64,000 nt of DNA from Prorocentrum cordatum (lineage: Eukaryota; Sar; Dinophyceae; Prorocentrales; Prorocentraceae), in assembly GCA_963575745.1 (NCBI GenBank), contig CAUYUJ010015760.1, positions 292,001 through 356,000 on the forward strand. The letters run 5' to 3'. Shown here piece after piece: positions 1 to 64,000 of the stretch; the stretch's first letter is position 1, and each line of letters starts with the position of its first letter. Under the pieces are notes generated by a model. That model was not told the origin of the DNA. It ran no database searches and saw nothing but the letters and a program-made list of their open reading frames with translations. Position numbers and translations under genes: made by a program.

Positions 1-148
1 GCGTGGGACACGTATGGATCAATCCCTTGTACCTTCGGGACAACGACCAGAAGTATCCGAGCAGTGGTCTTTCTACCGAAGACATGGGCGAATTTCGGAA
101 TGATGCATCGTCGTTGAAAGATGGGTTTATTCCAAAACCCCCCGCAAG

Positions 149-1116
149 TTGAAGTGCCCCGAACCGACGCCCATTCAGGAAGTCGAGTTCTCTACAGCAT
201 TTATGTTGCAAGATCTGTATCAAGCGGGGGCACCTGCAGGGGGATCTGACGGATCATGGATTCAGGCCCAAAGTGCGGACGTGACAGGTAAGATTTCGAG
301 TGGCATTACTCCCACCGACATGCTGTGCGCCAACGATCCGTGGCGTGCTCAGGCGCAGCAACTGCCAGTGCCTTCAGGGCAACCTGCGTCGTTCGCACCT
401 ATGAGCAGAGCCTCACTCCATTCGGGGCTCCACAGAGTGCTGGGAGCACCAATAGCCCACAGGCCAGGCTCCAAAGCATTCGGATGGACCCGCAGCTCTA
501 CCAGGCTTTATAGGCGACATCGCCATTCGCATCGCCGCGTCCACATGCGGGGCAACCTGCTTTTCCTGATTACCACGCTGCACAGAGGGCCGAGAGGCGA
601 ATTCGCACAGAGCATGCGCATGGATGGCATCGACCTCCCTAACGCCAACTGGACGCCGCCATGGGAGTATGTCCCGGACCCAAATCCATCACCGGACAAC
701 CCCAATCGGTACGGATACGTGCCAGCATTTTTGGGTCATCCGACATATGATCCGACAGCTGCAGAGCGCCTACAGCGCCACCGATGGACTTCCCGTTGTA
801 TCCTGACTACCATGCTCAGGTAACTGGTAATCCTCGTGTGGGAATGCAGCCGGAGAGCCCGCATGTACGAGCGACGGCCGACGACTTCTACCAGTCTCAG
901 TTGACGCGCGGCTCTGGTTACGCGCCAGGTGTGCTGGGCCAGATTCCTCATAATGGATATTTGGCTACCCCTATGGACTCAGATGTGACGCAGCAAGCCC
1001 CCCGGCCTGGTATTGCCATCATCCATGGGGGATCTGCGCCCAGAGATTCTGGCCACTCACGAGGCGCAGCAGGCCAACCTTTTGATGCAATCGACCCGCC
1101 AGCGTCGCAACCATGA
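149..1116 (+). pseudogene. Region upstream of RING finger, copy A
   Basis: This stretch is split over several frames but matches one continuous frame of copy B (54,140-54,580). Shared landmarks include the peptides NANWTPPWE and DDFYQSQLTRGSGYA. Two frame changes, near 780 and 1,015, break it here. Hairpin motifs sit at 224-237, 374-387 and 547-560. Bases 1-148 align with 53,523-53,670 but have no long frame. No known domain is recognised; the sequence is Pro- and Gln-rich and probably a flexible lead-in to the RING finger. Confidence 0.6.
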
Positions 1117-2329
1117 GCGTCAGGCAACCATGATGTTGGGCCGTGCGGGGCAACCTGATACTCCAACCGCAGCAGGGGCACCTGCACGTAACCCGGCAGC
1201 ACTTGCAGCCAGGCAGCTACCGTCGGCCCCACCGATTCGATATGAGGTAGGTAAAACCACTCTGGAGCGCCAGCCGCGTATCAGGCCATCGGCAACAACA
1301 CCAGTCATCAGCGACGGTGACTTTAACAAGTGTGCCATATGCCTGGAACACTTCATGCATCGCGACAAGGTCTGGAGGCTTCAGTGTGGTCACATATTCC
1401 ATGCACAGTGCTTGGGCCGAGTTGCACATGCTCATGTGGACAGACAGCTGGCTGGCAATATGGAAGGTACTGCAACTGAGGCACCCTGCGCTATTTGCAG
1501 GGGCGTTGGGTTAATCACCGCTGAGTTTCATTATGCCCTTGCTGGAGATCAGGACGCATGGAATCGTCGTGAAGGGATCCTCCGAGGGACTAATGAACTT
1601 CGAGACCTTCGTGAAGAGCTCCACCGCGTCACGGCGATGATGATGAACAGCGCGGCAGCTCCCGCAACAACACCAGCGGGGCAACCTGCTTCGTCAGCCA
1701 ACGCGGGGCAGGCGACGGAAGCCACCGTGCCTGCTTTGGATACGCCCATGCCATTCATAGCAGAAGCAGCCAACAATGCAGGGACACCTGCCGCGACTGC
1801 ACCTGCCGCGCTGCCGGCCAACGACGCGTGGCTGAGGCGCATGGAGAGAGCCACCGAGAGGAGCGCTCAGTGGCTTCAGTCTCCACGTACCTACATGCCA
1901 CGCGGGCGAGATACCCGCCCGCGCAGCCAACGCAGGACGGAGAGCCCGGTGAGCGCGCGCAGTGGCATCAGTGTGAGATCCGAGCGCGACATGCTACACG
2001 CTGTGTTAATGGTAAACACAGATGGTCAGGTGGGCGCGCGTGCTGACGAGGATACGTTCATGAACATGCCGACTACATCTGCATCGCGCCCGTACGCGTA
2101 CGACGAGTATTCTACGGCCTGGACTTTTAAGAAGGTCCCAACTACGGAAGAGGAGGCCCGCGGATACATGGACGTCTTCACGTCTCTGTCAAGAAACATG
2201 TGGTGTTGGAGCAGAGGCGCCGCAAGGGCATGTATGGTACGACGCTGTCTGAAGTGCCAGGAATATTTGGAGAACGCCATGCGTTGGCTCTGGCAGCAAA
2301 CAGTGGGGCCATGGTGGATGGAATGCTGA
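1013..2329 (+). CDS. RING-H2 finger protein segment of polyprotein, copy A
   Basis: A frame of 438 codons; the first ATG is at 1,025, and the true reading frame probably enters from upstream by frameshift. Residues about 107-162 form a RING-H2 finger: CAIC, 14 residues, CGH, then H and C, 25 residues, then CAIC. All eight ligands and both spacings match copy B exactly. RING-H2 fingers usually bind an E2 enzyme and give ubiquitin ligase activity; that function is inferred. The rest is low-complexity Ala/Pro/Thr/Arg sequence with four AGxPA hairpin motifs (1,145-1,158; 1,172-1,185; 1,676-1,689; 1,778-1,791). The frame shifts near 2,200 relative to the downstream segment. Confidence 0.8.
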   Translation: MPSSMGDLRPEILATHEAQQANLLMQSTRQRRNHERQATMMLGRAGQPDTPTAAGAPARNPAALAARQLPSAPPIRYEVGKTTLERQPRIRPSATTPVISDGDFNKCAICLEHFMHRDKVWRLQCGHIFHAQCLGRVAHAHVDRQLAGNMEGTATEAPCAICRGVGLITAEFHYALAGDQDAWNRREGILRGTNELRDLREELHRVTAMMMNSAAAPATTPAGQPASSANAGQATEATVPALDTPMPFIAEAANNAGTPAATAPAALPANDAWLRRMERATERSAQWLQSPRTYMPRGRDTRPRSQRRTESPVSARSGISVRSERDMLHAVLMVNTDGQVGARADEDTFMNMPTTSASRPYAYDEYSTAWTFKKVPTTEEEARGYMDVFTSLSRNMWCWSRGAARACMVRRCLKCQEYLENAMRWLWQQTVGPWWMEC

Positions 2330-3261
2330 CAATCCGTTTGGGCATCGGCAGCAACATCAACATCATTGATCTAAAAACGGCACAGACATTCGAACAGGTA
2401 TCTCGCTCCCATGGACACGCTATCAAGAAGCTGAGCCTGACGAAGAGGCTCTAAGTGTCTGGAGTAGGACATGGCGCCGCGGTGTGTGACAAGTCCTTGC
2501 GCTGCAAAATTGCGTGCAAGGAAAGGGGGTGCCCGGCGGGGGCGCTCCTTGTGCCGAGATTTGATACCTACTCAGCAAACGTGGCTGAGGGTTCAGGGGA
2601 AAATCCCCTTGCTAGTCTGGGACAGAGGAGTGCGTCTAACATGGGGACTATCCGGATCCTGGAGCAGGGGCACGAGAAGATGATTATCCCTAGCTCTGAG
2701 ATGTATAAACTTCTGCTTGGAAAGGGCGCCTGGGTATTTGATTCGATGAAAACGCCTGCTGGGCATCTGGCACTCAAGGTCGACGAATGCGGGACCGCAG
2801 CTGAGGATGAAAAATCGATGTCGTTTACTATTACGGCCGACCCTCAATGCGAGGATGATCCGCTGCTCGTCAAAGAGGCATCTGACGCAGAGCCAGCCGC
2901 GGGGACACCTGCTATGAGCGATGCCCATACATATATGATGTCACAGGATACCAAGGGCATGAGCTTCTCCATCGACGAGGAGACGTTCGCTTATACGATC
3001 CAGTCTTTGGTGAATCGCACCTTGAAGACCTGGCATCGCAGGAATACGTCTTTCGGGACCAACCCCACCTCGACTGATCGGGACTTCGCCTTGCGCAACT
3101 TGCAGGCGAAGGTATATCAGGCCATCTACGAGGAGGGCAACAAGTGGATGCCGCCCGACGCACAAGCAGGGACACCTGCGGAAGTGGATGATACCGCTGA
3201 GAAGTTTGATATGCTTATTTCGAGCGGCGGCTCTGCAGCGCAGCATGGCACGGGCATTTGA
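2200..3261 (+). pseudogene. Retropepsin-like segment, copy A
   Basis: Two stretches in the same frame, separated by one TAA at 2,452-2,454 where copy B has Tyr (TAC). The arrangement recalls retroelement aspartic proteases: LALAANSGAM near the start where D-S/T-G is expected, then a hydrophobic region, the GSGENP and ILEQG segments, and a PAGHLALKV stretch. The expected catalytic Asp is Asn in both copies. Relative to copy B this copy keeps 11 extra residues around GSGENP (a 33-bp in-frame length difference). Hairpin motifs lie at 2,899-2,912 and 3,166-3,179. The protease assignment is an inference from position and pattern; an unrelated domain remains possible. Confidence 0.45.
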
Positions 3262-4457
3262 ACGCCCCGCATCGCCACATGAGTGACAGGGGCAGGCGCG
3301 TGCCACGGCCACTCGCGCTTGCTCCGACAGGCCGAACACTCAGGTGCTGTCATCAAGTGCGGGGAAACCTGCATTATTTTCTCAGGCGCCGGCTGTGCGC
3401 GCCAGGGACAGTGGCAAGCCCGGCTGCGCGGCTGCCACGGATAGCAGTGGACCTGGCTGCGTGGCCGCTGCAGAAAAAGAGTGCTCATCACATCATTATC
3501 ATACTCGTGCTCTTGTCATTGAGGACATACGGGCAGCTTGCGCTGAATTCCGAGCTCGTGCTTGCACGCGTGACCTTATTACACACAGAGTTTCTGACCT
3601 CTACTGGTACACAATATTTGGGTGCTCTACTCTCGGGAGATTACCAACTGTCATGGGTGGCAACGCCCGCTGATTGGCACGTTCGATTGCTTGGAAAGCG
3701 GGCAGGGCCACATTACCAACGCATCCAGAACTTAATGTCTAAGGCTTGGGCTCTACGTATGTCTACTGTACTTGTGGGACCGCCAGGTTACTTCTGGAAA
3801 CAGGGTCCCATACGAGATGCTATTGGAGATCTCGACTTGCAGGTCATGCGTATGCGATACTGCAATTTCGGAGTGAAGCACGACCGTTCAAGTAAGTTGC
3901 CTAGCGGATCATATCTGCAAGTGGCAACTACATGCGCGCGCATCCCTACCAACCTGTGGAAGTCTACGTGCCAAACAGCAGGGGCACCTGCACAACTTAC
4001 TGAGCATGAATTGGACTGGCATGGCCAAGGAGCTCGCAAGGCCGAATGGCGTAGCAAAGCGTTGGCTATCATGACCGCGAGATTGATTGATCAAGTGGAT
4101 TTAGACAAGACACAGAGAAACCACACGAGTGCTGTACAATTTAGCTTCCACACACGTGTGGATAAATCAGTTCAAACGTATGTTCAGTCTCCGAAGAATG
4201 ACCCTGAATGGGACCATGTCGTCCGACGGGTAACGATGAACCTGGGTGATAATCAGATTATACAAGACATCGAGATCCAGGACCAGCCTACCGGGTACAA
4301 TTACAATGCACCGTTGCCGACTGGTGTAACTAACATTCGTATTCGATGTTACTGGGGGCAGCCTGAACCGGCTCTCATCGGACACGGGGACCCACGTCCA
4401 CGCCCAACGCGAGTTGCGTTCGTCGGTGACGATCGCCCCCTCCCCCCCTTCGATTGA
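3258..4457 (+). CDS. Uncharacterised conserved domain, copy A
   Basis: A 399-codon frame. The conserved part, shared with copy B, begins around 3,520 and includes GDYQL, WVATPADWHVRL, GKRAGPHYQRIQNL and QVATT, followed by HTRVDK and VRRVTM. I do not recognise the family, but conservation with copy B is strong and this copy lacks the two stops that break the domain in B. Hairpin motifs are at 3,359-3,372 (GAAA loop) and 3,978-3,991. The frame closes at 4,455 because the C-rich run around 4,436-4,448 has one base more than copy B, which pushes the methyltransferase-like part into the next frame. Confidence 0.6.
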   Translation: MNAPHRHMSDRGRRVPRPLALAPTGRTLRCCHQVRGNLHYFLRRRLCAPGTVASPAARLPRIAVDLAAWPLQKKSAHHIIIILVLLSLRTYGQLALNSELVLARVTLLHTEFLTSTGTQYLGALLSGDYQLSWVATPADWHVRLLGKRAGPHYQRIQNLMSKAWALRMSTVLVGPPGYFWKQGPIRDAIGDLDLQVMRMRYCNFGVKHDRSSKLPSGSYLQVATTCARIPTNLWKSTCQTAGAPAQLTEHELDWHGQGARKAEWRSKALAIMTARLIDQVDLDKTQRNHTSAVQFSFHTRVDKSVQTYVQSPKNDPEWDHVVRRVTMNLGDNQIIQDIEIQDQPTGYNYNAPLPTGVTNIRIRCYWGQPEPALIGHGDPRPRPTRVAFVGDDRPLPPFD

Positions 4458-5736
4458 GCGCGGCCGCGTGCTCCCCTCTACTCCCGAAGTTCCGACGCTA
4501 AGTTCAGCTGATGTTGAACAACAGACAGCAGTGCCGACCGATGCCCGAATCAAACAGCAAGAACAACAGAAAGCCGACAAAGAAGCGGGCATCAAGCCAC
4601 GCAAGATACCCAAGATAGTCGAAGAAGGCAGCGATGACTGCGGAGATGACCTTAAAGGTCTCGGATGTAGTGCGTACTGCACCGACGTACCCCTTGACTC
4701 CGACACGGAAAGCGACGCTGAGGAGATTCCCATCAGATTACTTGCGGGGCCACTAGCTGAATCTTACGCAGACGTATTCTCCTCAACCCCAGCCTTCTGC
4801 TATGGACGACACAACAAGGTTGACATGTTGGAATTATGTGGAGGAAGTGGAGGTATATCGCAGCTAGCGTTCAGCCGAGGTTTGTCCTCAGGGGGAAGCC
4901 TAGACAAACGCTCACTGCTTGACTTTGAAAACAAGGATGTCCAGGACGCGGTGCTGCACTACCTAGACTTTTGTTTCGTCAACACTGTCATGCTACAACC
5001 CAACTGCAGAACAGCTGGACTACCTTCATATTTCAATTACAAGGTCAACTGTGATACCTGGTATGAACACCACAAAGAAGATCTGCCGCATATCAGATTT
5101 TGTGGTAAGGTTGATACATGTCAGAACGATCTTCGACGATTTTATTTACGAGAACAACCAGTGGGTGCGCGGGTGGATCAGATACCACCGTGGACTACAT
5201 TGGCCAAATGCAAGGGCACTTGCAATATGCACATGGACCAATGCACTACTGGCCTACGCGATTCCCATGGGGTGTTGATTCGAAAACCGACCGAGATCAT
5301 GGCCAACCACCGCCTTCTACGTACCCTTTTAGAACGAAGACGATGCGCTGGTCATCATCCGCATGCGTCGGCATGTAGCAGAGAGCTGTCCATGGCTGCA
5401 CATTATACGTCAAAGATGCAGTCCCTCTTTGTTGATGCAGTTCAGATCGCACACGATCTTTTCCAGGTAAACCGTGATCCCTTCCATGGTCACCCTTATT
5501 CTTCCACCGTGCTAGCTACCAGCGTGAGAGGATATGATTTGGACGATCCAACTCTCCCTCGGCAACCCGACAGCTCGATCACGAGACCGCCCTCGGGAGG
5601 GTTTGGATGTCCTGCATGTGCGGATAGCGTTAACATGCGCTCTCCCTCACATGACAGAAATCCCCAGCATTGCAGGTGGTACGATAAGGAACACTACTAT
5701 TGGGAATGTCCGAGCTGCAAGGAGAAACACGGCTAG
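4414..5736 (+). pseudogene. DNA-methyltransferase-like domain plus zinc module, copy A
   Basis: A 440-codon frame entered by frameshift from the preceding one. Residues about 140-149 read ELCGGSGGIS, resembling the Gly-rich SAM-binding motif I of class-I methyltransferases. About 55 residues on, QPNCRT puts a Cys (residue 198) where C5 methyltransferases have their PC motif. Further on come REQP, DQCTTG and RKPT blocks, shared with copy B. The C-terminus has one complete CX2CX10HX6C zinc module (from residue 399); the second is cut by TAG at 5,734-5,736. A diverged cytosine-methyltransferase relative is the best reading, but the canonical PCQ and ENV motifs are absent, so activity is unproven. 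Confidence 0.55.
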
Positions 5737-6445
5737 AACAAGTCTGGACATGTTCTGACACCTGGCAAATGCAAGTTTGCCAAACCCTGGAAGCTGCCGG
5801 ACAATCATGGACAGGTACCAGCGGCTCCTGCCGAACCAGCAGCAGGACCAGCACCGCCGGCTCCTGCTGAACCAGCAGCACCACCACCCGAAGCGCAAGC
5901 CGCATCACCACTTACGCGGCTACGAGCACCAAGACCCGACTCTAGAGCCGGATCCACGGCGGGCGCCAGCAGCCACGATATTACAGTAGGTAGACATGCT
6001 GCTAAACCGGCTGCAAGGCAACTTGCCTCGAGTGGAGCTGGGAGTTCGGATGGTCACCGCCGACTGCCACAGGGTAGAGTCAGACGTGGCCGACAGCAAG
6101 GTGGAGATGCACCTCCTCCGCCACCAGCGGGTAACCCTGCTGCACGACCACGACTACCAGATTGGTCACGGTTCGATGTGCAAATCAGTATCCAAAAATA
6201 TACGAAGCCTTGACCCAAGCGTGGTAACATGTGAGCTGCGGAAGGTACACTTGCCTTGGTTCCATGCGAAAGAACGTAAGATGAGACTCATCTTAACCAA
6301 GATAGGTCTGGACAGCGTCAGACTCAACCTGACCAAGGGTGTTTGCGACACATGTCGGGAGTGTAGGGCTTGGGACAAACCAGGGCATACGGTTATGCCA
6401 TCTACTGCGCTTGCCTGGCAAGTTCAGCGAAGAAGTGGAATGTGA
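5737..6445 (+). pseudogene. Second zinc module, Pro/Ala spacer and integrase N-terminus, copy A
   Basis: Just past the stop the second zinc module continues (GHVLTPGKC), then a Pro/Ala/Gln spacer whose true frame holds repeated PAPPAPAEPA-like blocks, then the integrase N-terminal region (5,996-6,445). The latter contains a His-rich stretch and ends with CDTCREC, the C-x2-C half of the HHCC zinc site of retroviral-type integrases. The frame breaks at about 6,411, where copy A has one extra T compared with what copy B implies, so the integrase core is in another frame. Confidence 0.6.
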
Positions 6446-7064
6446 CCTGGTGTTCCACAAACAAGAACACAACATATTTCATGTCATCGATCGTTGCATT
6501 CGATATGCCATTGGAATCGAGATACGAGACAAGACGATAAGCAGTTTCCTAGAAACATACCTTCAGTGCTGGCTGCAGTTTGGACCTGCAAAGGTACTCT
6601 ACTCCGACGGAGAGGGTGCCCTCAACAATGACACTGCGAAAGCGGTTTTTCAGGCAAAGGGCACTGAACTAAGGATACGTGCGCGTGGACAACACGCTAC
6701 AACGATCGAAGCCAGAAATGGCAGATTGCGCCATCTACATCATGTCATGGAAGCTGAATTCAACAGGTTAGACATACCTCTTGTGTTCACACGACTATTG
6801 CACGAGGCCCTGTTTGCCGCCAGCGCGCTCACCTTCTATAACGAGGTGTCTCCATGCAACGCCCTGTTTGGACGGCAACCAGCAATGCTTCCTGACCTAC
6901 CTGTCCTGGAGCACGAACAGCCGACGGCAACGTCGGATCATTCTCGTGCACAGATGATGCGCAAGAACTGCATTGAAGCTATCACACAGGCCAGAGCAGC
7001 AGCCCAGACCAATCGTGCATTATGCACCAAGGCAACTGTTACCGGCCAGCATTACTACGATTGA
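6339..7064 (+). pseudogene. Integrase catalytic core, copy A
   Basis: Retroviral-type integrase core (rve family), which would join the cDNA to host DNA. The candidate DDE residues are Asp at 6,444 (VECDL), Asp at 6,606 (SDGEGAL) and Glu at 6,708 (IEARNG), with 53 and 33 residues between them. The C-terminal NALFGRQPAMLPDL block is typical of Copia integrases. Unlike copy B, this copy keeps the 14 bp after RLRHL, so the core is continuous here, but a one-base gain near 6,411 disconnects it from the zinc domain. It ends in TGA at 7,062. Confidence 0.85.
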
Positions 7065-8361
7065 GGAGATTTTGTCGACTACCATTGCCCCACAGCCACG
7101 ATAGACGACTGGGGAGGCTGGAATGGCCCATTCCCAATTGTCAGGAGCGATCCCGAAAGAGGTCAAGTCATCATTCGAGTGGGAAACCGCGATGTCCAGG
7201 CACAGCACGGCAATGCACGACATTCACTCTATATTGAAGCCCTAATAACCAGAGAAATTAGGCTCCGACAACACTGCGCTGCGGACTGCGTTGACTTTCG
7301 TGGCCAGTTTACCTGCGGGGAGACCTGCTATGACATGTGGCCATGCACCGACCAGGAAGGGGGCGCTTCAGATGACGAGCGCAAGCCGTCTATCTCCTAA
7401 GGTACATCTAGCTTTACAGTACCTTATCAGAGACTTCTTCCGCAATGAGAATGTAGATTTGGTCAGGTTAGCTAAAAGTATATATAAGCTACCTCCGATT
7501 GCTTATGCTGACACTTGCACATTGGCCCACTATGGCAACGATGCGAATCCAGGATTATGATTCAGAAGGCACCTCGCTGAACATTCACGATATATCTGAA
7601 TCAGCACATTCGAGAATCATCCAGTGCCGAAGTCCACCGAACGTCAAGCAGGTTTTGACCAGGACATGACAAGGTTTGAGGAATTGGCGGATGCACCGAC
7701 ACCGGCTGGAATTGCAAGAGAAGCTTCATAAGCCGAACCACCACATGAGGGCGGACGGCTTCCCACGATTTATGAGGAATCGGAGTCCGATCTCGGGTCA
7801 CACGTCATGGAAGTGCGGCATGCAGAACTACAAGATGAAAAGGAACTGCTGGAGGCAACTCCACTAGAGGACCTTCTCACAATACCCACGCATATGGTTC
7901 CATACCATAGTGTGCTGATCACTGCAGCTGCAAAAACAGCGGGGAAAACTGCCTAAGTGGGGGCAGCCGCGCGACTCCGACACTGAGGAGACGTATCACG
8001 TCCCACTGTGCTCCATAGTCGAACTCTGCAGCTTCGGACAGGACCCAGACGAAAACGGACAATATGTCGAACTCTTAGCTTCACGGCAGAAATGTCAAAG
8101 GTAGTCCTGTCCGGACAACAGCACATGATACTAGATGCCGACCGTGTGACCACTATGCGAGTATGCGTTACCGCCGCTGCAAAGCGAGCTGCGGTCGGCA
8201 AGGAAGACGACCTCCTCGCGAAGGCTGACGCCCAGGCGAATCCCGAGCAAGTATCGAAGGCCCTCTACACCGAACTCAAGACATGTTTTGACAACAAGTG
8301 TTCCAACATGCAAGACATTTCCAAGGCGTCAAACAGCATGACTTCGAGGTATGTGTACTAG
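7065..8361 (+). pseudogene. Integrase-RT linker, copy A
   Basis: Matches 60,510-61,812 of copy B. Recognisable shared pieces: LSPKVHLALQYLIR (7,390-7,430), an acidic stretch near 7,670-7,860, and the run-in to RT at 8,090-8,361 (TEMSKVVLSGQQHM; DADRVT; ELKTCFDNK; MTSRYVY). The frame is broken several times, and a TAG at 8,359-8,361 sits one codon before the TAG found in copy B. Hairpin motifs are at 7,315-7,328 (GAGA loop) and 7,939-7,952 (diverged). Confidence 0.65.
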
Positions 8362-9372
8362 TGGAAGTTTGCGACGAGAAGGGCAAGATGGAACGTGCCA
8401 TCATATGGCGCCTGGTGCTCTGAGGCTTCATGGACCTTGAAGCCTCCGACGTGAAAGCCTTTTCGGGAACGGCGCGGCGGTCAGGCCAGAGGGTACTCGC
8501 GAGCACGGCAGCGTGCAGGAAGCAATGGATCACTGCTTCCCTCGACATCAGCATGACCTTCCTGAAATGGGTTGGCCTGCCAGGAACTCGTTGAAGCAAC
8601 TGGTTAAAAGGAGTGGGTCGTGTGTTTTACTTTGCCGCCTGGATCGGCCACGGTGCTTCGGGCTCTCCCAGGAATCGAGCACTACGACGAGTCAAAGCAC
8701 TGCTTACAGTGCCTCAAACCAGGCACTGGCACCGAAGACGCACCCCGAGCTTTCTCATTAAAGCTCAGAAGGACCACCAGAGGGCTTGATCTCCGACCCA
8801 CGTCCTACGACGAGGAGTCCGAGACGAGCAGCAAGCTGCTTACGGCCAAACATGTTGATGATAGCAAGATGGCCGGCACAGAGAGCACCAATGACAGGTC
8901 TGTCAAGTGCGTAGAGGACACCTTCGGCAAGTGCAAATTCAACAAGAACACCTACACCACTTGTGTCGTGAGATATACCAAGGATGAGGACGGCCATGTT
9001 ACCTTGGACCAAGACGAAAACATCAATCAGGTCCGTCCTATACAACATCCTGGACTTACTGGCGCTGGCGCAGTACAACATCCAATACAACATCATGGAC
9101 AACATCCGGCACGTCACGCTCAGGCACCCAAGATGGTTGCAGACATGTTCGTCAGCCTCAGAGGCGCGCTGGCGTACGTATTAATCAGCCAGTTGCGGTT
9201 GATGGTGTATGTAGTATCTCTACAACGTGTCCAAGAACCGACCAATATGCAAGCACGACGACTGCGCGCGATCATCAGGAAACTGCAGGCTCGTCCCAAG
9301 AAGATCGTCTATCAAGCGATGACCACTACAGCGAGGTCGACCTGCGCAGCGACTCAGGTTACCGACGCCTGA
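8362..9372 (+). pseudogene. Reverse transcriptase, copy A
   Basis: Copia-type RT in pieces. Visible motifs: RLVL followed by a TGA in WRLVL-stop-GFMDLEA; ASLDISMTFLK (8,535-8,570; copy B has SLDIKMAFLKG); CLKPGTGTEDAPRAFS (8,717-8,758); and LTAKHVDDSKMAGTE (8,837-8,885), where HVDD replaces the usual YVDD. RT would copy the element RNA into cDNA. Stops and frame changes at 8,421-8,423, around 8,575-8,600 and near 8,645 abolish function. A short tandem expansion of CAACATC-like units lies at 9,040-9,115, absent from copy B. Confidence 0.85.
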
Positions 9373-9955
9373 CTGGAGACGCCGATGACGACGTCAAGGG
9401 CTATGGTATTCGCGGGGCAAACCCGCTACGGCGTGGAAGCCCGCCATCTGGTAAACCCGTCGTCCACTTGATCGACGCGTTCTGCAAGTCTCACCGCTTG
9501 CAAGCCCGCTCGAGCTATTCAGCAGAGACACTAGCAGCTGCTCATAATTTGGAGGATTGTTATCCCACGATCGTGATTGCGCGAGCTCCACGCAGGGCCG
9601 CTCACTCCCACTCAGTTGAAAGACATACTTGAGTTGGGTGGCCTGAGCGTCAAGGTCACTTTGGCCATAGATGCTGAGTCTGCTTTTAAGTTCTTGTCAA
9701 GCAAAGATTTGAAGAAGCCGACTGAGTGTACCATTTTACGACTGATGTTGGATACGACAGATGATGGATTGCGGAATCGTGCACAGCAATCAGTGGTGCG
9801 ACACCCGCGATATGACTGCGGACGGTCACGCCAAGGGGAGCATCGACAGAGAGATGCTCCTACAGGTCATGGGAGGTATAGGATCCTTCAAACAGGACTT
9901 AAAGAGTCATACTCCCTATCGGGCTGGCCAGACATATTGTTCTGCTGCCGCCTGA
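9373..9955 (+). pseudogene. RNase H, copy A
   Basis: Copia RNase H domain, spread over frames. Pieces: GYRRLTGD with a preceding SDS (about 9,345-9,375), VHLIDAF (9,460-9,480), SYSAETLAAA (9,515-9,545, with the Tyr that is a stop in copy B), LAIDAES (9,663-9,683) and CDTRDMTADGHAKGSIDRE (9,799-9,852). These blocks carry the expected acidic residues. At least two frame changes are needed to read through. A hairpin variant sits at 9,412-9,426. RNase H would remove the RNA strand during cDNA synthesis. Confidence 0.8.
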
Positions 9956-10111
9956 GGAGTATCTTTATGCACAGAATAGTACAGGCAAGGCAACCTGCGT
10001 GCGGGCCCACCTTCCTTACGGCCCCGCCTTTTGCTGTCTTTTTTGAAGATCGTACCTGCTGCGCCTGCTGTTTAGGGGCGGCGGACCTACGTCTCGTCTC
10101 CCTCCCCCCCC
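9956..10111 (+). other. 3' untranslated segment and pyrimidine tract, copy A
   Basis: Non-coding stretch between the RNase H stop and the LTR. It contains a hairpin-motif variant at 9,985-9,998 and ends in a C/T-rich tract of about 22 nt that abuts the LTR. A retroelement would be expected to have a purine tract here; copy B shows the same pyrimidine tract. Confidence 0.6.
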
Positions 10112-10365
10112 GACTCTAAAGTGAGCTGGGGTACATAGGGAGCGGAAGCGAACGTGTGCCCGCGGCCGCGTGGCTCAAGCGGCTGGCCGCCCAGATCTGA
10201 TTACACTTCAGTGCGAGGTGTATTATTTGCCACCGATACCAAAGTACGGTTTGAGATGGCTTGTCCCCTACTATTGGGACTATCGCTACTACGGTGCAAC
10301 AGAGCGGGAGCTGGGCTTCGCCTAAGGCGAAGCTGTTGGTTGGGCCTCCCAGCCCCATTCAAACT
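10112..10365 (+). repeat. 3' LTR of copy A
   Basis: About 254 bp, homologous to both LTRs of copy B. It starts GACTCTAAAGTGAGCTGGGG and ends ATTCAAACT. Internal landmarks shared by all three LTRs are the GCCCGCGGCCGC block, GGCTCAA, a central TATTGGGACT segment and the hairpin GCTTCGCC-TAA-GGCGAAGC at 10,315-10,333. LTRs carry promoter and poly(A) functions in such elements; which bases do so here is not visible. LTR ends here do not follow the TG...CA rule. Confidence 0.85.
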
Positions 10366-10990
10366 GCTTGATCTTAGCAGGCGTCGAGGGCGGCAGCGGG
10401 TGGCTGTGCGCGGCTGACTTTATGTTAGAGGTGCCTTAATTGCCCCAGGTTGCCACTTCCCCTCGGGGAGTGAAGAAAGCAGAACAGCACACGGCAACGA
10501 TTGGAATCTGTCAGTGTGAGGCCGGCCCACGCGCGAGACCCTGGCCTCGGAACGCATGCGCGCGTACCCGTGGGAGCCATATCTGCTCTGCTTCGCCACG
10601 CCTGCCCTGGGTCGGGTGCACGCGCCGCTTGCTGCACCACGCCTCCGCTGCCGCTCGACGCCTCTGGGCGTGTCGGCGGAGCGGCGGGGTGCCGCTTGCC
10701 CATGTGCCATTCAATGGTGGCCAGCCGCGGAACAGCGGTATTCACCAGGATCGCTTGGAAAGCTGAAAACTTGAGCCGAAATGGTTTCGGATTGGCGGAG
10801 CAGCAGGATGAGGATGAGAGGGAGGAGGAGGATAATGAGGAGAAGGATAAGGAGGAGGATGGGGAGGAATGGAGAGGAAGAGGGGGAGGAGGAAGAGTGA
10901 GGTGGAAGATTGAGAGGATAGGAAAGGATGAGGAGGAGGAGGAGGAGGAGGAGAAGGTTGTTGGGGGACGAGGACGGGAAGAAGACGAGA
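10366..10990. other. Unannotated GC-rich DNA and purine tract
   Basis: From 10,366 to about 10,785 there is GC-rich sequence with overlapping open frames on both strands and no recognisable product. From 10,796 to 10,985 the plus strand is almost entirely purine (GGA/GAA/GAGG units), a polypurine-polypyrimidine tract that generates artificial Glu/Arg- or Ser/Pro-rich frames. Confidence 0.5.
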
Positions 10991-11001
10991 GGAAGCGAGG
11001 C

Positions 11002-11064
11002 GAGTACCTCGCGACTGGCTCCAGCGACTGCTCGTGCCGCCTGTGGGACGTCCGCACCGGCAGT
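11002..11064 (+). pseudogene. WD40 repeat fragment
   Basis: Translates as EYLATGSSDCSCRLWDVRTG, which fits the end of a WD40 propeller blade (hydrophobic-A-T/S-G-S-x-D-x-x-x-R-L-W-D). It lies in a frame open from 10,501 to 11,244, but the neighbouring residues are low complexity, so only this blade is supported. It is probably a stray exon or a decayed gene copy. No second WD blade was seen within 500 bp on either side. Confidence 0.5.
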
Positions 11065-11890
11065 TCTCGCCTCGAGCACATTGGCTTCGAGAAGGACGGG
11101 CCCTGGGGTGCTGGACCCAGGAGCAGGACGAAGCAGATGTTCTACCCATTTCTTCCTCGTCGTCGTCATTCGGCGGCGAGCCCGGGAAGGAAAGGAGAAC
11201 GAAAAGGCCTTATCAGAGTGCTCGGAAGTCCCTCGGCTTTCTGAGAAGTTTTCTGAATCTCCGCGAAAACCACAGAAAGCTTGTCAGAAAGCGCGAGGGT
11301 TTCTGAGAAGTCCCAGCGCCTTCTGAGAAGACGTTATCTTTCTCACTTCCCGTCCCCTCGTTCGCCGCCGAGTCATCCTCCCCCTCCTCCTTCAGATGCC
11401 CCCCCAGGCGTGAGGGCACACGCGGGGCAGCGGCGGAGTTGGCCTTTGTAGGGACTCGGTGTAGGCGCTCTGAGGTGGGAGGGCGCGTCCCTTCGACAGG
11501 AATTGCTCCCAGTACATCAGTACTTATCCTCCTCCTCCTCGAGAACGGGGGATTGGAGCCCCTCGCCCTGTTCATCTGTTTTTTTTATCAAGTGAAACGC
11601 TTCTTTGCCCTCCAATAGTGTTAGATTGTTTGTCAGTTTTGCATTTCGCCGTGATCCTCTTCCTTCTCGTTCTCAGTCTCTCTCTCTCTCTCTCTCTCTC
11701 CTTCTCGCTCTCCTCCACCAACTTCTCCTCCTCTGTCAATACCTTTCCTTTTTTTGTTTCGTCCTCCCTCCACCCCCCACCCTCCCCCACCCCCGAAGCA
11801 AAAACAAACAAACAAAAAACCAGACGAAGGACCCAGCCATATGCAGCCGCGAGTACCGCGAAGGAGATGAGACGGAGGAGGGGGGCCCGC
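11065..11890. other. Short direct repeats and CT microsatellite, no gene seen
   Basis: Between 11,205 and 11,335 a TTTCTGAGAAG-type unit recurs at least four times. Then comes unremarkable GC-rich DNA to 11,575, a T run, and a (TC)n microsatellite at about 11,675-11,702. Open frames here are Ser-rich products of the CT strand bias. Confidence 0.4.
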
Positions 11891-12572
11891 GGTGGCCCAA
11901 GCCCCGTGCGCGACCGTTTTGTTTTCATTTTCTTCCCCAGCGTATTCTCGTCTCTCTGTGTTTCCGTTGCGTGTTGCACGCTTGTTTCCTTGATTTGGCC
12001 TGAGCCCCTTGCACGGCCGTTTTGTCTCCATTTTCTCCCCAGCTTTTTCTCCTCTCTCTCCCTGTTTCCGTTGCGCGTTGCATTATTGCTTTCTTGCTTG
12101 AGCATGAGCCCCGTGCGCAGCCGTTTTGTATCCATTGTCTTTCCAACCCATTGTCCACACTCCATGTTTCCGTTGCGTGGGCATTCTTGGTTTCTTGCTT
12201 TGGCATGAGCCCCGTGCGCCGTTTTGTCTCAAATTTCTTCCCGTCTCATGATCCTCTTCTCCCTGTTTCCGCAGCGTGCTGCCGCCGTAACCACCTAGCC
12301 CGCGGTGGCCCCAGCCCCGTGCGCGGCGGTTGTGTCTCTATTTTCTTTCCAGCTCATGTTCCTCTCTCTCTCTGCTTTCGTCGCGCGTTTGCCTGCCTGG
12401 CCTGAAATGCTGCGAGCCCCCTGCGCCGCCACTTTGTCTCCTTTCTCTTCCCGCCTTCATCCTTCTCTCCCTCTCTCTCTCTGCCCCCCTGTCGCGCGCA
12501 AACTTGCCAGGCCTGAAACAAGGCGAGCCCCCTGCGCCACCATTTTGTCTCAATTTTCTTCCCGTCTCATCT

Positions 12573-12655
<83 letters not shown>

Positions 12656-13050
12656 AGTCTGTTTCCGCGGCGCGTTTGCGTGCCTGGCCTGAAATGAGGT
12701 CAGCCCCCTGCGCCGCCATTTTGTCTCCATGTTCTTCCCGCCTTCATCTCTCTCTCTCTCTCTCTCTCTTTATCTTTCTCTCTCTCTCTCTCTGTTTTCG
12801 TCGCGCTTGCCTGCCTGGCCTGAAATGACGCGAGCCCCCTGCGCCGCCCGTTTGTCTCCTTTTTCTTCCCACCTTCATCCTTCTCTCAATCTCTCTCTCT
12901 CTCTCTCTCTCGCTCTCTCTCGCTCTCTACCCCTGTCGCGCGCAAACTTGCCAGGCCTGAAACAAGGCGAGCCCCCTTCGCGTCACTTTGTCTCCATTTT
13001 CTTCCCCTCTCACCTCTCTCTCTCTCTCTCTCTCTCTCCCTCTGTCGCTC
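11890..13050. repeat. Tandem repeat, unit of roughly 80-130 bp, with CT microsatellites
   Basis: About ten imperfect units. Each has GAGCCCCxTGCGC, then GCCGTTTTGTCTCCATTTTC, a CT-rich stretch and GTTTCCGxxGCGCGTT followed by TTGCCTGGCCTGA or a variant. Some units have expanded (CT)n runs (12,567-12,655; 12,751-12,792; 12,891-12,915; 13,010-13,036). The later units are the most similar to each other. Ser/Leu-rich and Arg/Glu-rich frames on the two strands are artefacts of this repeat. Confidence 0.75.
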
Positions 13051-13080
13051 GTTGCGTTGGCTATTCTCTCTGCGGTTCCA

Positions 13081-13291
13081 GCTTTTCCTGGGTTTCCTTA
13101 CCCCTGCCCCCGATTCAGCCAAGGATAGGTTACCACCCCCAGCCCGGACGCAAGGGGCTACACCTGCGCCCGATTCGGCCGTCGATGGGTTACCGTTGGC
13201 GGCCCGGAGACAACCCTGCCACCGATTCGGCCGAGGATGGGTTGCCACCCCCGGCCCGGACACAAGAGGTTAGCCCTGCGCCCGGCCGCTG

Positions 13292-13326
<35 letters not shown>

Positions 13327-13335
13327 GCTCCTGAG
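13081..13335. repeat. Three ~60-bp direct repeats and a GTC run
   Basis: A unit containing CGATTCGGCCG, GATGGGTTACC, CCCGGAC and ACAAG occurs about three times from 13,105 to 13,290. It is followed by a (GTC)n trinucleotide run at 13,297-13,325. No gene. Confidence 0.65.
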
Positions 13336-13389
13336 TCGCCCTTTCGGGCACGCGGGCCCATGACAGTAACAAGTATTCTGGCGATCAGC

Positions 13390-13625
13390 TCGGACGAGGC
13401 GACCCGCAATTCACTCACATGAGAGGCTCCCGCCTCATACTTCCCCAATGTGCAGACCTCAGCGGCCCGAAAGTGAGGCGAGTCACAGTGACTTCCCCGC
13501 AATTCACTCACAAACGAGGCTCCCGCCTGATACTTCCTGAGGGAACCAAAAATGACGACAGTTACAGGTATTAGGATGACCCGTTCGGATTGGTAGTTCG
13601 GATTACAGGTATTAGGATGACCCGT
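13390..13625. repeat. Two pairs of direct repeats
   Basis: GCAATTCACTCACA followed by GAGGCTCCCGCCT occurs at 13,407-13,436 and 13,499-13,529. A second pair, ACAGGTATTAGGATGACCCG, occurs at 13,565-13,584 and 13,605-13,624. These look like short duplications; no gene is visible. Confidence 0.7.
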
Positions 13626-13689
13626 TCCTTATTCACGGGACTCGCCTGGGCGGCTGCAGTTGCATTTCGCACGTCGAGCCTCCACATAC

Positions 13690-15345
13690 CGTGCGTGGGG
13701 TGTACCCAAATTGGCGGGGGGACGCATGCGGACCCTGCTGTTGGGGCCTTCGGTGGAGCTCCCATGGGGCTACGATACTAGTGAGGGGTGTGCCGAAATG
13801 GGCGGGGGGATGATTGCGGACCCTGCCGTTGGGTCCTTCGGTGGAGCTCCCCAGTGGGCCACGAACCGTGTTAGGTGTGTGCCAAAGTGCGCGGGGGGAC
13901 GCATGCGGACCCTGCCACTGGGGCCTTCGGTGGAGCTCCCTATGGAGGCACGGTCCTCGTAAGGGGTGTGCCGAATGGGCGGGGGGACGCATGCGGACCC
14001 TGCCATTGGGGCCTTCGGTGGCCCCCTACGGGGCCACGATCCTCGTGAGGGGTCTGTGCCGAAATGGGCGGGGGGACGCATGCGGACCCTGCCGCTGGGG
14101 CCTTCGGTAGAGCTCCCATGGGGCTACGATACTAGTGAGGGGTGTGCCGAAATGGGCGGGGGGATGCATGCGGACCCTGCCGTTGGGGCTTTCGGTGGAG
14201 CTGCCTATGGGGCCACGATCCTTGTGAGGGGTGTGCCAAAGTGGGCGGGAATACGCATGCGGACCCTGCCACTGGGGCCTTCGGTGGAGCGCCCTATGGG
14301 GCCACGATCCTCGTGAGGGGTCTGTGCCGAAATGGGCGGGGGGATGCATGCGGACCCTGCCGTTGGGGCCTTCGGTGGAGCTTCCCAGTGGGCCACGAAC
14401 CGTGTTAGGTGTGTGCCAAAGTGCGCGGGGGGACGCATGCGGACCTTGCCACTGGGGCCTTCGGTGGAGCTCCCTATGGGGCCACGATCCTCGTGAGTGG
14501 TCTGTCCCGAAATGGGCGGGGGGACGCATGTGGGCGGGGGGTCGCTTGCGGACCCTGCCGCTGGGGCCTTCGGTAGATCTCCTTGGGGCTACGATACTAG
14601 TGAGGGGTGTGCCGAAATGCGCGGGGGGACGCATGCGGGCCCTGCCGCTGGGGCCTTCGGTGGAGCTCCCTATGGGGCCACGATCCTTGCGAGGGGTGTG
14701 CCGAAATGAGCGGGGGGACGCATGCGGACCCTGCCGCTGGGGCCTTCGGTGGAGACGCCTGCGGACACTGCCGCTGGGGCCTCCGGTGGAGCTCCGCAGT
14801 GGGCCACGAATAGTGTTAGATGTGTGCCAACGTGCGCGGGGGGACGCATGCGGACCCTGCCACTGGGGCCTTCGGTGGAGCCCCCTATGGAGGCACGATC
14901 CTCGTGAGGGGTGTGCCGAAATGGGCAGGGGGACGCCTGCGGACCCTGCCACTGGGGCCTTCGGTGGAGCCCCCTATGGGGCCACGATCCTCGTGAGGGG
15001 TGTGCCGAAATGAGCGGGGCGCATGCGGACACTGCCGCTGGGGCCTTCGGTGGAGCTCCCGATGTGGCCACGATCCTCGTGAGGGGTGTGCCGAAATGGG
15101 CGGGGGGACGCATGCGGACTCTGCAGCTGGGGCCTTCGGTGGAGCTCTCCACGGGTGCCAAAGTGCGCGGGGGGACGCATGCGGACCCTGCCACTGGGGC
15201 CTTCGGTGGAGCTCCCTATGGGGCCACGATCCTCGTGAGGGGTGTGCCGAAATGGGCGTGGGGACGCATGCGGACCCTGCCTCTGTGGCCTTAAGGGCCT
15301 TGGGTGGAGCTCCCTATGGGGCCACGAACCGTGGGAGGGTGTGCC
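13690..15345. repeat. Satellite of ~89-bp units, about 18-19 copies
   Basis: Each unit carries GTGTGCCGAAATGGGCGGGG, then GACGCATGCGGACCCTGCC, CTGGGGCCTTCGGTGGAGCT, CCATGGGGC-type and CACGATCCTCGTGAG-type blocks. Most unit-to-unit distances are 87-90 bp. The unit is not a multiple of three, so frames rotate through the array and every open frame here is an artefact. Several units carry an alternative GGCCACGAACCGTGTTAGG end, suggesting at least two unit subtypes. Some units are truncated (near 14,530, 14,760 and 15,160). Confidence 0.9.
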
Positions 15346-15600
15346 GAAATGGACATGCGGACAACAAAGTCACCACGCTGACGATGGCGATGTCAATGAC
15401 GCCGATGATGGCGATGGTGATCACAGTGAAGAACACGATAATGATGGTGAGGACGGCACGCAGAGATAAGAGGCAGGGATGGGAGGAGGGAGGAGGGGGA
15501 GGAGGGGGGAGCTGTCTCTTCAAAACGTAGACCCAGCACCACAGGATGGTTAGGAATCATCGGCCGCGCGGCCGCCAATTTTTGGTTTGTTCGGGTGGGG
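15346..15600. other. GAT-rich stretch, no gene seen
   Basis: From 15,380 to 15,460 there are irregular GATGGCGATG-type units, then a G/A-rich stretch (15,478-15,512) and unremarkable sequence to 15,600. No product can be assigned. Confidence 0.4.
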
Positions 15601-17795
15601 GGTCGTGTTGAAAGCACTGATTGAAACCGTCCACCTGAGGATTTCTATTGAATCCGTCCACACAAGGATTTCTATTGAAATCCTCCACATAAGGATTCCT
15701 ACCCGCCCCCCTCCGAATAAACAAGACGGGAGTGGTGGGGCAAACTGAAAAAACGGCTGCGCGGCCGCCGTGTTTTGTTGTGTTTGTTTTTTTTTCTCGA
15801 GGGGGTATCGGCGGCGGAAAAATACGACGTGGCCTCATCTGCCCTCACACCTAGAAGGACTCCTATTGAACGCCCCCACAATAAGGATGCGTATTGAAAT
15901 CCTCTACAAAAGGATTCCGATCGACACCCTCCTGTGAAGGCTTCCGATCGAACTCCACAGATGGACTCCTGTTGAAGTCACCGGCAGAAGGATTGCTATT
16001 GAGATGCTTCGAAAGAAAGACCCCCCCGTTGGCATTGCATTGGCATTGGTTCGGGAATGGTTTGGCATCGTATTGGCATTGCGTTGGCATTGCGCTTGGC
16101 AGTGCGTTTGCATTGCGCTTGCATTTCACAAGCATTGCGCCTGCGAGTCATAATGGAACTTTCCACAGAAGAACTCCTATCGAAACCCTCTACAAGAAGG
16201 ACTCCCATTGAAGCCCGGCAGAAAAAGGGTTCATATTGACACCCTCCACAGAAGGATTCCATGCGAAGCCCTCCACAGGAGGATTCCTAGTGAAATCTAC
16301 CACAACTGATTTCCCCCATCGGCGCTGCATTGGCATTGGGTTGGGGTCGCCGTGGCATTGGTTTGGCATTGCGTTGGCACTGCTTTGGCATTGCGCTGGT
16401 GCGCTGGCGAGTTCCAATACCTCCCCTTCGCATAATTATTCCTATTGAACCCCCACAAGAAGGATTCCGAGTGAAGCATTCCACAAGCAGATCCTATTGA
16501 TCCCCTTCACGGAAGGATTACATGCGAAGCCCTCCATAGAAGGATTCTTATTAAAACCGAACACAAACGATTTTCCCCATTGGCATTGCATTGGCATTGT
16601 ATTGGGATCGCCTTGGCATCGGTTTGGTATTGCGTTGGAATTGCGTTGGCAAGTTTCAATGCTCCCTCCACACAAAGATTCCTATTAAAACCTCCCAGAA
16701 GAAGGGATCCTTTTGAAAGCCCCCCCATGAAGGCTTCATAGTGGAACCCCCCACAGAAGAATTCGAATCGAAACCCTCCACAGGAGGATTCCTACCGAAA
16801 TCCTCCGAAGAAGGATTCGTAACCAAATCATCCACAGAAGGATTCCTATGGAACCTTGTTGAAAGACAGGAATCCCGCCATCGGCATTGCATTGGCACTG
16901 GTTTGGCAACGGTTTGGCATCGCATTGGCATTGTGTTGGCATTGCGATGGCAGTGCGTTAGCAGTGCATTGGCATTGTGTTGGGCTTGCGCTGGCGAGTC
17001 CTAACCACAAACTTCACAGAATGACTCTTAGTGAACACCCCCATCAGAAGGATGCCTATTGAATCCCCCCACAAGAAGGATTCGAATTGAAGTCCTCCAC
17101 GGAAGGGTTCCAGGCGAAGCCCTCCACATAAGGCTTCCGATTGAAATCCCCCGAAGAAAGGGTTCTCAGAAGGATTCCTCTGTGGATGACATCATCCACA
17201 AGGGTTCTCAGAAAGATTGCTATTGAAAGCTACCACAAAGGATTGCCCCCGTTGGCGTTGCATTGGCATTAAGCTGGGATCGCCTTGGCATTGGTTTGGC
17301 ATTGCGTTGGCACTGGTTTGGCATTGCGCTGGCGATGTCGAATGGCTCCCCCCACAGAAGGATTCCCAATACAACCTTCCACAAGAAGGGGTCCTCTTGA
17401 AAGCCCCCAAATGAAGGATTCATAGTGGAACCCTCCACAGGCATATTCTAATCGAAACCATCCACAGGTAGGATTCCTTTTAGACGCAACCACCAAGGAT
17501 AACCCCCATTGGAAGTTCATTGGCATTGGATTAGGGTCGCCGTGGCATTGGTTTGGCATTGCGATGGCACTGCTTCGGCATTGCGTTGACATTGCGCTGG
17601 CGAGTCCGAATGGCTCCCTCCGCAGGCGGACTCCTACTGAAACCTTCCACAATACGTATTCCTATTGATTTCTTCCACGAGAAGGATTCCCAGTGAAACC
17701 CTCCACAGGAGGATGCCTATCGACACCCTCCACAGGAGCATTCTTATTGAAGTCCTCCGAAGAAGGATTCGTAACGACATCATTCACAAAGGAGT
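15600..17795. repeat. Composite satellite: ~30-bp GATTCC units alternating with GGCATTG blocks
   Basis: Two repeat types alternate. The first is a unit of about 30 bp, GAAGGATTCCTATTGAAAxC followed by CTCCACA, present several dozen times. The second is an 80-120-bp block of irregular TTGGCATTGCATTGG repeats, with centres near 16,080, 16,365, 16,610, 16,930, 17,290 and 17,560, that is every 250-350 bp. Together they make a higher-order repeat of about 300 bp. Long Asn/Pro/Met/Cys/Gln-rich frames on the minus strand are by-products. Confidence 0.85.
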
Positions 17796-18480
17796 AGTAC
17801 GCTTCCTCGTGCTGCTCGTCCTGCTGCGGATGAGTCTGACGCACCCATGGGTCGCGCATGGAGCCGCCAGCAGACCCCTTGCCTCCACCATCCTTGCCTC
17901 CGCGACTCTGCTGCCTGCCACGTGCTCCCGAATGTCCCTGATGCACAGCATACCAAGGGCGACACGTAAACCGTTCCGAGAAATAGAAAGTACCGCATTC
18001 CGCACAGTTCCACGTACTCATGGGCTGAGCCGAATGATGTTCAGATAGTCGTGTCTGAGCGGCGTCCAAACGGGAACGAAGACTCCAGTCCGATTGCCGA
18101 TCGTTGGGAGCCGCAAGCCGCAACAGCAGCCTGTCGTCGGCCCGTCGATAGAGAGCTCGGCGATGGGCGGCAGTCTCTCTGTGGAGCTCCGCCGCCGTGG
18201 GCCAAATATCGCGGCTGAAGGCGCATGAGGGCGTATGAAACGAGAAATCACTGCAATGAAAACGCACCGCCGGGAAATGTCTCCGACGGCCCGAGCCTTG
18301 GAGGAGGAGGGAGCAGGAGGAGGAGGAGAAGGTGGTGGAGGAGGAGGAGGAGGAAGAGTTAGGGGCATCGTCAGGGGGGGGGGTCGGCAAAGGAGGGGGG
18401 ATGCAATCGCCCATGGATCGCCGACAGGGGCCCGAGAGCCCACCGCGCCCAGGAGCGCGGGGATTCGCTATCGGGGGCAT
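17780..18480 (-). pseudogene. Possible zinc-finger gene remnant
   Basis: A minus-strand frame of 272 codons reaches from 18,480 into the satellite at 17,662; only the part above 17,790 looks gene-like. It has an Arg-rich coiled stretch (HRETAAHRRALYRR) followed by MSTWNCAECGTFYFSERFTC. W-x-C-x2-C-x11-C resembles a RanBP2-type zinc finger that has lost its last Cys (CRPW where CRxC is expected). The N-terminal Pro/Ser run comes from a GGA microsatellite. No family assignment is possible. Confidence 0.3.
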
Positions 18481-18877
18481 GTCGCCGATCTATCGGCGAT
18501 GTGTCGCCGATTCTACGTCGGTGTGTCGCCCCTTATGCCAGTCCCTCGTATCGGGGCCCCCCAGGGAGTAGGCGGAGGAGGAGGAGGAGCGTCTGGGTTC
18601 AGGGTGGCATGGGGTCTTTTTGGAGGTTTCTATGGGGGCTTTGGTAGGGGGGCCTTGCAGCGAAAGGTGGTCTTGGAGGTTCTCAGAGGCTCTCTGGCCG
18701 TCACCCCTTCCCAGCTTTCGGGATCACAGCCCTGTCGAGCCCTGCAACGCGATTGATGTACGCGTGGCCATTGCCATTCGCGAGACAGTCACTAAAAGGT
18801 CGCGGGCAACCTGAGCGTTTCGTGTGGTGCGCGATTCGCGAGTGACGGTGGCTCAACGTTCTGCAGCGTGTTTCATA
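18481..18877. other. No gene seen
   Basis: Contains a short repeat of CGATxTATCGGCGATGTGTCGCC (18,487-18,535), a stretch related to the CTTGGGG dispersed repeat (18,600-18,690) and otherwise plain sequence. Confidence 0.35.
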
Positions 18878-20125
18878 TCATACTTCAGCTTCTGAATGCG
18901 TTGGCCTGATCTGCCCCCCCTCCCAAAGGCACGCTACTACCGCTCTTCCACAACCGCTTCGTCTGCGCACTCCGCGCTTGCATGCAATGTTCCCGTCCGT
19001 GCAGTATCCTTTCTCTTGCTCGCACGTGATTCCGCGCGCCACCCTCGCCGCGTGTGGGCGCCATAGAGGCGATGCTGCCCGTGCATCCGTCCTGGCAGGG
19101 GCGCCCATCCACATCCGCAGCCTGGCGGTCTGAACCCCTCGGCCGCGACCCCGTAGACACGGGGCGGCTCTGAGCGCGGGTGCCCCCGCGCGGACCGCAT
19201 CCACGGGACCGCGCCTCCAAGGGGCCCGCGCCTTGGTGTCCAAGGCCCCGAGGGCGTGGAGGTGGACGTGCCTGTCGCCCCGCACCATCCGGGCTGGGTC
19301 CAGGGTGTCACCGCCGTGGCGCTCGTGGACGCGCTGGACAGGAGGCGCCGCGGACAGGGGGAGCGAAACGCGCGGGTTATTTCTGAGCGCAGCGCGAGGG
19401 CGGCAGACAGCGGGCTGCCGAGAGGCAGGCGCCTGCCAACGGCATCTCGGAGCCGGGAGCGCACGCACCAGGAAGGGGGCCATCGGGGCTCCTCGTGGAA
19501 GTCGGTCCGTTCCCTCGGATCCCCTCTGGCTGGCCAGGGTTTGGGCGCCACGCCGAGCGCTCCAGAGAGGGCCTCGCCTCCGGCGCATCTCGCCTTCGGC
19601 GGAAGCCGGCAGGCGAAAATCGGTGGCGACTTCGCCAGCAGAAGCTGGCGGAGGGTCGGCGGAGGGTCGGCGGAAGTGCAGGTAACGACTATACGTAGGA
19701 GTGACCCTTCGTTGGAGTGGCCTTTGGTGCGGACCCACTGGGATCCCCCCGTTCGCCGAACGCGATGCGATAGTAGCGGCCTGCGCGCTTGTGTTTGGTC
19801 TAAGAGCCGCGCACCAGAGGTCACTCTTACGCACGGTCACTCCTGCGTGTAGCCGAATGTGGGGCGTCAGCATGTTTGGCTTCTGGGTTTGCGGAGTTGG
19901 GCACGCGAAGCCAAGTCTCCTCTTTTGCGCCCTCCTCCGACCCAGCATTTTGGGGCTACTGTGCGGCTGGCCCGAGCTCGCGACACGACCTTGGTTGTCC
20001 TGGGTTCTCGTTGACCCGCGCGTGCGCGTCCCCAATCGGAGCGCGAGGGGGTGCTCGGGGGCGGGGGGCTGCTGGATCTGAGAAGGGTTCAGATGGGAAC
20101 GGCAGTCCAGAGAAAGCTGCGGCAC
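18878..20125. other. GC-rich block with long open frames on both strands, product unknown
   Basis: A 415-codon minus-strand frame and a 198-codon plus-strand frame (19,256-19,852) overlap. Neither shows a known domain. The plus-strand stretch around 19,256-19,370 has a coding-like hydrophobic pattern (PHHPGWVQGVTAVALVDALD), so a plus-strand exon is possible. GC-rich DNA has few stops by chance, so length alone is not evidence. A GGCGGAGGGTC tandem lies at 19,647-19,675, and an inverted repeat (separate entry) crosses the block. Confidence 0.25.
19687..19854. repeat. Imperfect inverted repeat, ~45-bp arms
   Basis: The left arm at 19,687-19,731 pairs with the reverse complement of 19,810-19,854 around a 78-bp centre. 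In the inner 39 bp I count 32 identities, and most mismatches are C/T or A/G. Size and layout fit a miniature inverted-repeat (foldback) element. No clear target-site duplication was identified. Confidence 0.65.
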
Positions 20126-20775
20126 GGAGGCGCGGAGCAGCGTCAGATGCGAAGTCGGGGCATGCGCTCAGTTGGCGGGATACTGCCTCCCGTGTGGGTC
20201 ACCTCACTCGCGTGGGCGCGAAGATAACCGCGCGTCTTGCGTTGCGGTCTGGGCCATAGAGCCAGCCCTCCTCCAGGGGGGCGGTATGAGGGCGCGAAGT
20301 TGGGCGACAAGTCACGGAGGTATCCTCGTTTTGTTCCAGCTCCCGCGCCGCGATGCTAGGTGACGCTGGTGAGCGCTGGGCCGCTGGTCTCTCGACGCGG
20401 CGCCTTCTGTCCTCCCGCATGCCACCCATCCCTCCTCCGTTGCTCCATTGCTGCCCGCTCGTCTGGACGGTAGAACTTCCCTCGAGGGTTCTTGAGCTCC
20501 ACAAGCCTGCATCCTCTCTCTCTCTTTCTCTCTCCCTCTCTCCCTCTCTCCTTCTGTCTGTCTCTCTCTCTCTCTATAGTTATCTCTCTGTCGATATATA
20601 GGTATGTATGCAAGAATGCATTGGCGCTTCGCGCCATGCACCTTGAAGTTTGGCATGCAGGCGGAATGGCAGGAAGGTCAACCAGGCAAGTTAGCCATAA
20701 CTCCTTGTTGCCTTTTTCCGACATCTTCGTTATAACGACGTGATTCGTTGTCTTTCCACTATTTGTTCCCTCATT
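20126..20775. other. No gene seen; CT and TA microsatellite
   Basis: GC-rich sequence without a recognisable product, then a CT-rich microsatellite from 20,513 to 20,575 grading into TATAGTTATCTCTC and ATATATAG. The flanks carry no motif I can name. Confidence 0.4.
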
Positions 20776-20839
20776 ATCGCCCTACCCTGCGAATTCTTCC
20801 CCATCCTCCTAATCCTTTTTTGCAGAGGCTCCTCTTTGG

Positions 20840-22050
20840 ACAGCCTCTAGGAGCCTCACAGAAGCTTGTCCAGCTTTTTAAAGTCCTTCTAGAGGCCGCC
20901 TGGGCGTCTTCTGGGGGTTTCTGGGGTCTTCCACGGGCCACCCTGCCTCCAACCGCGGTCTCCCTGAACGACCTGGTCACGATTTGGAATGCTTCGGAGG
21001 GCGTCTTGGGGCCATCTTGGGCCGTCATGGAGCTCTCTTAGGCCATCTTGGAACCCTATTGACCGGTCTTGGGGCTCTTTTGGACTGCCTGGAAGCCCTT
21101 TCGGATGGTTTTGGGGCGATTTTCGAGGCTCCCAGGCGGTCTCGGACGCCCAGAAGACCGAAGAACAGGGCATTCCCCAAATCATGCAAAAACCTTGGAA
21201 ATCAATGCTTTTCTTTGGTCAGGAAGCCTCTGGGGGGTTGATGTCTTTTTGGCCCGTCTTCGGGCGTCTGGTGGGTATCTGGGGTCTCTTGGGGCCCTCG
21301 GGGGGGCGTTCGGCCGCCTTCCTGACCGATTTGGGCCCGTTGCCTGGGCCCAGCAAGGGCTTCCAGGAGCTCTGAAACGCGTGGGGGGCTTCCTGCAGGG
21401 GCGTCCAGGGAGTCCCCAGGGCCACGGGTCCTGGGGTCCAGAGAGTCCCGGGGGCTCGGTATTCGAGGGGTCCGATTTCGGGGAGGTCGGGGGGGTCCCG
21501 GGTAAAAAATGCTAATACATGGGAATCTATTAAATTTTTACTTATCAGCACATCCGGGAACATTGTGCCCACCGAAAAAATCGCCCCCGGATCCCTGGCC
21601 CCGTGGACCCTTGGACGCCCTTGCAGAGGGTCCCCCGGGGCTTCCTGGCCTCCTGTACTTCCCTGCTGGGCCTAGCCAGCGGGACCAAAGCGGTCCCGAG
21701 GTTGGCCAAACAGCCCGGCGAGAGCCCCAAGCGGCCCGAAGACGGCACAAAGACAAACCTCAAAAGGCTCTTCAAATTCAGAAGACATTGATCTTTCAAT
21801 GGCTGTTGCAGGATTGTTGTTGATACTCGGTTCTTCTTCCGAGTGTGAGAACGCACAACGGGTCCCGAACCCGAAGAGAGCCCCATGACGGCCCAAGATG
21901 GCCCCACATCGAACCTCGAAGAAATTAGAATTGCGACTGGGTCGTCGCGGGAGACGCTGGTTCGCAGCAAGGTGGGCCGAGGGAAGCCCCCAGAGGCCCC
22001 CCAATGGGGTCCAGGAGGCCTCCAGAAGCCTTCGAGAAGCCCTTCCCCTA
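20840..22050. repeat. Inverted pair of CTTGGGGCCATCTTGG-family repeats
   Basis: The plus-strand stretch 20,884-21,040 is similar to the reverse complement of 21,880-22,050. Both carry GGGGCCATCTTGGGCCGTC, preceded by TTCG-rich sequence, a GGTCTCCC/CGTCTCCC block and, at the outer edge, TTCTGGGGG-type sequence. The interior 21,040-21,480 is filled by degenerate GGG/CTTGG/GCC units of the same dispersed family. Frames on both strands are low complexity. Confidence 0.6.
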
Positions 22051-22850
22051 GGACTACCCTGGGCCTACACCAAGGCCCTTCCCCTTGGCCTATGTAGGTC
22101 TACACCAAGGCCCGTCTCCTGGGCCTACCCTAGGCCTGCCCCAAGGCCCTCCCGACCCGACCCGCCCTGCCCGCCCCGCCATCTAGGGTCCGCCCGCCAA
22201 ACCCGACTCGCCCGCTGCGCACGCATGGCAGTTCGATGGTGCACCATGCTTTAGTGACCCACCCGCCCTGCCCAACCCGCCAATCATGGTCCGCCCGCCC
22301 CCGCCCTCCCGTCAGGGTCCGCCCGGCCCGACCCGACCCCCGGGTCTGACTTGACCCGCCCGTCAGGGTCCCCCCTTCCCGACCCGAGCGGTCCGCACGC
22401 CCGACCTGGCCCGCACGCCCAACACACGTGTCAACTCTTTGATACATCCTACCTGAATAATCCGCTTGCCGGACTCAACGCGCGTGCCAATTCGATGGCG
22501 CACCATACCATGACCCGCCCGCTCCGACCCGACCCGCCCGTCAGGGCCCCCCCCGCCAGACCCGACCCGCCCGTTGGGGTCCCTCAGTCCGACTCGGCCC
22601 GCCCGCCCAACACGTGGGCCAACATGATGCATCCTGCATGAATGGCCCGCCTGCCCGAAGCGATGCGCGTGGCAACTCGATGGTGCACCATGGTTGAATG
22701 ACTCGCCCGTTCCGACCCGACCCTCTCGTCAGGGTCCCCCTGCCCGACACGACCCGCCCTTGAAGGTCCACCCGCCTGACACGGCCCGCCCGCCTGACAC
22801 GCGTGCCAATTCTAGCATGTTCTTTGAATGACCCGCCTGCTCGACATTAC
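22050..22850. repeat. CCCGACCCGCC-rich tandem repeat, ~185-bp higher-order unit
   Basis: Irregular CCCGACCCGCC runs are interrupted by GCGTGxCAAxTCGATGG plus GCACCAT blocks at about 22,221, 22,482 and 22,667. CATCCTxCxTGAAT blocks lie at about 22,445 and 22,630. The two block types each recur 185 bp apart, defining a higher-order unit. No gene. Confidence 0.65.
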
Positions 22851-22869
22851 CAGTGGCAGCTATTCAGAT

Positions 22870-23480
22870 CGATGATGATAATAAGAATAATAATAATAAT
22901 AGTAATAATGATAATACTAATAATAATAATAATAATAATAGTAATAATAATAACAATAATAATAATAACAAGAATAATAGTAATACTAATAATGATAATA
23001 ATAATAATACTAAAAGTTGTAATACTAATAATACCAATAATAATAATAATAGTAGTAATACTAATGATACTACTAATAATAGTAATACTAATAACAATAA
23101 TAATAGTAATACTAGTAATACTGGTAATAATAATAATAGTAATAGTAAAAATGATAATGCTGATGCTGATTATGCTGATGCTGCTGGTGATGATGTTGCT
23201 TCTGCCGGCGATGGTGATGCGGATGATGCGGATGAGGATGATGATGATTTGCTGCTGGTGATGCTAATGCTGACGATGCTGATGATGAGGATGAAACCGG
23301 CGATGTTGAACATCTCGATGATGATGATGAGGAGGAGGAAGAGTCGGAACATCATCATGATGCCGATGCCGATGGCGATGTCGAAGACGGCGGTGATGAC
23401 GATAGTGATGATGTTCATGATGCTGCTGCTGATGATGATGAGATGATGACGGTGATCATGAATATGATGGTTGTGATGAT
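22870..23480. repeat. AAT/AGT then GAT trinucleotide microsatellite
   Basis: From 22,872 to 23,160 the sequence is almost wholly AATAATAAT/AGTAAT/AATACT, an AT-rich island in GC-rich DNA. It passes into GATGATGxT units to about 23,480. Poly-Asn, poly-Ile and poly-Asp frames here are artefacts of the trinucleotide repeat. Confidence 0.9.
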
Positions 23481-23499
23481 GATGGTTGCCACTACGACG

Positions 23500-23870
23500 T
23501 CAAAAATGCGAGGGCGCTGAACGTCTGGGAGGGCTCGGGACTCACACGCCGCGAGCCTTCGCTGGGCAAGACTCATTTCGAACGGTGCGTCAAGTCTTCG
23601 ATTCCCCATGAAGGCGTCACGAGATGTGCTCTGGGTGCTCGAGGGCCGCGCAGAGTCGAACATGGGAAAGATCAAGCGGATCTTGGCCAAGCATCACCTG
23701 CTCCATCAGACTTTCCACCTGTGCTACAGCACGAAGCAGATGATGCAGTGCGGGCGCTTCAAGCAGCAGCGAGGCGTCGCGAATTCGCGCTGTCGCGAGT
23801 GGATGTGCCTTTGCCGAACGGTGGGTTTCGGCCCTTCCGCCAGCGTGCCTGGACGGTGGGTCGGAGGCAT
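23500..23870 (+). pseudogene. Possible exon remnant, unknown product
   Basis: The frame from 23,608 encodes a non-repetitive stretch (VLWVLEGRAESNMGKIKRIL, then LHQTFHLCYSTKQMM) with mixed codons and balanced residues, unlike its neighbours. It loses quality after about 23,860, where a CTTGGGG-family repeat begins. It may be a fragment of a larger gene whose other parts are the coding-like pieces at 24-26 kb. No domain is recognised. Confidence 0.25.
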
Positions 23871-23879
23871 CATTGATGT

Positions 23880-24055
23880 TAGTTGGGATCTCATGGTTCG
23901 CCTCTCGGCGGCCTCTGGGGTGCTTTCTGGTGCCTCTCGGGTGCCCGTCCGAGCCCCCCTGGGACTTCTTGGGGCTTCTTGGTGCTCGAGAGCTTAGGTC
24001 TCTCGTGGCCTTTCGGGGGCCTCTTGGGGCGGAGGGTCCGAATTATCGCGCTCAG
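23880..24055. repeat. CTTGGGG-family dispersed repeat
   Basis: Degenerate units of GGxGCCTCTxGGGxTGC and GGGACTTCTTGGGGCTTCTT, the same family as at 20.9, 37.4, 47.7 and 63.8 kb. Confidence 0.5.
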
Positions 24056-24069
24056 AGGCCGCGATCGTC

Positions 24070-24985
24070 GTGATGGGCGTCGAAGACTTGCCCTTCCAAG
24101 CGTCGCGCCCACGCCGCGCACCTGCGCGCGGCGGCGGGTCTCGGCCGCTCGCCGAAGCAGATCGCCAAGTTCAGGAGATACGTGGGCCCGGCGAGCCCCG
24201 CGTTCAACTTCGCGGCGCGGAATGCGCCCGCCCCACCGTAAAAGAGCCACGCGCCGGTGACGAGGGGGGTTTGCGAGGCCACCCTTCAGTCGATGATCGG
24301 CGCGGACGTCGCCGAGCTGGAGGCCCGGGATCTCCCCCCTGAGCAGTCGGCCGCGGCGCCCATCGACGACGACAATGCTGCAACAGCTGGCGGCGATGCC
24401 GATGCCGATGTCGCAACAGCTCCGCCTGAGAAGGCCCCCGTGGCTACCGCCCAAAAAACCGGAAACTGCGCAGGCAGCTGACAGGCACTGAGGTACCGTT
24501 GTTCTCGAGCGACAACGCCATCGAGTTTCCCGAGGAGTTCTGCCGCGAGGCGGGAGGGCCTAGGCGGGTCTATTTCGGAGCGCCTGCGGGCGGGGCTGGC
24601 ATCCGTGGACGCGTTGAGATGGGGTGCTCGGTGCTGGCGCTGTGCCACGACGTGTACCGCACGGAGAGATTGGGTTCGATTCTCGTGGGGCGGGCCGCCG
24701 AGGCCGCGCTCGGAGTCAATGCCGCGGCATTCGAGAACGAGGTGCTGGCCGCGCGTTCGGCGCAGTTGCGCTCGACGCAGGAGGAGGCGAAGGAGGCCGA
24801 GAATGATGGCGAGAAGGATGAGGACGAGAAGAAGAAGGGCGACAAGGAGGACAAGAAGGAGGAGGAGAAGGCGAGCAAGCCGAGGGCACGAGGAAGAAAC
24901 AGGGCGATGACTCCTCGCCTCGGATCCGACCTCGCCCTCCGACGACGGCGACGCGCTTCTTCCCCCAACGAAGAGGAAGCATAAT
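24070..24985 (+). pseudogene. Coding-like remnant with Lys/Glu-rich tail
   Basis: Two parts. Bases 24,100-24,480 hold short coding-like pieces in changing frames, such as GRSPKQIAKFRRYVG (about 24,151-24,195) and ASMIGADVAELEARDLPPEQ-like sequence. Bases 24,470-24,984 form a clean frame (161 codons from 24,499) with VPLFSSDNAIEFPEEFCREA, GPRRVYFGAP and LALCHDVYRTERLGSILVG, followed by a highly charged KDEDEKKKGDKEDKKEEEK run and an Arg-rich end. I recognise no family. Two GCTGCAACAGC-type motifs lie at 24,377-24,387 and 24,411-24,420. Confidence 0.35.
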
Positions 24986-25600
24986 AATGCTTGGGCACAG
25001 GCTGCAGCGGCTCCGAGGAGGCCGGCCCCTGATGGAACAGCTGCTCCTCGTTTTGATTTCGGCGAAGAGTTTATATAGGCTGCAACGGCTCCGATGCATG
25101 GGCCGGCAGCGCGGCGCCGCGCCCGCGAGGGGGCGAGTTCTGGAAAAGAGCCCCCCGTCATTCTGCAAGTCGCGCGCGCGTAAGGTTCGGGGCAGGATGC
25201 CCGCGGCGCGCAGAGCAGGGGTGATCAACTTTCCGAAGGCTTACCCTTGCATTCGGCAGTCTGGAATGGCGCCTTGCAGTTTCGCTTCTTAGATGTGCAG
25301 TTGCACCGTCGTTCAATGGGTTTCGCACGCTTACAACGCGGCCAAAAGGCGAGCCAAGAGAGGACGAAGGAGGGGGTGCTACTGCGCGCGAGGGAGAGGG
25401 AATGGGCGAGGTAGAGGGGCCGGGGATTCAGAGGCCAGAGGAGCGCGCGGGGGGGATGATGAGGGTGGGTTCCGAAGCTGCGTCGGTGCAAAGTCGCCGC
25501 GACAGCCGCCGGGGCGCTTCGGGGCGCCTGGCCTCCGCGGGCTCTGGCGGCGACGCCTCCAGAGGGCCTCGGTCGCGGCCGCGGCGAAGCGGCGATGGCA
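24986..25600. other. No gene seen
   Basis: GC-rich sequence with short overlapping frames on both strands. A GGCTGCAxCGGCTCCGA unit occurs twice (25,000 and 25,079). No recognisable product. Confidence 0.35.
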
Positions 25601-26100
25601 AGATTAACAGTGACATCGCGAAGAGATTGAAAGAGGCCGTTGCCAGCTTGAACGCCAGAGCGCCAGGGGGGCCGCGTCGGACTTTGGCGTTGGAGAAGCT
25701 CGCGAAAAATAGGGCGGAGGTGACGTGGCCCCGCGCAGTTGTCGCAGATACCTGCGCTCGGTATCTTGGGGCCAGCGCCGGGCGCTAACTGGAAGGGCCC
25801 CGCGACCGGGCACGCGGGGGCGCAGGGGCGCAGCGACGCGCGGGGGGGCTGCAACAGTTGAGGGGCAGTCCGCTGTTTCAGAGGCGCCGCAGTCCCAGAG
25901 GGAGGCAGCTTCGCCCGCGCCATCCGCCAGCGCCACCTGGAGCCCCGCGCGCGGGGCGCCCGCTTCGGCGGCGATCGCCTCGAGCGCGGCAACAGCTGAG
26001 GCCGGCAGCGGCGCCGGTCTGCTTTCGATGCAGCTCGAGGCGGTCCACGCGGCGCACGGCGCCAAGAACCCGAGCGAGCACGAGGACCTTTGACATGCTT
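25600..26100 (+). pseudogene. Coding-like Ala-rich remnant, unknown
   Basis: A frame from about 25,600 reads NSDIAKRLKEAVASLNARAP and LALEKLAKNRAEVTW; a second frame from 25,725 is Ala/Ser/Pro-rich and ends LLSMQLEAVHAAHGAKNP. Palindromes of the GCTGCAACAGC type lie at 25,848-25,858 and 25,986-25,996. It resembles the other decayed gene pieces at 24-34 kb. No domain is recognised. Confidence 0.25.
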
Positions 26101-26289
26101 GCACTGGGGACTGGGCAGCGGGGCTCGGCCAGGGGACTCAAGGCAAGGTGCATCTCGGCGCGAAAAGCTCTCCTGGGGGAGCTGGCGACAGGCGAGGCTG
26201 CGCCATCAAGGTGCCGCGGGGCTCCAAGGAGGATTGGCGGACTGAGGGGTGCAATGCCGATGCCCAGGGAGCGGCCGATGGTGAGGTTG

Positions 26290-26720
26290 GGCGACGCGTT
26301 GCTCTGGGCTTGAACCCGATCGTCGTTCGGTTAGTCGACATGGTCCTCTTCAGGCAGTTGAATACCTGTCGACAGAAAGGCCTGGCGCGGTCGGATCACG
26401 TCGGCCTCGCGCTCGACCTCTACGAGATCTACGCGCGCCAATCTTCAGAAATCCAGGCTCGCACGGGGCAGCGCGCGTCGCTGCTGCAACGGTATTCTCG
26501 ACGGGGCGCAGTTCATCCACAACAGAGGCTGCGTTCGCAGCGACCTCGAGCCAGCGAACATCTGCATGCGAGGGGCGATGCAGTTGCGCGGTTGCTTCGA
26601 GAAGGAGCCGCTGACAAAACTGGAGCTTGGCGACTGGGGCCCCGCGACGCTGGCCCCCCGCAGCAAGCTGGAGCTCGAGTGCCAGATCCCGAGATTCCTT
26701 GAGGCGCCAATCAGGGCTGC
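26290..26720 (+). pseudogene. Protein kinase fragment, N-terminal and catalytic-loop parts
   Basis: In one frame, LNPIVVRLVDMVL followed by GLALDLYE resembles kinase subdomains IV-V (HPNIVRLxDV; LVxDLYE). After a frame change near 26,480 comes GAQFIHNRGCVRSDLEPANI, which aligns with subdomain VIb (YLHxRGxVHRDLKPxN) with the HRD His changed. Then LELGDWGPA stands where subdomain VII DFG is expected. The order is right for one serine/threonine kinase. Frameshift and substituted catalytic residues mark it as a pseudogene. Confidence 0.5.
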
Positions 26721-26739
26721 AACAGCACCCAAATCGAGT

Positions 26740-27085
26740 TTTAACGTGGGTGGTCAGAGCACAATCGAGTTCGAACATGGGATGTTAAAATCAACCGAGA
26801 TCTTACATTGGGTGTCAGAGCTCACATCGAGATCTAACGTGGGTGCTTAGCTCCAGTCGAGATCGAACATGGGATGTTCGAGCTCAAATCGAGATCTACC
26901 CTGGGATAGTATGGCTCAACCTGAGATCTAGCATGGGATGTTAGAGCTCAAACCGAGATCGAACATGGGATGTTTGAGCTCAAACCGAGATCTAACATTG
27001 TTAGATTTCGATTTGAGCTCTAACATCATGCTAGGTCTGAGCCCTATCATCGCACGTTAGATCCCAATTTGGGGTGTTAGAGCTG
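26740..27085. repeat. Palindrome-rich tandem array (AACATGGGATGTT / GAGCTC)
   Basis: Units of about 45-50 bp: AACATGGGATGTT, a short spacer, GAGCTCAAATCGAGATCTA. About seven units. AACATxxxATGTT and GAGCTC are each self-complementary. The array ends 80 bp before an apparent splice acceptor, so it may be intron sequence. The same unit forms arrays at 29.2, 30.4, 31.35 and 33.7 kb. Confidence 0.8.
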
Positions 27086-27168
27086 GAGGTCGTCGTCCTG
27101 CCGAAATTCTTTTTCCCCAGGAGGTCGTCGTCGCCCCCCTCCCCTCCGTCCGCTTCCTCTCCCCGCAG

Positions 27169-27545
27169 GTGGTCATCGGCGATCTCGGCCGCGTGGAGAT
27201 CGTGAACCCCCGCGTCAGGTTGCAGGAGAAGCTGCGCGCCATCGACGTCGAGATCAGCGCGCGCACGCCCCATTACAGGCTCCCCGACGTCTTCCTAGGG
27301 AACCGGCGCCTCCAGGAAGATCTGGACATGTGGTCCTTCGGGTGCTTGGTCGCGGAGTTATGCGCGCGCCGGCCGATCTCCTCCGCTGCGACGGCGAACG
27401 GCAGAGACTTCGTGGATGCCGCGACGAAGACCCCGGTGCCACCAGGCAGCGAAAGAGAGGGGGCGCGGATGACAGAGCGCGCAGCCACGTGACTGGATTC
27501 CTTGCCTGTCTTCAAGAAGTGGCATGGTCAGTCGGGCGAGGCTTG
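27169..27545 (+). pseudogene. Kinase exon, subdomains VII-IX, copy 1
   Basis: Preceded by two pyrimidine tracts ending CCCCAG (27,115-27,120) and CCCCGCAG (27,161-27,168), either of which would make a good splice acceptor. The frame starting at 27,169 reads VVIGDLGRVEI (DFG region) and later TPHYRLPDVFLGN (activation-segment end; TxxYRxPEVxLG in CMGC kinases) and LDMWSFGCLVAELCARRP (subdomain IX). The family is best described as CMGC-like. It ends at a TGA at 27,490-27,492. A second copy with the same upstream junction lies at 33,889. Confidence 0.6.
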
Positions 27546-28190
27546 ACAGTCGGCTGAAACAGCGAAGTCTCCGCGGGCGCGGCCCCATCCCTGCCTCGAC
27601 GGCTGCCCCAGCGGTCTCGCCCAGCTCGTCGATCAGTTGTCGGCGTGGCTGCCGTCCGCGAGAATGGGCGTCGCCGAGGCGAAAGCCCGCTGCTTCCTGT
27701 CGCCTGGCCAGGTGAAGTTGCATGTCCGCCTGGCGAAGCAGCCCGGCAAGACCGGCGTCGGAACGATAGCGGGGGGGGACCTCGACCCAGATTCGCTCCG
27801 CTTTTTGCACGCATGCCCCAGCTGGAACATCATGGCCAAGGGCCGCCTGCAGACGGGGGCAACCCGTTCCCACTGCGTTCGGGCGAAGGAGAAGGCATTG
27901 GGTCCCAAAACCGAGATCGCAGGCATCGTCGACGAAGAGGACCCCCTCGTGCGCCGCACCCTGAACAGGGTCGCGAACGCGCAGCTGGCCCCGTCGGAGC
28001 GCTTCGCCGCTTTCGCGCGAGCGCCACGGGCTAAGCTGCGCCATTGGCTGCACCGGCTGGGCGGCAAAATGCGCGAGGCGGTCCGCTCCGACAATGCACT
28101 TATAAGACGGACGGGGGGCCCATCCAGTAAGAGGGCTTCGCGGACAAAGCGTTCGCGCACGCGTCAATCCATCTAGTGGAACCAACTGCG
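27546..28190 (+). pseudogene. Coding-like segment present only in duplication copy 1
   Basis: A continuous frame from about 27,580 to 28,176, including LAQLVDQLSAWLPSARMGVA, CFLSPGQVKLHVRLAKQPG and EIAGIVDEEDPLVRRTLNRV. Balanced composition suggests former coding DNA. The corresponding place in the second copy (near 34,255) lacks this roughly 650-bp stretch. Product unknown. Confidence 0.35.
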
Positions 28191-28199
28191 CGGAACGAT

Positions 28200-28664
28200 T
28201 GTTGGCGCGCAGACGGCGGCTGCGCCTCGCTGCGCGCGGCCGCTACGCTGTTCGGCGCGCGCCCCGTGGAAGCGAAGGTGGAAGGTCTTGAACAAATCGC
28301 CCTCTTCCAAGAGCCAGGGCCCTTCTGCGCGGGGAAACTTTCCGCCCTGAACCCCAGCGTGCTCCGCCACGAGGAGCGCCTTCGTACTTTCGACGGATCT
28401 GCCGCAAAAGCGAAGACCGACGACGCCGACGACCTGCGGCTGCAGATCGCCGCCGTGCTTAGCTCCGACGTGTTTCGGGAGGTCAGGGCGCGCAGGAACG
28501 ACTCCGCGCCTGGCCCTGCGAAGTTCTACCGCGCCATGAACCGCGCCGTGGCCCAGCACTTGGCCGAGGTCCCCGCGGCGCCCCCTGACCCAGCGGAGGT
28601 GCCAGCCGAAGCGTCGCGCGCAGACCGCGCGAGGGAGCGCCGCATTTCTGGTCATAACATTTGA
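28200..28664 (+). pseudogene. Conserved duplicated segment, copy 1
   Basis: The frame 28,176-28,664 shares blocks with 34,256-34,720: KLSALNPSVLRHEE, DDADDLRLQIA, SSDVFREVRA, DSAPGPAKFYRAMNRAVAQ and LAEVPAAPPDPAEV. The frame is open through the shared blocks in both copies and the changes are scattered, which suggests former protein coding. Function unknown; it follows the kinase exon in both copies and so may be the C-terminal part of the same gene. Confidence 0.4.
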
Positions 28665-28679
28665 TCCTGCATGGCGACG

Positions 28680-28945
28680 GCGACGAGGGCGATGATGAGT
28701 CTTGGGAGCCGCCTCTCAGGGGCCTCGGGGGTCCTCTGGAGATTGGAGGCATCGGGGATCCTTTCGAACGCTTCCCATTCGCCGCGCACAGCATATCGCT
28801 TGTGCTTCCTAGCCAACTTCCCACTTCTCCGTTGCTGGGTTGCGCGCGTTGCAGACGCTTCCGTAGATGTCGGCTCGCCTCCCAGGCCGTTTGCGCGCTC
28901 GCGATTCCTGCTTCGGCCCTCCCGCCTGGCCTGCCGCAAACGCAT
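28680..28945 (-). pseudogene. Duplicated minus-strand peptide region, copy 1
   Basis: About 265 bp similar to 29,985-30,255. On the minus strand both encode a peptide of the form GEWEAFERIPDASNLQRTPE followed by APERR, with an Arg-rich N-terminus containing RNRERA. Product unknown. The plus strand is also open, so strand choice is uncertain. Confidence 0.3.
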
Positions 28946-28974
28946 TCAAGACGAATTCTAGCCGATGGTTCGTG

Positions 28975-29240
28975 AGAACACGACCAGGGAAGGACGGCAG
29001 GAGGATGGGGGGGGATGGAGAGAGGAGGGGCGGGGGAGAAGGAGCTGGGGTGGGAAAGGAGGCGGGCGGGGTGGGGCGGGGGGGGGGCGGGTGGGGGCGG
29101 TGGGCGGGGGTGGTGTGTGTGTGTGCGTGTGTGCGTGTGTGCGTGCGTGTGGTGTGTGTGTGTGTGTGTGGGGGGGGCAGGGGGAGGGGGGGGGGGGGCT
29201 GCGTCTGAGTTAGCTGTGACACTGCCCGCCCCTTCCCCCT
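28975..29240. repeat. G-rich tract with (GT)n
   Basis: Strongly G-rich plus strand (28,985-29,110), then a TGTGTGTG/TGCGTG run (29,112-29,170), then a further G run. G-run spacing would allow quadruplex structures. No gene. Confidence 0.75.
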
Positions 29241-29840
29241 CGCTGTGATATGAGTTCTAACATGGGCCGTTGGAACTCAAGCCGAGTCAAACATGGGTTG
29301 TGAGATCTCAAAGGAGTTTTAACATGTGCCATTCGATTTCAAACCGAGAGCTACCATGTGACGTTCGAGCTCTAAGTGATATTTAACGTGGGATGTTAGA
29401 GTTCAGACTGGGATCATGGGAAGCTAGGGCCCAAATCGATATGTAACATGGGATGTTCGAGCTCAACTTGAGAACTAGCACGGGGCGTTCGAGCTCACAT
29501 CGAAATCTAACATGGGATGTTCGAGCTCACGTCGAGATCTAGCATGGGATGTGAAAGCTCAATTCGAGATCTAGCATGGGATGTGAGAGCTCAATTATAG
29601 ATCATGGGCTGATAGAGCTCAAATCGAGGTCTAGCATGGGATGGTCGAGTTCAAATCGAGATCGAATGTGCGATGTTCGAGCTCAAATCGAGATCGAACA
29701 TGGGATGTTCGAGTTCTACCACGGGGTGGTAGAATTACATCGAGTTCTACCACGGCCTGTTATAATGCAAATCGAATCCTAACATGGGCTGTTAGAACTA
29801 ATGCTGAGGTCTAGCACGGGCCATGAGAATTCAACTCGAG
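29240..29840. repeat. Palindrome-rich tandem array, largest block
   Basis: About 12-14 units of the AACATGGGATGTTxGAGCTC family, each 40-50 bp, degenerating at both ends to AACATGGGCTGTTAGAA forms. Followed at 29,840-29,985 by unremarkable sequence. Confidence 0.8.
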
Positions 29841-29984
29841 TGCTGTCAGCCCACCGCCCCACCACAGGTGGGATGATTGATGGATACGGGGGAGGAGGTA
29901 TGAGGAGGAGCGATCATCCGGTGTTTATTGTACCCTGGGGGTCTTAAAGCTCATGGTATATTCAGGCATAGGTTTCTTTTCATA

Positions 29985-30255
29985 ACAAATGGGAGAGTCT
30001 GGGGGCCGCCTCTCGGGCGCCTCGGAGGCTCGCTGGAGATCGGGGGCGTCGGGGGCCCTCTCGAACGCTTCCTGTTCGCCGCGCAGGGCGCGCAGCGTGC
30101 CGGTGCATCGCTGGCGCATCCTAGCCGCGCTTTCCGCTTCTCCGCGGCTGGGTCGCGCGCGCTGCAGACGGCTCCGAAGCTGTCGGCTCGACTCCCGCAC
30201 CGCGCGCGCGCTCGCGCCCTGCGCCTTTGCCCCCCGGCCCCGCCCGGCACGCTGC
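29985..30255 (-). pseudogene. Duplicated minus-strand peptide region, copy 2
   Basis: Second copy of the 28,680-28,945 segment. The minus-strand peptide reads GEQEAFERAPDAPDLQRASE followed by APERR. Conservation of this peptide between copies separated by 1.3 kb suggests past coding, but DNA-level duplication alone could explain it. Confidence 0.3.
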
Positions 30256-30369
30256 CGCGGCGCCAATGGACATGGGGCGCGAAGGGATTGGGCAAGAACG
30301 CCAAGTGCATGGGCGCCAGGGGCAAGGGCACGGGCACGGGCAAGGACGAGATAATGCCCTGGGCTCGCG

Positions 30370-30545
30370 AGGCAGGGCCAGCAGTTCGAGTTCTAACATG
30401 GGTTGTTAGGATTCAAATCGAGTTCTAACATGGGCTGTTTGAGCTCAATCGCGTTCTATCATGGCTGTCAGAATTCAAACCGACTTTTAACATTGCCTGT
30501 TAGAATTCAATCGAGCTCCAACATGGGCTGGCGTGTTTTTGGACA
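30370..30545. repeat. Palindrome-rich tandem array, short block
   Basis: Four units of the TCTAACATGGGCTGTTxGAA variant with AATCGAGTT spacers, same family as 26,740 and 29,240. Confidence 0.75.
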
Positions 30546-30559
30546 CGACCAGCGAAGGG

Positions 30560-31060
30560 CGGCAGGGGGGGGGGGGATATGGAGCAAGCTAGGTGCGCTC
30601 GCGTCATATCTGACGTCCTACCCCTCCCTCCCATCCCTTACCATGGCGCTGATTTTCTCTATCCGCGGACGCGTGTCGTAGCGGACCTGTGGCTCCGCGC
30701 TCGCGTGCGTAGTGGGTGGTGGTGCGCGTGCGTGCGTGCGTGCATGTGTGCGTGGTTGTGGTGGTGGTGGTGGTGGTGGTGGTGTGGTGGTGCCGGTGGT
30801 GGTGGTGGTGCTGCTGGTGGTGCTGGTGGTGGTGTGGTGGTGGTGGTGGTGGTGGTGGTGGTGCGGCGCGGTGGTGGTGGCGGGCGGATGGGCGCGCGAG
30901 AAAGAGGCCCGCGCTGGGGCGAGAACGCCATCCTGAACGACGGAGGCCAAACACCGATCCGAAAATGAGGCCCGCGCTCGGCTGCAGCGGGAGCACGATT
31001 CGGAACGATTCGGGGGCAGAAATGAGGCCGGCGCCTCAGCGAGAGCAGCATGTTTAAAAC
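30560..31060. repeat. Arm 1 of a long-range inverted duplication, with (GGT)n
   Basis: Bases 30,582-30,660 (GCAAGCTAGGTGCGCT ... CCTACCCCTCCCTCCCATCC ... CATGGCG) match the reverse complement of 40,905-40,990. Bases 30,960-31,050 carry CTGCAGCGGGAGCACGATT units that match the reverse complement of 40,500-40,745. Between them lies a (GGT)n run with variants (30,755-30,880). His-rich and Gly/Val-rich frames are microsatellite artefacts. Confidence 0.65.
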
Positions 31061-31640
31061 AAACAAAAAACAAACAAACAAAAAAACGCGTGCGAAAACC
31101 CAATTCCCGGGAATCCTGTGTGTAAAAAACAGTACGCGGGGGGGGGTCGACTTTTTTCAGGCCGCCATCGGGGGAAGAGGGAGAGTAGTATTCATATTAA
31201 GTAATTGTAGAGGAAGGGCGGGTGGAGAAGGAGGCGGGGGGGGGGGCGGGGGAGGGGGTGCAGGGAAGGCAGGGGGGGGGGCTGAGCTATATATGAGTTA
31301 GCTGTGCCGCTTCGCGCCCCCCCCCCCCCCCCCCCCTCGGCTTATTGTTGGTCCTAGCGTGGGTTTTTAGAACTCATGCTGAGGTCTGACATGGGCTGTT
31401 ATAATTCACGCCTCATTTTAAAATGGGTTGTTATCCAAACCGAGTTCTAGCATGGGCTGTTAGAATTTAGAGTGAGTTCTAACATGGCTTGTTGAGATTT
31501 TATTTTGGCGAGAGAGGGGGGGGGGGGGGGGCGCGGGAAAGGGGGCGGGCGAGGGGGGGGGGGGAGGAGACAGGGAAGAAAGATAATAATGAGAGTGAGA
31601 AGGGGGAGGAGGAGGAGGAGGAGGAAGTGGGGGAGGAGGA
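31061..31640. repeat. Homopolymer runs, palindrome array and GGA tract
   Basis: A/C-rich AACAAACAAA units (31,055-31,085), G runs, a C run of about 20 (31,317-31,336), four degenerate AACATGGGCTGTTAGAA units (31,350-31,495), then G and GGA runs to 31,655. No gene. Confidence 0.6.
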
Positions 31641-32280
31641 GGAGGAGGAGGAGGGCGTCGGCGAACAATGGGCCACAGCTCCTCCACATTTGGCTAGTCC
31701 CCAGGTCGGCAACTACGCCTACCCCAAGAATTATCGCAAGGGCTCGTGGCAGTAGCGGGAGAGGGTCCTGGACGAGCTCCGCAACGGCGCTCCAGATATT
31801 GCAGCAGTTCGCGAAGCCCGCCTTCGTTTGCTGTGGATCGACTTCGAGTATGCGCAGTTGGACAAAGAGAACCGCATGTATAGGGACATCCCGCATGGCG
31901 GCCGCAATTATGGTTGCCAAGCAGAAGGGGCCTGGCAGCCCCTCATCGCGGATGAGATCATTTGGAGCAGAACCGTGATCAGGCAGACCAGCCGCTGGCC
32001 TATCCAAGGCAGGACGAGCCTCGGAGGCCCGCAGCTGCACCGGCTCCTACGGCTGCAGCAGCTCCTGCTCCAGCGTCGCCAAGTCTGACCGCGCGGTCGT
32101 CTTCGCCCTTTCCAGCAAGGGCAGCGGCTGCAACGGCCTCGGGATCATCGTCGTCGGCGCCGAGCCACGGCGCTTCCCGCGTCGCAACAGCCTCGGGGAC
32201 TCGTCCTACTCCAGGAGCAGCGTCGGTGAAATTTTCGAGCAATCCTTCCATTGATGGCCGTGCGGCGAGAGGGCGCCGGT
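31640..32280 (+). pseudogene. Coding-like remnant with Ala/Pro-rich tail
   Basis: Coding-like pieces: NYAYPKNYRKGSW up to a TAG at 31,753, then LRNGAPDIAAVREARLRLLW, IDFEYAQLDKENRMYRDIPH and ADEIIWSRTVI. A frame change near 31,975 leads into an Ala/Pro/Ser-rich stretch ending at the TAG at 32,280. Palindromes near GCTGCAACGGC (32,127) and GTCGCAACAGC (32,181) lie in this tail. The family is unknown. Confidence 0.35.
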
Positions 32281-32419
32281 AGCGCCGCCGCCCCCGGCGG
32301 GGCCGCGAAGACATGCAAGAGGCCCGAAATGGCGACGCGACACCTCTGGGCAGGGGGCCTGGCCAGCGGCGAAGAGCAAGACGCCGGCTGGGCCTCTGCC
32401 GTGGCCTCTGCCGTTGACG

Positions 32420-32851
32420 GCTAAAGCTCCAGCCACTTCGCATCCGACAGATATGGAGCGATCACCTCCTCCGAAAATTGATGCCGACCAGAAGAAGCTC
32501 TCGACCTCCAGCAAGGGGTTTCAAGGAGGCGAAATTGTCGCCAAGTTTCACTGGGCGCTCGCCTGCGCCCCCACCAGAACTCCCCGCCACCGCGGGGAGG
32601 GAGCTCCCTGGGCCCACCCCCGCCGAAGCAATTCCCCACGGAGACGGCGGGCGCCGCCGCCGAAGGTGAAGTGCCGGGTTGAAGCCGAGATGGAGCGCGA
32701 CATCGCTCAGGCAGAGCTAGATCGCCAGGAACATCTGTCGGCAGAGCGGGCCCGCGGATCAGGCAAGCGGGCGACGGCCGCCACGCGCGACCGCCAAGCG
32801 GAAGCCCTGCGCCTGCAACAGCAAAGCAAGGCGGACATTCACGCGTGCTGA
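32420..32851 (+). pseudogene. Coding-like remnant, charged C-terminus
   Basis: The frame 32,414-32,851 includes MERSPPPKIDADQKKLSTSS, KGFQGGEIVAKFHWALA and a charged helix (RVEAEMERDIAQAELDRQEH). It might join the next remnant. No known domain; GCTGCAACAGA palindromes follow at 32,858. Confidence 0.3.
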
Positions 32852-33090
32852 GCCAGAGCTGCAACAGAAGCCACAACAGCGCTGCGCTCGCAGAAGTGCA
32901 AGTCCGTCGCCAGGTTGCTTGCAGGGGAGGCTGCCGAGGCCATGAAGACGAAGCCAAAGCGGCTGCCGCCCTCGGCGTTGGAGAGCCCGCGCGAGGCAAT
33001 CCTGATTTTGCACGGGGACTGGGCGATCGCGCCCCGTAGAAGCCCTGGTCGCCGGGGGGGGGGGGGGGGGCGAGGCTTCGGGGCTCGGGG

Positions 33091-33607
33091 AACAAGCTGA
33101 TTCGGGAAGCCCTGCAGGCGAAGCGCTTCGTCTTCTACTCGAGCACGGGGAACAGCATGCGGCCCCTGGTGCAATCGGGTGACTACTGCACCTTTCACCC
33201 AATCGGCGCTGTAACAGCAAAGGATGGGCGCCGCGCAGTCGGCGTGAAGCCGGAGTCCGAGCTGAAAGTCGGCGACGTCGTGTTCTGCCTCGTCCGGCAT
33301 CAGAACCAGTACTGCGCCCACCTCATCCTCTCCGTCGCGCAGGATCTGCGCCAGAGACGGCCGAAGTATTAGATCGGCAATATCCAGCAGCAGTTCAACG
33401 GTTGGTGCTTCAGGGATCATCTTCGGCATCCTCGTGAACTTGCAGGTCCAGTATCGCAGGAAGTATCGCTCCCGTCCGCGGCCCGTGGACGCGCGCCAAA
33501 TGGCGCAGTCCATGTTCTGCGCGGAGCATGGAATGCACGGGTGGAACCGCGAGGCCGGCGAGCTACGTGAGGCCAGCTGGGGCGATTTCGCAGCTCCGAG
33601 GGAGTAG
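33091..33607 (+). pseudogene. LexA/signal-peptidase-like (S24/S26 fold) remnant
   Basis: The frame from 33,091 reads NKLIREALQAKRFVFYSSTG, then NSMRPLVQSGDYCTFHP and, about 30 residues on, LKVGDVVFCLV. G-x-S-M-x-P-x-x-x-x-G-D followed by K-V-G-D-V-V is the hallmark of the serine-protease fold shared by LexA and type I signal peptidases, the Ser being the nucleophile. A later HLIL stretch fits the family's H-x-I element. A TAG at 33,370 and a frameshift near 33,420 interrupt a tail containing GWCFRDH and then FGILVNLQVQYRRKYRSRP, ending at 33,607. Fold assignment is by motif only. Confidence 0.5.
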
Positions 33608-33719
33608 TCGCCGACGGCTTGACTTTGCTGCAACAGCTCCTCCATCTGCGCCGCAACAGCCCCGTCAGTTTTTGGGTGTGCCGAAAAAACAGAAAGGCAC
33701 GCCCACTATAATCAGAGCT

Positions 33720-33888
33720 TTCAGTTGCCCCAGCTCAAATCGAAATCTGACATGGGATGTTACAGCTAATACCGAGTTCTAACTCGGGATGTTAGAGCTG
33801 GAGGTCGTCGGCCTGCCGGAACTCTTTTCTTCTCCCCCAGGAGGTCGTCGTCGCCCCCCTCTCCTCCGTCCGCCTCCTCTCTCCGCAG
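33720..33888. repeat. Palindrome array end and splice-acceptor-like tract, copy 2
   Basis: Two to three units of the AACATGGGATGTT family, then GGGATGTTAGAGCTGGAGGTC identical in layout to the junction before the first kinase exon. Two pyrimidine tracts ending CCCCCAG (33,834-33,840) and TCTCCGCAG (33,880-33,888) follow. Because the junction is preserved, the duplication was at DNA level and included the putative intron end. Confidence 0.6.
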
Positions 33889-34250
33889 GTGGTCATCGGC
33901 GATCTCGTCTGCGGGGGGTCGCTAACCCCCGCGCCAAGTTGCAGGAGAAGCTGCGCGCCAGCGACGGCGAGATCAGAGCGCGCACGCCCCATCACAGGCT
34001 CCACGACGTCTTCCTTGGGAACCAGCGCATTCAAGAAGATCTGGGCACGCGGCCCTTCGGGCGCCTGATCGCGGAGTCATGCGCGCGCCAGCCGCCCTTC
34101 TCCGCCACGAACGGCAGAGACTTCGCGGATGCCACGGCGAAGAGCTCGGGGCCGCCAGGCAGCGAGAGAGAGGGGGCGCGGATGACGGGGCGCGCGGCCA
34201 CGTGGCTGGATCCCCAGCCTTTCTTCAAGAAGTGGCACGGGCAGTCAGGC
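33889..34250 (+). pseudogene. Kinase exon, subdomains VII-IX, copy 2
   Basis: Starts VVIGDL like the first copy, then shifts frame within about 20 bases. In the shifted frame it continues KLQEKLRASDGEIRARTPHH and RLHDVFLGNQRIQEDLGTRP. W-S-F-G-C of copy 1 is here degraded (RPFGRL), so copy 2 has decayed further. The match continues to FFKKWHGQSGEAW, corresponding to 27,500-27,543. Confidence 0.55.
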
Positions 34251-34255
34251 GAGGC

Positions 34256-34760
34256 TTGGCTGTTGGCTGCTGCTCCTTGCTGCGCGCGGTCGCGACGCTT
34301 TCCGGCGCGCGCCCCGTGGAAGTGAAGGCGGCAGGTCATGGGCAGATCGCCTTCCGCCAGCAGCCTGGGTCCTTCTAATCGGTGAACCTGTCCGCCCTGA
34401 ACCACAGCGCGCTCCGCCACGGGGGGTGCCAGCGCACGTTTGACGGACCTGCTGCGACGGCGATCGCCGACGACGCCGACGACCTGCGGCCGCAGATCGC
34501 CGTCGCGTTTCGCTCCGACGTGTTTCGGGGGGTCAGGGCGCACAAGATCGACTCCGCGCCTGGCCCTGCGGAGCTCTTCCGCGTCGCGAACCGCGCCGTG
34601 GCCCAGCGTTTGGCCGAGGTCACCGCGGCGCCCCCTGACTTGGCGGAGGTGCTTTCCGAAGCGTCGCGCGCTGACCGCGCGAGGCCGCGCGCCGCCCCCG
34701 TTCCTGGCCAAGCCGCGTTGTCCTGCGCGAGTAGGCCCTGGGCCCCGTTCATTGCTTGTC
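34256..34760 (+). pseudogene. Conserved duplicated segment, copy 2
   Basis: Homologue of 28,200-28,664 (NLSALNHSALRHGG; DDADDLRPQIA; RSDVFRGVRA; DSAPGPAELFRVANRAVAQR). Joined directly to the kinase exon without the roughly 650-bp stretch found in copy 1. A TAA at 34,377 interrupts the frame just before the conserved part. Function unknown. Confidence 0.4.
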
Positions 34761-35460
34761 ACAAAATTTTGATCCTGCGCGACGACGGCGACGAGGATGA
34801 TGACGATCGCGACGGGGATGACGATGACGGTGACGATGATGATGAAGACGGCGATGTGATGATGATGACGCTGACGATGACGGCGGTGATGATGTGAATG
34901 GTGATGATGATAGTGAAAAACCATCGAAAACCGATTGAGTTAGTTGAATCCCAAAAGCTCGCCCTAGTCCGAGCCAGACTTCCGCTGCCCCCTGGCCTGG
35001 GAGGCGGCAGAGCGCCCCCGTGACAGGCGGCGGTGCACCCCGCCGGGCGCGGGGGGGCGCGGGGGGGCGGCTCGCGCGGGGGGGGGGGGGCGAGGGGCCG
35101 TGAGGGGGGTGGCCCGGGCTTTTTGAGGTCGGCTAACTGGACAAGAACTTTCGTAGTGGCTCTTTCTGTGGAGACGAGAAGGGGCGCTCACCGGAATCCA
35201 TTCCAAACGAAATTGAATTCTTGTCGTGGTGTCAGTGTACAGGCGCGCCCTGCCGCTCGGTGGTTCCCCAGCGCGTCTTAGAGCGCGCTGGCGCATGCTG
35301 CGATGCATTCGTTCTGCGCGTCGCGCATGCTAGCGCGCGCCAATCGCGCGTGGTTTGAGCTACTTCGCGGGCGCTTTCTGGCGAGGCCCTTCGACGGCCC
35401 TCTCGGGGCCCGCCGGGGCCGCCGAGTGCCGAGGGCCCCCGACAGCCGTGGTCGACAGTT
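34761..35460. other. GAT-rich stretch and GC-rich DNA, no gene seen
   Basis: GACGACGGCGACGAGGATGA-type units run from 34,780 to 34,910 and resemble the GAT-rich start of the 28,670 segment. From 34,920 to 35,460 the sequence is GC-rich with G runs near 35,050-35,100 and no recognisable product. Confidence 0.4.
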
Positions 35461-35469
35461 GGCAAAAGC

Positions 35470-35985
35470 AACGCCGCCGAAATTGCCGCCGAAATTGCCG
35501 GCGAAAGATCAGTCGGAAGGGCCGCCTGAATTGCCGCCGAAATCGCCGCCGAAATCGCCGCCGAACTTGCCGCCAAAATCGCCGCCGAAATTGCCGCCGA
35601 AATTTCCGCCGAACTACCGGATTGTGCTGCCGAAAAGAAGCCGAACTTGACCTTGGCTGTGACTCTATGCCTGTGCCCGCGGCGTCATCATGCTTGGCGA
35701 CGCAGTGACTTCGCCTGGGACAGGGCAAGGCAAATTTCGGCGGTTGAATTTCGGAGGCCGAATTTCGGCGGCTATTTGGGCGGAGTTCGACATTATGTCG
35801 GCGGCAATTTCGGCGGAAATTTCGGCTGCAAGGTCGGCGGCAATTTCGGCGGCCATTTCGGCGGCAATTTCGGCAGCGATTTCGTCGGCGATCTCGGCGG
35901 CAATTTCGGGGGCGGTTTTGGCGACGATTTCGGTGGCCCTTTCGGCGGCCCTACTGGAGGCCCTTTCAATTACCATTTTGGCGGT
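35470..35985. repeat. 12-bp GCCGAAATTGCC-type arrays in inverted arrangement
   Basis: From 35,474 to 35,625 the plus strand reads (TTGCCGCCGAAA)n, about 13 units. From 35,735 to 35,980 it reads the reverse complement type (TTTCGGCGGCAA)n, about 20 units. The arms flank about 110 bp. The (Leu-Pro-Pro-Lys)n and (Arg-Arg-Lys-Phe)n frames are artefacts. As single strand or RNA this could form a very long hairpin. Confidence 0.85.
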
Positions 35986-36435
35986 TTTGTCTTTGAGAGC
36001 TGTCGACGAATGCTGCTGGAAACTCGCAGCATTCGGCCGTAGCAAAGAGTCGATGTGCGGCGACGCAGGCTGACGTGCCCTCGGCGCGATGATGATTGTA
36101 ATATGTGTTTTCTTGTGGTCCTGGCGGTGAAGATGGCGACGGCCGCGGTGATGTCTGGTTCAATACAGATGCTCGTCACGGAGTGTTTCAGGCGGGCCTA
36201 CGCGCCCAGCGCTGCATGCTTCTAGAAAGTGCAAAGTTGCCGCGCAACTCCTTCAGAATTCGGCGGCTATTTGGGGGGTCGTGGTGGCTCCAAAAGATGT
36301 TCTTCGTGAGAACTATGGCCGATAGAAACACAGGGGTGAAACAGAGGGGCTTGGCACAATTGTTTCAGCCCTTTCGGCCTCTGTGCCGCCGATCAGCTCC
36401 GCCACCCCCGCTTGTCTTAACATACATACACATGT
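35986..36435. other. No gene seen
   Basis: Mixed-composition DNA without recognisable products. GAATTCGGCGGCTATTTGGG at 36,257 echoes the GGCTATTTGGGCGG of the preceding array at 35,769. Confidence 0.35.
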
Positions 36436-36835
36436 ATGTGTATCTTCTCTGCACAGGATCTGTACGTTTGCCTGCCCTGCCCTGGTCAGCATCAGCTTTT
36501 CTCGCTCTCTCCCTCTCACACACACACTCTCTCTCTCTTGTTCTACATGTATAGCTCCACGTCGGTTCATATACACATACGTATATATATATACATCAAC
36601 GTACATGTCGTAGTCTCTCGCTTCTCTGTACACATACACGCCTATACATACATACACATACATAGTTGTCTATGTATACATATGTGTATATATACAAATG
36701 TATGGAATGCCTTGGGTACGAGCGATATATATGTATATATATATACATATACATATGTATGTATATATATATATATATGTATATATTTACATATATATAT
36801 ATATACACCTATGTTTATATATATACACGGCATGC
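36436..36835. repeat. CA/TA microsatellite cluster
   Basis: ACACAC, CTCTCTCT and ATATACATAC runs, densest at 36,575-36,830 with several (TA)n stretches. Tyr/Ile-rich frames on both strands are artefacts. Confidence 0.85.
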
Positions 36836-37370
36836 CCTTTCTATCTCGGTCCTCCACTTGCTTATTCATTATTCCCCTGCGTATGCGCGTGCCCTGTCTG
36901 GCTCCATCTCTTCGCAATGTTCGCCTTGATGTCAGTTTCATCAGCGCGGTGACCCGCTTGGATCGGTGTGGTACAGTCGAGCGGATGCGAACATTGATTC
37001 AAGCGCAAAAGGAAAAAGCGAAAGTCGCGTGCGCGCTCCCTGTCCTGAGCGCCGGTTCCTTAGGTTATCGCTCTGGTGTGTCAGTGGCCTCGTTTCATGT
37101 TCACTGCTCTCTCCGTTGCATGTTGTATTTCGGAGAGGGATGACTGCATGGGGAACCCAGTGGCTGGCAAGATAAATATGCTCATATGCCAGACTCAGGG
37201 TCGAAGTCAAACACAACGTCGGAGTACAGTATCGAAGACGCATACGGCGAGTCATCTCCGCACCCTGCCTTTTGAAATGCCTGTGTCGTGACATGTCAAG
37301 TGAAAGCGCGGCCACGCTAGTGGACCGCATGCCCCCCCCCAACCGCTGGGGAACATCTCGGGGTAAACGC
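36836..37370. other. No gene seen
   Basis: Open frames of up to about 130 codons occur on both strands, with no recognisable motif. Confidence 0.35.
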
Positions 37371-37379
37371 TGAGGAAGG

Positions 37380-37690
37380 CATCCTGGTACATTTTCGGGG
37401 CCTTGCTGGACCGTGTTTAGGCATCTTGAAGCCTTTTGGAAACACCTTGTTCAATTCTGGGGTCACCTTGGAGACTCGGGAGGCATCTTGGCGCGTTTGC
37501 GGGACATATTGGGGCAATGTTGGGCCGTCTTTGCAACCTGCACGCCGTTTGCTTTTTGTATTCTTGCCATGTTATTGGCTCCATGAAGGCAGTCGTGAAA
37601 GCTTGTAAGGCTCTGAGGCCCTAGGGCACGTTGGGAGGCTCAGAGAACATTCGTTTAAAGTGTACGTTCGGGGCCTTGGGGTCGCTCATT
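37380..37690. repeat. CTTGGGG-family dispersed repeat
   Basis: Units such as GGGGCCTTGCTGG, GGCATCTTGAAGCC, TGGGGTCACCTTGGAGAC and GAGGCATCTTGG recur at about 30-bp intervals, as at 20.9, 23.9, 47.7 and 63.8 kb. Confidence 0.5.
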
Positions 37691-38118
37691 CAGTACCGAT
37701 CTGTATCCAGCCACTGGACGGGTGTATCGAATGATTTGATTTGCTGGAGTACGGGCATACTGTGCCCTGGCGGCCAGCTCGCAGGATACACGAATACACC
37801 GTACCTCGAATCCGTGCAATTTGCAGGGCATACGGGCGCACGACTCGTGCGCTTCGCGTACCCCCACCCGCTCACCCAGCGACGATGCCCAGGCGAGTGG
37901 CAGTGATCAGGGAGGTGGCAGCACACACTGGAGCAAAGAGGGGGGCAGCCGTCAATCCGAAGATCGGGATCAGCCTGAGCAGGCCTATGAGTCAACCGTA
38001 CATGGTTTTGCACATGCGTCGATACAGGAGCCTCTTGGCAACTCACGTGGGTTATCTCGGGGCCATTCCTGAGGCCTTTGTCGAACATCTCCCAACACAT
38101 AAGCACCGGGTATCCTTG
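37691..38118. other. No gene seen
   Basis: Frames of about 130 codons on both strands overlap (37,690-38,136). No domain or repeat was recognised. Confidence 0.3.
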
Positions 38119-38625
38119 TCAAAAACCAATGCGTAGTGGTCGTTGGGCGCCCGCGCACGCTCCAGATTTGGATGTTAAGTGAATTTCGCATATGAAGTTG
38201 ACAAGGATTGTTGGCCCGCGCGCAACCAGCAACACCGGAGCACCCCTGCAGCGCGTTTCAAACACCGATGCAAAGTAATCGCGGGGCGCCCGCGCATGCT
38301 CCAGATTTGGAGGCAAAGTGAATTGCTTTTTATAGGGGTGGTTGGCCTGCGCGAAGCAAGCAATATGAGGGCCCCCCCGCCGTCCCTGTCAAAAGCACAT
38401 GCGCAGTAGTCCCGGGGCGCCCGCGCATGCTCCAGATTCGGAAATCGTATGTTTTAATATTGTTTTGGAAGGACATGTTTGGAATGCGCAGAGCAAGCAC
38501 TATGAGTCCGCCTCACGCCGTCCCCTTCAAAAACCAACGCAAAGTGGTCGCGGGGCGCCTGCGGATGCTTCAGATTTGGAGGCAACACGTGTTTTTGTTG
38601 GCAGGGATGGTGGGGTTGTGGGGGG
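38119..38625. repeat. ~135-bp tandem repeat, four units
   Basis: The landmark CGGGGCGCCCGCGCATGCTC occurs at about 38,146, 38,282, 38,415 and 38,550 (two of the four exact or nearly so), followed each time by CAGATTxGGA and preceded by CAAAxxCxxATGCxxAGT. The right part of the unit varies (a GTTGGCCxGCGCGAA block in some). Confidence 0.8.
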
Positions 38626-40075
38626 GGGGTCGGCATGGGTTCGGGTTGGCTATCGGTCGCCTGGGGGAGGAGGTGTTATTTATAGGGAATCGTGGTAAAC
38701 CCTTCCCCGCAGGGGAAGAAGGGGGTTGGAGGAGGAACCGCTCTAGACCACATCCGCCCATAGGGCTGGTGGGATCCCATGCTGCCCTAGGGTTGATCGT
38801 GCCATGCGCCTTGGAATTGTAACTGACAGGGCCATGCACGTCTGTGAGCACATTTTCTTTCACGCGAGATGACTTCAACTCCGTCCATACTTCAATTGTG
38901 GTGACTTCTATCTGTCCGCTGCCCATTTAGAGTGACCTCAAGCCCGCCGACTGTGCAACGCTGCAGTATGCACCGCGCGGGCATGGGGCACGAGGGTGGA
39001 AAGGGTGCCAGTGGTATGGGCCGCAACGGGTACAGGCGCGATTACCGATCAGACCGCGGCGGGTATGCTGATAGCAACAGCAACAGCAGCGCGGAGAATT
39101 CCATGTCCAAGGCCCTAGCGGGTCCAACCGCTCCGTCGCGCAGCGCAGGGCTGGACGAGGGGAGCTTGCCCTCACTCTGGCCGTAGCAGGCCAGCCACAT
39201 CCGCGGGAGCTGTGTTCCTGACACCCTGCGGTGGACCCATCGGCCTGCTTCGACACCCCTCCCGAGAAGTCGTCGATGCGATGGGTTCCCCCCTGGGGCG
39301 TGAGGAACTCAATTCCCTTTTGTTGTGGGCGGTCGGCGCAGACTCGCAAATGGTTGCTGCACCCGTTTGTGAGTCGACGCTTCGGGAGCCAGACCTGCTG
39401 GTGCTTTGCGCTGGTGGCCGCCCCGCCACATCTCGGGCCAGGGCGGCTGACCTGCGCAGAGCTGGCAGCATTTCTGGTCCCTGCGATGTCGAGGCTGCTG
39501 AAGACGGCCCCCCTGCCCCGTTCAGGCCCTTTGGCGCCCTTTCCTTTGGCATCGCTCAGGCGTGGGCATTTTTTCTCGGTGAAGCTAGCGCTGGAACATC
39601 TGGACTATAGTTGAACATTTGGACTATAGTGGAACGTCCCTCATCGCCGTTGGGGGTCCTCCGCACCGCGTCTGCAGGAGATTGGGCAAGTGGAGTGTTC
39701 AGGGGGATGTTCGTTAATCAGGAGGGGCAAAGAGAAAGAACATCAATGACAGCACGCTGCCGTTGGTAGCTCGTTAGCATGCTGCTAGTCTTTTTTGTCT
39801 ACATGTCTTGCGCAGCAGTACCACGTTGATTGACTTCCCACGGCGGCGTTTCGCTGATGCTGTTTTTGATCCCTTGGTGAAGGCAGAAGGGCCGAGGAGG
39901 CTAGGATCAAGATTGGACGGAATGTGGGGGCGAGGGTCTGGACATGTGCCGACCCCGTCTTTCTGAACCCCCCTTAGGCCCATCCAGGGTCGCAGGACCC
40001 TCAGTGCTTTCCAGATCGCCTCCCTCCGAAGCGCGGCGCCAGGAGACGAGTAGCCCCTCACACAGACCGAATGAC
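38626..40075. other. Unassigned DNA with weakly coding-like plus-strand frames
   Basis: Candidate pieces: 38,932-39,186 (Gly/Arg/Ser-rich, with SDRGGYADSNSNSSAEN) and overlapping frames at 39,212-39,614. None shows a known domain, and the minus strand is equally open. 39,600-39,660 carries a short direct repeat of ATTTGGACTATAGTxGAAC-type sequence. 39,774-40,061 has a 95-codon minus-strand frame, unknown. Confidence 0.25.
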
Positions 40076-40440
40076 CGAATTCAACGATGTTAGCATTCTC
40101 TCCTCCCCCGCCTGCGCGAGTCTCTCATCCCGTATCAGCGTCCTCGGCCTTCTCCTCCTCCTCCTCCTCTTCTTCTGCCTATACTTCTTCTTCTCCTTCT
40201 ATCTCTCTTCTCTTCCCTCCTCGTTCCTCGACCTTCAATATATTATCCTCCTTATTCTTCTCCTCCATGTTGTCCTCCTCCTCGTCCTCCCTTCACACTT
40301 ACACAGTATGAGTACCACGCTCCTCTCTCCCCTGACTCTGTCCGGATAGTGTCCCGTCCTCTCGGCGTGTTTTTTTAACAGGATTTCATGATTTGGTTTG
40401 TCCTATTTGTTTTTTCGTTTTTTTCCAATCCGGTCGTTTG
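40076..40440. repeat. TCC/TTC microsatellite
   Basis: Irregular CTCCTCCTC and TTCTTC runs from 40,145 to 40,290; the Ser- and Leu-rich frames are artefacts. The rest is plain sequence. Confidence 0.65.
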
Positions 40441-40995
40441 TTCTTCCAAACATGGTGTTCCCGCTGCAGCCCCGACCTCATTTTCGCGCTTCGGTCATTC
40501 AAAATCGTGCTCCCGCTGCAGCGCTGGCCTCATTCCCGCGCCTCGAGTTGTTCCACATCGTGTTCCCGCAGCAGCACTGGCGTGTTCGGTCCTTCCAAGT
40601 CGCGCTGTCGCTGTAGCGCTGGCCTCGTTCCAGTGCTGCGGTCCTTCCAAATCGTGCTCTCGCTGCAGCGGTGCCCTCATTCCCGTTTTCGGTCCTGGCC
40701 TTGTTCCCGCGCTCCAGCCCTTCTAAATCGTGCTCCCGCTGCAGTGCTGGTCTCATTTCCGTGCGACCGACGGCGTCGGTCGCCACGCAATGCCACGCCA
40801 TGATATGACATGCTATACTCTGCCGTGCTCTTCTACGCCATGCTTTTCTATCCATCGCGTACCCTCTTGGGATCATTGCCTTGCCCGACATCCGACTGTG
40901 CGAATACGTAGGAGATCTACGCCATGGTAGGGGATGGGAGGGAGGGGTAGGAGGTCAGAGATGTGACGCCAGCGCACCTAGCTTGCCTCCTCCCC
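40440..40995. repeat. ~50-bp tandem repeat; arm 2 of long-range inverted duplication
   Basis: Units of TCGTGCTCCCGCTGCAGCGC, TGGCCTCATTCCxGCGCT and GGTCCTTCCAAA, about six copies at 40,450-40,760. The segment 40,905-40,990 is the reverse complement of 30,582-30,660, and the unit is the reverse complement of that at 30,960-31,050. Confidence 0.75.
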
Positions 40996-42110
40996 CTCCT
41001 CCTTTGCCTTTTCCTCGTCTTCCTCCTTCTACTCCCTCCCCCCTGCTCCGCATTTCCCGTCTCCCTCCCGTGTCCATACCTCATTTTTCTCGCCCTCATC
41101 ATCTTGGCTTTCCTCTTCCCCCTCCAGTCTCCTCCTCTCAGGCTGCGAAGCATACTGGACCTGCTGGGTGGGATTGGAGGCCCAGAATCTGAAACGCCAG
41201 GTTGATCCTAGGGTTGCCTCGTTTGGGTGTTCGAGACGCCGCCACGAGAGGCCTCTGAATTCTCGTTCGTCCGCGGGTCCTTCCTGTCGTCGTCTTTTTT
41301 TGATTCGCAAATTCGGGCGCAGCGCGCAGCCGCGGGAGCCCGTCGTCACTCGTGGCCGTTCTCGTCCTGGTCGTCGTCTTTGTCCCCCCATTTGTTTCTC
41401 TCCTCGCGTTTCTCCTCCCCCTCGTCGAGGGCAGAATGAGGATAGAGGGCGAGGAGGCAGGAGCTAACAAGGTGGGATGAAGGAGTAGAAGTGATGCGGG
41501 AGGAGGCACGAGGAGGAGCAACAGGGCCCCCCTCCTCCATGATCATTCCGCCTCCTCCACCATCCCTCTGAGGGAGGGTGGAGGACAGAGGAGGGCAGAG
41601 GGGGAGGAGGAGAAATGATGAGGAATGAGGAGGAGGAGGAGGAGGAGGAGGAGGAGGAGGAGGAGGAGGAGACGGAGCGCCTGCGGCTTGCTTAAGAGAC
41701 AGAGGAGGAGCAGCAGTGCGGAGGCGGGGCGGAGGAGGTTGCCGGTCGCAGCCCCGCAGCCCCCTCCCCGTGCAAGGGCGCCTACAATAGCAAGCCTGGT
41801 CGCATCAACGAGGACCCGGCGAGCGCCTCCTCCGGTTACGTTGCTAGAAGGATGAGGAGGAGAGTCAGAAATTTGCGGAGATAGGGGAGCAGGACGACCG
41901 GTTGAAGGAGGAGGAGGAGGAACATGGAAGAGGTTGGAGGAGAACGAGGCGAAGGAAGACGACACTGAGGAGGGGGAGGAGGAGGAGGATGAGCACGGGG
42001 GGGTGGAGGGGCACTAAGGAGGATCGGAAGGAAGGCCAGGGGGAAGTGGGGGAGAAGGGGTGTTGGAGTGGAGGGTGAGGGGGAATAGGCTGGATCCTAC
42101 TGCTGGGTAA
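40996..42110. repeat. Pyrimidine then purine tracts (TCC)n / (GGA)n
   Basis: 40,985-41,140 is pyrimidine-rich; 41,560-41,680 is a nearly pure (GGA)n run; 41,885-42,080 is again G/A-rich. Between them is mixed GC-rich sequence with no recognisable gene. The opposed strand biases make this a potential foldback. Confidence 0.6.
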
Positions 42111-43055
42111 GCTGCTCAATGACTTACGAGCGCGTGGAAGACAATGGCGAAGAAGACAACGATGAAAGAACACCCAGCATACGTGATACCACTCGCAGTG
42201 ACGAAACATAAATGCCCACTCCAGCAAACCTCTCAAGGTATGTGGCGAGCTGTACACTACTTTCAATCACCAGCCAGAAAGGAAGTTGTCAAGAACACAA
42301 CGTAAAACAGTTTGCTACGCTACTGCACCACAGCCAGCCTGCCCTGAGACGCCACACGACAACGATACAGCCGCGCGCAACAAGACGCAATACGCGCGGC
42401 AAAGCACATCCGCACGATGTCGCCTGTATCACAACGACCATCAGCAGGGCCGAATGGTGTGAACCCCCACGCAGAAAACGAAGCCCAGCGGCCACATCCA
42501 CATCGCAGCGCTCACACCACGAACTCCTTCAGAAGTCTATCAGGCACCAGGGCACACTAGGCCCGAAGACGGGGGGAATGCTAGCCGCCATGGCTCATCC
42601 CTCGAGCCCTACCATGACAAATTCACCGCAGCCTCATCCCACCAGAAAGTCGAGTTGCACAGTGACCAAACTAGTGGAAACGCGCCCAGGCCCGCGATGC
42701 AACAACAAGAATGGCCACATGGATGGGTGGAAGAGCTACCGCGCCAATACGTCGAGCACCAAGGTGACAGATTGCTTTAGACCCGGTGTTGCGCCGCCTG
42801 GTTCCCCAGCGCCACGGAACCGAAGACGAGGACCTCAAGCCGCAGCTGCACATAGCATTAAGTCTTGGGAGGAGCGAAGGCGTTGGCTCGAGCCCCATGC
42901 TTGAGCTAGGCTTGGGCCTCTTGCTTGAGATGAGAGGGAGGGAGGGATGACCAGAGTAAGCCCAAGACGCATCAACGATGTTGCAATAAACCCTGCCTCC
43001 AAGTTACTTCTCCATAGGTCCATGCAAGAGTTTAGCTTCATTGCGGGAAGCGCCC
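42111..43055 (+). other. 230-codon open frame of unknown product
   Basis: The plus-strand frame 42,212-42,904 is Ser/Thr/Arg/His-rich, with no motif I can identify (includes TGGMLAAMAHPSSPTM and GPRCNNKNGHMDGWKSYR). Its composition differs from satellite frames, so coding is possible, but the evidence is only length and lack of repeats. 42,905-43,055 holds nothing recognisable. Confidence 0.2.
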
Positions 43056-43225
43056 ACTTGGAAAACAAATTTTTGAGAATCTTCAACCGTGCCACAGCAC
43101 CATTCTTGGGAATTCAGCGCCGCGAATCTAGGTGACTGCTGCGTCCTGGCCATTTTACTTCGTGGCAGAACCACCATTCTTGGGACTTCAGCACGGTGAA
43201 TTTAACATGACTGCTGCGCCCAGAC
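43056..43225. repeat. ~75-bp direct repeat, two units
   Basis: CACCATTCTTGGGAxTTCAGC, followed by a GAATxTA and TGACTGCTGCG block, occurs at 43,098-43,142 and 43,170-43,220. Confidence 0.65.
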
Positions 43226-43284
43226 ACTTGTAGATCACGTCAGAACACTAACTTCGGGTGATGTCTGCCATTCACATCTCTGAA

Positions 43285-43810
43285 CTTGTTGGAACCTTTG
43301 AGGGTGAATGTGCGCGGCGCTAGGGCGAGAGACACATTTGAAAAGGAACCGCCTTCCATACATGACACTCTTGCAAAACTTTGATACGAATGTGCGCAGC
43401 GCTAGGGCGAGAGCCACATGTTTACAGAAGCCCGCCCTCCACACGTGAAATTTCTGCAAACATTTAAAAAGAATGCGCGCGGCGCTAGGGCGAGAGCCAC
43501 ACGTATTCAAACGACCTGCCCTCCACCTTTGAAATGGTTGCAACTTTTCAAGACGAATGTGCGCGGTGTACGGTGCAAGGGCGAGAGCCCAATTGTTTAC
43601 AACGACCTGCCCTTTATCCGTGAAGCTGCTTTTAAATTTTAAGACGAATGTGCGCGGCGCTAGCGCGATAACCACATTCTGGAAGGAAACCTCCCTCCGT
43701 CCGTGAAGCCGTTGCAAACTTTACAACGGATGTGCGCGACGTTATTGCGAGAGCCACATTTTTGCAACGGTCCGCCCTCCATCCATTAAATTGTTGCAGA
43801 TTTCAAGTCT
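43285..43810. repeat. ~86-bp tandem repeat, six to seven units
   Basis: Unit landmark GAATGTGCGCGGCGCTAGGG plus CGAGAGCCACA, then a GxCCxGCCCTCCAxxC block and AAATTxxTGCAAA. Starts near 43,302, 43,388, 43,474, 43,557, 43,643 and 43,728. Frames across the array encode near-repeats and are not genes. Confidence 0.85.
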
Positions 43811-44840
43811 CAGGCGAAACGCCCGCCCCGCCTTGCCGACACGTCCGGGTGTGCGACAACCAGGAGCTCGCTACAAGGAAACAGGGTTGAGGAGGGGTAG
43901 GAGGAGGAGGAGGAGGAGGAGGAGCAGGAGGAGGAGGAGGAGGAGGAGGAGGTTCACCTCATTCTTCACGCTTCGCATGCACATCCCCACCAGCCCGTTC
44001 AGAAACCCTGCCCATGAGAGCTGACGGGAAAAGGGGCGAAGAGACACATATAGTGAAACACTTTTTGGTCTGCGGGGCGAGAGCGAACCTCTTCCAGTAA
44101 AAGCTAGGCGGGCTACGCACAGCTCTAATTGGGCAGACAGGGCAAAGGCGGGCGGGGCCTCAGGCGGCCGGAGGGCGGGCTGGGGTGCAGGCGGTGCCGA
44201 GGAGCTTGCACAGGAAAAGGAACGCCGTGGACAGGAGCCGGAGGCGAAGACCCGGAGGGTGAGCGATGTGGTGTTGCCGACAACGGCACTCCGTAAACAC
44301 CATCTTCAAGTGCTGCATAGGAGGACGTAGTACGCGACCAGGTCGACGTCCAGGGAGGAGAAATCCACCATGAATGAGCAACGTTGTGCCACCGGATGGT
44401 GAGGACGAGGCCCAGGAGAAGAGGAGGACCACGAAGGCGATGTGCAGCATTGTGCCACCTGGTGGTCGGAAGCGGCCTGGGGTGGTAGTCCTATCCACGA
44501 CCAGGAAGCAGCCAGCAAGAGGTGCGGCCAGAGACACGGCCGTCCGTGTCCGACAGGATGTCGGTGGAGTGCAGGGAGGATACTTGGCCTGCACAGTCAG
44601 CGCGTGAAGACGGGCCGGTGCCACACACGATGCGCTGACTTCCGCGTGGCCGAGGGCCGGGCCTGAGCCGCACAGCGCCAAGGCGAGCGGGGCCGCCGAG
44701 GTGGCAAGGTGCAGTGCCCAGCACCGGGCCGAAGCCGCGCAGTGCCGGGCGCTGCCGCCATGGGAGGGGAGGAAGCGAGCGGGGGTGGACGAAGCGAACA
44801 GGGAGGAGAGAGGCCGGCATCCCCCTCCAGCCGAAGTCAC
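43811..44840. other. GGA microsatellite and unassigned DNA
   Basis: (GGA)n at 43,887-43,953. From 44,160 to 44,852 a 230-codon minus-strand frame is open, but it is Ala/Ser/Pro/Arg-rich without motif. GGTGGTGAGGACGAGGCC-type duplication: CAACGTTGTGCCACC (44,369) and CAGCATTGTGCCACC (44,445). Confidence 0.35.
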
Positions 44841-45245
44841 GTCAGCCCGCACCGTGGGTGTTCACGTGGGGGACAAGGGTACAGGCACAGGAAGGACACA
44901 AGGTCCCATAGCAGGTAAAGACAGGGCGTGCCACGCCAGTCCTCGACGCTCCAGTCCGCATCGGAGATGTTCACAGGGGGAACGGCCCCCGATGGGTACA
45001 GGTGGGACACAAGGTCCCAGACCCTAGAAGACGGGAGAGGGGGAGGGGAGGAGAAGGAAAAGACGGTGCCCAGGTGGAGTGGCAAGTAGCCGTAGCCCGT
45101 GGAAAGTGGGTGCCACTAGGGCAATGGGGAGCAGGTGGGGGGGAAGGGGAGGACACACGGTCCCCAGCCAGGTGAAAGAGGCGGGGCGGAGGTCCGGGGC
45201 GCAGGTGGTGGGAGTGACGGGGTGGTTGTGTCGTGATGCCGTCGG
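44841..45245. repeat. ~100-bp direct repeats (ACACAAGGTCCC)
   Basis: GTACAGG followed by GGACACAAGGTCCCA occurs at 44,879-44,910 and 44,996-45,018, with a related GGACACACGGTCCCCA at 45,150. The upstream GTGTTCAC/ATGTTCAC blocks recur with the same spacing. Confidence 0.6.
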
Positions 45246-45255
45246 GCAAGGGGGA

Positions 45256-47640
45256 TCAGGTCGGCGGCTGGTCAGCGCGCGGGCGCTTCCCAGTCCAGGT
45301 GTCATGGTACCCGGAGCTGCGCGCCTGGTCCCGTTCGCGCCCGTCACCCTTGGCGACCTCCCTTTTCTTCTGTACGTCCTGGTATAGCCTCTGCTCCCGA
45401 TCCCAGTCCACGTAGACCCCTTCGCTGCGGGACCACGCCTCCACGTGATGGTTGCTGGTGCTCATGTCGTCCAGGAATTCTCGATGATCCAATGCTGCCA
45501 GCGGCCCGGGTCGAAGGGGACCTGGTCTTTGCATTTGCCTTTGCCCTGCTCCTTGCACATGTGCCTGCACCACGACTGCCAGGCTGCGTTGAAGTGGTAT
45601 CCCCCTTCCGCTTGCAGCCTCTTCAGGTGTGTGACTGCTGTCTGGTGCGGGAGGCGCTGCCAGCCAACGCGGAAGGTTGCCCGCGTCCGGCTGGTGTCGG
45701 TATGGCGGCGGTCGTCCCTGTGGTAAGAGTTGCGCGATTCTGGCTGGCGCCAGGGTGTGCTCCCTGAGCCCCTCCTAGTGTCGCGGTTCTGGTCCCAGTA
45801 GCGTTCCCTGGTTCTGTCCCAGTCCCTGGCGTCGTGTTTGCGCCACGGGGCCCCCGCTGCGCCCTGGTTGCGGTCGCGGTCGCGGTCGCGATCGTGCTCT
45901 CCTGTGCGGGTCCGGTCGGCCTCTCTGGACTCGTGCCTCACCGCCGTCGCGTGCGACTCCCAGGCGACTGGCTCCCGCACCCTGCTGCGCAAGCGCTCGA
46001 GCTGGTGTGCAGGGAGGGGGTTGAGTGCAGGTCGTGGGTCCTCTGGGCCTTTGGACCGGCTCCGCGTGTGCAGTTTCCGGTCGTCTGCCGCGGCCTCTGG
46101 ACGCACGATCGGCTCCGCGGGTACGTTGGTGGCCCTCTGGTCGGTACTGCATGAGTCGTGCTCGGGACTGCTGCGCCGCTCGTTCCGAGGACTCGTCTTG
46201 GCTGGGTGTTCTTCGATTGTGTCCGAGTCTGAGGATGAGGAGACCGGGTGGACTGCGCTTAGGGCCTCAGCGAGGCGCAGCGTCTGCTCTTGCGCCTTTT
46301 CGTCATTGGTCCAGTCGGGGTCCTCCTCCTTAGGGGGCATGAGGGGTGCAGGTTCGATGGTGGGATCCTGCGCGTCTGCCTGCGGCGGGTAGGGCTCCAG
46401 CTCGGGTCCGGTCTGCATTCCCCCTGAGGACGTCGCGTTACCTCCCCCGGTGTCGACGCCGAACATGGGACTGTCGCGGAGTGCTGGTGCCGGCGTTCCG
46501 TGCACCTTGCTGTGGGTATTGTCCAGAAAGGTTGCTGCCCGGAGCGCTGCGTCTCCGCGGAGGACGTTTACGCGTAGCGTCCTGTCACCAATGCCCATAC
46601 TTCCAGCCACTCGCTGCCGATCTGGACGAACTGAGTCCGCCCGTCCTGTTCGCGGGCCAAGACACTGAGGACGGGTCCGAAAACCGCTCCATCCAGGGGC
46701 TGTGTCGATAGGGGCTCGGTGCAGTCCGCAGTGCTGAACCACCTGGCGCGGGGGAGGGTATCATTCCTGATGACCACGTAGTCGCCGCACTGGATGCCCG
46801 GGTTGTCCGATGCAGGCGGGCACAGGGAGCCTGTGATGGGCGTGTCCGGGACTCGCCCTTGCTGCCTTTCACGGCTGCCGTGTTCCGCACACCTTCCGGG
46901 GGGTTCAGGTGTCGCGCCGACGCCTGGTGGCGCCCCGACGGGCTTGGTAGCTGTAGGTCTTGCGGCAGGCTGGGCGGGGGTCGGCTCGTCGCCACGCGGA
47001 GTAGGCGGGAGTGAATGGGGAAGGGGTGAATCGCCACCGTGAGTGGGCGGGATGGGTGTCGGGCAGGGTGTCGCGCGCCTTTCTTTGGTGGGTCTTGTTG
47101 AATGGGCCGGGCTGGGTGTCTGTTCGGGGCGCGCGCCCGCTCGGGGGGTGGTGTGCTGCTGGGCCCCGCTGGCGGTCGCGCTCCCTGTGAGTGGCTGGGC
47201 GGAAACCGCGGCGTCGGGATCCCGGGCGAGGGGTGGCGTCCCAGGCGGCCGCGCGTCGCAGCACCTCCTCTTGGTTAGGGCGTGCTGCGTCTTCTGACGA
47301 TGAGGCGGGGGTGCCCGGTAGTGCGGGGAGAGGTCTGGCTCCTGCTCTCGGGTATACGTCGGGGCCGTATATGTCGAGTACCCGGCTCACTGCTGACGGG
47401 GCCATGTCCCATTGGTGGATCAGGCATTCTTTGCAGTACCAGCCCGCATGCCACCGCTTGGCCAGGAACATCTCCCTCATCAGCTGTACGGGTGGGAGCC
47501 CGTGGACCAGGTTGAAGCCGTCGCGGAGTCCTTCTGGGTCCGCTGCGTGCCTATACATGCCAGGGTGGGCCGGCCCTGGTCCCCACCAGTGTCCCTCTGT
47601 GCCAGAGGGGCAGCCGTCACATCGCCAGACATCTAGTTAA
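45256..47640 (-). CDS. Minus-strand coding block of unknown function
   Basis: Three overlapping minus-strand frames: 47,558-46,905 (217 codons), 46,742-45,462 (426 codons) and 45,573-45,256 (105 codons). The first has HAGWYCKECLIHQWD (a C-x2-C element) after LPPVQLMREMFLAKRW. Between the first two, 46,777-46,568 encodes a GDYVVI ... FGPVLSVLAREQDG stretch resembling a small beta-barrel. The second is Asp/Arg-rich (repeated RDRDRDR, DWDRTRERYWD) and ends with FNAAWQSWCRHMCKEQGK. Composition and freedom from repeats argue for a real gene or element ORF with two or three frameshifts or introns. No family recognised; an ORF1-like retroelement protein is possible. Confidence 0.4.
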
Positions 47641-47679
47641 ACACAGCGGGCAACCAGGATGGACAGAGAGATCTTTGGG

Positions 47680-47953
47680 AGCCAGAAGGTGGCCCTGGAA
47701 GGCCTCTTCGGGCCATCCATGGGGCTCGCAGGGGGGCGAGGGGGGGAGGGGGAGGGGAAGGACTCTTGGTGCCCTCGTGGGACGCTCTTGGGCGCTTTCG
47801 GGGCCGTCTTGGGCCCATCTTGGGGCCCTCTGGGAGCTCTCTTGGAGACCGTTTGGGGCCCGCTTGGGAGCCGCGGAGGGCCTCTTGGGCCATTTTGTAG
47901 GGCGTCGATCGAAGAAGGGTGGGGATCTCAATGTCGCCTCTTGGGGCCATCTT
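47680..47953. repeat. CTTGGGG-family repeat, left flank of copy B
   Basis: GGCCTCTTCGGGCCATCC, then GGGGCCGTCTTGGGCCC and ATCTTGGGGCCCTCTGGGAG-type units up to the LTR. The right flank of copy B (63,773 onward) is of the same family, so copy B inserted inside such a repeat. Confidence 0.65.
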
Positions 47954-48217
47954 GACTCTAAAGCGAGCTGGGGGAGTAAGGGATGGAAGCGAGCGTGCGC
48001 CCGCGGCCGCGTTGGCTCAAAGCGGCCGGCCGCCCTAGATTTGACGGCGCCTCATCGCGAGGCACACAATCGCTATCGAGACCAGCAGGATCTTCCTATT
48101 GCTTGAAATGGCATCACCTCTCCTACTGGGACTACCGTTACTACGATACAACAGAAGTGGAGCTTGGCTTCGCCTGAGGCGAAGCTGTTGGCTGGGTCTT
48201 TCGGCCCCCTTCAAACT
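47954..48217 (+). repeat. 5' LTR of copy B
   Basis: 264 bp, starting GACTCTAAAGCGAGCTGGGG and ending CTTCAAACT. Matches 63,514-63,772 and 10,112-10,365. Contains a perfect hairpin GCTTCGCC-TGA-GGCGAAGC at 48,167-48,185 and a GCGGCCGGCCGCC block at 48,022-48,034. The 3' edge is set by the primer-binding site that follows immediately; the 5' edge is where similarity to the other LTRs begins. Confidence 0.9.
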
Positions 48218-48229
48218 TGGTAGCGGAGC
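48218..48229 (+). other. Primer-binding site, initiator tRNA-Met type
   Basis: TGGTAGCGGAGC follows the last LTR base without a gap. Eukaryotic initiator tRNA-Met 3' ends are complementary to TGGTAGCAGAG (animals) or TGGTATCAGAGC (plants), so this differs by one or two bases. Copia elements commonly prime from initiator tRNA-Met. The host tRNA sequence is not available here. Confidence 0.75.
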
Positions 48230-48486
48230 TGGCCCATGGTGGTCAGCTCTAGCTCTATTCCTCACCATCCACGGCACTATCTGGTGGACTACAGATATGG
48301 TGGAACATCAGGGTGCAGTGGCATTGCGCGGAGGAATGTACATAGTTACGCAGTACCGCAAGGAAACTTGCAGTGACATCTCTGCTCCCGCGGAGGTCTT
48401 TTACTCATATCCTACATCCCTGCGCTATTACACTCCTGAAGTCCACCCGCCTACTCCAATTTGACGTTTCTTCGAAGACATAATGC
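48230..48486 (+). other. 5' leader of copy B
   Basis: Non-coding stretch between the primer site and the first gag frame, with only short open frames. A packaging or frameshift signal would be expected somewhere here, but none can be identified by eye. Confidence 0.5.
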
Positions 48487-49836
48487 ATGGAAACATGCGA
48501 TACGATATACTCTCCGACCCCGCGCAGACTTACGACGACAAAACACAAGTCTCCAACGACTAAGTCCGACTACGACATACGAGGCCATTGGATTGGGGTT
48601 ACTATCTTTGGGTTCATATGGGTCGCTCTTGGATGTGCGGTTGGACATATGCGGGGCGGAGACGACACTAGAACGACTGGCCCCCACTGGGGCCCTGCCG
48701 GTCAAGTACCATTTCGCGAGTTCGTCCGCGAGGTACACGCGTGGATCAAAGTGACCACAGGCTACATGACGCCCTCCCAGCAAGCCGCCGCACTGCAGCG
48801 CGGTTTTGGAGGACTTGCACGGACCAGAGCCATGAGAGTTCCCCCAGCAGTCATCAATTTGGGCGTCAAGTTAGGCGGTCGCCACACTGACGGCGTTACC
48901 TACATTATGTTCTTCTTCAGTACGAAGTTCGAGAACTTAGAAGAGGAACGCCAACTCAACTCTGGCGCGGCTCTCATTGACTTTCGGGTCCATGCGGGAG
49001 AACGAATCGACCAGACGTCAGCACGGTTCGAGATAGCCCGCTACGAAACCGAAGCCGCCGGTTTCAACGTCCCCAACTTACAGATATTAGCAGTAATACT
49101 ATTCAGAGCAATGGGAGTGGGGACGTCGCGGACACGGCAACTCCTGCAGCCTCTGAACCGCCGCGTGCCGAGGGACCAAGCACAATTCGACGCTCTACTC
49201 GAACGTATGAGGTCATATACTCACATAGCTGAGAGGACCCCTGGCAATATTGGTGGTATCTTTAGTCACGGTCACCGAACCGAGACTTTCCACGCAGAGG
49301 CCAACGCAGGGTAACCTGCTAGCAGCATCTGGAACGACGACATTCTGCCAACTGAGACCAATACACTGTTGGCTCAGAATGGCGGAGCGGCCTCGGGGTC
49401 GCAAGACTCCTGGGCCAGACCAAGGGGGCCGCCCGACGCGGTCTCCCCGATGCAGACCATGACCCTAATAGGCTCTGCGGGGCAACCCGCCGAGTCCGAC
49501 TTCGACTCCGGTACCGATGCCGATGCGTCTTCCGATGATGAAGCTACCGCTTTGGATTTCTCTGGTATGCCTACATACCGTACCGAAGAGCAGCAAGCTC
49601 AATGGTTATTTGGGGGCTATCAAAAACACAAGCGTCGTTGGCGGAGGTTCATGAAGAAACCAGTCAGAGGGGTGAGACGTATGGTTCGGCGGACACTTAA
49701 AGGACAAGGCAAAGGTCGAAGTAAAGGCAACGGTAAGCGTCGGCGATTACATGGTAGAGCCACACTAGCATTCCTAGCGTCTCTCACTGGGCCCCAGCAT
49801 GAAGAAATGTTTTTTAGGTGCTGGCAGAAACCGTAG
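48487..49836 (+). pseudogene. gag: Gag capsid region, copy B
   Basis: The frame 48,487-49,314 contains a capsid-like helical core: TKFENLEEERQLNSGAALID, then ARFEIARYETEAAGFNVPN, LQILAVILFRAMGV and RDQAQFDALLERM, the pattern of Copia gag proteins (RYEtLxxxaxxxG, then LxxLLRGLGL). It is stopped by TAA at 49,312-49,314, which is the loop of a hairpin motif (AG-stop-PA; other motifs have CAA Gln there), then continues in frame to 49,836. The continuation ends in a basic stretch (KHKRRWRRFMKKPVRGVRR, then KGQGKGRSKG). The product would build the virus-like particle. Confidence 0.8.
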
Positions 49837-50218
49837 GCAGACATCAGGTAGAGGTAAAGGACGACGAGGGGGCCCAAAGGATGCCGATGGTAAAACCATG
49901 GAGTGCGACATATGTCACAGTACGCATCATTTTCGACGCGAATGCCCCTAAGGCGATGGAAGAGGCAGGGGCCCGTCAATGCATCTGGCTCAAACGGACT
50001 CTGACATGCAGCATGTTGATTGGGAGTCACTTCTGACTGACCCTGCCGGCGGCTCAGCCACAGTTATTCATTTCATGGCCGCCAGGCATCTGAATGCCAG
50101 CATGGCCCTCGAGAGTGAGGCAGACGAACTGTTCGAGGAGTTGTTCGCTGGCCACGGCGACGTCGACCTGGCTGAGTGGCTGGGTGTACCCATCGCGGGG
50201 CAACCTGCAGATATTTAG
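49816..50218 (+). pseudogene. Gag nucleocapsid zinc knuckle and following segment, copy B
   Basis: Entered by a +1 change in the T6 run at 49,810-49,815. Basic GRGKGRRGG, then CDICHSTHHFRREC (49,904-49,945), a perfect CX2CX4HX4C retroviral zinc knuckle that would bind element RNA. A TAA follows at 49,949, probably once CAA. The frame resumes with MHLAQTDSDMQHVDWESLL and an acidic stretch ending AGQPADI at the stop before 50,219. The T6 run could be a programmed shift site or a lost base; copy A does not cover it. Confidence 0.75.
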
Positions 50219-50221
50219 TTT

Positions 50222-51247
50222 GTGGAGAACTTCCACGTGCCCGTCGAAGGTGATTTTGGCATGGCGCGGGCGCCCGCGGATTCAGATATTACCATTCCTG
50301 CAACAGATGAAGAAGCACATGCAATGCTTTATCCTCGGGCGATTGGAAATCCGACAGACACAGAATCGATCGACGATGATCCATCGCGGGGAAACCCGCG
50401 AGATGTTCGTGCTCTATCTGAGCGCATTCAATATGAGCTTGGGCAAAATGAAGAAATTCAGTATACTTCTGTTGCGTCAGATCGGTCCGCTAGCAGTCCG
50501 AGGCAAACGCCAAGCCGCCTACTCTTCTGAAGGAAGAAGAAATATCATGACGATCCAGGTCTTTCACCAATGGGCGACGAGGACAAACCGGGAGATGATG
50601 ACCGCATTGTACGTCGCGGTCGAGCTCCCAGTCCCTCCCCAGATCGGTCGCGAGCCCGTTCCAGCGGTGCTCGTTCGAGCGGTGTTCAGCGCCCTCGCCC
50701 TCCTGAGGCGGGGGCCTCAAATGGCCCGCCAGGGCAGGCGACGAGAGCGCACGCCCGCCCAAGGAAGGCACGTCTGCGGGGAAACCCGCGTCAAGATGAC
50801 CAGCATCGAGGAGAAGGATATCCAGAAGGTGCAGTACAGCGTTAACAAGGCTGGAATGCACTTGGATTGGCCCATCAGCACATGCCTGCAGATCAGATGG
50901 AATACTGGTTGAACAGAGGTTGGAACGAACATCAAGTTCGACACTGGTGTTCTCTTCGTCAGGGAAGACGAGATGATGATGGCAATATCATTTGCTCCAA
51001 GAAGGGAAAGACCAGATCGCAGGACAAGCTGGTCGCGCGTGATCTCAAAAGGGCCATCATCGAGGATCGAAAGCTCTACAGAGGCGTTTGTTGCATACGC
51101 CCCAGCTATGCTGATCGCAGGCTGGGCTGCCCCATGAGACGCCCATCGCGGAGCCCTAGCTTCAAAAGAACACCAGGGTTTGGTCTCATGGAGATGGTCG
51201 GGTTCGCTGCACTGACCCCAACAAAACGCCATCTCATGAGCGGCTGA
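50222..51247 (+). pseudogene. Spacer ORFs downstream of gag, copy B
   Basis: Three stretches in one frame (50,222-50,530; 50,570-50,845; 50,867-51,247) separated by stops. The first is acidic; the second Arg/Ser/Pro-rich (SRARSSGARSSGVQRPRP); the third has YWLNRGWNEHQVRHWC and AVARDLKRAI-like text. Two GAAA-loop hairpins, 50,386-50,399 and 50,776-50,789, are read as RGNPR rather than AGxPA. No known domain. Confidence 0.45.
50384..50401 (+). repeat. Hairpin motif, perfect example with GAAA loop
   Basis: TCGCGGGGAAACCCGCGA: a 7-bp perfect stem closed by a GAAA (GNRA) tetraloop. It is the longest-stemmed of about 40 copies of this motif in the two elements, read here in a different frame from most copies. 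Confidence 0.8.
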
Positions 51248-51312
51248 CGGAAAGGGACTACGATCCAGCCACTCGTGCAGAGATAGCTCAGGCAGAGGCC
51301 ACTTGGCAGAAC

Positions 51313-53166
51313 TTGACGCCTACTCACTATCTGGCGCAGTACAATCGCGAGTGGCGCGCAGGGAAGCCGGCCGATCCTAAATCAGAAGAAGAAAGCCAAC
51401 AAGAAGCTGATGAAGATGAAGATGCTGAAATGGCTGAAGAAGTTGGTCCTACGGAAGCTGCCCTTGACGCCGGTGAGTCAAGTGATTCGGGCTTCACGGA
51501 CATTACGTGTGAAACGGCTACTCCGATCAACCCCGATTGCGTTGTCACCAGAGACATGGAGCTCTCTCCTGGCAGGCGGATTGCGATTGCTTACCATGCT
51601 CAAGGTGCGCGCTGGATCACTACGCACGTAGCCGAAAGGCGCGACGCAGAGAAGTACATACTTGCAGGGAAAAAGAACACACGTATTAAGGATATTGCCC
51701 TCAGGAGGCCAGGTGGTGACGATCTGAATCCCGACTGAGGTCCCATAGAGCGTCACTGGCGGCATGCGCCAGGGGCGCCGGCAGGATCTACGGCAAAGGC
51801 AGCGCCCAAGCCGAAGCCAGAACCAATCGATCTTCCCTCGTCTTCTGATTCTGATTCTGATTATGTTTCTGATTCTGATTCTGATTCATTAAGTCAATCT
51901 CTTGGCCCTGATGATCCTAGGCCCAAGAAGATGAAGAAGCGGAAGAGTCCAGATGATCCTAATCCTGAGGGCAGCAAGAGATATGCGGGGCAACCTGCTG
52001 AGCGACGCGCTGATCGACGACGACCTGGGGGACCAGCAGTGGCCGCCGCAGCAGCCAGATTCCAGGGCACCAGTGCGCCTACTCCAAAAGAGCCTGCGCC
52101 GCGTCGTGGCCCTACACCGGGTCGGACGCACAGGACAGGATGGGTGCCTAATTTGGAAGGAAGAACAAGGGAGGCCTCTTCCACGAAGCCCACTGAGAAG
52201 CTCCTCGCTACAACACCAAAGGTGCCAGGAGCAGTGCCCAGGGACAAGGCTGCCGAGCCCTGCAACACCAGGGAGAAGAAGCGCCAGGACTTCGATATCA
52301 GTGCCCCGCAAGGAACTCCAAGGACGCCTAGAGGGTCTGTTGGTGCTACCGCATCGGCGGCGAGAGCAGCAGCGTCTGCAGCGCCAGCGCCAAAGGCTGC
52401 CCCGCGTTCTGCGGGGCAACCTGCTCGGAGTTCTGCGGGGCAACCTGCTCGCAGCCCAGCTGGGCAACCTGCCCCTGCGCTGGGGGTGGCACTGGAATGT
52501 GAAGAATATTGGGACAGGCTGCGCACTGGCAACCGCGCGAAGATCAATCCAGCGTATCATCCGCGGAACGATGATGGATCTGATCGATGCATGGTGGTGC
52601 AATATATCATCGTGGACACTGCTGTCCATCCTGATGAAGGCGCACGCATGCGCCAAGTAGTGCGCAACATCCTGCGGAAGCGCCCTGCACTCACGTTGGA
52701 TTCAGAAAAGGGAGATTTGGAGAACATCCTCAGGTCGGACAAGGTTCGCAGGCCGGGGTTCAAATGCGAAGACCAACGTCAGGTGTCTGAGTGGCTGACA
52801 ATAGCGCCCCGCCACAAACCATTCCACAATGGTCGCTTGTCAGACAGATTCATTCGAGAGGTTACGACGTATAAACGACGGCTGGGCAGACTTATCGCAG
52901 CTACTCCATGCGTGGCCCGCAGAGGATGCGAAAGGCATCACCCCAAACACTTGGACACGATACGCAACCTGCTCAAGGACCATCACTGGGCGTGCCAGGC
53001 CTACGCTGTCTTGGAGCTCATCGGCATGATAGATGAGTCCGGAATGGGAAATAACAGGCTGCAGATCAAGAAGATGAGGTATTCCGATATGGATTACGAC
53101 ACTTCATCCGCCCGACCAACGGGCACAGCAGCCCTGGTATCTAGTGCCCTGAATCCTTATATCTGA
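51313..53166 (+). pseudogene. Large accessory ORF, copy B
   Basis: Two stretches in one frame: 51,313-51,738 and 51,739-53,166, separated by a single TGA at 51,736. The first is acidic with WITTHVAERRDAEKYILAGK. The second has an Asp-Ser repeat (SDSDSDYVSDSDSDS), a basic Lys-Arg patch, an Ala/Pro region with four AGQPA motifs, and a globular-looking C-terminus (EYWDRLRTGNRAKINPAYHP; FIREVTTYKRRLGRLIAATP; DHHWACQAYAVLELIGMIDE). I recognise no family. Its place between nucleocapsid and the RING region suggests an accessory polyprotein segment. Copy A's equivalent lies outside the window. Confidence 0.5.
52411..52472 (+). repeat. Cluster of three hairpin motifs
   Basis: GCGGGGCAACCTGC at 52,411-52,424 and 52,435-52,448, and GCTGGGCAACCTGC at 52,459-52,472, each exactly 24 bp apart. 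They encode AGQPARSS, AGQPARSP and AGQPAPAL, a tandem 8-residue repeat. The regular spacing looks like local amplification of one motif copy. Confidence 0.85.
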
Positions 53167-53924
53167 GGATCAGTGACCTATCAGCACCGCGGTATTTCAT
53201 TCATGGAACTCAATGGGGGAATATACCGAGTATTCTCAGCATTGGTTTATCTTGCCGCGCCGACGACACCAGTAAGAAGAGGGGCAGACAGTTCGTGCGC
53301 AGATGCCAATACTTTCCAGGTGACAACATAATCCAGTCTGGTTTACGCAAGGATTCCGAGGTCCTGATCATGACCTGCTTGAAGAATTTGGTTCGGGACA
53401 ATATTCCAGTATGGCGCTCGGCGAACGACATTGTCATGACAGCAGGCCGTACTGGCAGGATCCCTCCCACTCACATCGTCCAGTTGATCGGGATCTTGCC
53501 CAGCCGCATTTGTCAGTACAATCGCGTGGGAGAGATAGGGATAAATCCCCTTATTTGCGGGACGAAAATCAGCCGTACCCTAATATTGGAAGTGATGATA
53601 TGTACGAGAATCGCATTGATGCGTCATATTTGAAGAATTTGTTTCCAGATGCCCCTTACAACTTGAGGTGTCCCGATCCACCTCCGATTGTATTCTCACA
53701 CGTGCTCATGATGGTCGCGTACTATGCGGGGGCACCTGAAGGGGGATCTGATGGATCATGGATACAGGCTCAGAGCGCTGATGTGACAGGTATTACGCCA
53801 ATTGGCATTACGCCCACCGATGCGTTGTGCGCCAACGATCCGCGGCGTGTTCCGGTTCAACAGCTGCCAGTACCTACAGGGCAACCTGCTTCATTCGCTC
53901 GTATGAGCAGAGCGACTACACCAT
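53167..53924 (+). pseudogene. Segment between accessory ORF and RING region, copy B
   Basis: Open pieces change frame: 53,295-53,633 and 53,411-54,175. Bases 53,523-53,924 align with 1-425 of copy A (shared GGSDGSWIQAQSADVTG; LCANDP). Hairpin motifs at 53,726-53,739 and 53,876-53,889. A former coding spacer, function unknown. Confidence 0.5.
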
Positions 53925-55556
53925 TTGGTACTCCACAAAGTGTTGGGAGCAACGACGGTCTGCAGGCGAGGCTCCAAAGTATTCGGATGGATCCGCAGCT
54001 ACCAGGCTCTACAGGCGACATCGCCAGCTGCATCGCCACGTCCAAATGCGGGGCAAGCTGTTATTCCGCACCAAGGCGCCATACAGAGAAGTTCAGTTGG
54101 TCAGCAAGAGTGGATGTACCGGCAGATGCGCGAGGCCGCTCAGAGCATGCGGAGGGATGGCATCGACCTCCCTAATGCCAACTGGACGCCGCCGTGGGAG
54201 GATGTTCTGGATCCAAATCCTTCACCGGACAATCCCAATCGGTTCGGCTATGTGCCAGCATTCTTCAGTCATCCGACTTACGATCCAACGTCTGCTGATC
54301 GTCCAACAGCAGCGCCAATGGATCATCCCTTCTTTCCTGATTATCATGCACAGGTGAGTGGTACTTATCGGGTGGGCACACAGCCTGAAAATCCATGCGT
54401 TCGGGCGACGGCCGACGATTTCTACCAGTCGCAGTTGACACGTGGCTCAGGATATGCATCAGGTGTGCCAGGACAGATACCTCACTATGGTTATCTGGCT
54501 CCCCCCATGGATCAAGATGTGCAGCAACAGGCTCCAAGCCTAGTGCTACCGCCGACCGTGGGAGAGGTGCGCCCTGAATTCCTGGCCATACACGAGGCGC
54601 AGCAAGCCAATTTGGCTATGCAGGCCACGCGCCAGAGCCGACATCAGGATCGCCAGGCCAACAGAATGCTGAGCCGCGCAGGGCAGCCTGCTAACCACAA
54701 TGCAGCAGGGACACCTGCGAGCAGTCCAGCCATGGCTGCATCAATGCAGCCACCGACGTTATCACCTATTCGATTCGAGGCTGGAGGACCCACCCTGGGG
54801 CGTCAGATGCGCATCAGGCCAGCGGCAACACCGCCCATCATCAGTGACGGCGATGTCAGGAAGTGTGCCATATGCCTGGACCTGTTCATGAATCACGACA
54901 AGATCTGGCGCCTCCAGTGCGGCCACATATTCCACGCTCGATGCTGGGATCGTGTGGTACACGCCCATGTGGATAGGCAGTTGGCTGGAGACACAGAAGG
55001 TTCCCTGAGCGAGGCCCCCTGTGCTATATGCAGGGGTGTTGGCCTCATTACTGCCGGGATCCACTACGCCCTTGCTGGAGATCAAGAATCACTCATTCGT
55101 TATGAGGACGTGCTCCAAAGGGCGAACGAGCTCAGGGATCTCCGTGAAGAGATCAACCGCGTTGCGGCCATGATGACCAACACCGCGGCCATATCGATGA
55201 CGACTCCAGCGGGGCTACCTGCATCACTGGTCAACGCAGGGCTAGTAGCGGAGTCAGGCACACTTGCAGGGGCACCTGCTAGATCGTCTCCACCTTCGGA
55301 GCCAGTGGATGACACGTGGTTGAGGCGCATGGAAAGGGCTACTGACAGGAGCGCTCAATGGCTTCAGTCTTCGCACTCATATCTGCCATATGGGCGAGAC
55401 CTTCGTCCACGCAGTCAGCGCAGAACTGAGAGCCCTGTAAGCATGCGCAGCGGCAACCGTGGGATATCTGAACGCGACATGCTGCGCGCGGTACTTCTGA
55501 GAAATACCGATGGTCAGACGAGCACGCGCGCGGAGGAGGGCACGTTTCTGAACTGA
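53925..55556 (+). CDS. RING-H2 finger segment of polyprotein, copy B
   Basis: A 543-codon frame; reliable similarity to copy A starts around 54,140, so the first 70 codons may be out of frame. Residues about 314-369 form the RING-H2 finger: CAIC, 14 residues, CGHIFHARC, 25 residues, CAIC, all ligands intact. Flanks are Pro/Gln/Ala/Thr-rich with AGxPA motifs at 54,678-54,691, 54,705-54,718, 55,209-55,222 and 55,266-55,279. A possible ubiquitin-ligase role is inferred from the RING alone. It ends at TGA 55,554, shortly before the next segment in another frame. Confidence 0.8.
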   Translation: MVLHKVLGATTVCRRGSKVFGWIRSYQALQATSPAASPRPNAGQAVIPHQGAIQRSSVGQQEWMYRQMREAAQSMRRDGIDLPNANWTPPWEDVLDPNPSPDNPNRFGYVPAFFSHPTYDPTSADRPTAAPMDHPFFPDYHAQVSGTYRVGTQPENPCVRATADDFYQSQLTRGSGYASGVPGQIPHYGYLAPPMDQDVQQQAPSLVLPPTVGEVRPEFLAIHEAQQANLAMQATRQSRHQDRQANRMLSRAGQPANHNAAGTPASSPAMAASMQPPTLSPIRFEAGGPTLGRQMRIRPAATPPIISDGDVRKCAICLDLFMNHDKIWRLQCGHIFHARCWDRVVHAHVDRQLAGDTEGSLSEAPCAICRGVGLITAGIHYALAGDQESLIRYEDVLQRANELRDLREEINRVAAMMTNTAAISMTTPAGLPASLVNAGLVAESGTLAGAPARSSPPSEPVDDTWLRRMERATDRSAQWLQSSHSYLPYGRDLRPRSQRRTESPVSMRSGNRGISERDMLRAVLLRNTDGQTSTRAEEGTFLN

Positions 55557-55614
55557 CCCACTGCCTCCACATCACACCCATATATGTATGACGAATACCC
55601 TATAGCCTGGATCT

Positions 55615-56979
55615 TTGAACAGAATCCTATTACAGAAGAAGAGGCTCGTGGGTGTACGAATGTGTTCACATCTTTGTCAAGAAATGCTTGGGTGTTGGAA
55701 CAGAGGCGCCGCAAAAGGTTTACTTGGTACGACAGTGCCCGAAGTTCTTGGAACATTTGGTGGACGCCATGAGCTAGCCTTGGCAGCTAACAGTGGAACT
55801 ATGATCAATGGTATGTTGAATTTTAGTTTGGAGATTTGCAGTAATACCAATATCATTGGATTCAAGACGGCGCAGCACTTTGAGCAGGTATCACGCTCCT
55901 ACGGACTCGCCATTAAAAGGCTGAACCTCACGAAGAGGCTTTACGCGTCAGGAGTGGGACATGGCGCCGCGATTTGCGACAAATCCCTGCACTGCAAGAT
56001 CGCATGCAAAGAAAGGGGAGATGCCGCGGGGCAACCTGCTGCGCCGAGACTTGACACGCACTCAGCAACTATCTTGGGTCTGATGAGCATGTCCAACATG
56101 CGGACTATCCTGATCCTTGAGCAGGGGCGCGAGAAGATGACCATCACTGGATTGGAGATGTACAAGGTTATGCTCGGCAAGGGTGCCAGGGTATTCGACC
56201 TGATGAAGACGCCCTCCGGGCATCTGGCACTCAAAGCTGACGGATACGAGACGGCTTCTGATAATCAAGGGTCGATGTCCTTTACTACCACGGCCAATCC
56301 CCAGTGCGAAGAAGCTCCATTACTCGTCAAGGAAGCATCCGATCCAGAGCCAATCGCAGGGGCACCTGCTGTGCATGATGCCCACGCATACATGGTGTCA
56401 CAAGATACGAAGGGCATCAGTTTCTCTATTCATGAGGAGACGCTCGCTTTCACGATCCAGTCTTTGGTGAATAACACCTTGCGGACATGGCATCGTGGAA
56501 ATATGTCCTTTGGGACGACCCCTGCCTCGGCCGACAAGGACTTCGCCCTCCGCAATTTGCAGGCGAAGATATATCAGGCCATCTACGAGGAGGGCACGAA
56601 GTGGGCGCCTCCTGATGCACAGGCAGGGTCACCTGCGGAAGTGGATGATACTGCTGAGAAGTTTGATATTTTTTACTTCAAGCAGCGATTCTGCAGCGCA
56701 GCACGGCACTGGTATTTGGGCGCCCCCATCGCCAAACGAGTGGCGGGGGCAGGCGCGTGCCACGGCCACTCGCGCTTGCTCAGACAGGCCGAATACGCAG
56801 GTGCTGTCAGCAAACGCGGGGGGACCTGCATTCTTTTCCCAGGCGCCGGCTGTGCGTGCCAGGGACCGCGGCAAGCCCGGCTGCGCGGCTGCCACGAACA
56901 GCAGTGGACCCGGCTGTATGGCCGCTGCAGAAAAAGAAGGATTGTCGCATCATTATCACTCTCGTGCACTTGTCATTGA
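55615..56979 (+). CDS. Retropepsin-like segment, copy B
   Basis: A 454-codon frame. Similarity to copy A runs from about 55,680 to 56,690. LALAANSGTMINGML stands where the D-T/S-G of an aspartic protease is expected, with Asn for Asp as in copy A. It continues with GVGHGAAICDKSLHCKIACK, ILEQGREKMTITG and FDLMKTPSGHLALK. The last 100 codons (after 56,690) are probably out of frame: the conserved-domain reading switches to another frame there. Compared with copy A it lacks 33 bp after HSAT. The protease call rests on order and pattern, not on an intact active site. Confidence 0.45.
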   Translation: MNRILLQKKRLVGVRMCSHLCQEMLGCWNRGAAKGLLGTTVPEVLGTFGGRHELALAANSGTMINGMLNFSLEICSNTNIIGFKTAQHFEQVSRSYGLAIKRLNLTKRLYASGVGHGAAICDKSLHCKIACKERGDAAGQPAAPRLDTHSATILGLMSMSNMRTILILEQGREKMTITGLEMYKVMLGKGARVFDLMKTPSGHLALKADGYETASDNQGSMSFTTTANPQCEEAPLLVKEASDPEPIAGAPAVHDAHAYMVSQDTKGISFSIHEETLAFTIQSLVNNTLRTWHRGNMSFGTTPASADKDFALRNLQAKIYQAIYEEGTKWAPPDAQAGSPAEVDDTAEKFDIFYFKQRFCSAARHWYLGAPIAKRVAGAGACHGHSRLLRQAEYAGAVSKRGGTCILFPGAGCACQGPRQARLRGCHEQQWTRLYGRCRKRRIVASLSLSCTCH

Positions 56980-57379
56980 GGATATACGGACAGCTTGCGC
57001 TGAACTCCGAGCCCGTGGATACATGTGCGATCCTATTACACATACGGAGGTGATGACCTCTACTGGTACACAGTGTTTGGGTGCGCTACTCGCGGGTGAC
57101 TACCAACTGTTGTGGGTTGCAACACCTGCTGACTGGCATGTGAGGCTCGCTGGCAAGAGGGCAGGGCCTCACTACCAGCGTATCCAAAATTTGTTGTCCA
57201 AGGCTCGGGCTCTACGCATGACTATTGTACTTGTGGGGCCACCATGATATTTCTTGAGACAAGGTCCCATACGAGATGTTATCGAAGACCTTAACGTACA
57301 AGTCATGCGCATGCGTTTCTGCCACTTCGGCCTCAAGTACGACCGCGCGAACAAGTTGCCCAGCTGATCATATCTGCAA
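56690..57379 (+). pseudogene. Uncharacterised conserved domain, copy B
   Basis: Matches copy A 3,220-3,960: GDYQLLWVATPADWHVRL, GKRAGPHYQRIQNLLSKARA, LVGPP then a TGA at 57,245-57,247 (GGT or GGA Gly in the relative), VQVMRMRFCHFGLKYDR, and a second TGA at 57,365-57,367 where copy A has GGA. The hairpin at 56,816-56,829 encodes AGGPA. Function unknown; it directly precedes the methyltransferase-like part. Confidence 0.55.
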
Positions 57380-59413
57380 GTGGCGACTACGCGCACGCGC
57401 ATCCCTGCAAATTTATGGCGATGCGCATGCAATGTAGCAGGGGAGCCTGCAGAACCGACTGAGCATATTCTAGACTGGTATGGACAATGTGCTCAGAAGG
57501 CTGAATGGCGGAATCAGACACTAGCGATCATGACCGCCAGGTTGATTGATCCAATGGATAAACATGAAACACAAAGAAATCACACAAGTGCTGTACATCT
57601 GAGTATTCATACTCGTGTTGATAAAGGAGTTCGAACTTACGTTCGGTCTCCTAAGAATGGCCCTGGGTGGGGCCATGTTGCGAGACGGGTGACGATGAGC
57701 CTGGACGACAACACGATCATCCAGGACATCAAGACCCAGGACCACCCGACTGGGTACAGCTACAACGCACCATTACCCGATGGCATTACCAACATCCTTA
57801 CTCGACTGTACTGGGAGCAGCCGGAACCGACTCTCTTGGGACATAGCAGCTCACGGCCACGCTCAAGGCGAGTGGCGATCATCGATGGCGATCGCCCCCC
57901 TCCCCCTTCGATTGAGCGCGGCAGCGTGCTTCCCTTTATTCCCGAACTTCCGCCACTTAGCTCACCAGAAACAGAACAACAGACAGCACTACCAGCAGAT
58001 GCCAGAATTAAACAAAAAGAAAAGCATAAAGCAAACAAAAAAGCTGGCATCAAACCAAGCAAGATACCCAACATAGTCGAAGACGGCAACGACGACTGTG
58101 GGGGCGACCTCAAAGGACTCGGATGTAGCACGTACTACACCGACGTTCTTCTGGACTCCGACACGGATAGTGACGATGGAGAGGAGACCTTCATCACCCT
58201 ACCTGCGGGGAAGCCTGCTGAATCTCATGCAGATGTACTCCCCATAATCCCCACCTTGTGTTACGGACGACGCAACAAGGTAGAGCTGTTAGAACTATGT
58301 GGGGGATTTGGAGGCATCTCCCAGCTAGCATTCAGCCGAGATCTGTCTTCAGGGGGAAACCTCGACACACGTACTTGTGTTGACCTTGGAAACAAGGAGG
58401 TCCAAGATGCAGTGATGCACTATTTCGACGTTTGTTTCGTCAAGGTTGTCGTGCTACAGCCCGGCTGCAGAACGACTGGCTTGCTTTCTTACTTCGCTGC
58501 GAAGGTCAACTACGGCACCTGGCATGAACATCATAAAGAGGATTTACCACGCATCAAGTTCTGTGGGAAGGTAGCTGTACGTCAAAATGATCTTCGACGA
58601 TTCTACCTAGGAGAACAACCAAGTGGGACTTGGGTTGATCAGATGCCACCATGGACTACGTTGGTCAAAAGCAAGGGCACTTGCAAGGTGAACGTGGATC
58701 AATGTACTACTGGTCTACGTGATTCCCATGGGGTACTGATACGAAAACCGACTGAGATCATGGCCAACCATCGTCTATTATTTCTTCCTTTTGAACGAAA
58801 GCGATGTAGTGGCCATCGTCCACATGCGACGGTATGTAATAAGGAACTGTCCATGGCTGCGCAATATGCACCGAAGATGCAGTCGCTCTGTGTTGAATCT
58901 GGTCAGATCGCACACGATCTCTTCCAGGCAACTCGTGTCCCTTTCTATGGCTGCCCATATTCGCCCACCGTGATGGCCACCAACGCAAGGGGATACGATT
59001 TGGACGACCCGAGTCTTCCCCGACAACCCGATAGCTCGATTGCGAGACCACAGCCGGGAGGGCTTGGTTGTCCTGCCTGCGCGGATAACGTTAACACGCA
59101 CTCTCCATCTCATGATAGAGATCCGAGACATTGCAGATGGTACGATAAGGGCGACTATCATCGGGAGTGTCCGAGCTGTAAGAAGAACTACGGGAAACAC
59201 AAACCTGGACATGCACTAACACCTGGCAAATGCAAGTTTGCCAAGCCTTGGAAGCTTCCCGACAATCATGGACATATTCCGCCGGTTCCCGTCGAACCGG
59301 CAGCAGGACCTGCACCGCCAGATCTTGCTGAAGTAGCAGCACCACTGCCCGAGGTGCCAGCAGCACCAGCACCTACGCGACTGAGGGCGCCGAGACCTGG
59401 CTTGAGAGCTTGA
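57380..59413 (+). CDS. Methyltransferase-like domain with twin zinc modules, copy B
   Basis: The longest intact frame of the element, 677 codons. Residues 1-165 complete the preceding conserved domain. Residues 200-300 are charged and acidic (DSDTDSDDGEE). From residue 305, ELCGGFGGIS resembles SAM-binding motif I; QPGCRTTG follows with Cys at about 363; GEQPSG near 412; DQCTTGLRDSHG near 440; RKPTE near 456. Then two identical-spacing zinc modules, CX2CX10HX6C, at residues 564-585 and 597-618, and a Pro/Ala tail. A diverged C5-methyltransferase-like enzyme is the best reading; PCQ and ENV are not present in canonical form. Cytosine methyltransferases carried by retrotransposons have been reported in dinoflagellates. 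Confidence 0.6.
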   Translation: MATTRTRIPANLWRCACNVAGEPAEPTEHILDWYGQCAQKAEWRNQTLAIMTARLIDPMDKHETQRNHTSAVHLSIHTRVDKGVRTYVRSPKNGPGWGHVARRVTMSLDDNTIIQDIKTQDHPTGYSYNAPLPDGITNILTRLYWEQPEPTLLGHSSSRPRSRRVAIIDGDRPPPPSIERGSVLPFIPELPPLSSPETEQQTALPADARIKQKEKHKANKKAGIKPSKIPNIVEDGNDDCGGDLKGLGCSTYYTDVLLDSDTDSDDGEETFITLPAGKPAESHADVLPIIPTLCYGRRNKVELLELCGGFGGISQLAFSRDLSSGGNLDTRTCVDLGNKEVQDAVMHYFDVCFVKVVVLQPGCRTTGLLSYFAAKVNYGTWHEHHKEDLPRIKFCGKVAVRQNDLRRFYLGEQPSGTWVDQMPPWTTLVKSKGTCKVNVDQCTTGLRDSHGVLIRKPTEIMANHRLLFLPFERKRCSGHRPHATVCNKELSMAAQYAPKMQSLCVESGQIAHDLFQATRVPFYGCPYSPTVMATNARGYDLDDPSLPRQPDSSIARPQPGGLGCPACADNVNTHSPSHDRDPRHCRWYDKGDYHRECPSCKKNYGKHKPGHALTPGKCKFAKPWKLPDNHGHIPPVPVEPAAGPAPPDLAEVAAPLPEVPAAPAPTRLRAPRPGLRA

Positions 59414-59447
59414 CCCACTGCGGGCGCAAGCAGTCACGACATTACTG

Positions 59448-60200
59448 TTGGAAGACATGCTGCTGAGCCAATTGCAGGGCAAACTGCGTCGAGTGGAGCT
59501 GGTAGTTCGGATGGCCATCTCCGACTACCACAGGTTAGAGTCAGACGTGGTCGACAACAAGGTGGAGAAGCACCCCCACCACCACCAGCAGGGAACCTTG
59601 CTGCACGACCACGACTACCAGACCGGTCACGGCTCGATGTACAAATCAGTCTACACAACTTGCGAAGTCTTGACCCCTAGCGTGGTCACGCGCGAGTTGC
59701 GAAAGCTGCACTTGCGCTGGTTCCATGCAAAGGGGTCTAAGATGATACTCATCTTAAGCACAATAGGTCTGGATAGTGTTAGACTCAACCTCATCAAAGG
59801 CGTCTGCGACACGTGCCGAGAATGCAGAGCTTGGGACAAACCTGGACACGCAGTTATGCCCTCTACTGCATTACCCGGTGAATTCAATGATGAAGTGGAA
59901 TGTGATTTGATGTTCTGCAAGCAGGAACAGATATTTCACATTATCGATCGTTGTATGCGATATGCTACTGGGATGGAAATACCAGGCAAAACTATGACCA
60001 CTATCCTGGATGCATATCATCAGTGCTGGATGCAGATTGGACCGGCTGAGGTATTTTACTTCGATGGAGAAGGTGCCCTTAATAATGGCACTGCGAAAGC
60101 AGTCCTCAAGGCAAAAGGCACTGAACTTAGAACGCGTGCGCGTGGACAGCACGCTACGACGACCGAGGCCAGAAATGGCATCCTACGTCATGGAGGCTGA
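59448..60200 (+). pseudogene. Integrase, zinc and catalytic domains, copy B
   Basis: A 250-codon frame: His-rich spacer, TRELRKLHLRWFHAKG and CDTCRECRAWDKPGH (HHCC-type zinc site), then the core with Asp at 59,904 (VECDL), Asp at 60,063 (FDGEGAL) and Glu at 60,165 (TEARNG). It ends prematurely because 14 bp present in copy A (CTACATCATGTCAT) are missing after 60,191; a TCAT flank on each side suggests microhomology-mediated loss. Would insert the element cDNA. Confidence 0.85.
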
Positions 60201-61116
60201 ACTCAATAGGTTAGACATACCTCCTGTGTCCATCAGACTACTGCACGAAACCTTGTTCGCCGCCAACGCATTTACCTTATATAATGAAGTGTGTCTCCAT
60301 GCAACGCTTTGTTTGGACGGCAACCAGCAATGCTCCCTGACCTTCATGTTCTGGACCACGAGCAGCCGACAGAAACATCGTGTCATTCTGGTGAACAGAC
60401 GATACGCATGGTACGTATTGAAGCGATCACACAGGCCACGGCAGTAGCTAAGACCAATTGTGCCCCACGCTCGCAGACGTCAATTACAGGTCAGCACTAT
60501 TATGACGAAGGAGATTTGGTCGATTACCATCGCCCTCTGCGAAAGATGACTGGGGAGGCTGGAACGGCCCGTTCCCAGTCGTAAGGAATGACCCCGACAG
60601 GGGTCAGGTCATCATCCGAGTAGGCAATCGAGATGTTCAAGTACAATACGGCGATGCAAGACATTCGTTATATGTATTGAAGCACTCATAGCCCGAGAGA
60701 CTGGCTCCGACAACGCTGCGCCACGCACAATGTTGACGTTCGTAGCCAGCCTGTCAGCGGGGAGACCTGCCCTGACATTTGGCTATGTGCGGACCAAGAC
60801 AGGTACGCTTCAGATGACGACTGCAAGTCGTCTATCCCCAAAGGTGCACTTGGCCCTACAATATCTCATCCGAAACTTCTTTCGCATTGAGAACGCAGTT
60901 TCGGTTAGATCAGCCGAGAGTATCCACAAGCTACCTCTGGTTACTTATGCTGACAGCTGCACATTGGTCCATTACGACAACGATGTGGATCCATGATTTT
61001 ACTACTATGAAGCAGAAGGTACTGCTCTGAATATACATGACATAATTGGACCAGCACGTTCACGAATCATCCAATGCCTGAAGTCCACTAAATCTCAGGC
61101 AGGCTTCGATCAGGGC
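60201..61116 (+). pseudogene. Integrase C-terminus and linker, copy B
   Basis: In the shifted frame: VMEAELNRLDIPP and LHETLFAANAFTLYNEV, then a 2-bp TG gain at about 60,288 that moves NALFGRQPAMLPDL into another frame. It continues with QHYYDEGDLVDYH (60,497-60,530), further pieces to 60,700, and LSPKVHLALQYLIRNFFR (60,835-60,890). The hairpin with GAGA loop at 60,757-60,770 encodes AGRPA. Confidence 0.65.
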
Positions 61117-61812
61117 ATGTCAAAGTTTGAGGATTTGGCTGATGCGCCGACACCTGAAGGAGCCACAAAAGAGGCTCCAGAAGCCGAACCAGAACATGAT
61201 GACGGACGGCTCTCTACGATCTGCGAGGAATCAGAAGCTGATCTTGAGTCACATGTTACGGAGGTGCGGTGCGCAGAATTGCAAGAGGACAGAGAACTGT
61301 TGGAGGCAGCTCCACTACAGGACCTCTTTACCGTACTCACACATATGGTTCCTGATCAGGGTGCGCTGATCACTGTAGATGATGAACAGCGGGGGCACCT
61401 GCCGAAGCGGGGACGCACTCGCGATCCCGATACCGAGGAGACGTACTACGCCCCCCTGTGCACCATGGTCGAAGACGACAGCTACGGACTCGACTCTGGC
61501 GAAAACGGTCGATACGTTGAATTGTGCTTTACGACAGAAATGTCAAAGGTAGTCTTGTCCGAGCAGCAACACATGCTATTAGATGCCGACCGGGTGACCG
61601 CTATGCGAGTATATTCTACCGCCGCTGCAAAGCGAGCTGCGGTCGTCATGGAAGACGACCTCCTCGCCAAAGCTGGCATCCAGGCGAATCCTGAGAAAAT
61701 ATCGAAGGCCCTTTTTACTGAGCTCAAGACATGGTTCGACAACAAATGCTGTAAGATGCAGGAAATAGCCAAAACGTCGAGCATCATGACTTCGAGGTAC
61801 GTATACAAATAG
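61117..61812 (+). CDS. Linker leading into RT, copy B
   Basis: 231 codons, intact to the TAG at 61,810. An acidic first half (EAPEAEPEHDDGRLSTICEE), then the run-in to RT: TEMSKVVLSEQQHMLLDADR, LAKAGIQANPEKISKALFTE, LKTWFDNKCCKMQ and MTSRYVYK. The TAG replaces what should be Trp. The hairpin at 61,389-61,402 is read here as RGHLP, not AGAPA. Confidence 0.65.
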   Translation: MSKFEDLADAPTPEGATKEAPEAEPEHDDGRLSTICEESEADLESHVTEVRCAELQEDRELLEAAPLQDLFTVLTHMVPDQGALITVDDEQRGHLPKRGRTRDPDTEETYYAPLCTMVEDDSYGLDSGENGRYVELCFTTEMSKVVLSEQQHMLLDADRVTAMRVYSTAAAKRAAVVMEDDLLAKAGIQANPEKISKALFTELKTWFDNKCCKMQEIAKTSSIMTSRYVYK

Positions 61813-62741
61813 AAATCCGCGAAGAACCAAAAGGGCGAGATGGAACGTACCATCCGACTTCGCTTGGTACTTCGAGGCTTCATGGGCCTTGAAGCTTTCG
61901 ACGTAGAAGAATTTTCGGGAACTGCAAGAAGGTCGAGTCAGACGTTGCTCGCCAGCGTGGCAGCGTGCAAGAAGCAGTGGATCATTGCTTCCCTCGACAT
62001 CAAGATGGCCTTCCTGAAGGGACTGACCTATCAGGAACTCGCTGAGGCAACTGGTGAAAAGGAACGCGAGGCGTGCTTTACTTTGCCGCCTGGATCGGCC
62101 ACTGTGCTCCGTGCCCTTCCAAAATTTGAGAATTACGACCAAAGCACTGCCTGCAGTGATTGAAACCGGGCACAGGCACTAAGGACGCCCCACGGGCTTT
62201 CTCATTTAAGCCCAGGGGAACCACCAGAGGATTTGGCCTCCGACCCACGTCTTACGACGAGGGGTTCGAGACGAGCAATACTTTGCTCACGGCCAAGCAT
62301 GTTGATGATATCAATATGGCGGGCACTGAGGACACCATTGACAAAAATGGCAAATGCGTTGAGAATGTTTTCGGTAAGTGTAAACTCACCGAGCACACGT
62401 ATACTAACTGTGATGTGAGATACACTAAGGACGAGGACGGAAATGTTACCTTGGATCAATATGAATATATCAAACAGCTCTGTCCTATACAACATCTCGA
62501 ACTAACCGGCGCTGACGCTGGCGCTCAAGCAACCAAGATGTTGGCAGACATGTTCGTCAGTCCCAGAGGTGCGCTGGCATGCGCACTGATCACCCAGGCG
62601 CGGTTAATGGTGCATGTTGTATCTCTACAGCGTGTCCAAGAACCGACCAACATTCAGGTGCGACGACTGAGCGCGATCACCAGAAAGTTACAGGCCTGCC
62701 CGAAAAAAGATCGTCTATCAGGCGATGAACCCCACGGGTGA
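61813..62741 (+). pseudogene. Reverse transcriptase, copy B
   Basis: Copia-type RT in two frames. First frame: RTIRLRLVLRGFMGLEAFDV, WIIASLDIKMAFLKGLTYQE (catalytic Asp at 61,996), FTLPPGSATVLRAL. A 4-bp deletion at about 62,139 and a TGA at 62,161 break the join. Second frame: LKPGTGTKDAPRAFSFK, LTAKHVDDINMAGTEDT (HVDD at 62,298-62,309 in place of YVDD) and DQYEYIKQLCPIQH. Copies element RNA into cDNA. Confidence 0.9.
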
Positions 62742-63365
62742 GGTCGACTTACATAGCGACTCAGGCTACCGACGCTTGAGTGGAGAGGCCGACGACGACG
62801 CCAAAGGCGATGGTATTCGCGGGGCAATCTTGCTACGACGTGGAAACACGTCATTTGGTAAGCCTGTCGTTCACTTGATCGACGCGCACTACAAGTCTCA
62901 CCGCTTGCAGGTCCGCTCGAGCTAGTCAGCAGAGACACTAGCAGCAGCCCGTCATGTGGAGGACTGTTATCCCACGATTGTGACTCTGCACGAGCTCCAC
63001 GCAGGGCCGCTCGCGCCCACTCAGTTGAAAGATATACTCGAGTTGGGTGGCCTGAGCATCAAGGTCACTTTGGCCATTGATGCTGAGTCTGTTTTTAAGT
63101 CCTTGTCAAGCAAAGATTTGATCACTCCGACTGAGTGTACCCTTTTGGACACATCAGTTGGATACGTCAGATGATGGAGCGTGGAATCGTGCACAGTTTT
63201 CAGTGGTGCGATACCCGCGACATGACTGCGGATGGCTACGCCGAGGAGAGCATCGACAGAGATATACCCCTACAAGTCATGGGAGGTATACAGACCTTCG
63301 AACATGACCTGAAGAGACATACGACATATCGGGCCGGCCAGACATCAAGTTCTGACGCCGCCTGA
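62742..63365 (+). pseudogene. RNase H, copy B
   Basis: DLHSDSGYRRLSGE (Asp at 62,758), VHLIDAHYKSHRLQVRSS, then TAG at 62,923 (Tyr in copy A), SAETLAAARHVEDC (Glu at 62,932), LAIDAES (Asp at 63,079), and after a frame change CDTRDMTADGYAEESIDRD (Asp at 63,231). The four acidic residues needed for catalysis can all be placed. A hairpin variant lies at 62,819-62,833. Confidence 0.85.
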
Positions 63366-63513
63366 TGAGTATGTCATACATTCGTGAGGCAACTTGCTGG
63401 CGGGTCCACCTTATTTTGGGCCCGTCTCCTTTCCTGTCCTTGTGTGTGTTAGCTGCTGAATTGTGCTTGCTGTATAGGGGCGTCGGGCTCACGCTTCGTT
63501 TCCCTCTTCCCCC
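63366..63513 (+). other. 3' untranslated segment and pyrimidine tract, copy B
   Basis: Non-coding. A diverged hairpin motif lies near 63,389. The last 22 nt before the LTR (CGCTTCGTTTCCCTCTTCCC plus CC) are almost all pyrimidine. A TATAGGGGCG purine patch lies about 35-40 nt further upstream and could be the real plus-strand primer. Confidence 0.55.
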
Positions 63514-63772
63514 GACTAAAGCGAGCTGGGGGACGTAAGGAGTGGAAGCGAGCGTGCGCCCGCGGCCGCATTGGCTCAAAGCGGCCGGCCGCCTAGATTT
63601 GACTGTGCTTCACCGCGAGGCACACAATTGCTATCGAGACCAAAAGGATCTTCCTATTGCTTGAGATGGCATCACCTCTCCTATTGGGACTGTCGCTACT
63701 ACGATACAACAGCTGGAGCTTGACTTCGCCTGAGGCGAAGCTGTTGGCTGGGTTTCCGGCCCCCTTCAAACT
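63514..63772 (+). repeat. 3' LTR of copy B
   Basis: 259 bp; starts GACTAAAGCGAGCTGGGGGA, lacking two bases (CT) of the other LTRs, and ends CTTCAAACT. The hairpin at 63,723-63,741 has lost its outer pair by a G-to-A change. About 90% identical to the 5' LTR by eye. Confidence 0.9.
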
Positions 63773-64000
63773 TCTTTGGCCTCTCTTGGGGCGCTCTGGA
63801 GGGCTTCTCGAGCCCCTTGTGGAATTTTCTTGGGCCATCTTGGGGCAATCTTGATGTCAAGCGCAACGGGAACGAAGAGCCGAGAAGGCAAGCATCATGG
63901 ATTTTCCGTCGGCGCTTGTGGAATTTGAGCTTCTTGGGGGGGGGGGGTGAAAGGCCCCGAGAGCACTTGGAACCGTTTTGTGGCCCTCGTCGGGCCTCTT
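63773..64000. repeat. CTTGGGG-family repeat, right flank of copy B
   Basis: GGCCTCTCTTGGGGCGCTCT, GGGCTTCTCGAGCCCC and CTTGGGCCATCTTGGGG units to about 63,852, a G run at 63,937-63,947, then more of the same to the window end. No gene. Confidence 0.55.

Follow-up and report, generated by a model that had tools for sequence, protein, structure and literature searches.

The window analyzed here, a 64,000-nt stretch of Prorocentrum cordatum contig CAUYUJ010015760.1, contains two ~16-kb Ty1/copia-like LTR retrotransposons (elements A and B; Table 1) in which one short hairpin recurs on the coding strand. Giant elements of this kind, including the relatives C and K elsewhere in the genome, each carry ~15 to 50 hairpin copies, which run through protein-coding sequence. 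Sequence comparisons make it near certain that selection is acting on the RNA structure of these hairpins, and analogy with known systems suggests that they most likely function as dispersed Gag-binding (packaging) sites. The combined reading, a cis-acting RNA hairpin array that is kept by RNA-structure selection and likeliest read by Gag for packaging, is held with moderate confidence.

Hairpin definition, counts, and controls

The motif is a hairpin of the form 5'-GC-NNN-GNNA-N'N'N'-GC-3', in which the two G-C foot pairs and the G...A of the tetraloop are fixed, while the inner three pairs are free in sequence and mainly need to pair. A sequence-only reading of the window had claimed a hairpin family in both elements, and this family proved to be real and larger than claimed, with 18 strict coding-strand copies in A (6 of them upstream of the window), 21 in B, 47 in C, and 39 in K. 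Its estimates of ~16 copies in A and ~26 in B included near-matches, and the strict counts within the window are 12 and 21. The uniform orientation relative to the coding strand that it described is borne out by minus-strand counts of 0 in A and B; K likewise has 0, and C has 5 (shuffle mean, 1.03; maximum, 4 of 100). For element D, the count covers the entire 25-kb stretch.

The pattern GCRGGNNNNCCYGC has 32 matches in the window, compared with 0.99 ± 0.95 (largest, 4) in 100 dinucleotide-preserving shuffles, and 31 of the 32 lie inside the elements (11 in A and 20 in B); all 17 example coordinates of the sequence-only reading are among them. Since this pattern equals its reverse complement, orientation is read from the GNNA loop; that loop is present in 27 of the 31 element matches, in agreement with the loop proposed earlier; the other four are the degenerate hairpins in Table 1. 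The general form GC NNN GNNA N'N'N' GC occurs 35 times on the plus strand of the window (12 in A, 21 in B, and 2 between the elements) and once on the minus strand (19176, between the elements), so that the 37,592 inter-element bases hold few matches, as had been reported. Counts made for HNNB loops include the reverse complements of GNNA matches. The consensus stems given earlier, GCGGG and GCAGG, miss AAG/CTT stems (5210, 6013, 48358, and 58671), an ATG/CAT stem (48485), and a GTG/CGC stem (59680). In A to C, like stems are able to cross-pair.

Codon-preserving shuffles, which had been named as the refuting test, upheld the RGG/CCY stems, with 10 in A versus a mean of 0.18 (maximum, 2 of 500) and 16 in B versus 0.43 (maximum, 3), but not the other stems, which were within the shuffle range and not clearly above it (2 versus 0.41 [maximum, 4] in A and 2 versus 0.91 [maximum, 3] in B). 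For A and B, these shuffles covered 19 open-frame pieces free of internal stops. In C, RGG/CCY stems numbered 27 versus 0.4 (maximum, 3) and other stems 19 versus 1.75 (maximum, 7), and K had 33 hairpins versus 2.2 (maximum, 7); overall, ~0.6 to 2.2 hairpins remain after synonymous-codon shuffling. Chance is ruled out by the dinucleotide shuffles, the strand counts, and the codon-preserving shuffles, and a feature of double-stranded DNA was rejected because it would give mixed orientation, contrary to the strand bias seen.

As far as examined, the excess of matches seems confined to these elements. On contig C1, 29 of 36 among the matches listed fall in two elements, and the 7 isolated ones are close to the control rate. 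The isolated loci L001 to L003 have no blastn match (1e-5) to any of six element copies, a test that misses distant relatives, since L004, from the diverged element H, is likewise unmatched.

Table 1. Host-element features and hairpins in the window (positions in the 64,000-nt stretch unless another locus is named)
Feature	Positions	Strand	Remarks
Element A, 3' two thirds of ~16.0-kb LTR retrotransposon	1..10365	+	LTR pair 92% identical
5' LTR of A	L021 4372-4625		Upstream of window
Hairpin GCGGG-GGCA-CCTGC	224..237	+	
Hairpin GCGGG-GCAA-CCTGC	547..560	+	Homologous site intact in 18/25 copies
Hairpin GCAGG-GGCA-CCTGC	1172..1185	+	Homologous site intact in 20/25 copies
Hairpin GCGGG-GCAA-CCTGC	1676..1689	+	Homologous site intact in 22/25 copies
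Hairpin GCAGG-GACA-CCTGC	1778..1791	+	Homologous site intact in 18/25 copies
Hairpin GCGGG-GACA-CCTGC	2899..2912	+	
Hairpin GCAGG-GACA-CCTGC	3166..3179	+	
Hairpin GCGGG-GAAA-CCTGC	3359..3372	+	
Hairpin GCAGG-GGCA-CCTGC	3978..3991	+	18-nt indel vs family C
Hairpin GCAAG-GGCA-CTTGC	5210..5223	+	B, C: same site, same stem
Hairpin GCAAG-GCAA-CTTGC	6013..6026	+	AGG/CCT at site in E, G
Degenerate hairpin, loop TAAC	6127..6140	+	GCRGGNNNNCCYGC match
Hairpin GCGGG-GAGA-CCTGC	7315..7328	+	Integrase C-terminal side; AGRPA; site common to C
3' LTR of A	10112..10365	+	
Element B, ~15.8-kb LTR retrotransposon	47958..63773	+	LTR pair 91% identical
5' LTR of B	47958..48218	+	
Leader hairpin GCAAG-GAAA-CTTGC	48358..48371	+	140 nt past 5' LTR
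Leader hairpin GCATG-GAAA-CATGC	48485..48498	+	Family C aligned here: GGG/CCC
Hairpin GCAGG-GTAA-CCTGC	49306..49319	+	Family C: GGG/CCC
Hairpin GCGGG-GCAA-CCCGC	49477..49490	+	Family C: GGA/TCC
CCHC zinc-knuckle motif (C-X2-C-X4-H-X4-C), Gag region; candidate hairpin binder	49904..49945	+	Pattern match
Hairpin GCGGG-GCAA-CCTGC	50195..50208	+	
Hairpin GCGGG-GAAA-CCCGC	50386..50399	+	
Hairpin GCGGG-GAAA-CCCGC	50776..50789	+	
Hairpin GCGGG-GCAA-CCTGC	51985..51998	+	
Hairpin GCGGG-GCAA-CCTGC	52411..52424	+	Within 24-nt tandem array
Hairpin GCGGG-GCAA-CCTGC	52435..52448	+	Within 24-nt tandem array
Tpt1/KptA-like RNA 2'-phosphotransferase fragment	53148..53510	+	Pfam PF01885, E 5.3e-10
Degenerate hairpin, loop GCAG	54678..54691	+	GCRGGNNNNCCYGC match; site intact in 18/25 copies
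Hairpin GCAGG-GACA-CCTGC	54705..54718	+	
Hairpin GCGGG-GCTA-CCTGC	55209..55222	+	
Hairpin GCAGG-GGCA-CCTGC	55266..55279	+	
Hairpin GCGGG-GCAA-CCTGC	56026..56039	+	
Hairpin GCAGG-GGCA-CCTGC	56356..56369	+	
Hairpin GCAGG-GTCA-CCTGC	56623..56636	+	Aligned: C GCGGG..CCCGT, F GCGGG..CCCGC
Hairpin GCGGG-GGGA-CCTGC	56816..56829	+	
Degenerate hairpin, loop GGAG	57437..57450	+	GCRGGNNNNCCYGC match
Degenerate hairpin, loop GAAG	58205..58218	+	GCRGGNNNNCCYGC match
Hairpin GCAAG-GGCA-CTTGC	58671..58684	+	
Hairpin GCGTG-GTCA-CGCGC	59680..59693	+	GTG/CAC in E, G
Hairpin GCGGG-GAGA-CCTGC	60757..60770	+	Integrase C-terminal side
Hairpin GCGGG-GGCA-CCTGC	61389..61402	+	Family C: AAG/CTT
3' LTR of B	63516..63773	+	

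Covariation and selection on RNA structure

The covariation analysis of stems suggested by the sequence-only reading revealed compensatory changes. In K, 39 of 49 candidate 14-mers pair, compared with a permutation mean of 8.7 (maximum, 17 of 5000), and the inner pairs are diverse (pair 3, GC17 TA10 AT7 CG4 GT1; pair 4, GC20 CG9 AT5 TA3 TG2). Genome-wide, the paired stems AGG/CCT (13618) and AAG/CTT (3625) exceed the mismatched combinations AGG/CTT (1573) and AAG/CCT (865). At sites homologous between B and C, 7 of 10 pairs changed on both sides still pair, and the 3 unpaired ones lie at two sites without a hairpin in C. Between C and A, B, G, and E, 55 of 107 double changes are paired, compared with 13 to 40 of 84 to 99 with slid partners, an excess that is only moderate because many C hairpins lack a counterpart in A-type elements. 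Element F, a near-duplicate of C, was left out of this 14-mer double-change test and kept in the other-loop pairing, gap, and site-alignment comparisons. Pairing is near chance when the loop is other than GNNA. In parts of 4 copies representing two K subfamilies, K26 and K78, divergence is 5.7% inside hairpins and 25.5% outside; two sites show compensatory double changes, and four sites with stem differences are one-sided breaks in K26.

Further copies for comparison came from 79 scored candidates among 8,377, which gave 138 places; 20 stretches were taken and aligned with A, B, D, E, and G. Four-fold sites in the 25-copy RING alignment provide a weak test, with values of 0.58 to 1.00 at 7 sites inside hairpins and a mean of 0.63 at 120 sites outside, 22% of which are ≥0.9. 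Predicted folding is not better in the native than in a random element context for A (0.63 versus 0.67), B (0.52 versus 0.72), C (0.46 versus 0.73), or G (0.73 versus 0.73); in K, it is slightly better with 40-nt flanks (0.90 versus 0.84) and worse with 100-nt flanks (0.79 versus 0.84).

Bases on the two sides of a stem change together and the fold persists, so that conservation seems to act on the RNA itself. Quasi-palindrome correction, an established mutational mechanism in which template switching by reverse transcriptase would perfect imperfect palindromes, can produce paired double changes without selection, and the covariation would then be mutational. This explanation is improbable, since it accounts for neither the invariant GC feet and the G..A of the loop nor the rarity of minus-strand hairpins, nor for the lower divergence within hairpins and the near-chance pairing with other loops, and the loop specificity is strongly contrary to it.

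Codon frames and origin of the hairpins

The hairpins use all three codon phases, and the frame differs by family, spelling AGxPA peptides in A to C and RGNPP-like peptides in K. Phase 0 predominates in C (37 of 47) and in A/B, which would fit a protein-level repeat with biased codon use, such as a linker or a protease site of the form AGxPA. In K, however, most hairpins are in phase 2 (25 of 39 by the longest open frame) and encode different peptides, and the difference in frames between families indicates that the motif is not a protein motif. Nor is the same peptide kept whatever its codons: the 5-bp stem is spelled in 47 of 50 AGxPA peptides, the X codon varies at its first two positions while third positions are fixed, and the third base of the last Ala codon, immediately beyond the hairpin, occurs as any of the four letters. 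One C hairpin (17426) even starts on the last base of a stop codon. A protein-level repeat is thus scarcely credible.

The sequence-only reading had offered two interpretations. One, a code of RNA structure carried within a retroelement, is supported by the compensatory changes, conserved loop, strand asymmetry, codon shuffles, and differing codon frames. The other, a mobile mini-insertion spread through the element, like Rickettsia palindromic elements, would fit the variable presence of some sites among families and copies, but it is highly improbable. Apart from the foot and loop, no mobile sequence is conserved, since the stems are free to vary, and none of the inspected gaps over hairpins is a clean 14-nt insertion with target duplication. 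The measurable gaps are 12, 18, 18, 21, 30, and 48 nt, those of 30 and 48 nt being entire hairpin-plus-spacer repeats, and longer or ragged ones occur in poorly aligned stretches. The alignments suggest that new hairpins arise in place through point changes and small duplications.

Host elements

Elements A and B are 71 to 79% identical, depending on the segment, and A extends 5.6 kb upstream of the window. Paired LTRs are present in A, B, C, and K (99% identical in C and 89% in K), and in A and B, leader hairpins lie 140 to 270 nt downstream of the 5' LTR. Family C has a copia-type reverse transcriptase (RT) (RVT_2, PF07727; E value, 2.5e-11), through which A and B align with C at the DNA level; no RVT_2 Pfam match was found in the ten pieces of A and B scanned. 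An SDGEG integrase-like stretch was seen by eye upstream of the RT, and the ORFs scanned gave no integrase Pfam match. The Pfam zf-CCHC match in family C is weak (E value, 0.0022) and below its cut-off. A Tpt1/KptA domain is also found in C (E value, 7.6e-15), K (5.5e-19), and, below the curated cut-off, G (7.4e-5). A protein search with the RING region gave a sole match, labelled Prorocentrum cordatum, with 100% identity over 8% of the query. Rfam at gathering score gave 0 matches in the window, L009, L010, L021, L046, and L047.

Proposed function and relatives

A fixed foot and loop with a free stem sequence suits a protein that reads the loop and foot rather than the stem, and the element's own Gag would be the likeliest reader. 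Its CCHC nucleocapsid part may bind many hairpins jointly, and such binding could select and condense the element's own RNA into particles. As expected of packaging signals, the sequence counts and controls show one stem-loop type recurring many times along the genomic RNA, the loop bases are conserved with a free but paired stem, and the Gag region bears a CCHC motif by pattern match. The terms "hairpin," "dispersed," and "packaging signal" are absent from the available text of a review of Ty1/Ty3 RNA encapsidation (PMC4974528), which counts against packaging.

The same structural evidence would serve another RNA-level job under selection, such as pausing ribosomes at the boundaries of polyprotein domains, stabilizing or exporting the RNA, shielding it from cleavage by the host or allowing its repair afterwards, or controlling reverse transcription. 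The Tpt1/KptA RNA 2'-phosphotransferase domain in B, G, C, and K would fit the cleavage and repair variant, and many C hairpins lie, by eye, in Ala/Pro-rich linkers; hairpins near the 5' LTR and in integrase and RT coding sequence are unexpected under pure domain-boundary pausing. Such a job is a real possibility, though one that falls clearly short of even.

The phase-2 hairpin code is matched by 22 peptides in the 13 metagenomic homologs, compared with 3.0 after shuffling (maximum, 9 of 200), and phase 1 gives no signal (6 versus 5.7 shuffled and 14 in reversed proteins). AGxPA occurs in only 3 of the 13 proteins (1, 1, and 3 occurrences), and the idea that these relatives lack hairpins, which came from this scarcity, was dropped after the phase-2 count. 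The site at 7315 also occurs in K and in metagenomic P0001/P0004, as AGKPA. Viral contigs scanned with P0001 yielded no relative. A multivalent self-recognition array using all frames along the whole genomic RNA, read by Gag or another element-encoded RNA protein, older than the split between the families of this genome and their relatives in plankton metagenomes, and leaving a peptide shadow in metagenomic proteins is proposed tentatively, at a little under an even chance.

Comparison with known systems and significance

Rickettsia palindromic elements are palindromic sequences tolerated in coding frames, a feature shared by the hairpins, which differ in having no conserved mobile sequence and no clean insertions seen. 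Like Ty1/copia elements, the hosts have LTRs, an RVT_2 reverse transcriptase, and a CCHC motif; unlike them, they are ~16 kb long and carry RING and Tpt1/KptA domains and the hairpin array. The closest likeness is to packaging signals of single-stranded RNA viruses, which, in the parts of the sources available, comprise tens of short stem-loops per genomic RNA with conserved loop bases and a largely free stem: satellite tobacco necrosis virus (STNV) has ~30 stem-loops with AXXA loops, and its assembly is indifferent to stem sequence (PMC3593212), and HBV signals have RGAG loops. In contrast, the present array resides in an LTR retrotransposon; its stem is exactly 5 bp with a fixed foot, compensatory covariation is strong, 16 kb holds tens of nearly uniform copies, and protein binding is putative. 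DNMT-bearing dinoflagellate retrotransposons also carry an extra nucleic-acid enzyme, but these are LINE and DIRS elements, and "hairpin" is absent from the available main text describing them (PMC5890265). The literature searched contains no description of this hairpin array, consistent with the novelty claimed earlier.

How a retrotransposon discriminates its own RNA from that of the cell is poorly understood, and the case for dispersed packaging signals has been made mostly for small viruses. The very many genomic copies, each with tens of sites, constitute natural covariation data, and the idea is directly testable. The array also shows that a short RNA fold can dictate which codons, and even which peptides, are used over a 16-kb element, and it offers a route to detecting RNA structure from proteins alone.

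Abundance and carriers of the hairpin

The 14-nt hairpin pattern of the sequence-only reading is enriched in the window, with 32 matches against 0.99 expected; the general form of the motif is 5'-GC-NNN-GNNA-N'N'N'-GC-3'. The assembly to which the window belongs (4.13 Gb) contains 29,557 + 32,230 matches to GCRGGGNNACCYGC, versus 3,235 + 3,336 for the reversed pattern used as a control. HNNB loops (those other than GNNA) on the same stems give 159,127 matches assembly-wide, and subtraction of the 61,787 reverse complements of GNNA hits leaves about 12,170 for each of eight loop classes, the self-reverse-complementary ones being counted twice, versus 61,787 for GNNA. On contig C1, 29 of the 36 listed hits lie inside two elements, and the 7 isolated hits are close to the 5.7 predicted from the control rate for a contig of this length.

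The LTR pairs of A and B, the copia-like retrotransposons of the window, lie approximately 16 kb apart and are 92% and 91% identical, respectively. Among the related elements elsewhere in the genome, D, E, and G cluster with A and B (71 to 82% identity), F represents another copy of C (94% identity over aligned columns), and H shares only 600 to 900 bp with the other elements, at about 65% identity. K, on contig C26, is an additional family with an LTR pair that is 89% identical. The Gag-like ORF of C carries a CCHC motif that Pfam recognizes weakly (E value of 0.0022, failing the cutoff); C further encodes a Tpt1/KptA domain (7.6e-15), a RING finger, and a reverse transcriptase of the copia type (2.5e-11). 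LTR pairs are 99% identical in the copies on contigs C1 (L009/L010) and C2 (L016/L017), and C has an open frame of 2,306 amino acids, which suggests that these copies were recently active.

The Tpt1/KptA-like domain is an unusual cargo for a retrotransposon, and a search of the open-access literature found no report of it in this setting among the titles and abstracts listed. A RING finger is shared by A, B, and C and lies in a corresponding part of their polyproteins, with best Pfam E values of 3.7e-7, 1.2e-6, and 2.5e-7. Part of the element's RING-region frame is identical to one stretch of P0014, a gene model labelled Prorocentrum cordatum and named protein-tyrosine-phosphatase, which is perhaps a chimeric annotation. 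Another well-conserved domain, with MLELCGG...QP.CRT.GLPSYFN motifs, looks similar to a class I methyltransferase and has no Pfam match at an E value of 0.01.

Features of the window and of the related elements (L009/L010, stretches with C; L046, with K; L018, with G)
Feature	Element	Location	Description
Retrotransposon	C	C1:2,045,383-2,061,818	Relative with long open frames; LTRs 99% identical
Tpt1/KptA-like domain	B	window 53148-53510	RNA 2'-phosphotransferase domain
Tpt1/KptA-like domain	C	L009:3895-9998	Residues 922-1061
Tpt1/KptA-like domain	K	L046:4182-7184	Residues 640-782
Tpt1/KptA-like domain	G	L018:7290-8093	Weak
RING finger	A, B, C	window 989-2329, 53907-55556; L009:3895-9998	
MLELCGG...QP.CRT.GLPSYFN domain		window 4330-5736; L010:816-4607	
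Tandem array	Between elements	window 13689-15214	89-nt units
Tandem array	Between elements	window 16022-17735	11-nt TTGGCATTGCG-like units
Tandem array	Between elements	window 26730-30530	32-nt units with AACATGGGATGTT palindromes
Strict hairpins per stretch	A-H, K		A 18, B 21, C 47, D 17, E 16, F 51, G 16, H 9, K 39

Pairing rule of the motif

On the element strands, all three inner pairs are formed in 186 of 282 GC NNN GNNA NNN GC 14-mers, compared with 44/680, 39/254, and 19/234 for 14-mers with other loops and 7/68 on the minus strand; both C and its second copy, F, are included in these tallies. With the main stem class (RGG/CCY) set aside and F left out, 39 of 122 14-mers are still fully paired (permutation mean, 12.1; maximum, 23 in 2,000 runs). 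K gives 39 paired 14-mers out of 49, with 8.7 expected by permutation (maximum, 17 in 5,000 runs), versus 2/55, 3/24, and 1/28 with other loops and 0/4 on the minus strand. Its stems are GGG/CCC (9), TCG/CGA (6), AGG/CCT (6), GAG/CTC (5), TGG/CCA (3), and eight further kinds. A G-C pair closes the loop in all 39 hairpins, and 38 of the loops are of the GNRA type. In 38 of the 47 hairpins of element C, cytosine occupies the third loop position, and the general loop rule is therefore GNNA. In K (L046 and L047), a C lies directly 3' of 34 of the 39 hairpins, and a sixth pair is possible in only 3.

Coding constraint does not account for the hairpins

When synonymous codons were shuffled within reading frames, the check that the sequence-only reading had proposed, RGG/CCY hairpins were well above the shuffles in the A pieces (10 observed versus 0.18), the B pieces (16 versus 0.43), and C (27 versus 0.4). 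Other stems are also in excess in C (19 versus 1.75; maximum, 7), as are all stems in the K frames (33 versus 2.2; maximum, 7), while those of A (2 versus 0.41; maximum, 4) and B (2 versus 0.91; maximum, 3) are by themselves indistinguishable from shuffles. Minus-strand hairpins and HNNB loops of A to C show no excess, the sole exception being the C minus strand (5 hairpins versus a mean of 1.03; maximum, 4 in 100 shuffles).

Fifty AGxPA peptides occur in those frames of A, B, and C that were scanned, and 47 of them form the 5-bp stem. Of the 50, 47 encode glycine by GGG and 44 have an X codon with A as its last base, its first two bases being variable; the third base of the last alanine codon, which lies outside the hairpin, is unconstrained. 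Since K mainly uses a different frame, with 25 of its 39 hairpins in phase 2 (by the longest open frame) and peptides such as RGNPP, LGNEP, and QGNLP, the encoded peptide looks like a by-product.

Thirteen metagenomic homologs, known here as proteins, were searched for the peptides that a hairpin in codon phase 2 predicts, in which L precedes K/Q/E, P precedes R/G/W, H precedes M/V, Q precedes L, and R precedes T/P/A/S; G followed by N, D, H, or Y separates the two residues, and the next residue has a C-codon. Fitting peptides number 22, versus 3.0 after shuffling (200 shuffles; maximum, 9) and 5 when the proteins are reversed. Of 44 cases of the frame [LPQRH]G[ND]x[LPHQR], 22 are Watson-Crick compatible and 27 fit with G-U allowed, levels reached by 12 and 1 of 5,000 permutations, respectively, although the homologs are mutually related and the cases are not fully independent. 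Phase 0 gives 8 versus 1.3 (maximum, 4), and phase 1 shows no excess (6 versus 5.7). The hairpin array is probably older than the split between this genome's families and the metagenomic lineages.

Conservation, compensatory change, and origin

The 25 RING-region copies compared have six hairpin sites in common, five being intact in 18 to 22 copies and one in 10. In K, where hairpin columns were those with a perfect hairpin in at least one of four copies, K26 differs from K78 by 5.7% inside hairpins (about 17/297) and 25.5% outside, from K130 by 6.5% and 26.2%, and from K15 by 3.7% and 7.7%. Two-sided changes occur at two sites (GGG/CCC to GAG/CTC and GGG/CCC to AGG/CCT); as counterevidence, the stem is broken on one side at four K26 sites, two K15 sites, and one K130 site. 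One hairpin is absent from K78 and K130, and another, close to where the compared stretches end, is present only in K26. Between B and C, 10 pairs are altered on both sides; 7 of them, spread over six sites, still pair, and the other 3 belong to two sites that lack a hairpin in C. Genome-wide, the doubly changed stem AAG/CTT (3,625; control, 165) outnumbers either single step, AAG/CCT (865; control, 513) or G-U-paired AGG/CTT (1,573; control, 212), AGG/CCT numbers 13,618 (control, 734), and the odds ratio is about 36; the copies are related to one another, and the counts are hence not independent events.

The idea of a mini-insertion family was not supported, as a clean 14-nt insertion was seen in none of the inspected gaps over hairpins. 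Gaps between C and F include 21, 30, and 48 nt, the latter two being entire hairpin-plus-spacer repeats. Between families, gaps are 18 nt at A 3978 and A 6013 and 12 nt at one RING-region site; the remaining sites have longer or ragged gaps in regions of doubtful alignment.

Possible function

In line with the sequence-only reading, which knew of no description, none of such a hairpin array in retrotransposons was found in titles or abstracts of open-access papers among the matches listed. The topics covered were dinoflagellate retrotransposon hairpins or palindromes and RNA structure, retrotransposons in connection with dispersed packaging signals, GNRA hairpins within the coding regions of retrotransposons, and LTR retrotransposon RNA hairpins with Gag and packaging. 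A term search of a dinoflagellate genomics review (PMC11453091) also gave no occurrence of "hairpin," "palindrom," or "stem-loop."

The fixed foot and loop, together with the free stem, point to a protein as the ligand. Other RNA-level roles, among them one tied to the element's Tpt1/KptA domain, match the hairpin structure equally well, and the predicted local folding of the A to C hairpins, which does not improve on that in random context, counts against reading by Gag. In a study on STNV (PMC3593212), about 30 AXXA stem-loops are described, and assembly is indifferent to stem sequence; the likeness lies in the many stem-loops with a free stem. Given this parallel, the need of each copy to package its own RNA, and the spread of the hairpins, which start right after the 5' LTR and continue as far as the final stop codon, the element's own Gag is the natural candidate for the hairpin binder and would read the hairpins in packaging its own RNA.
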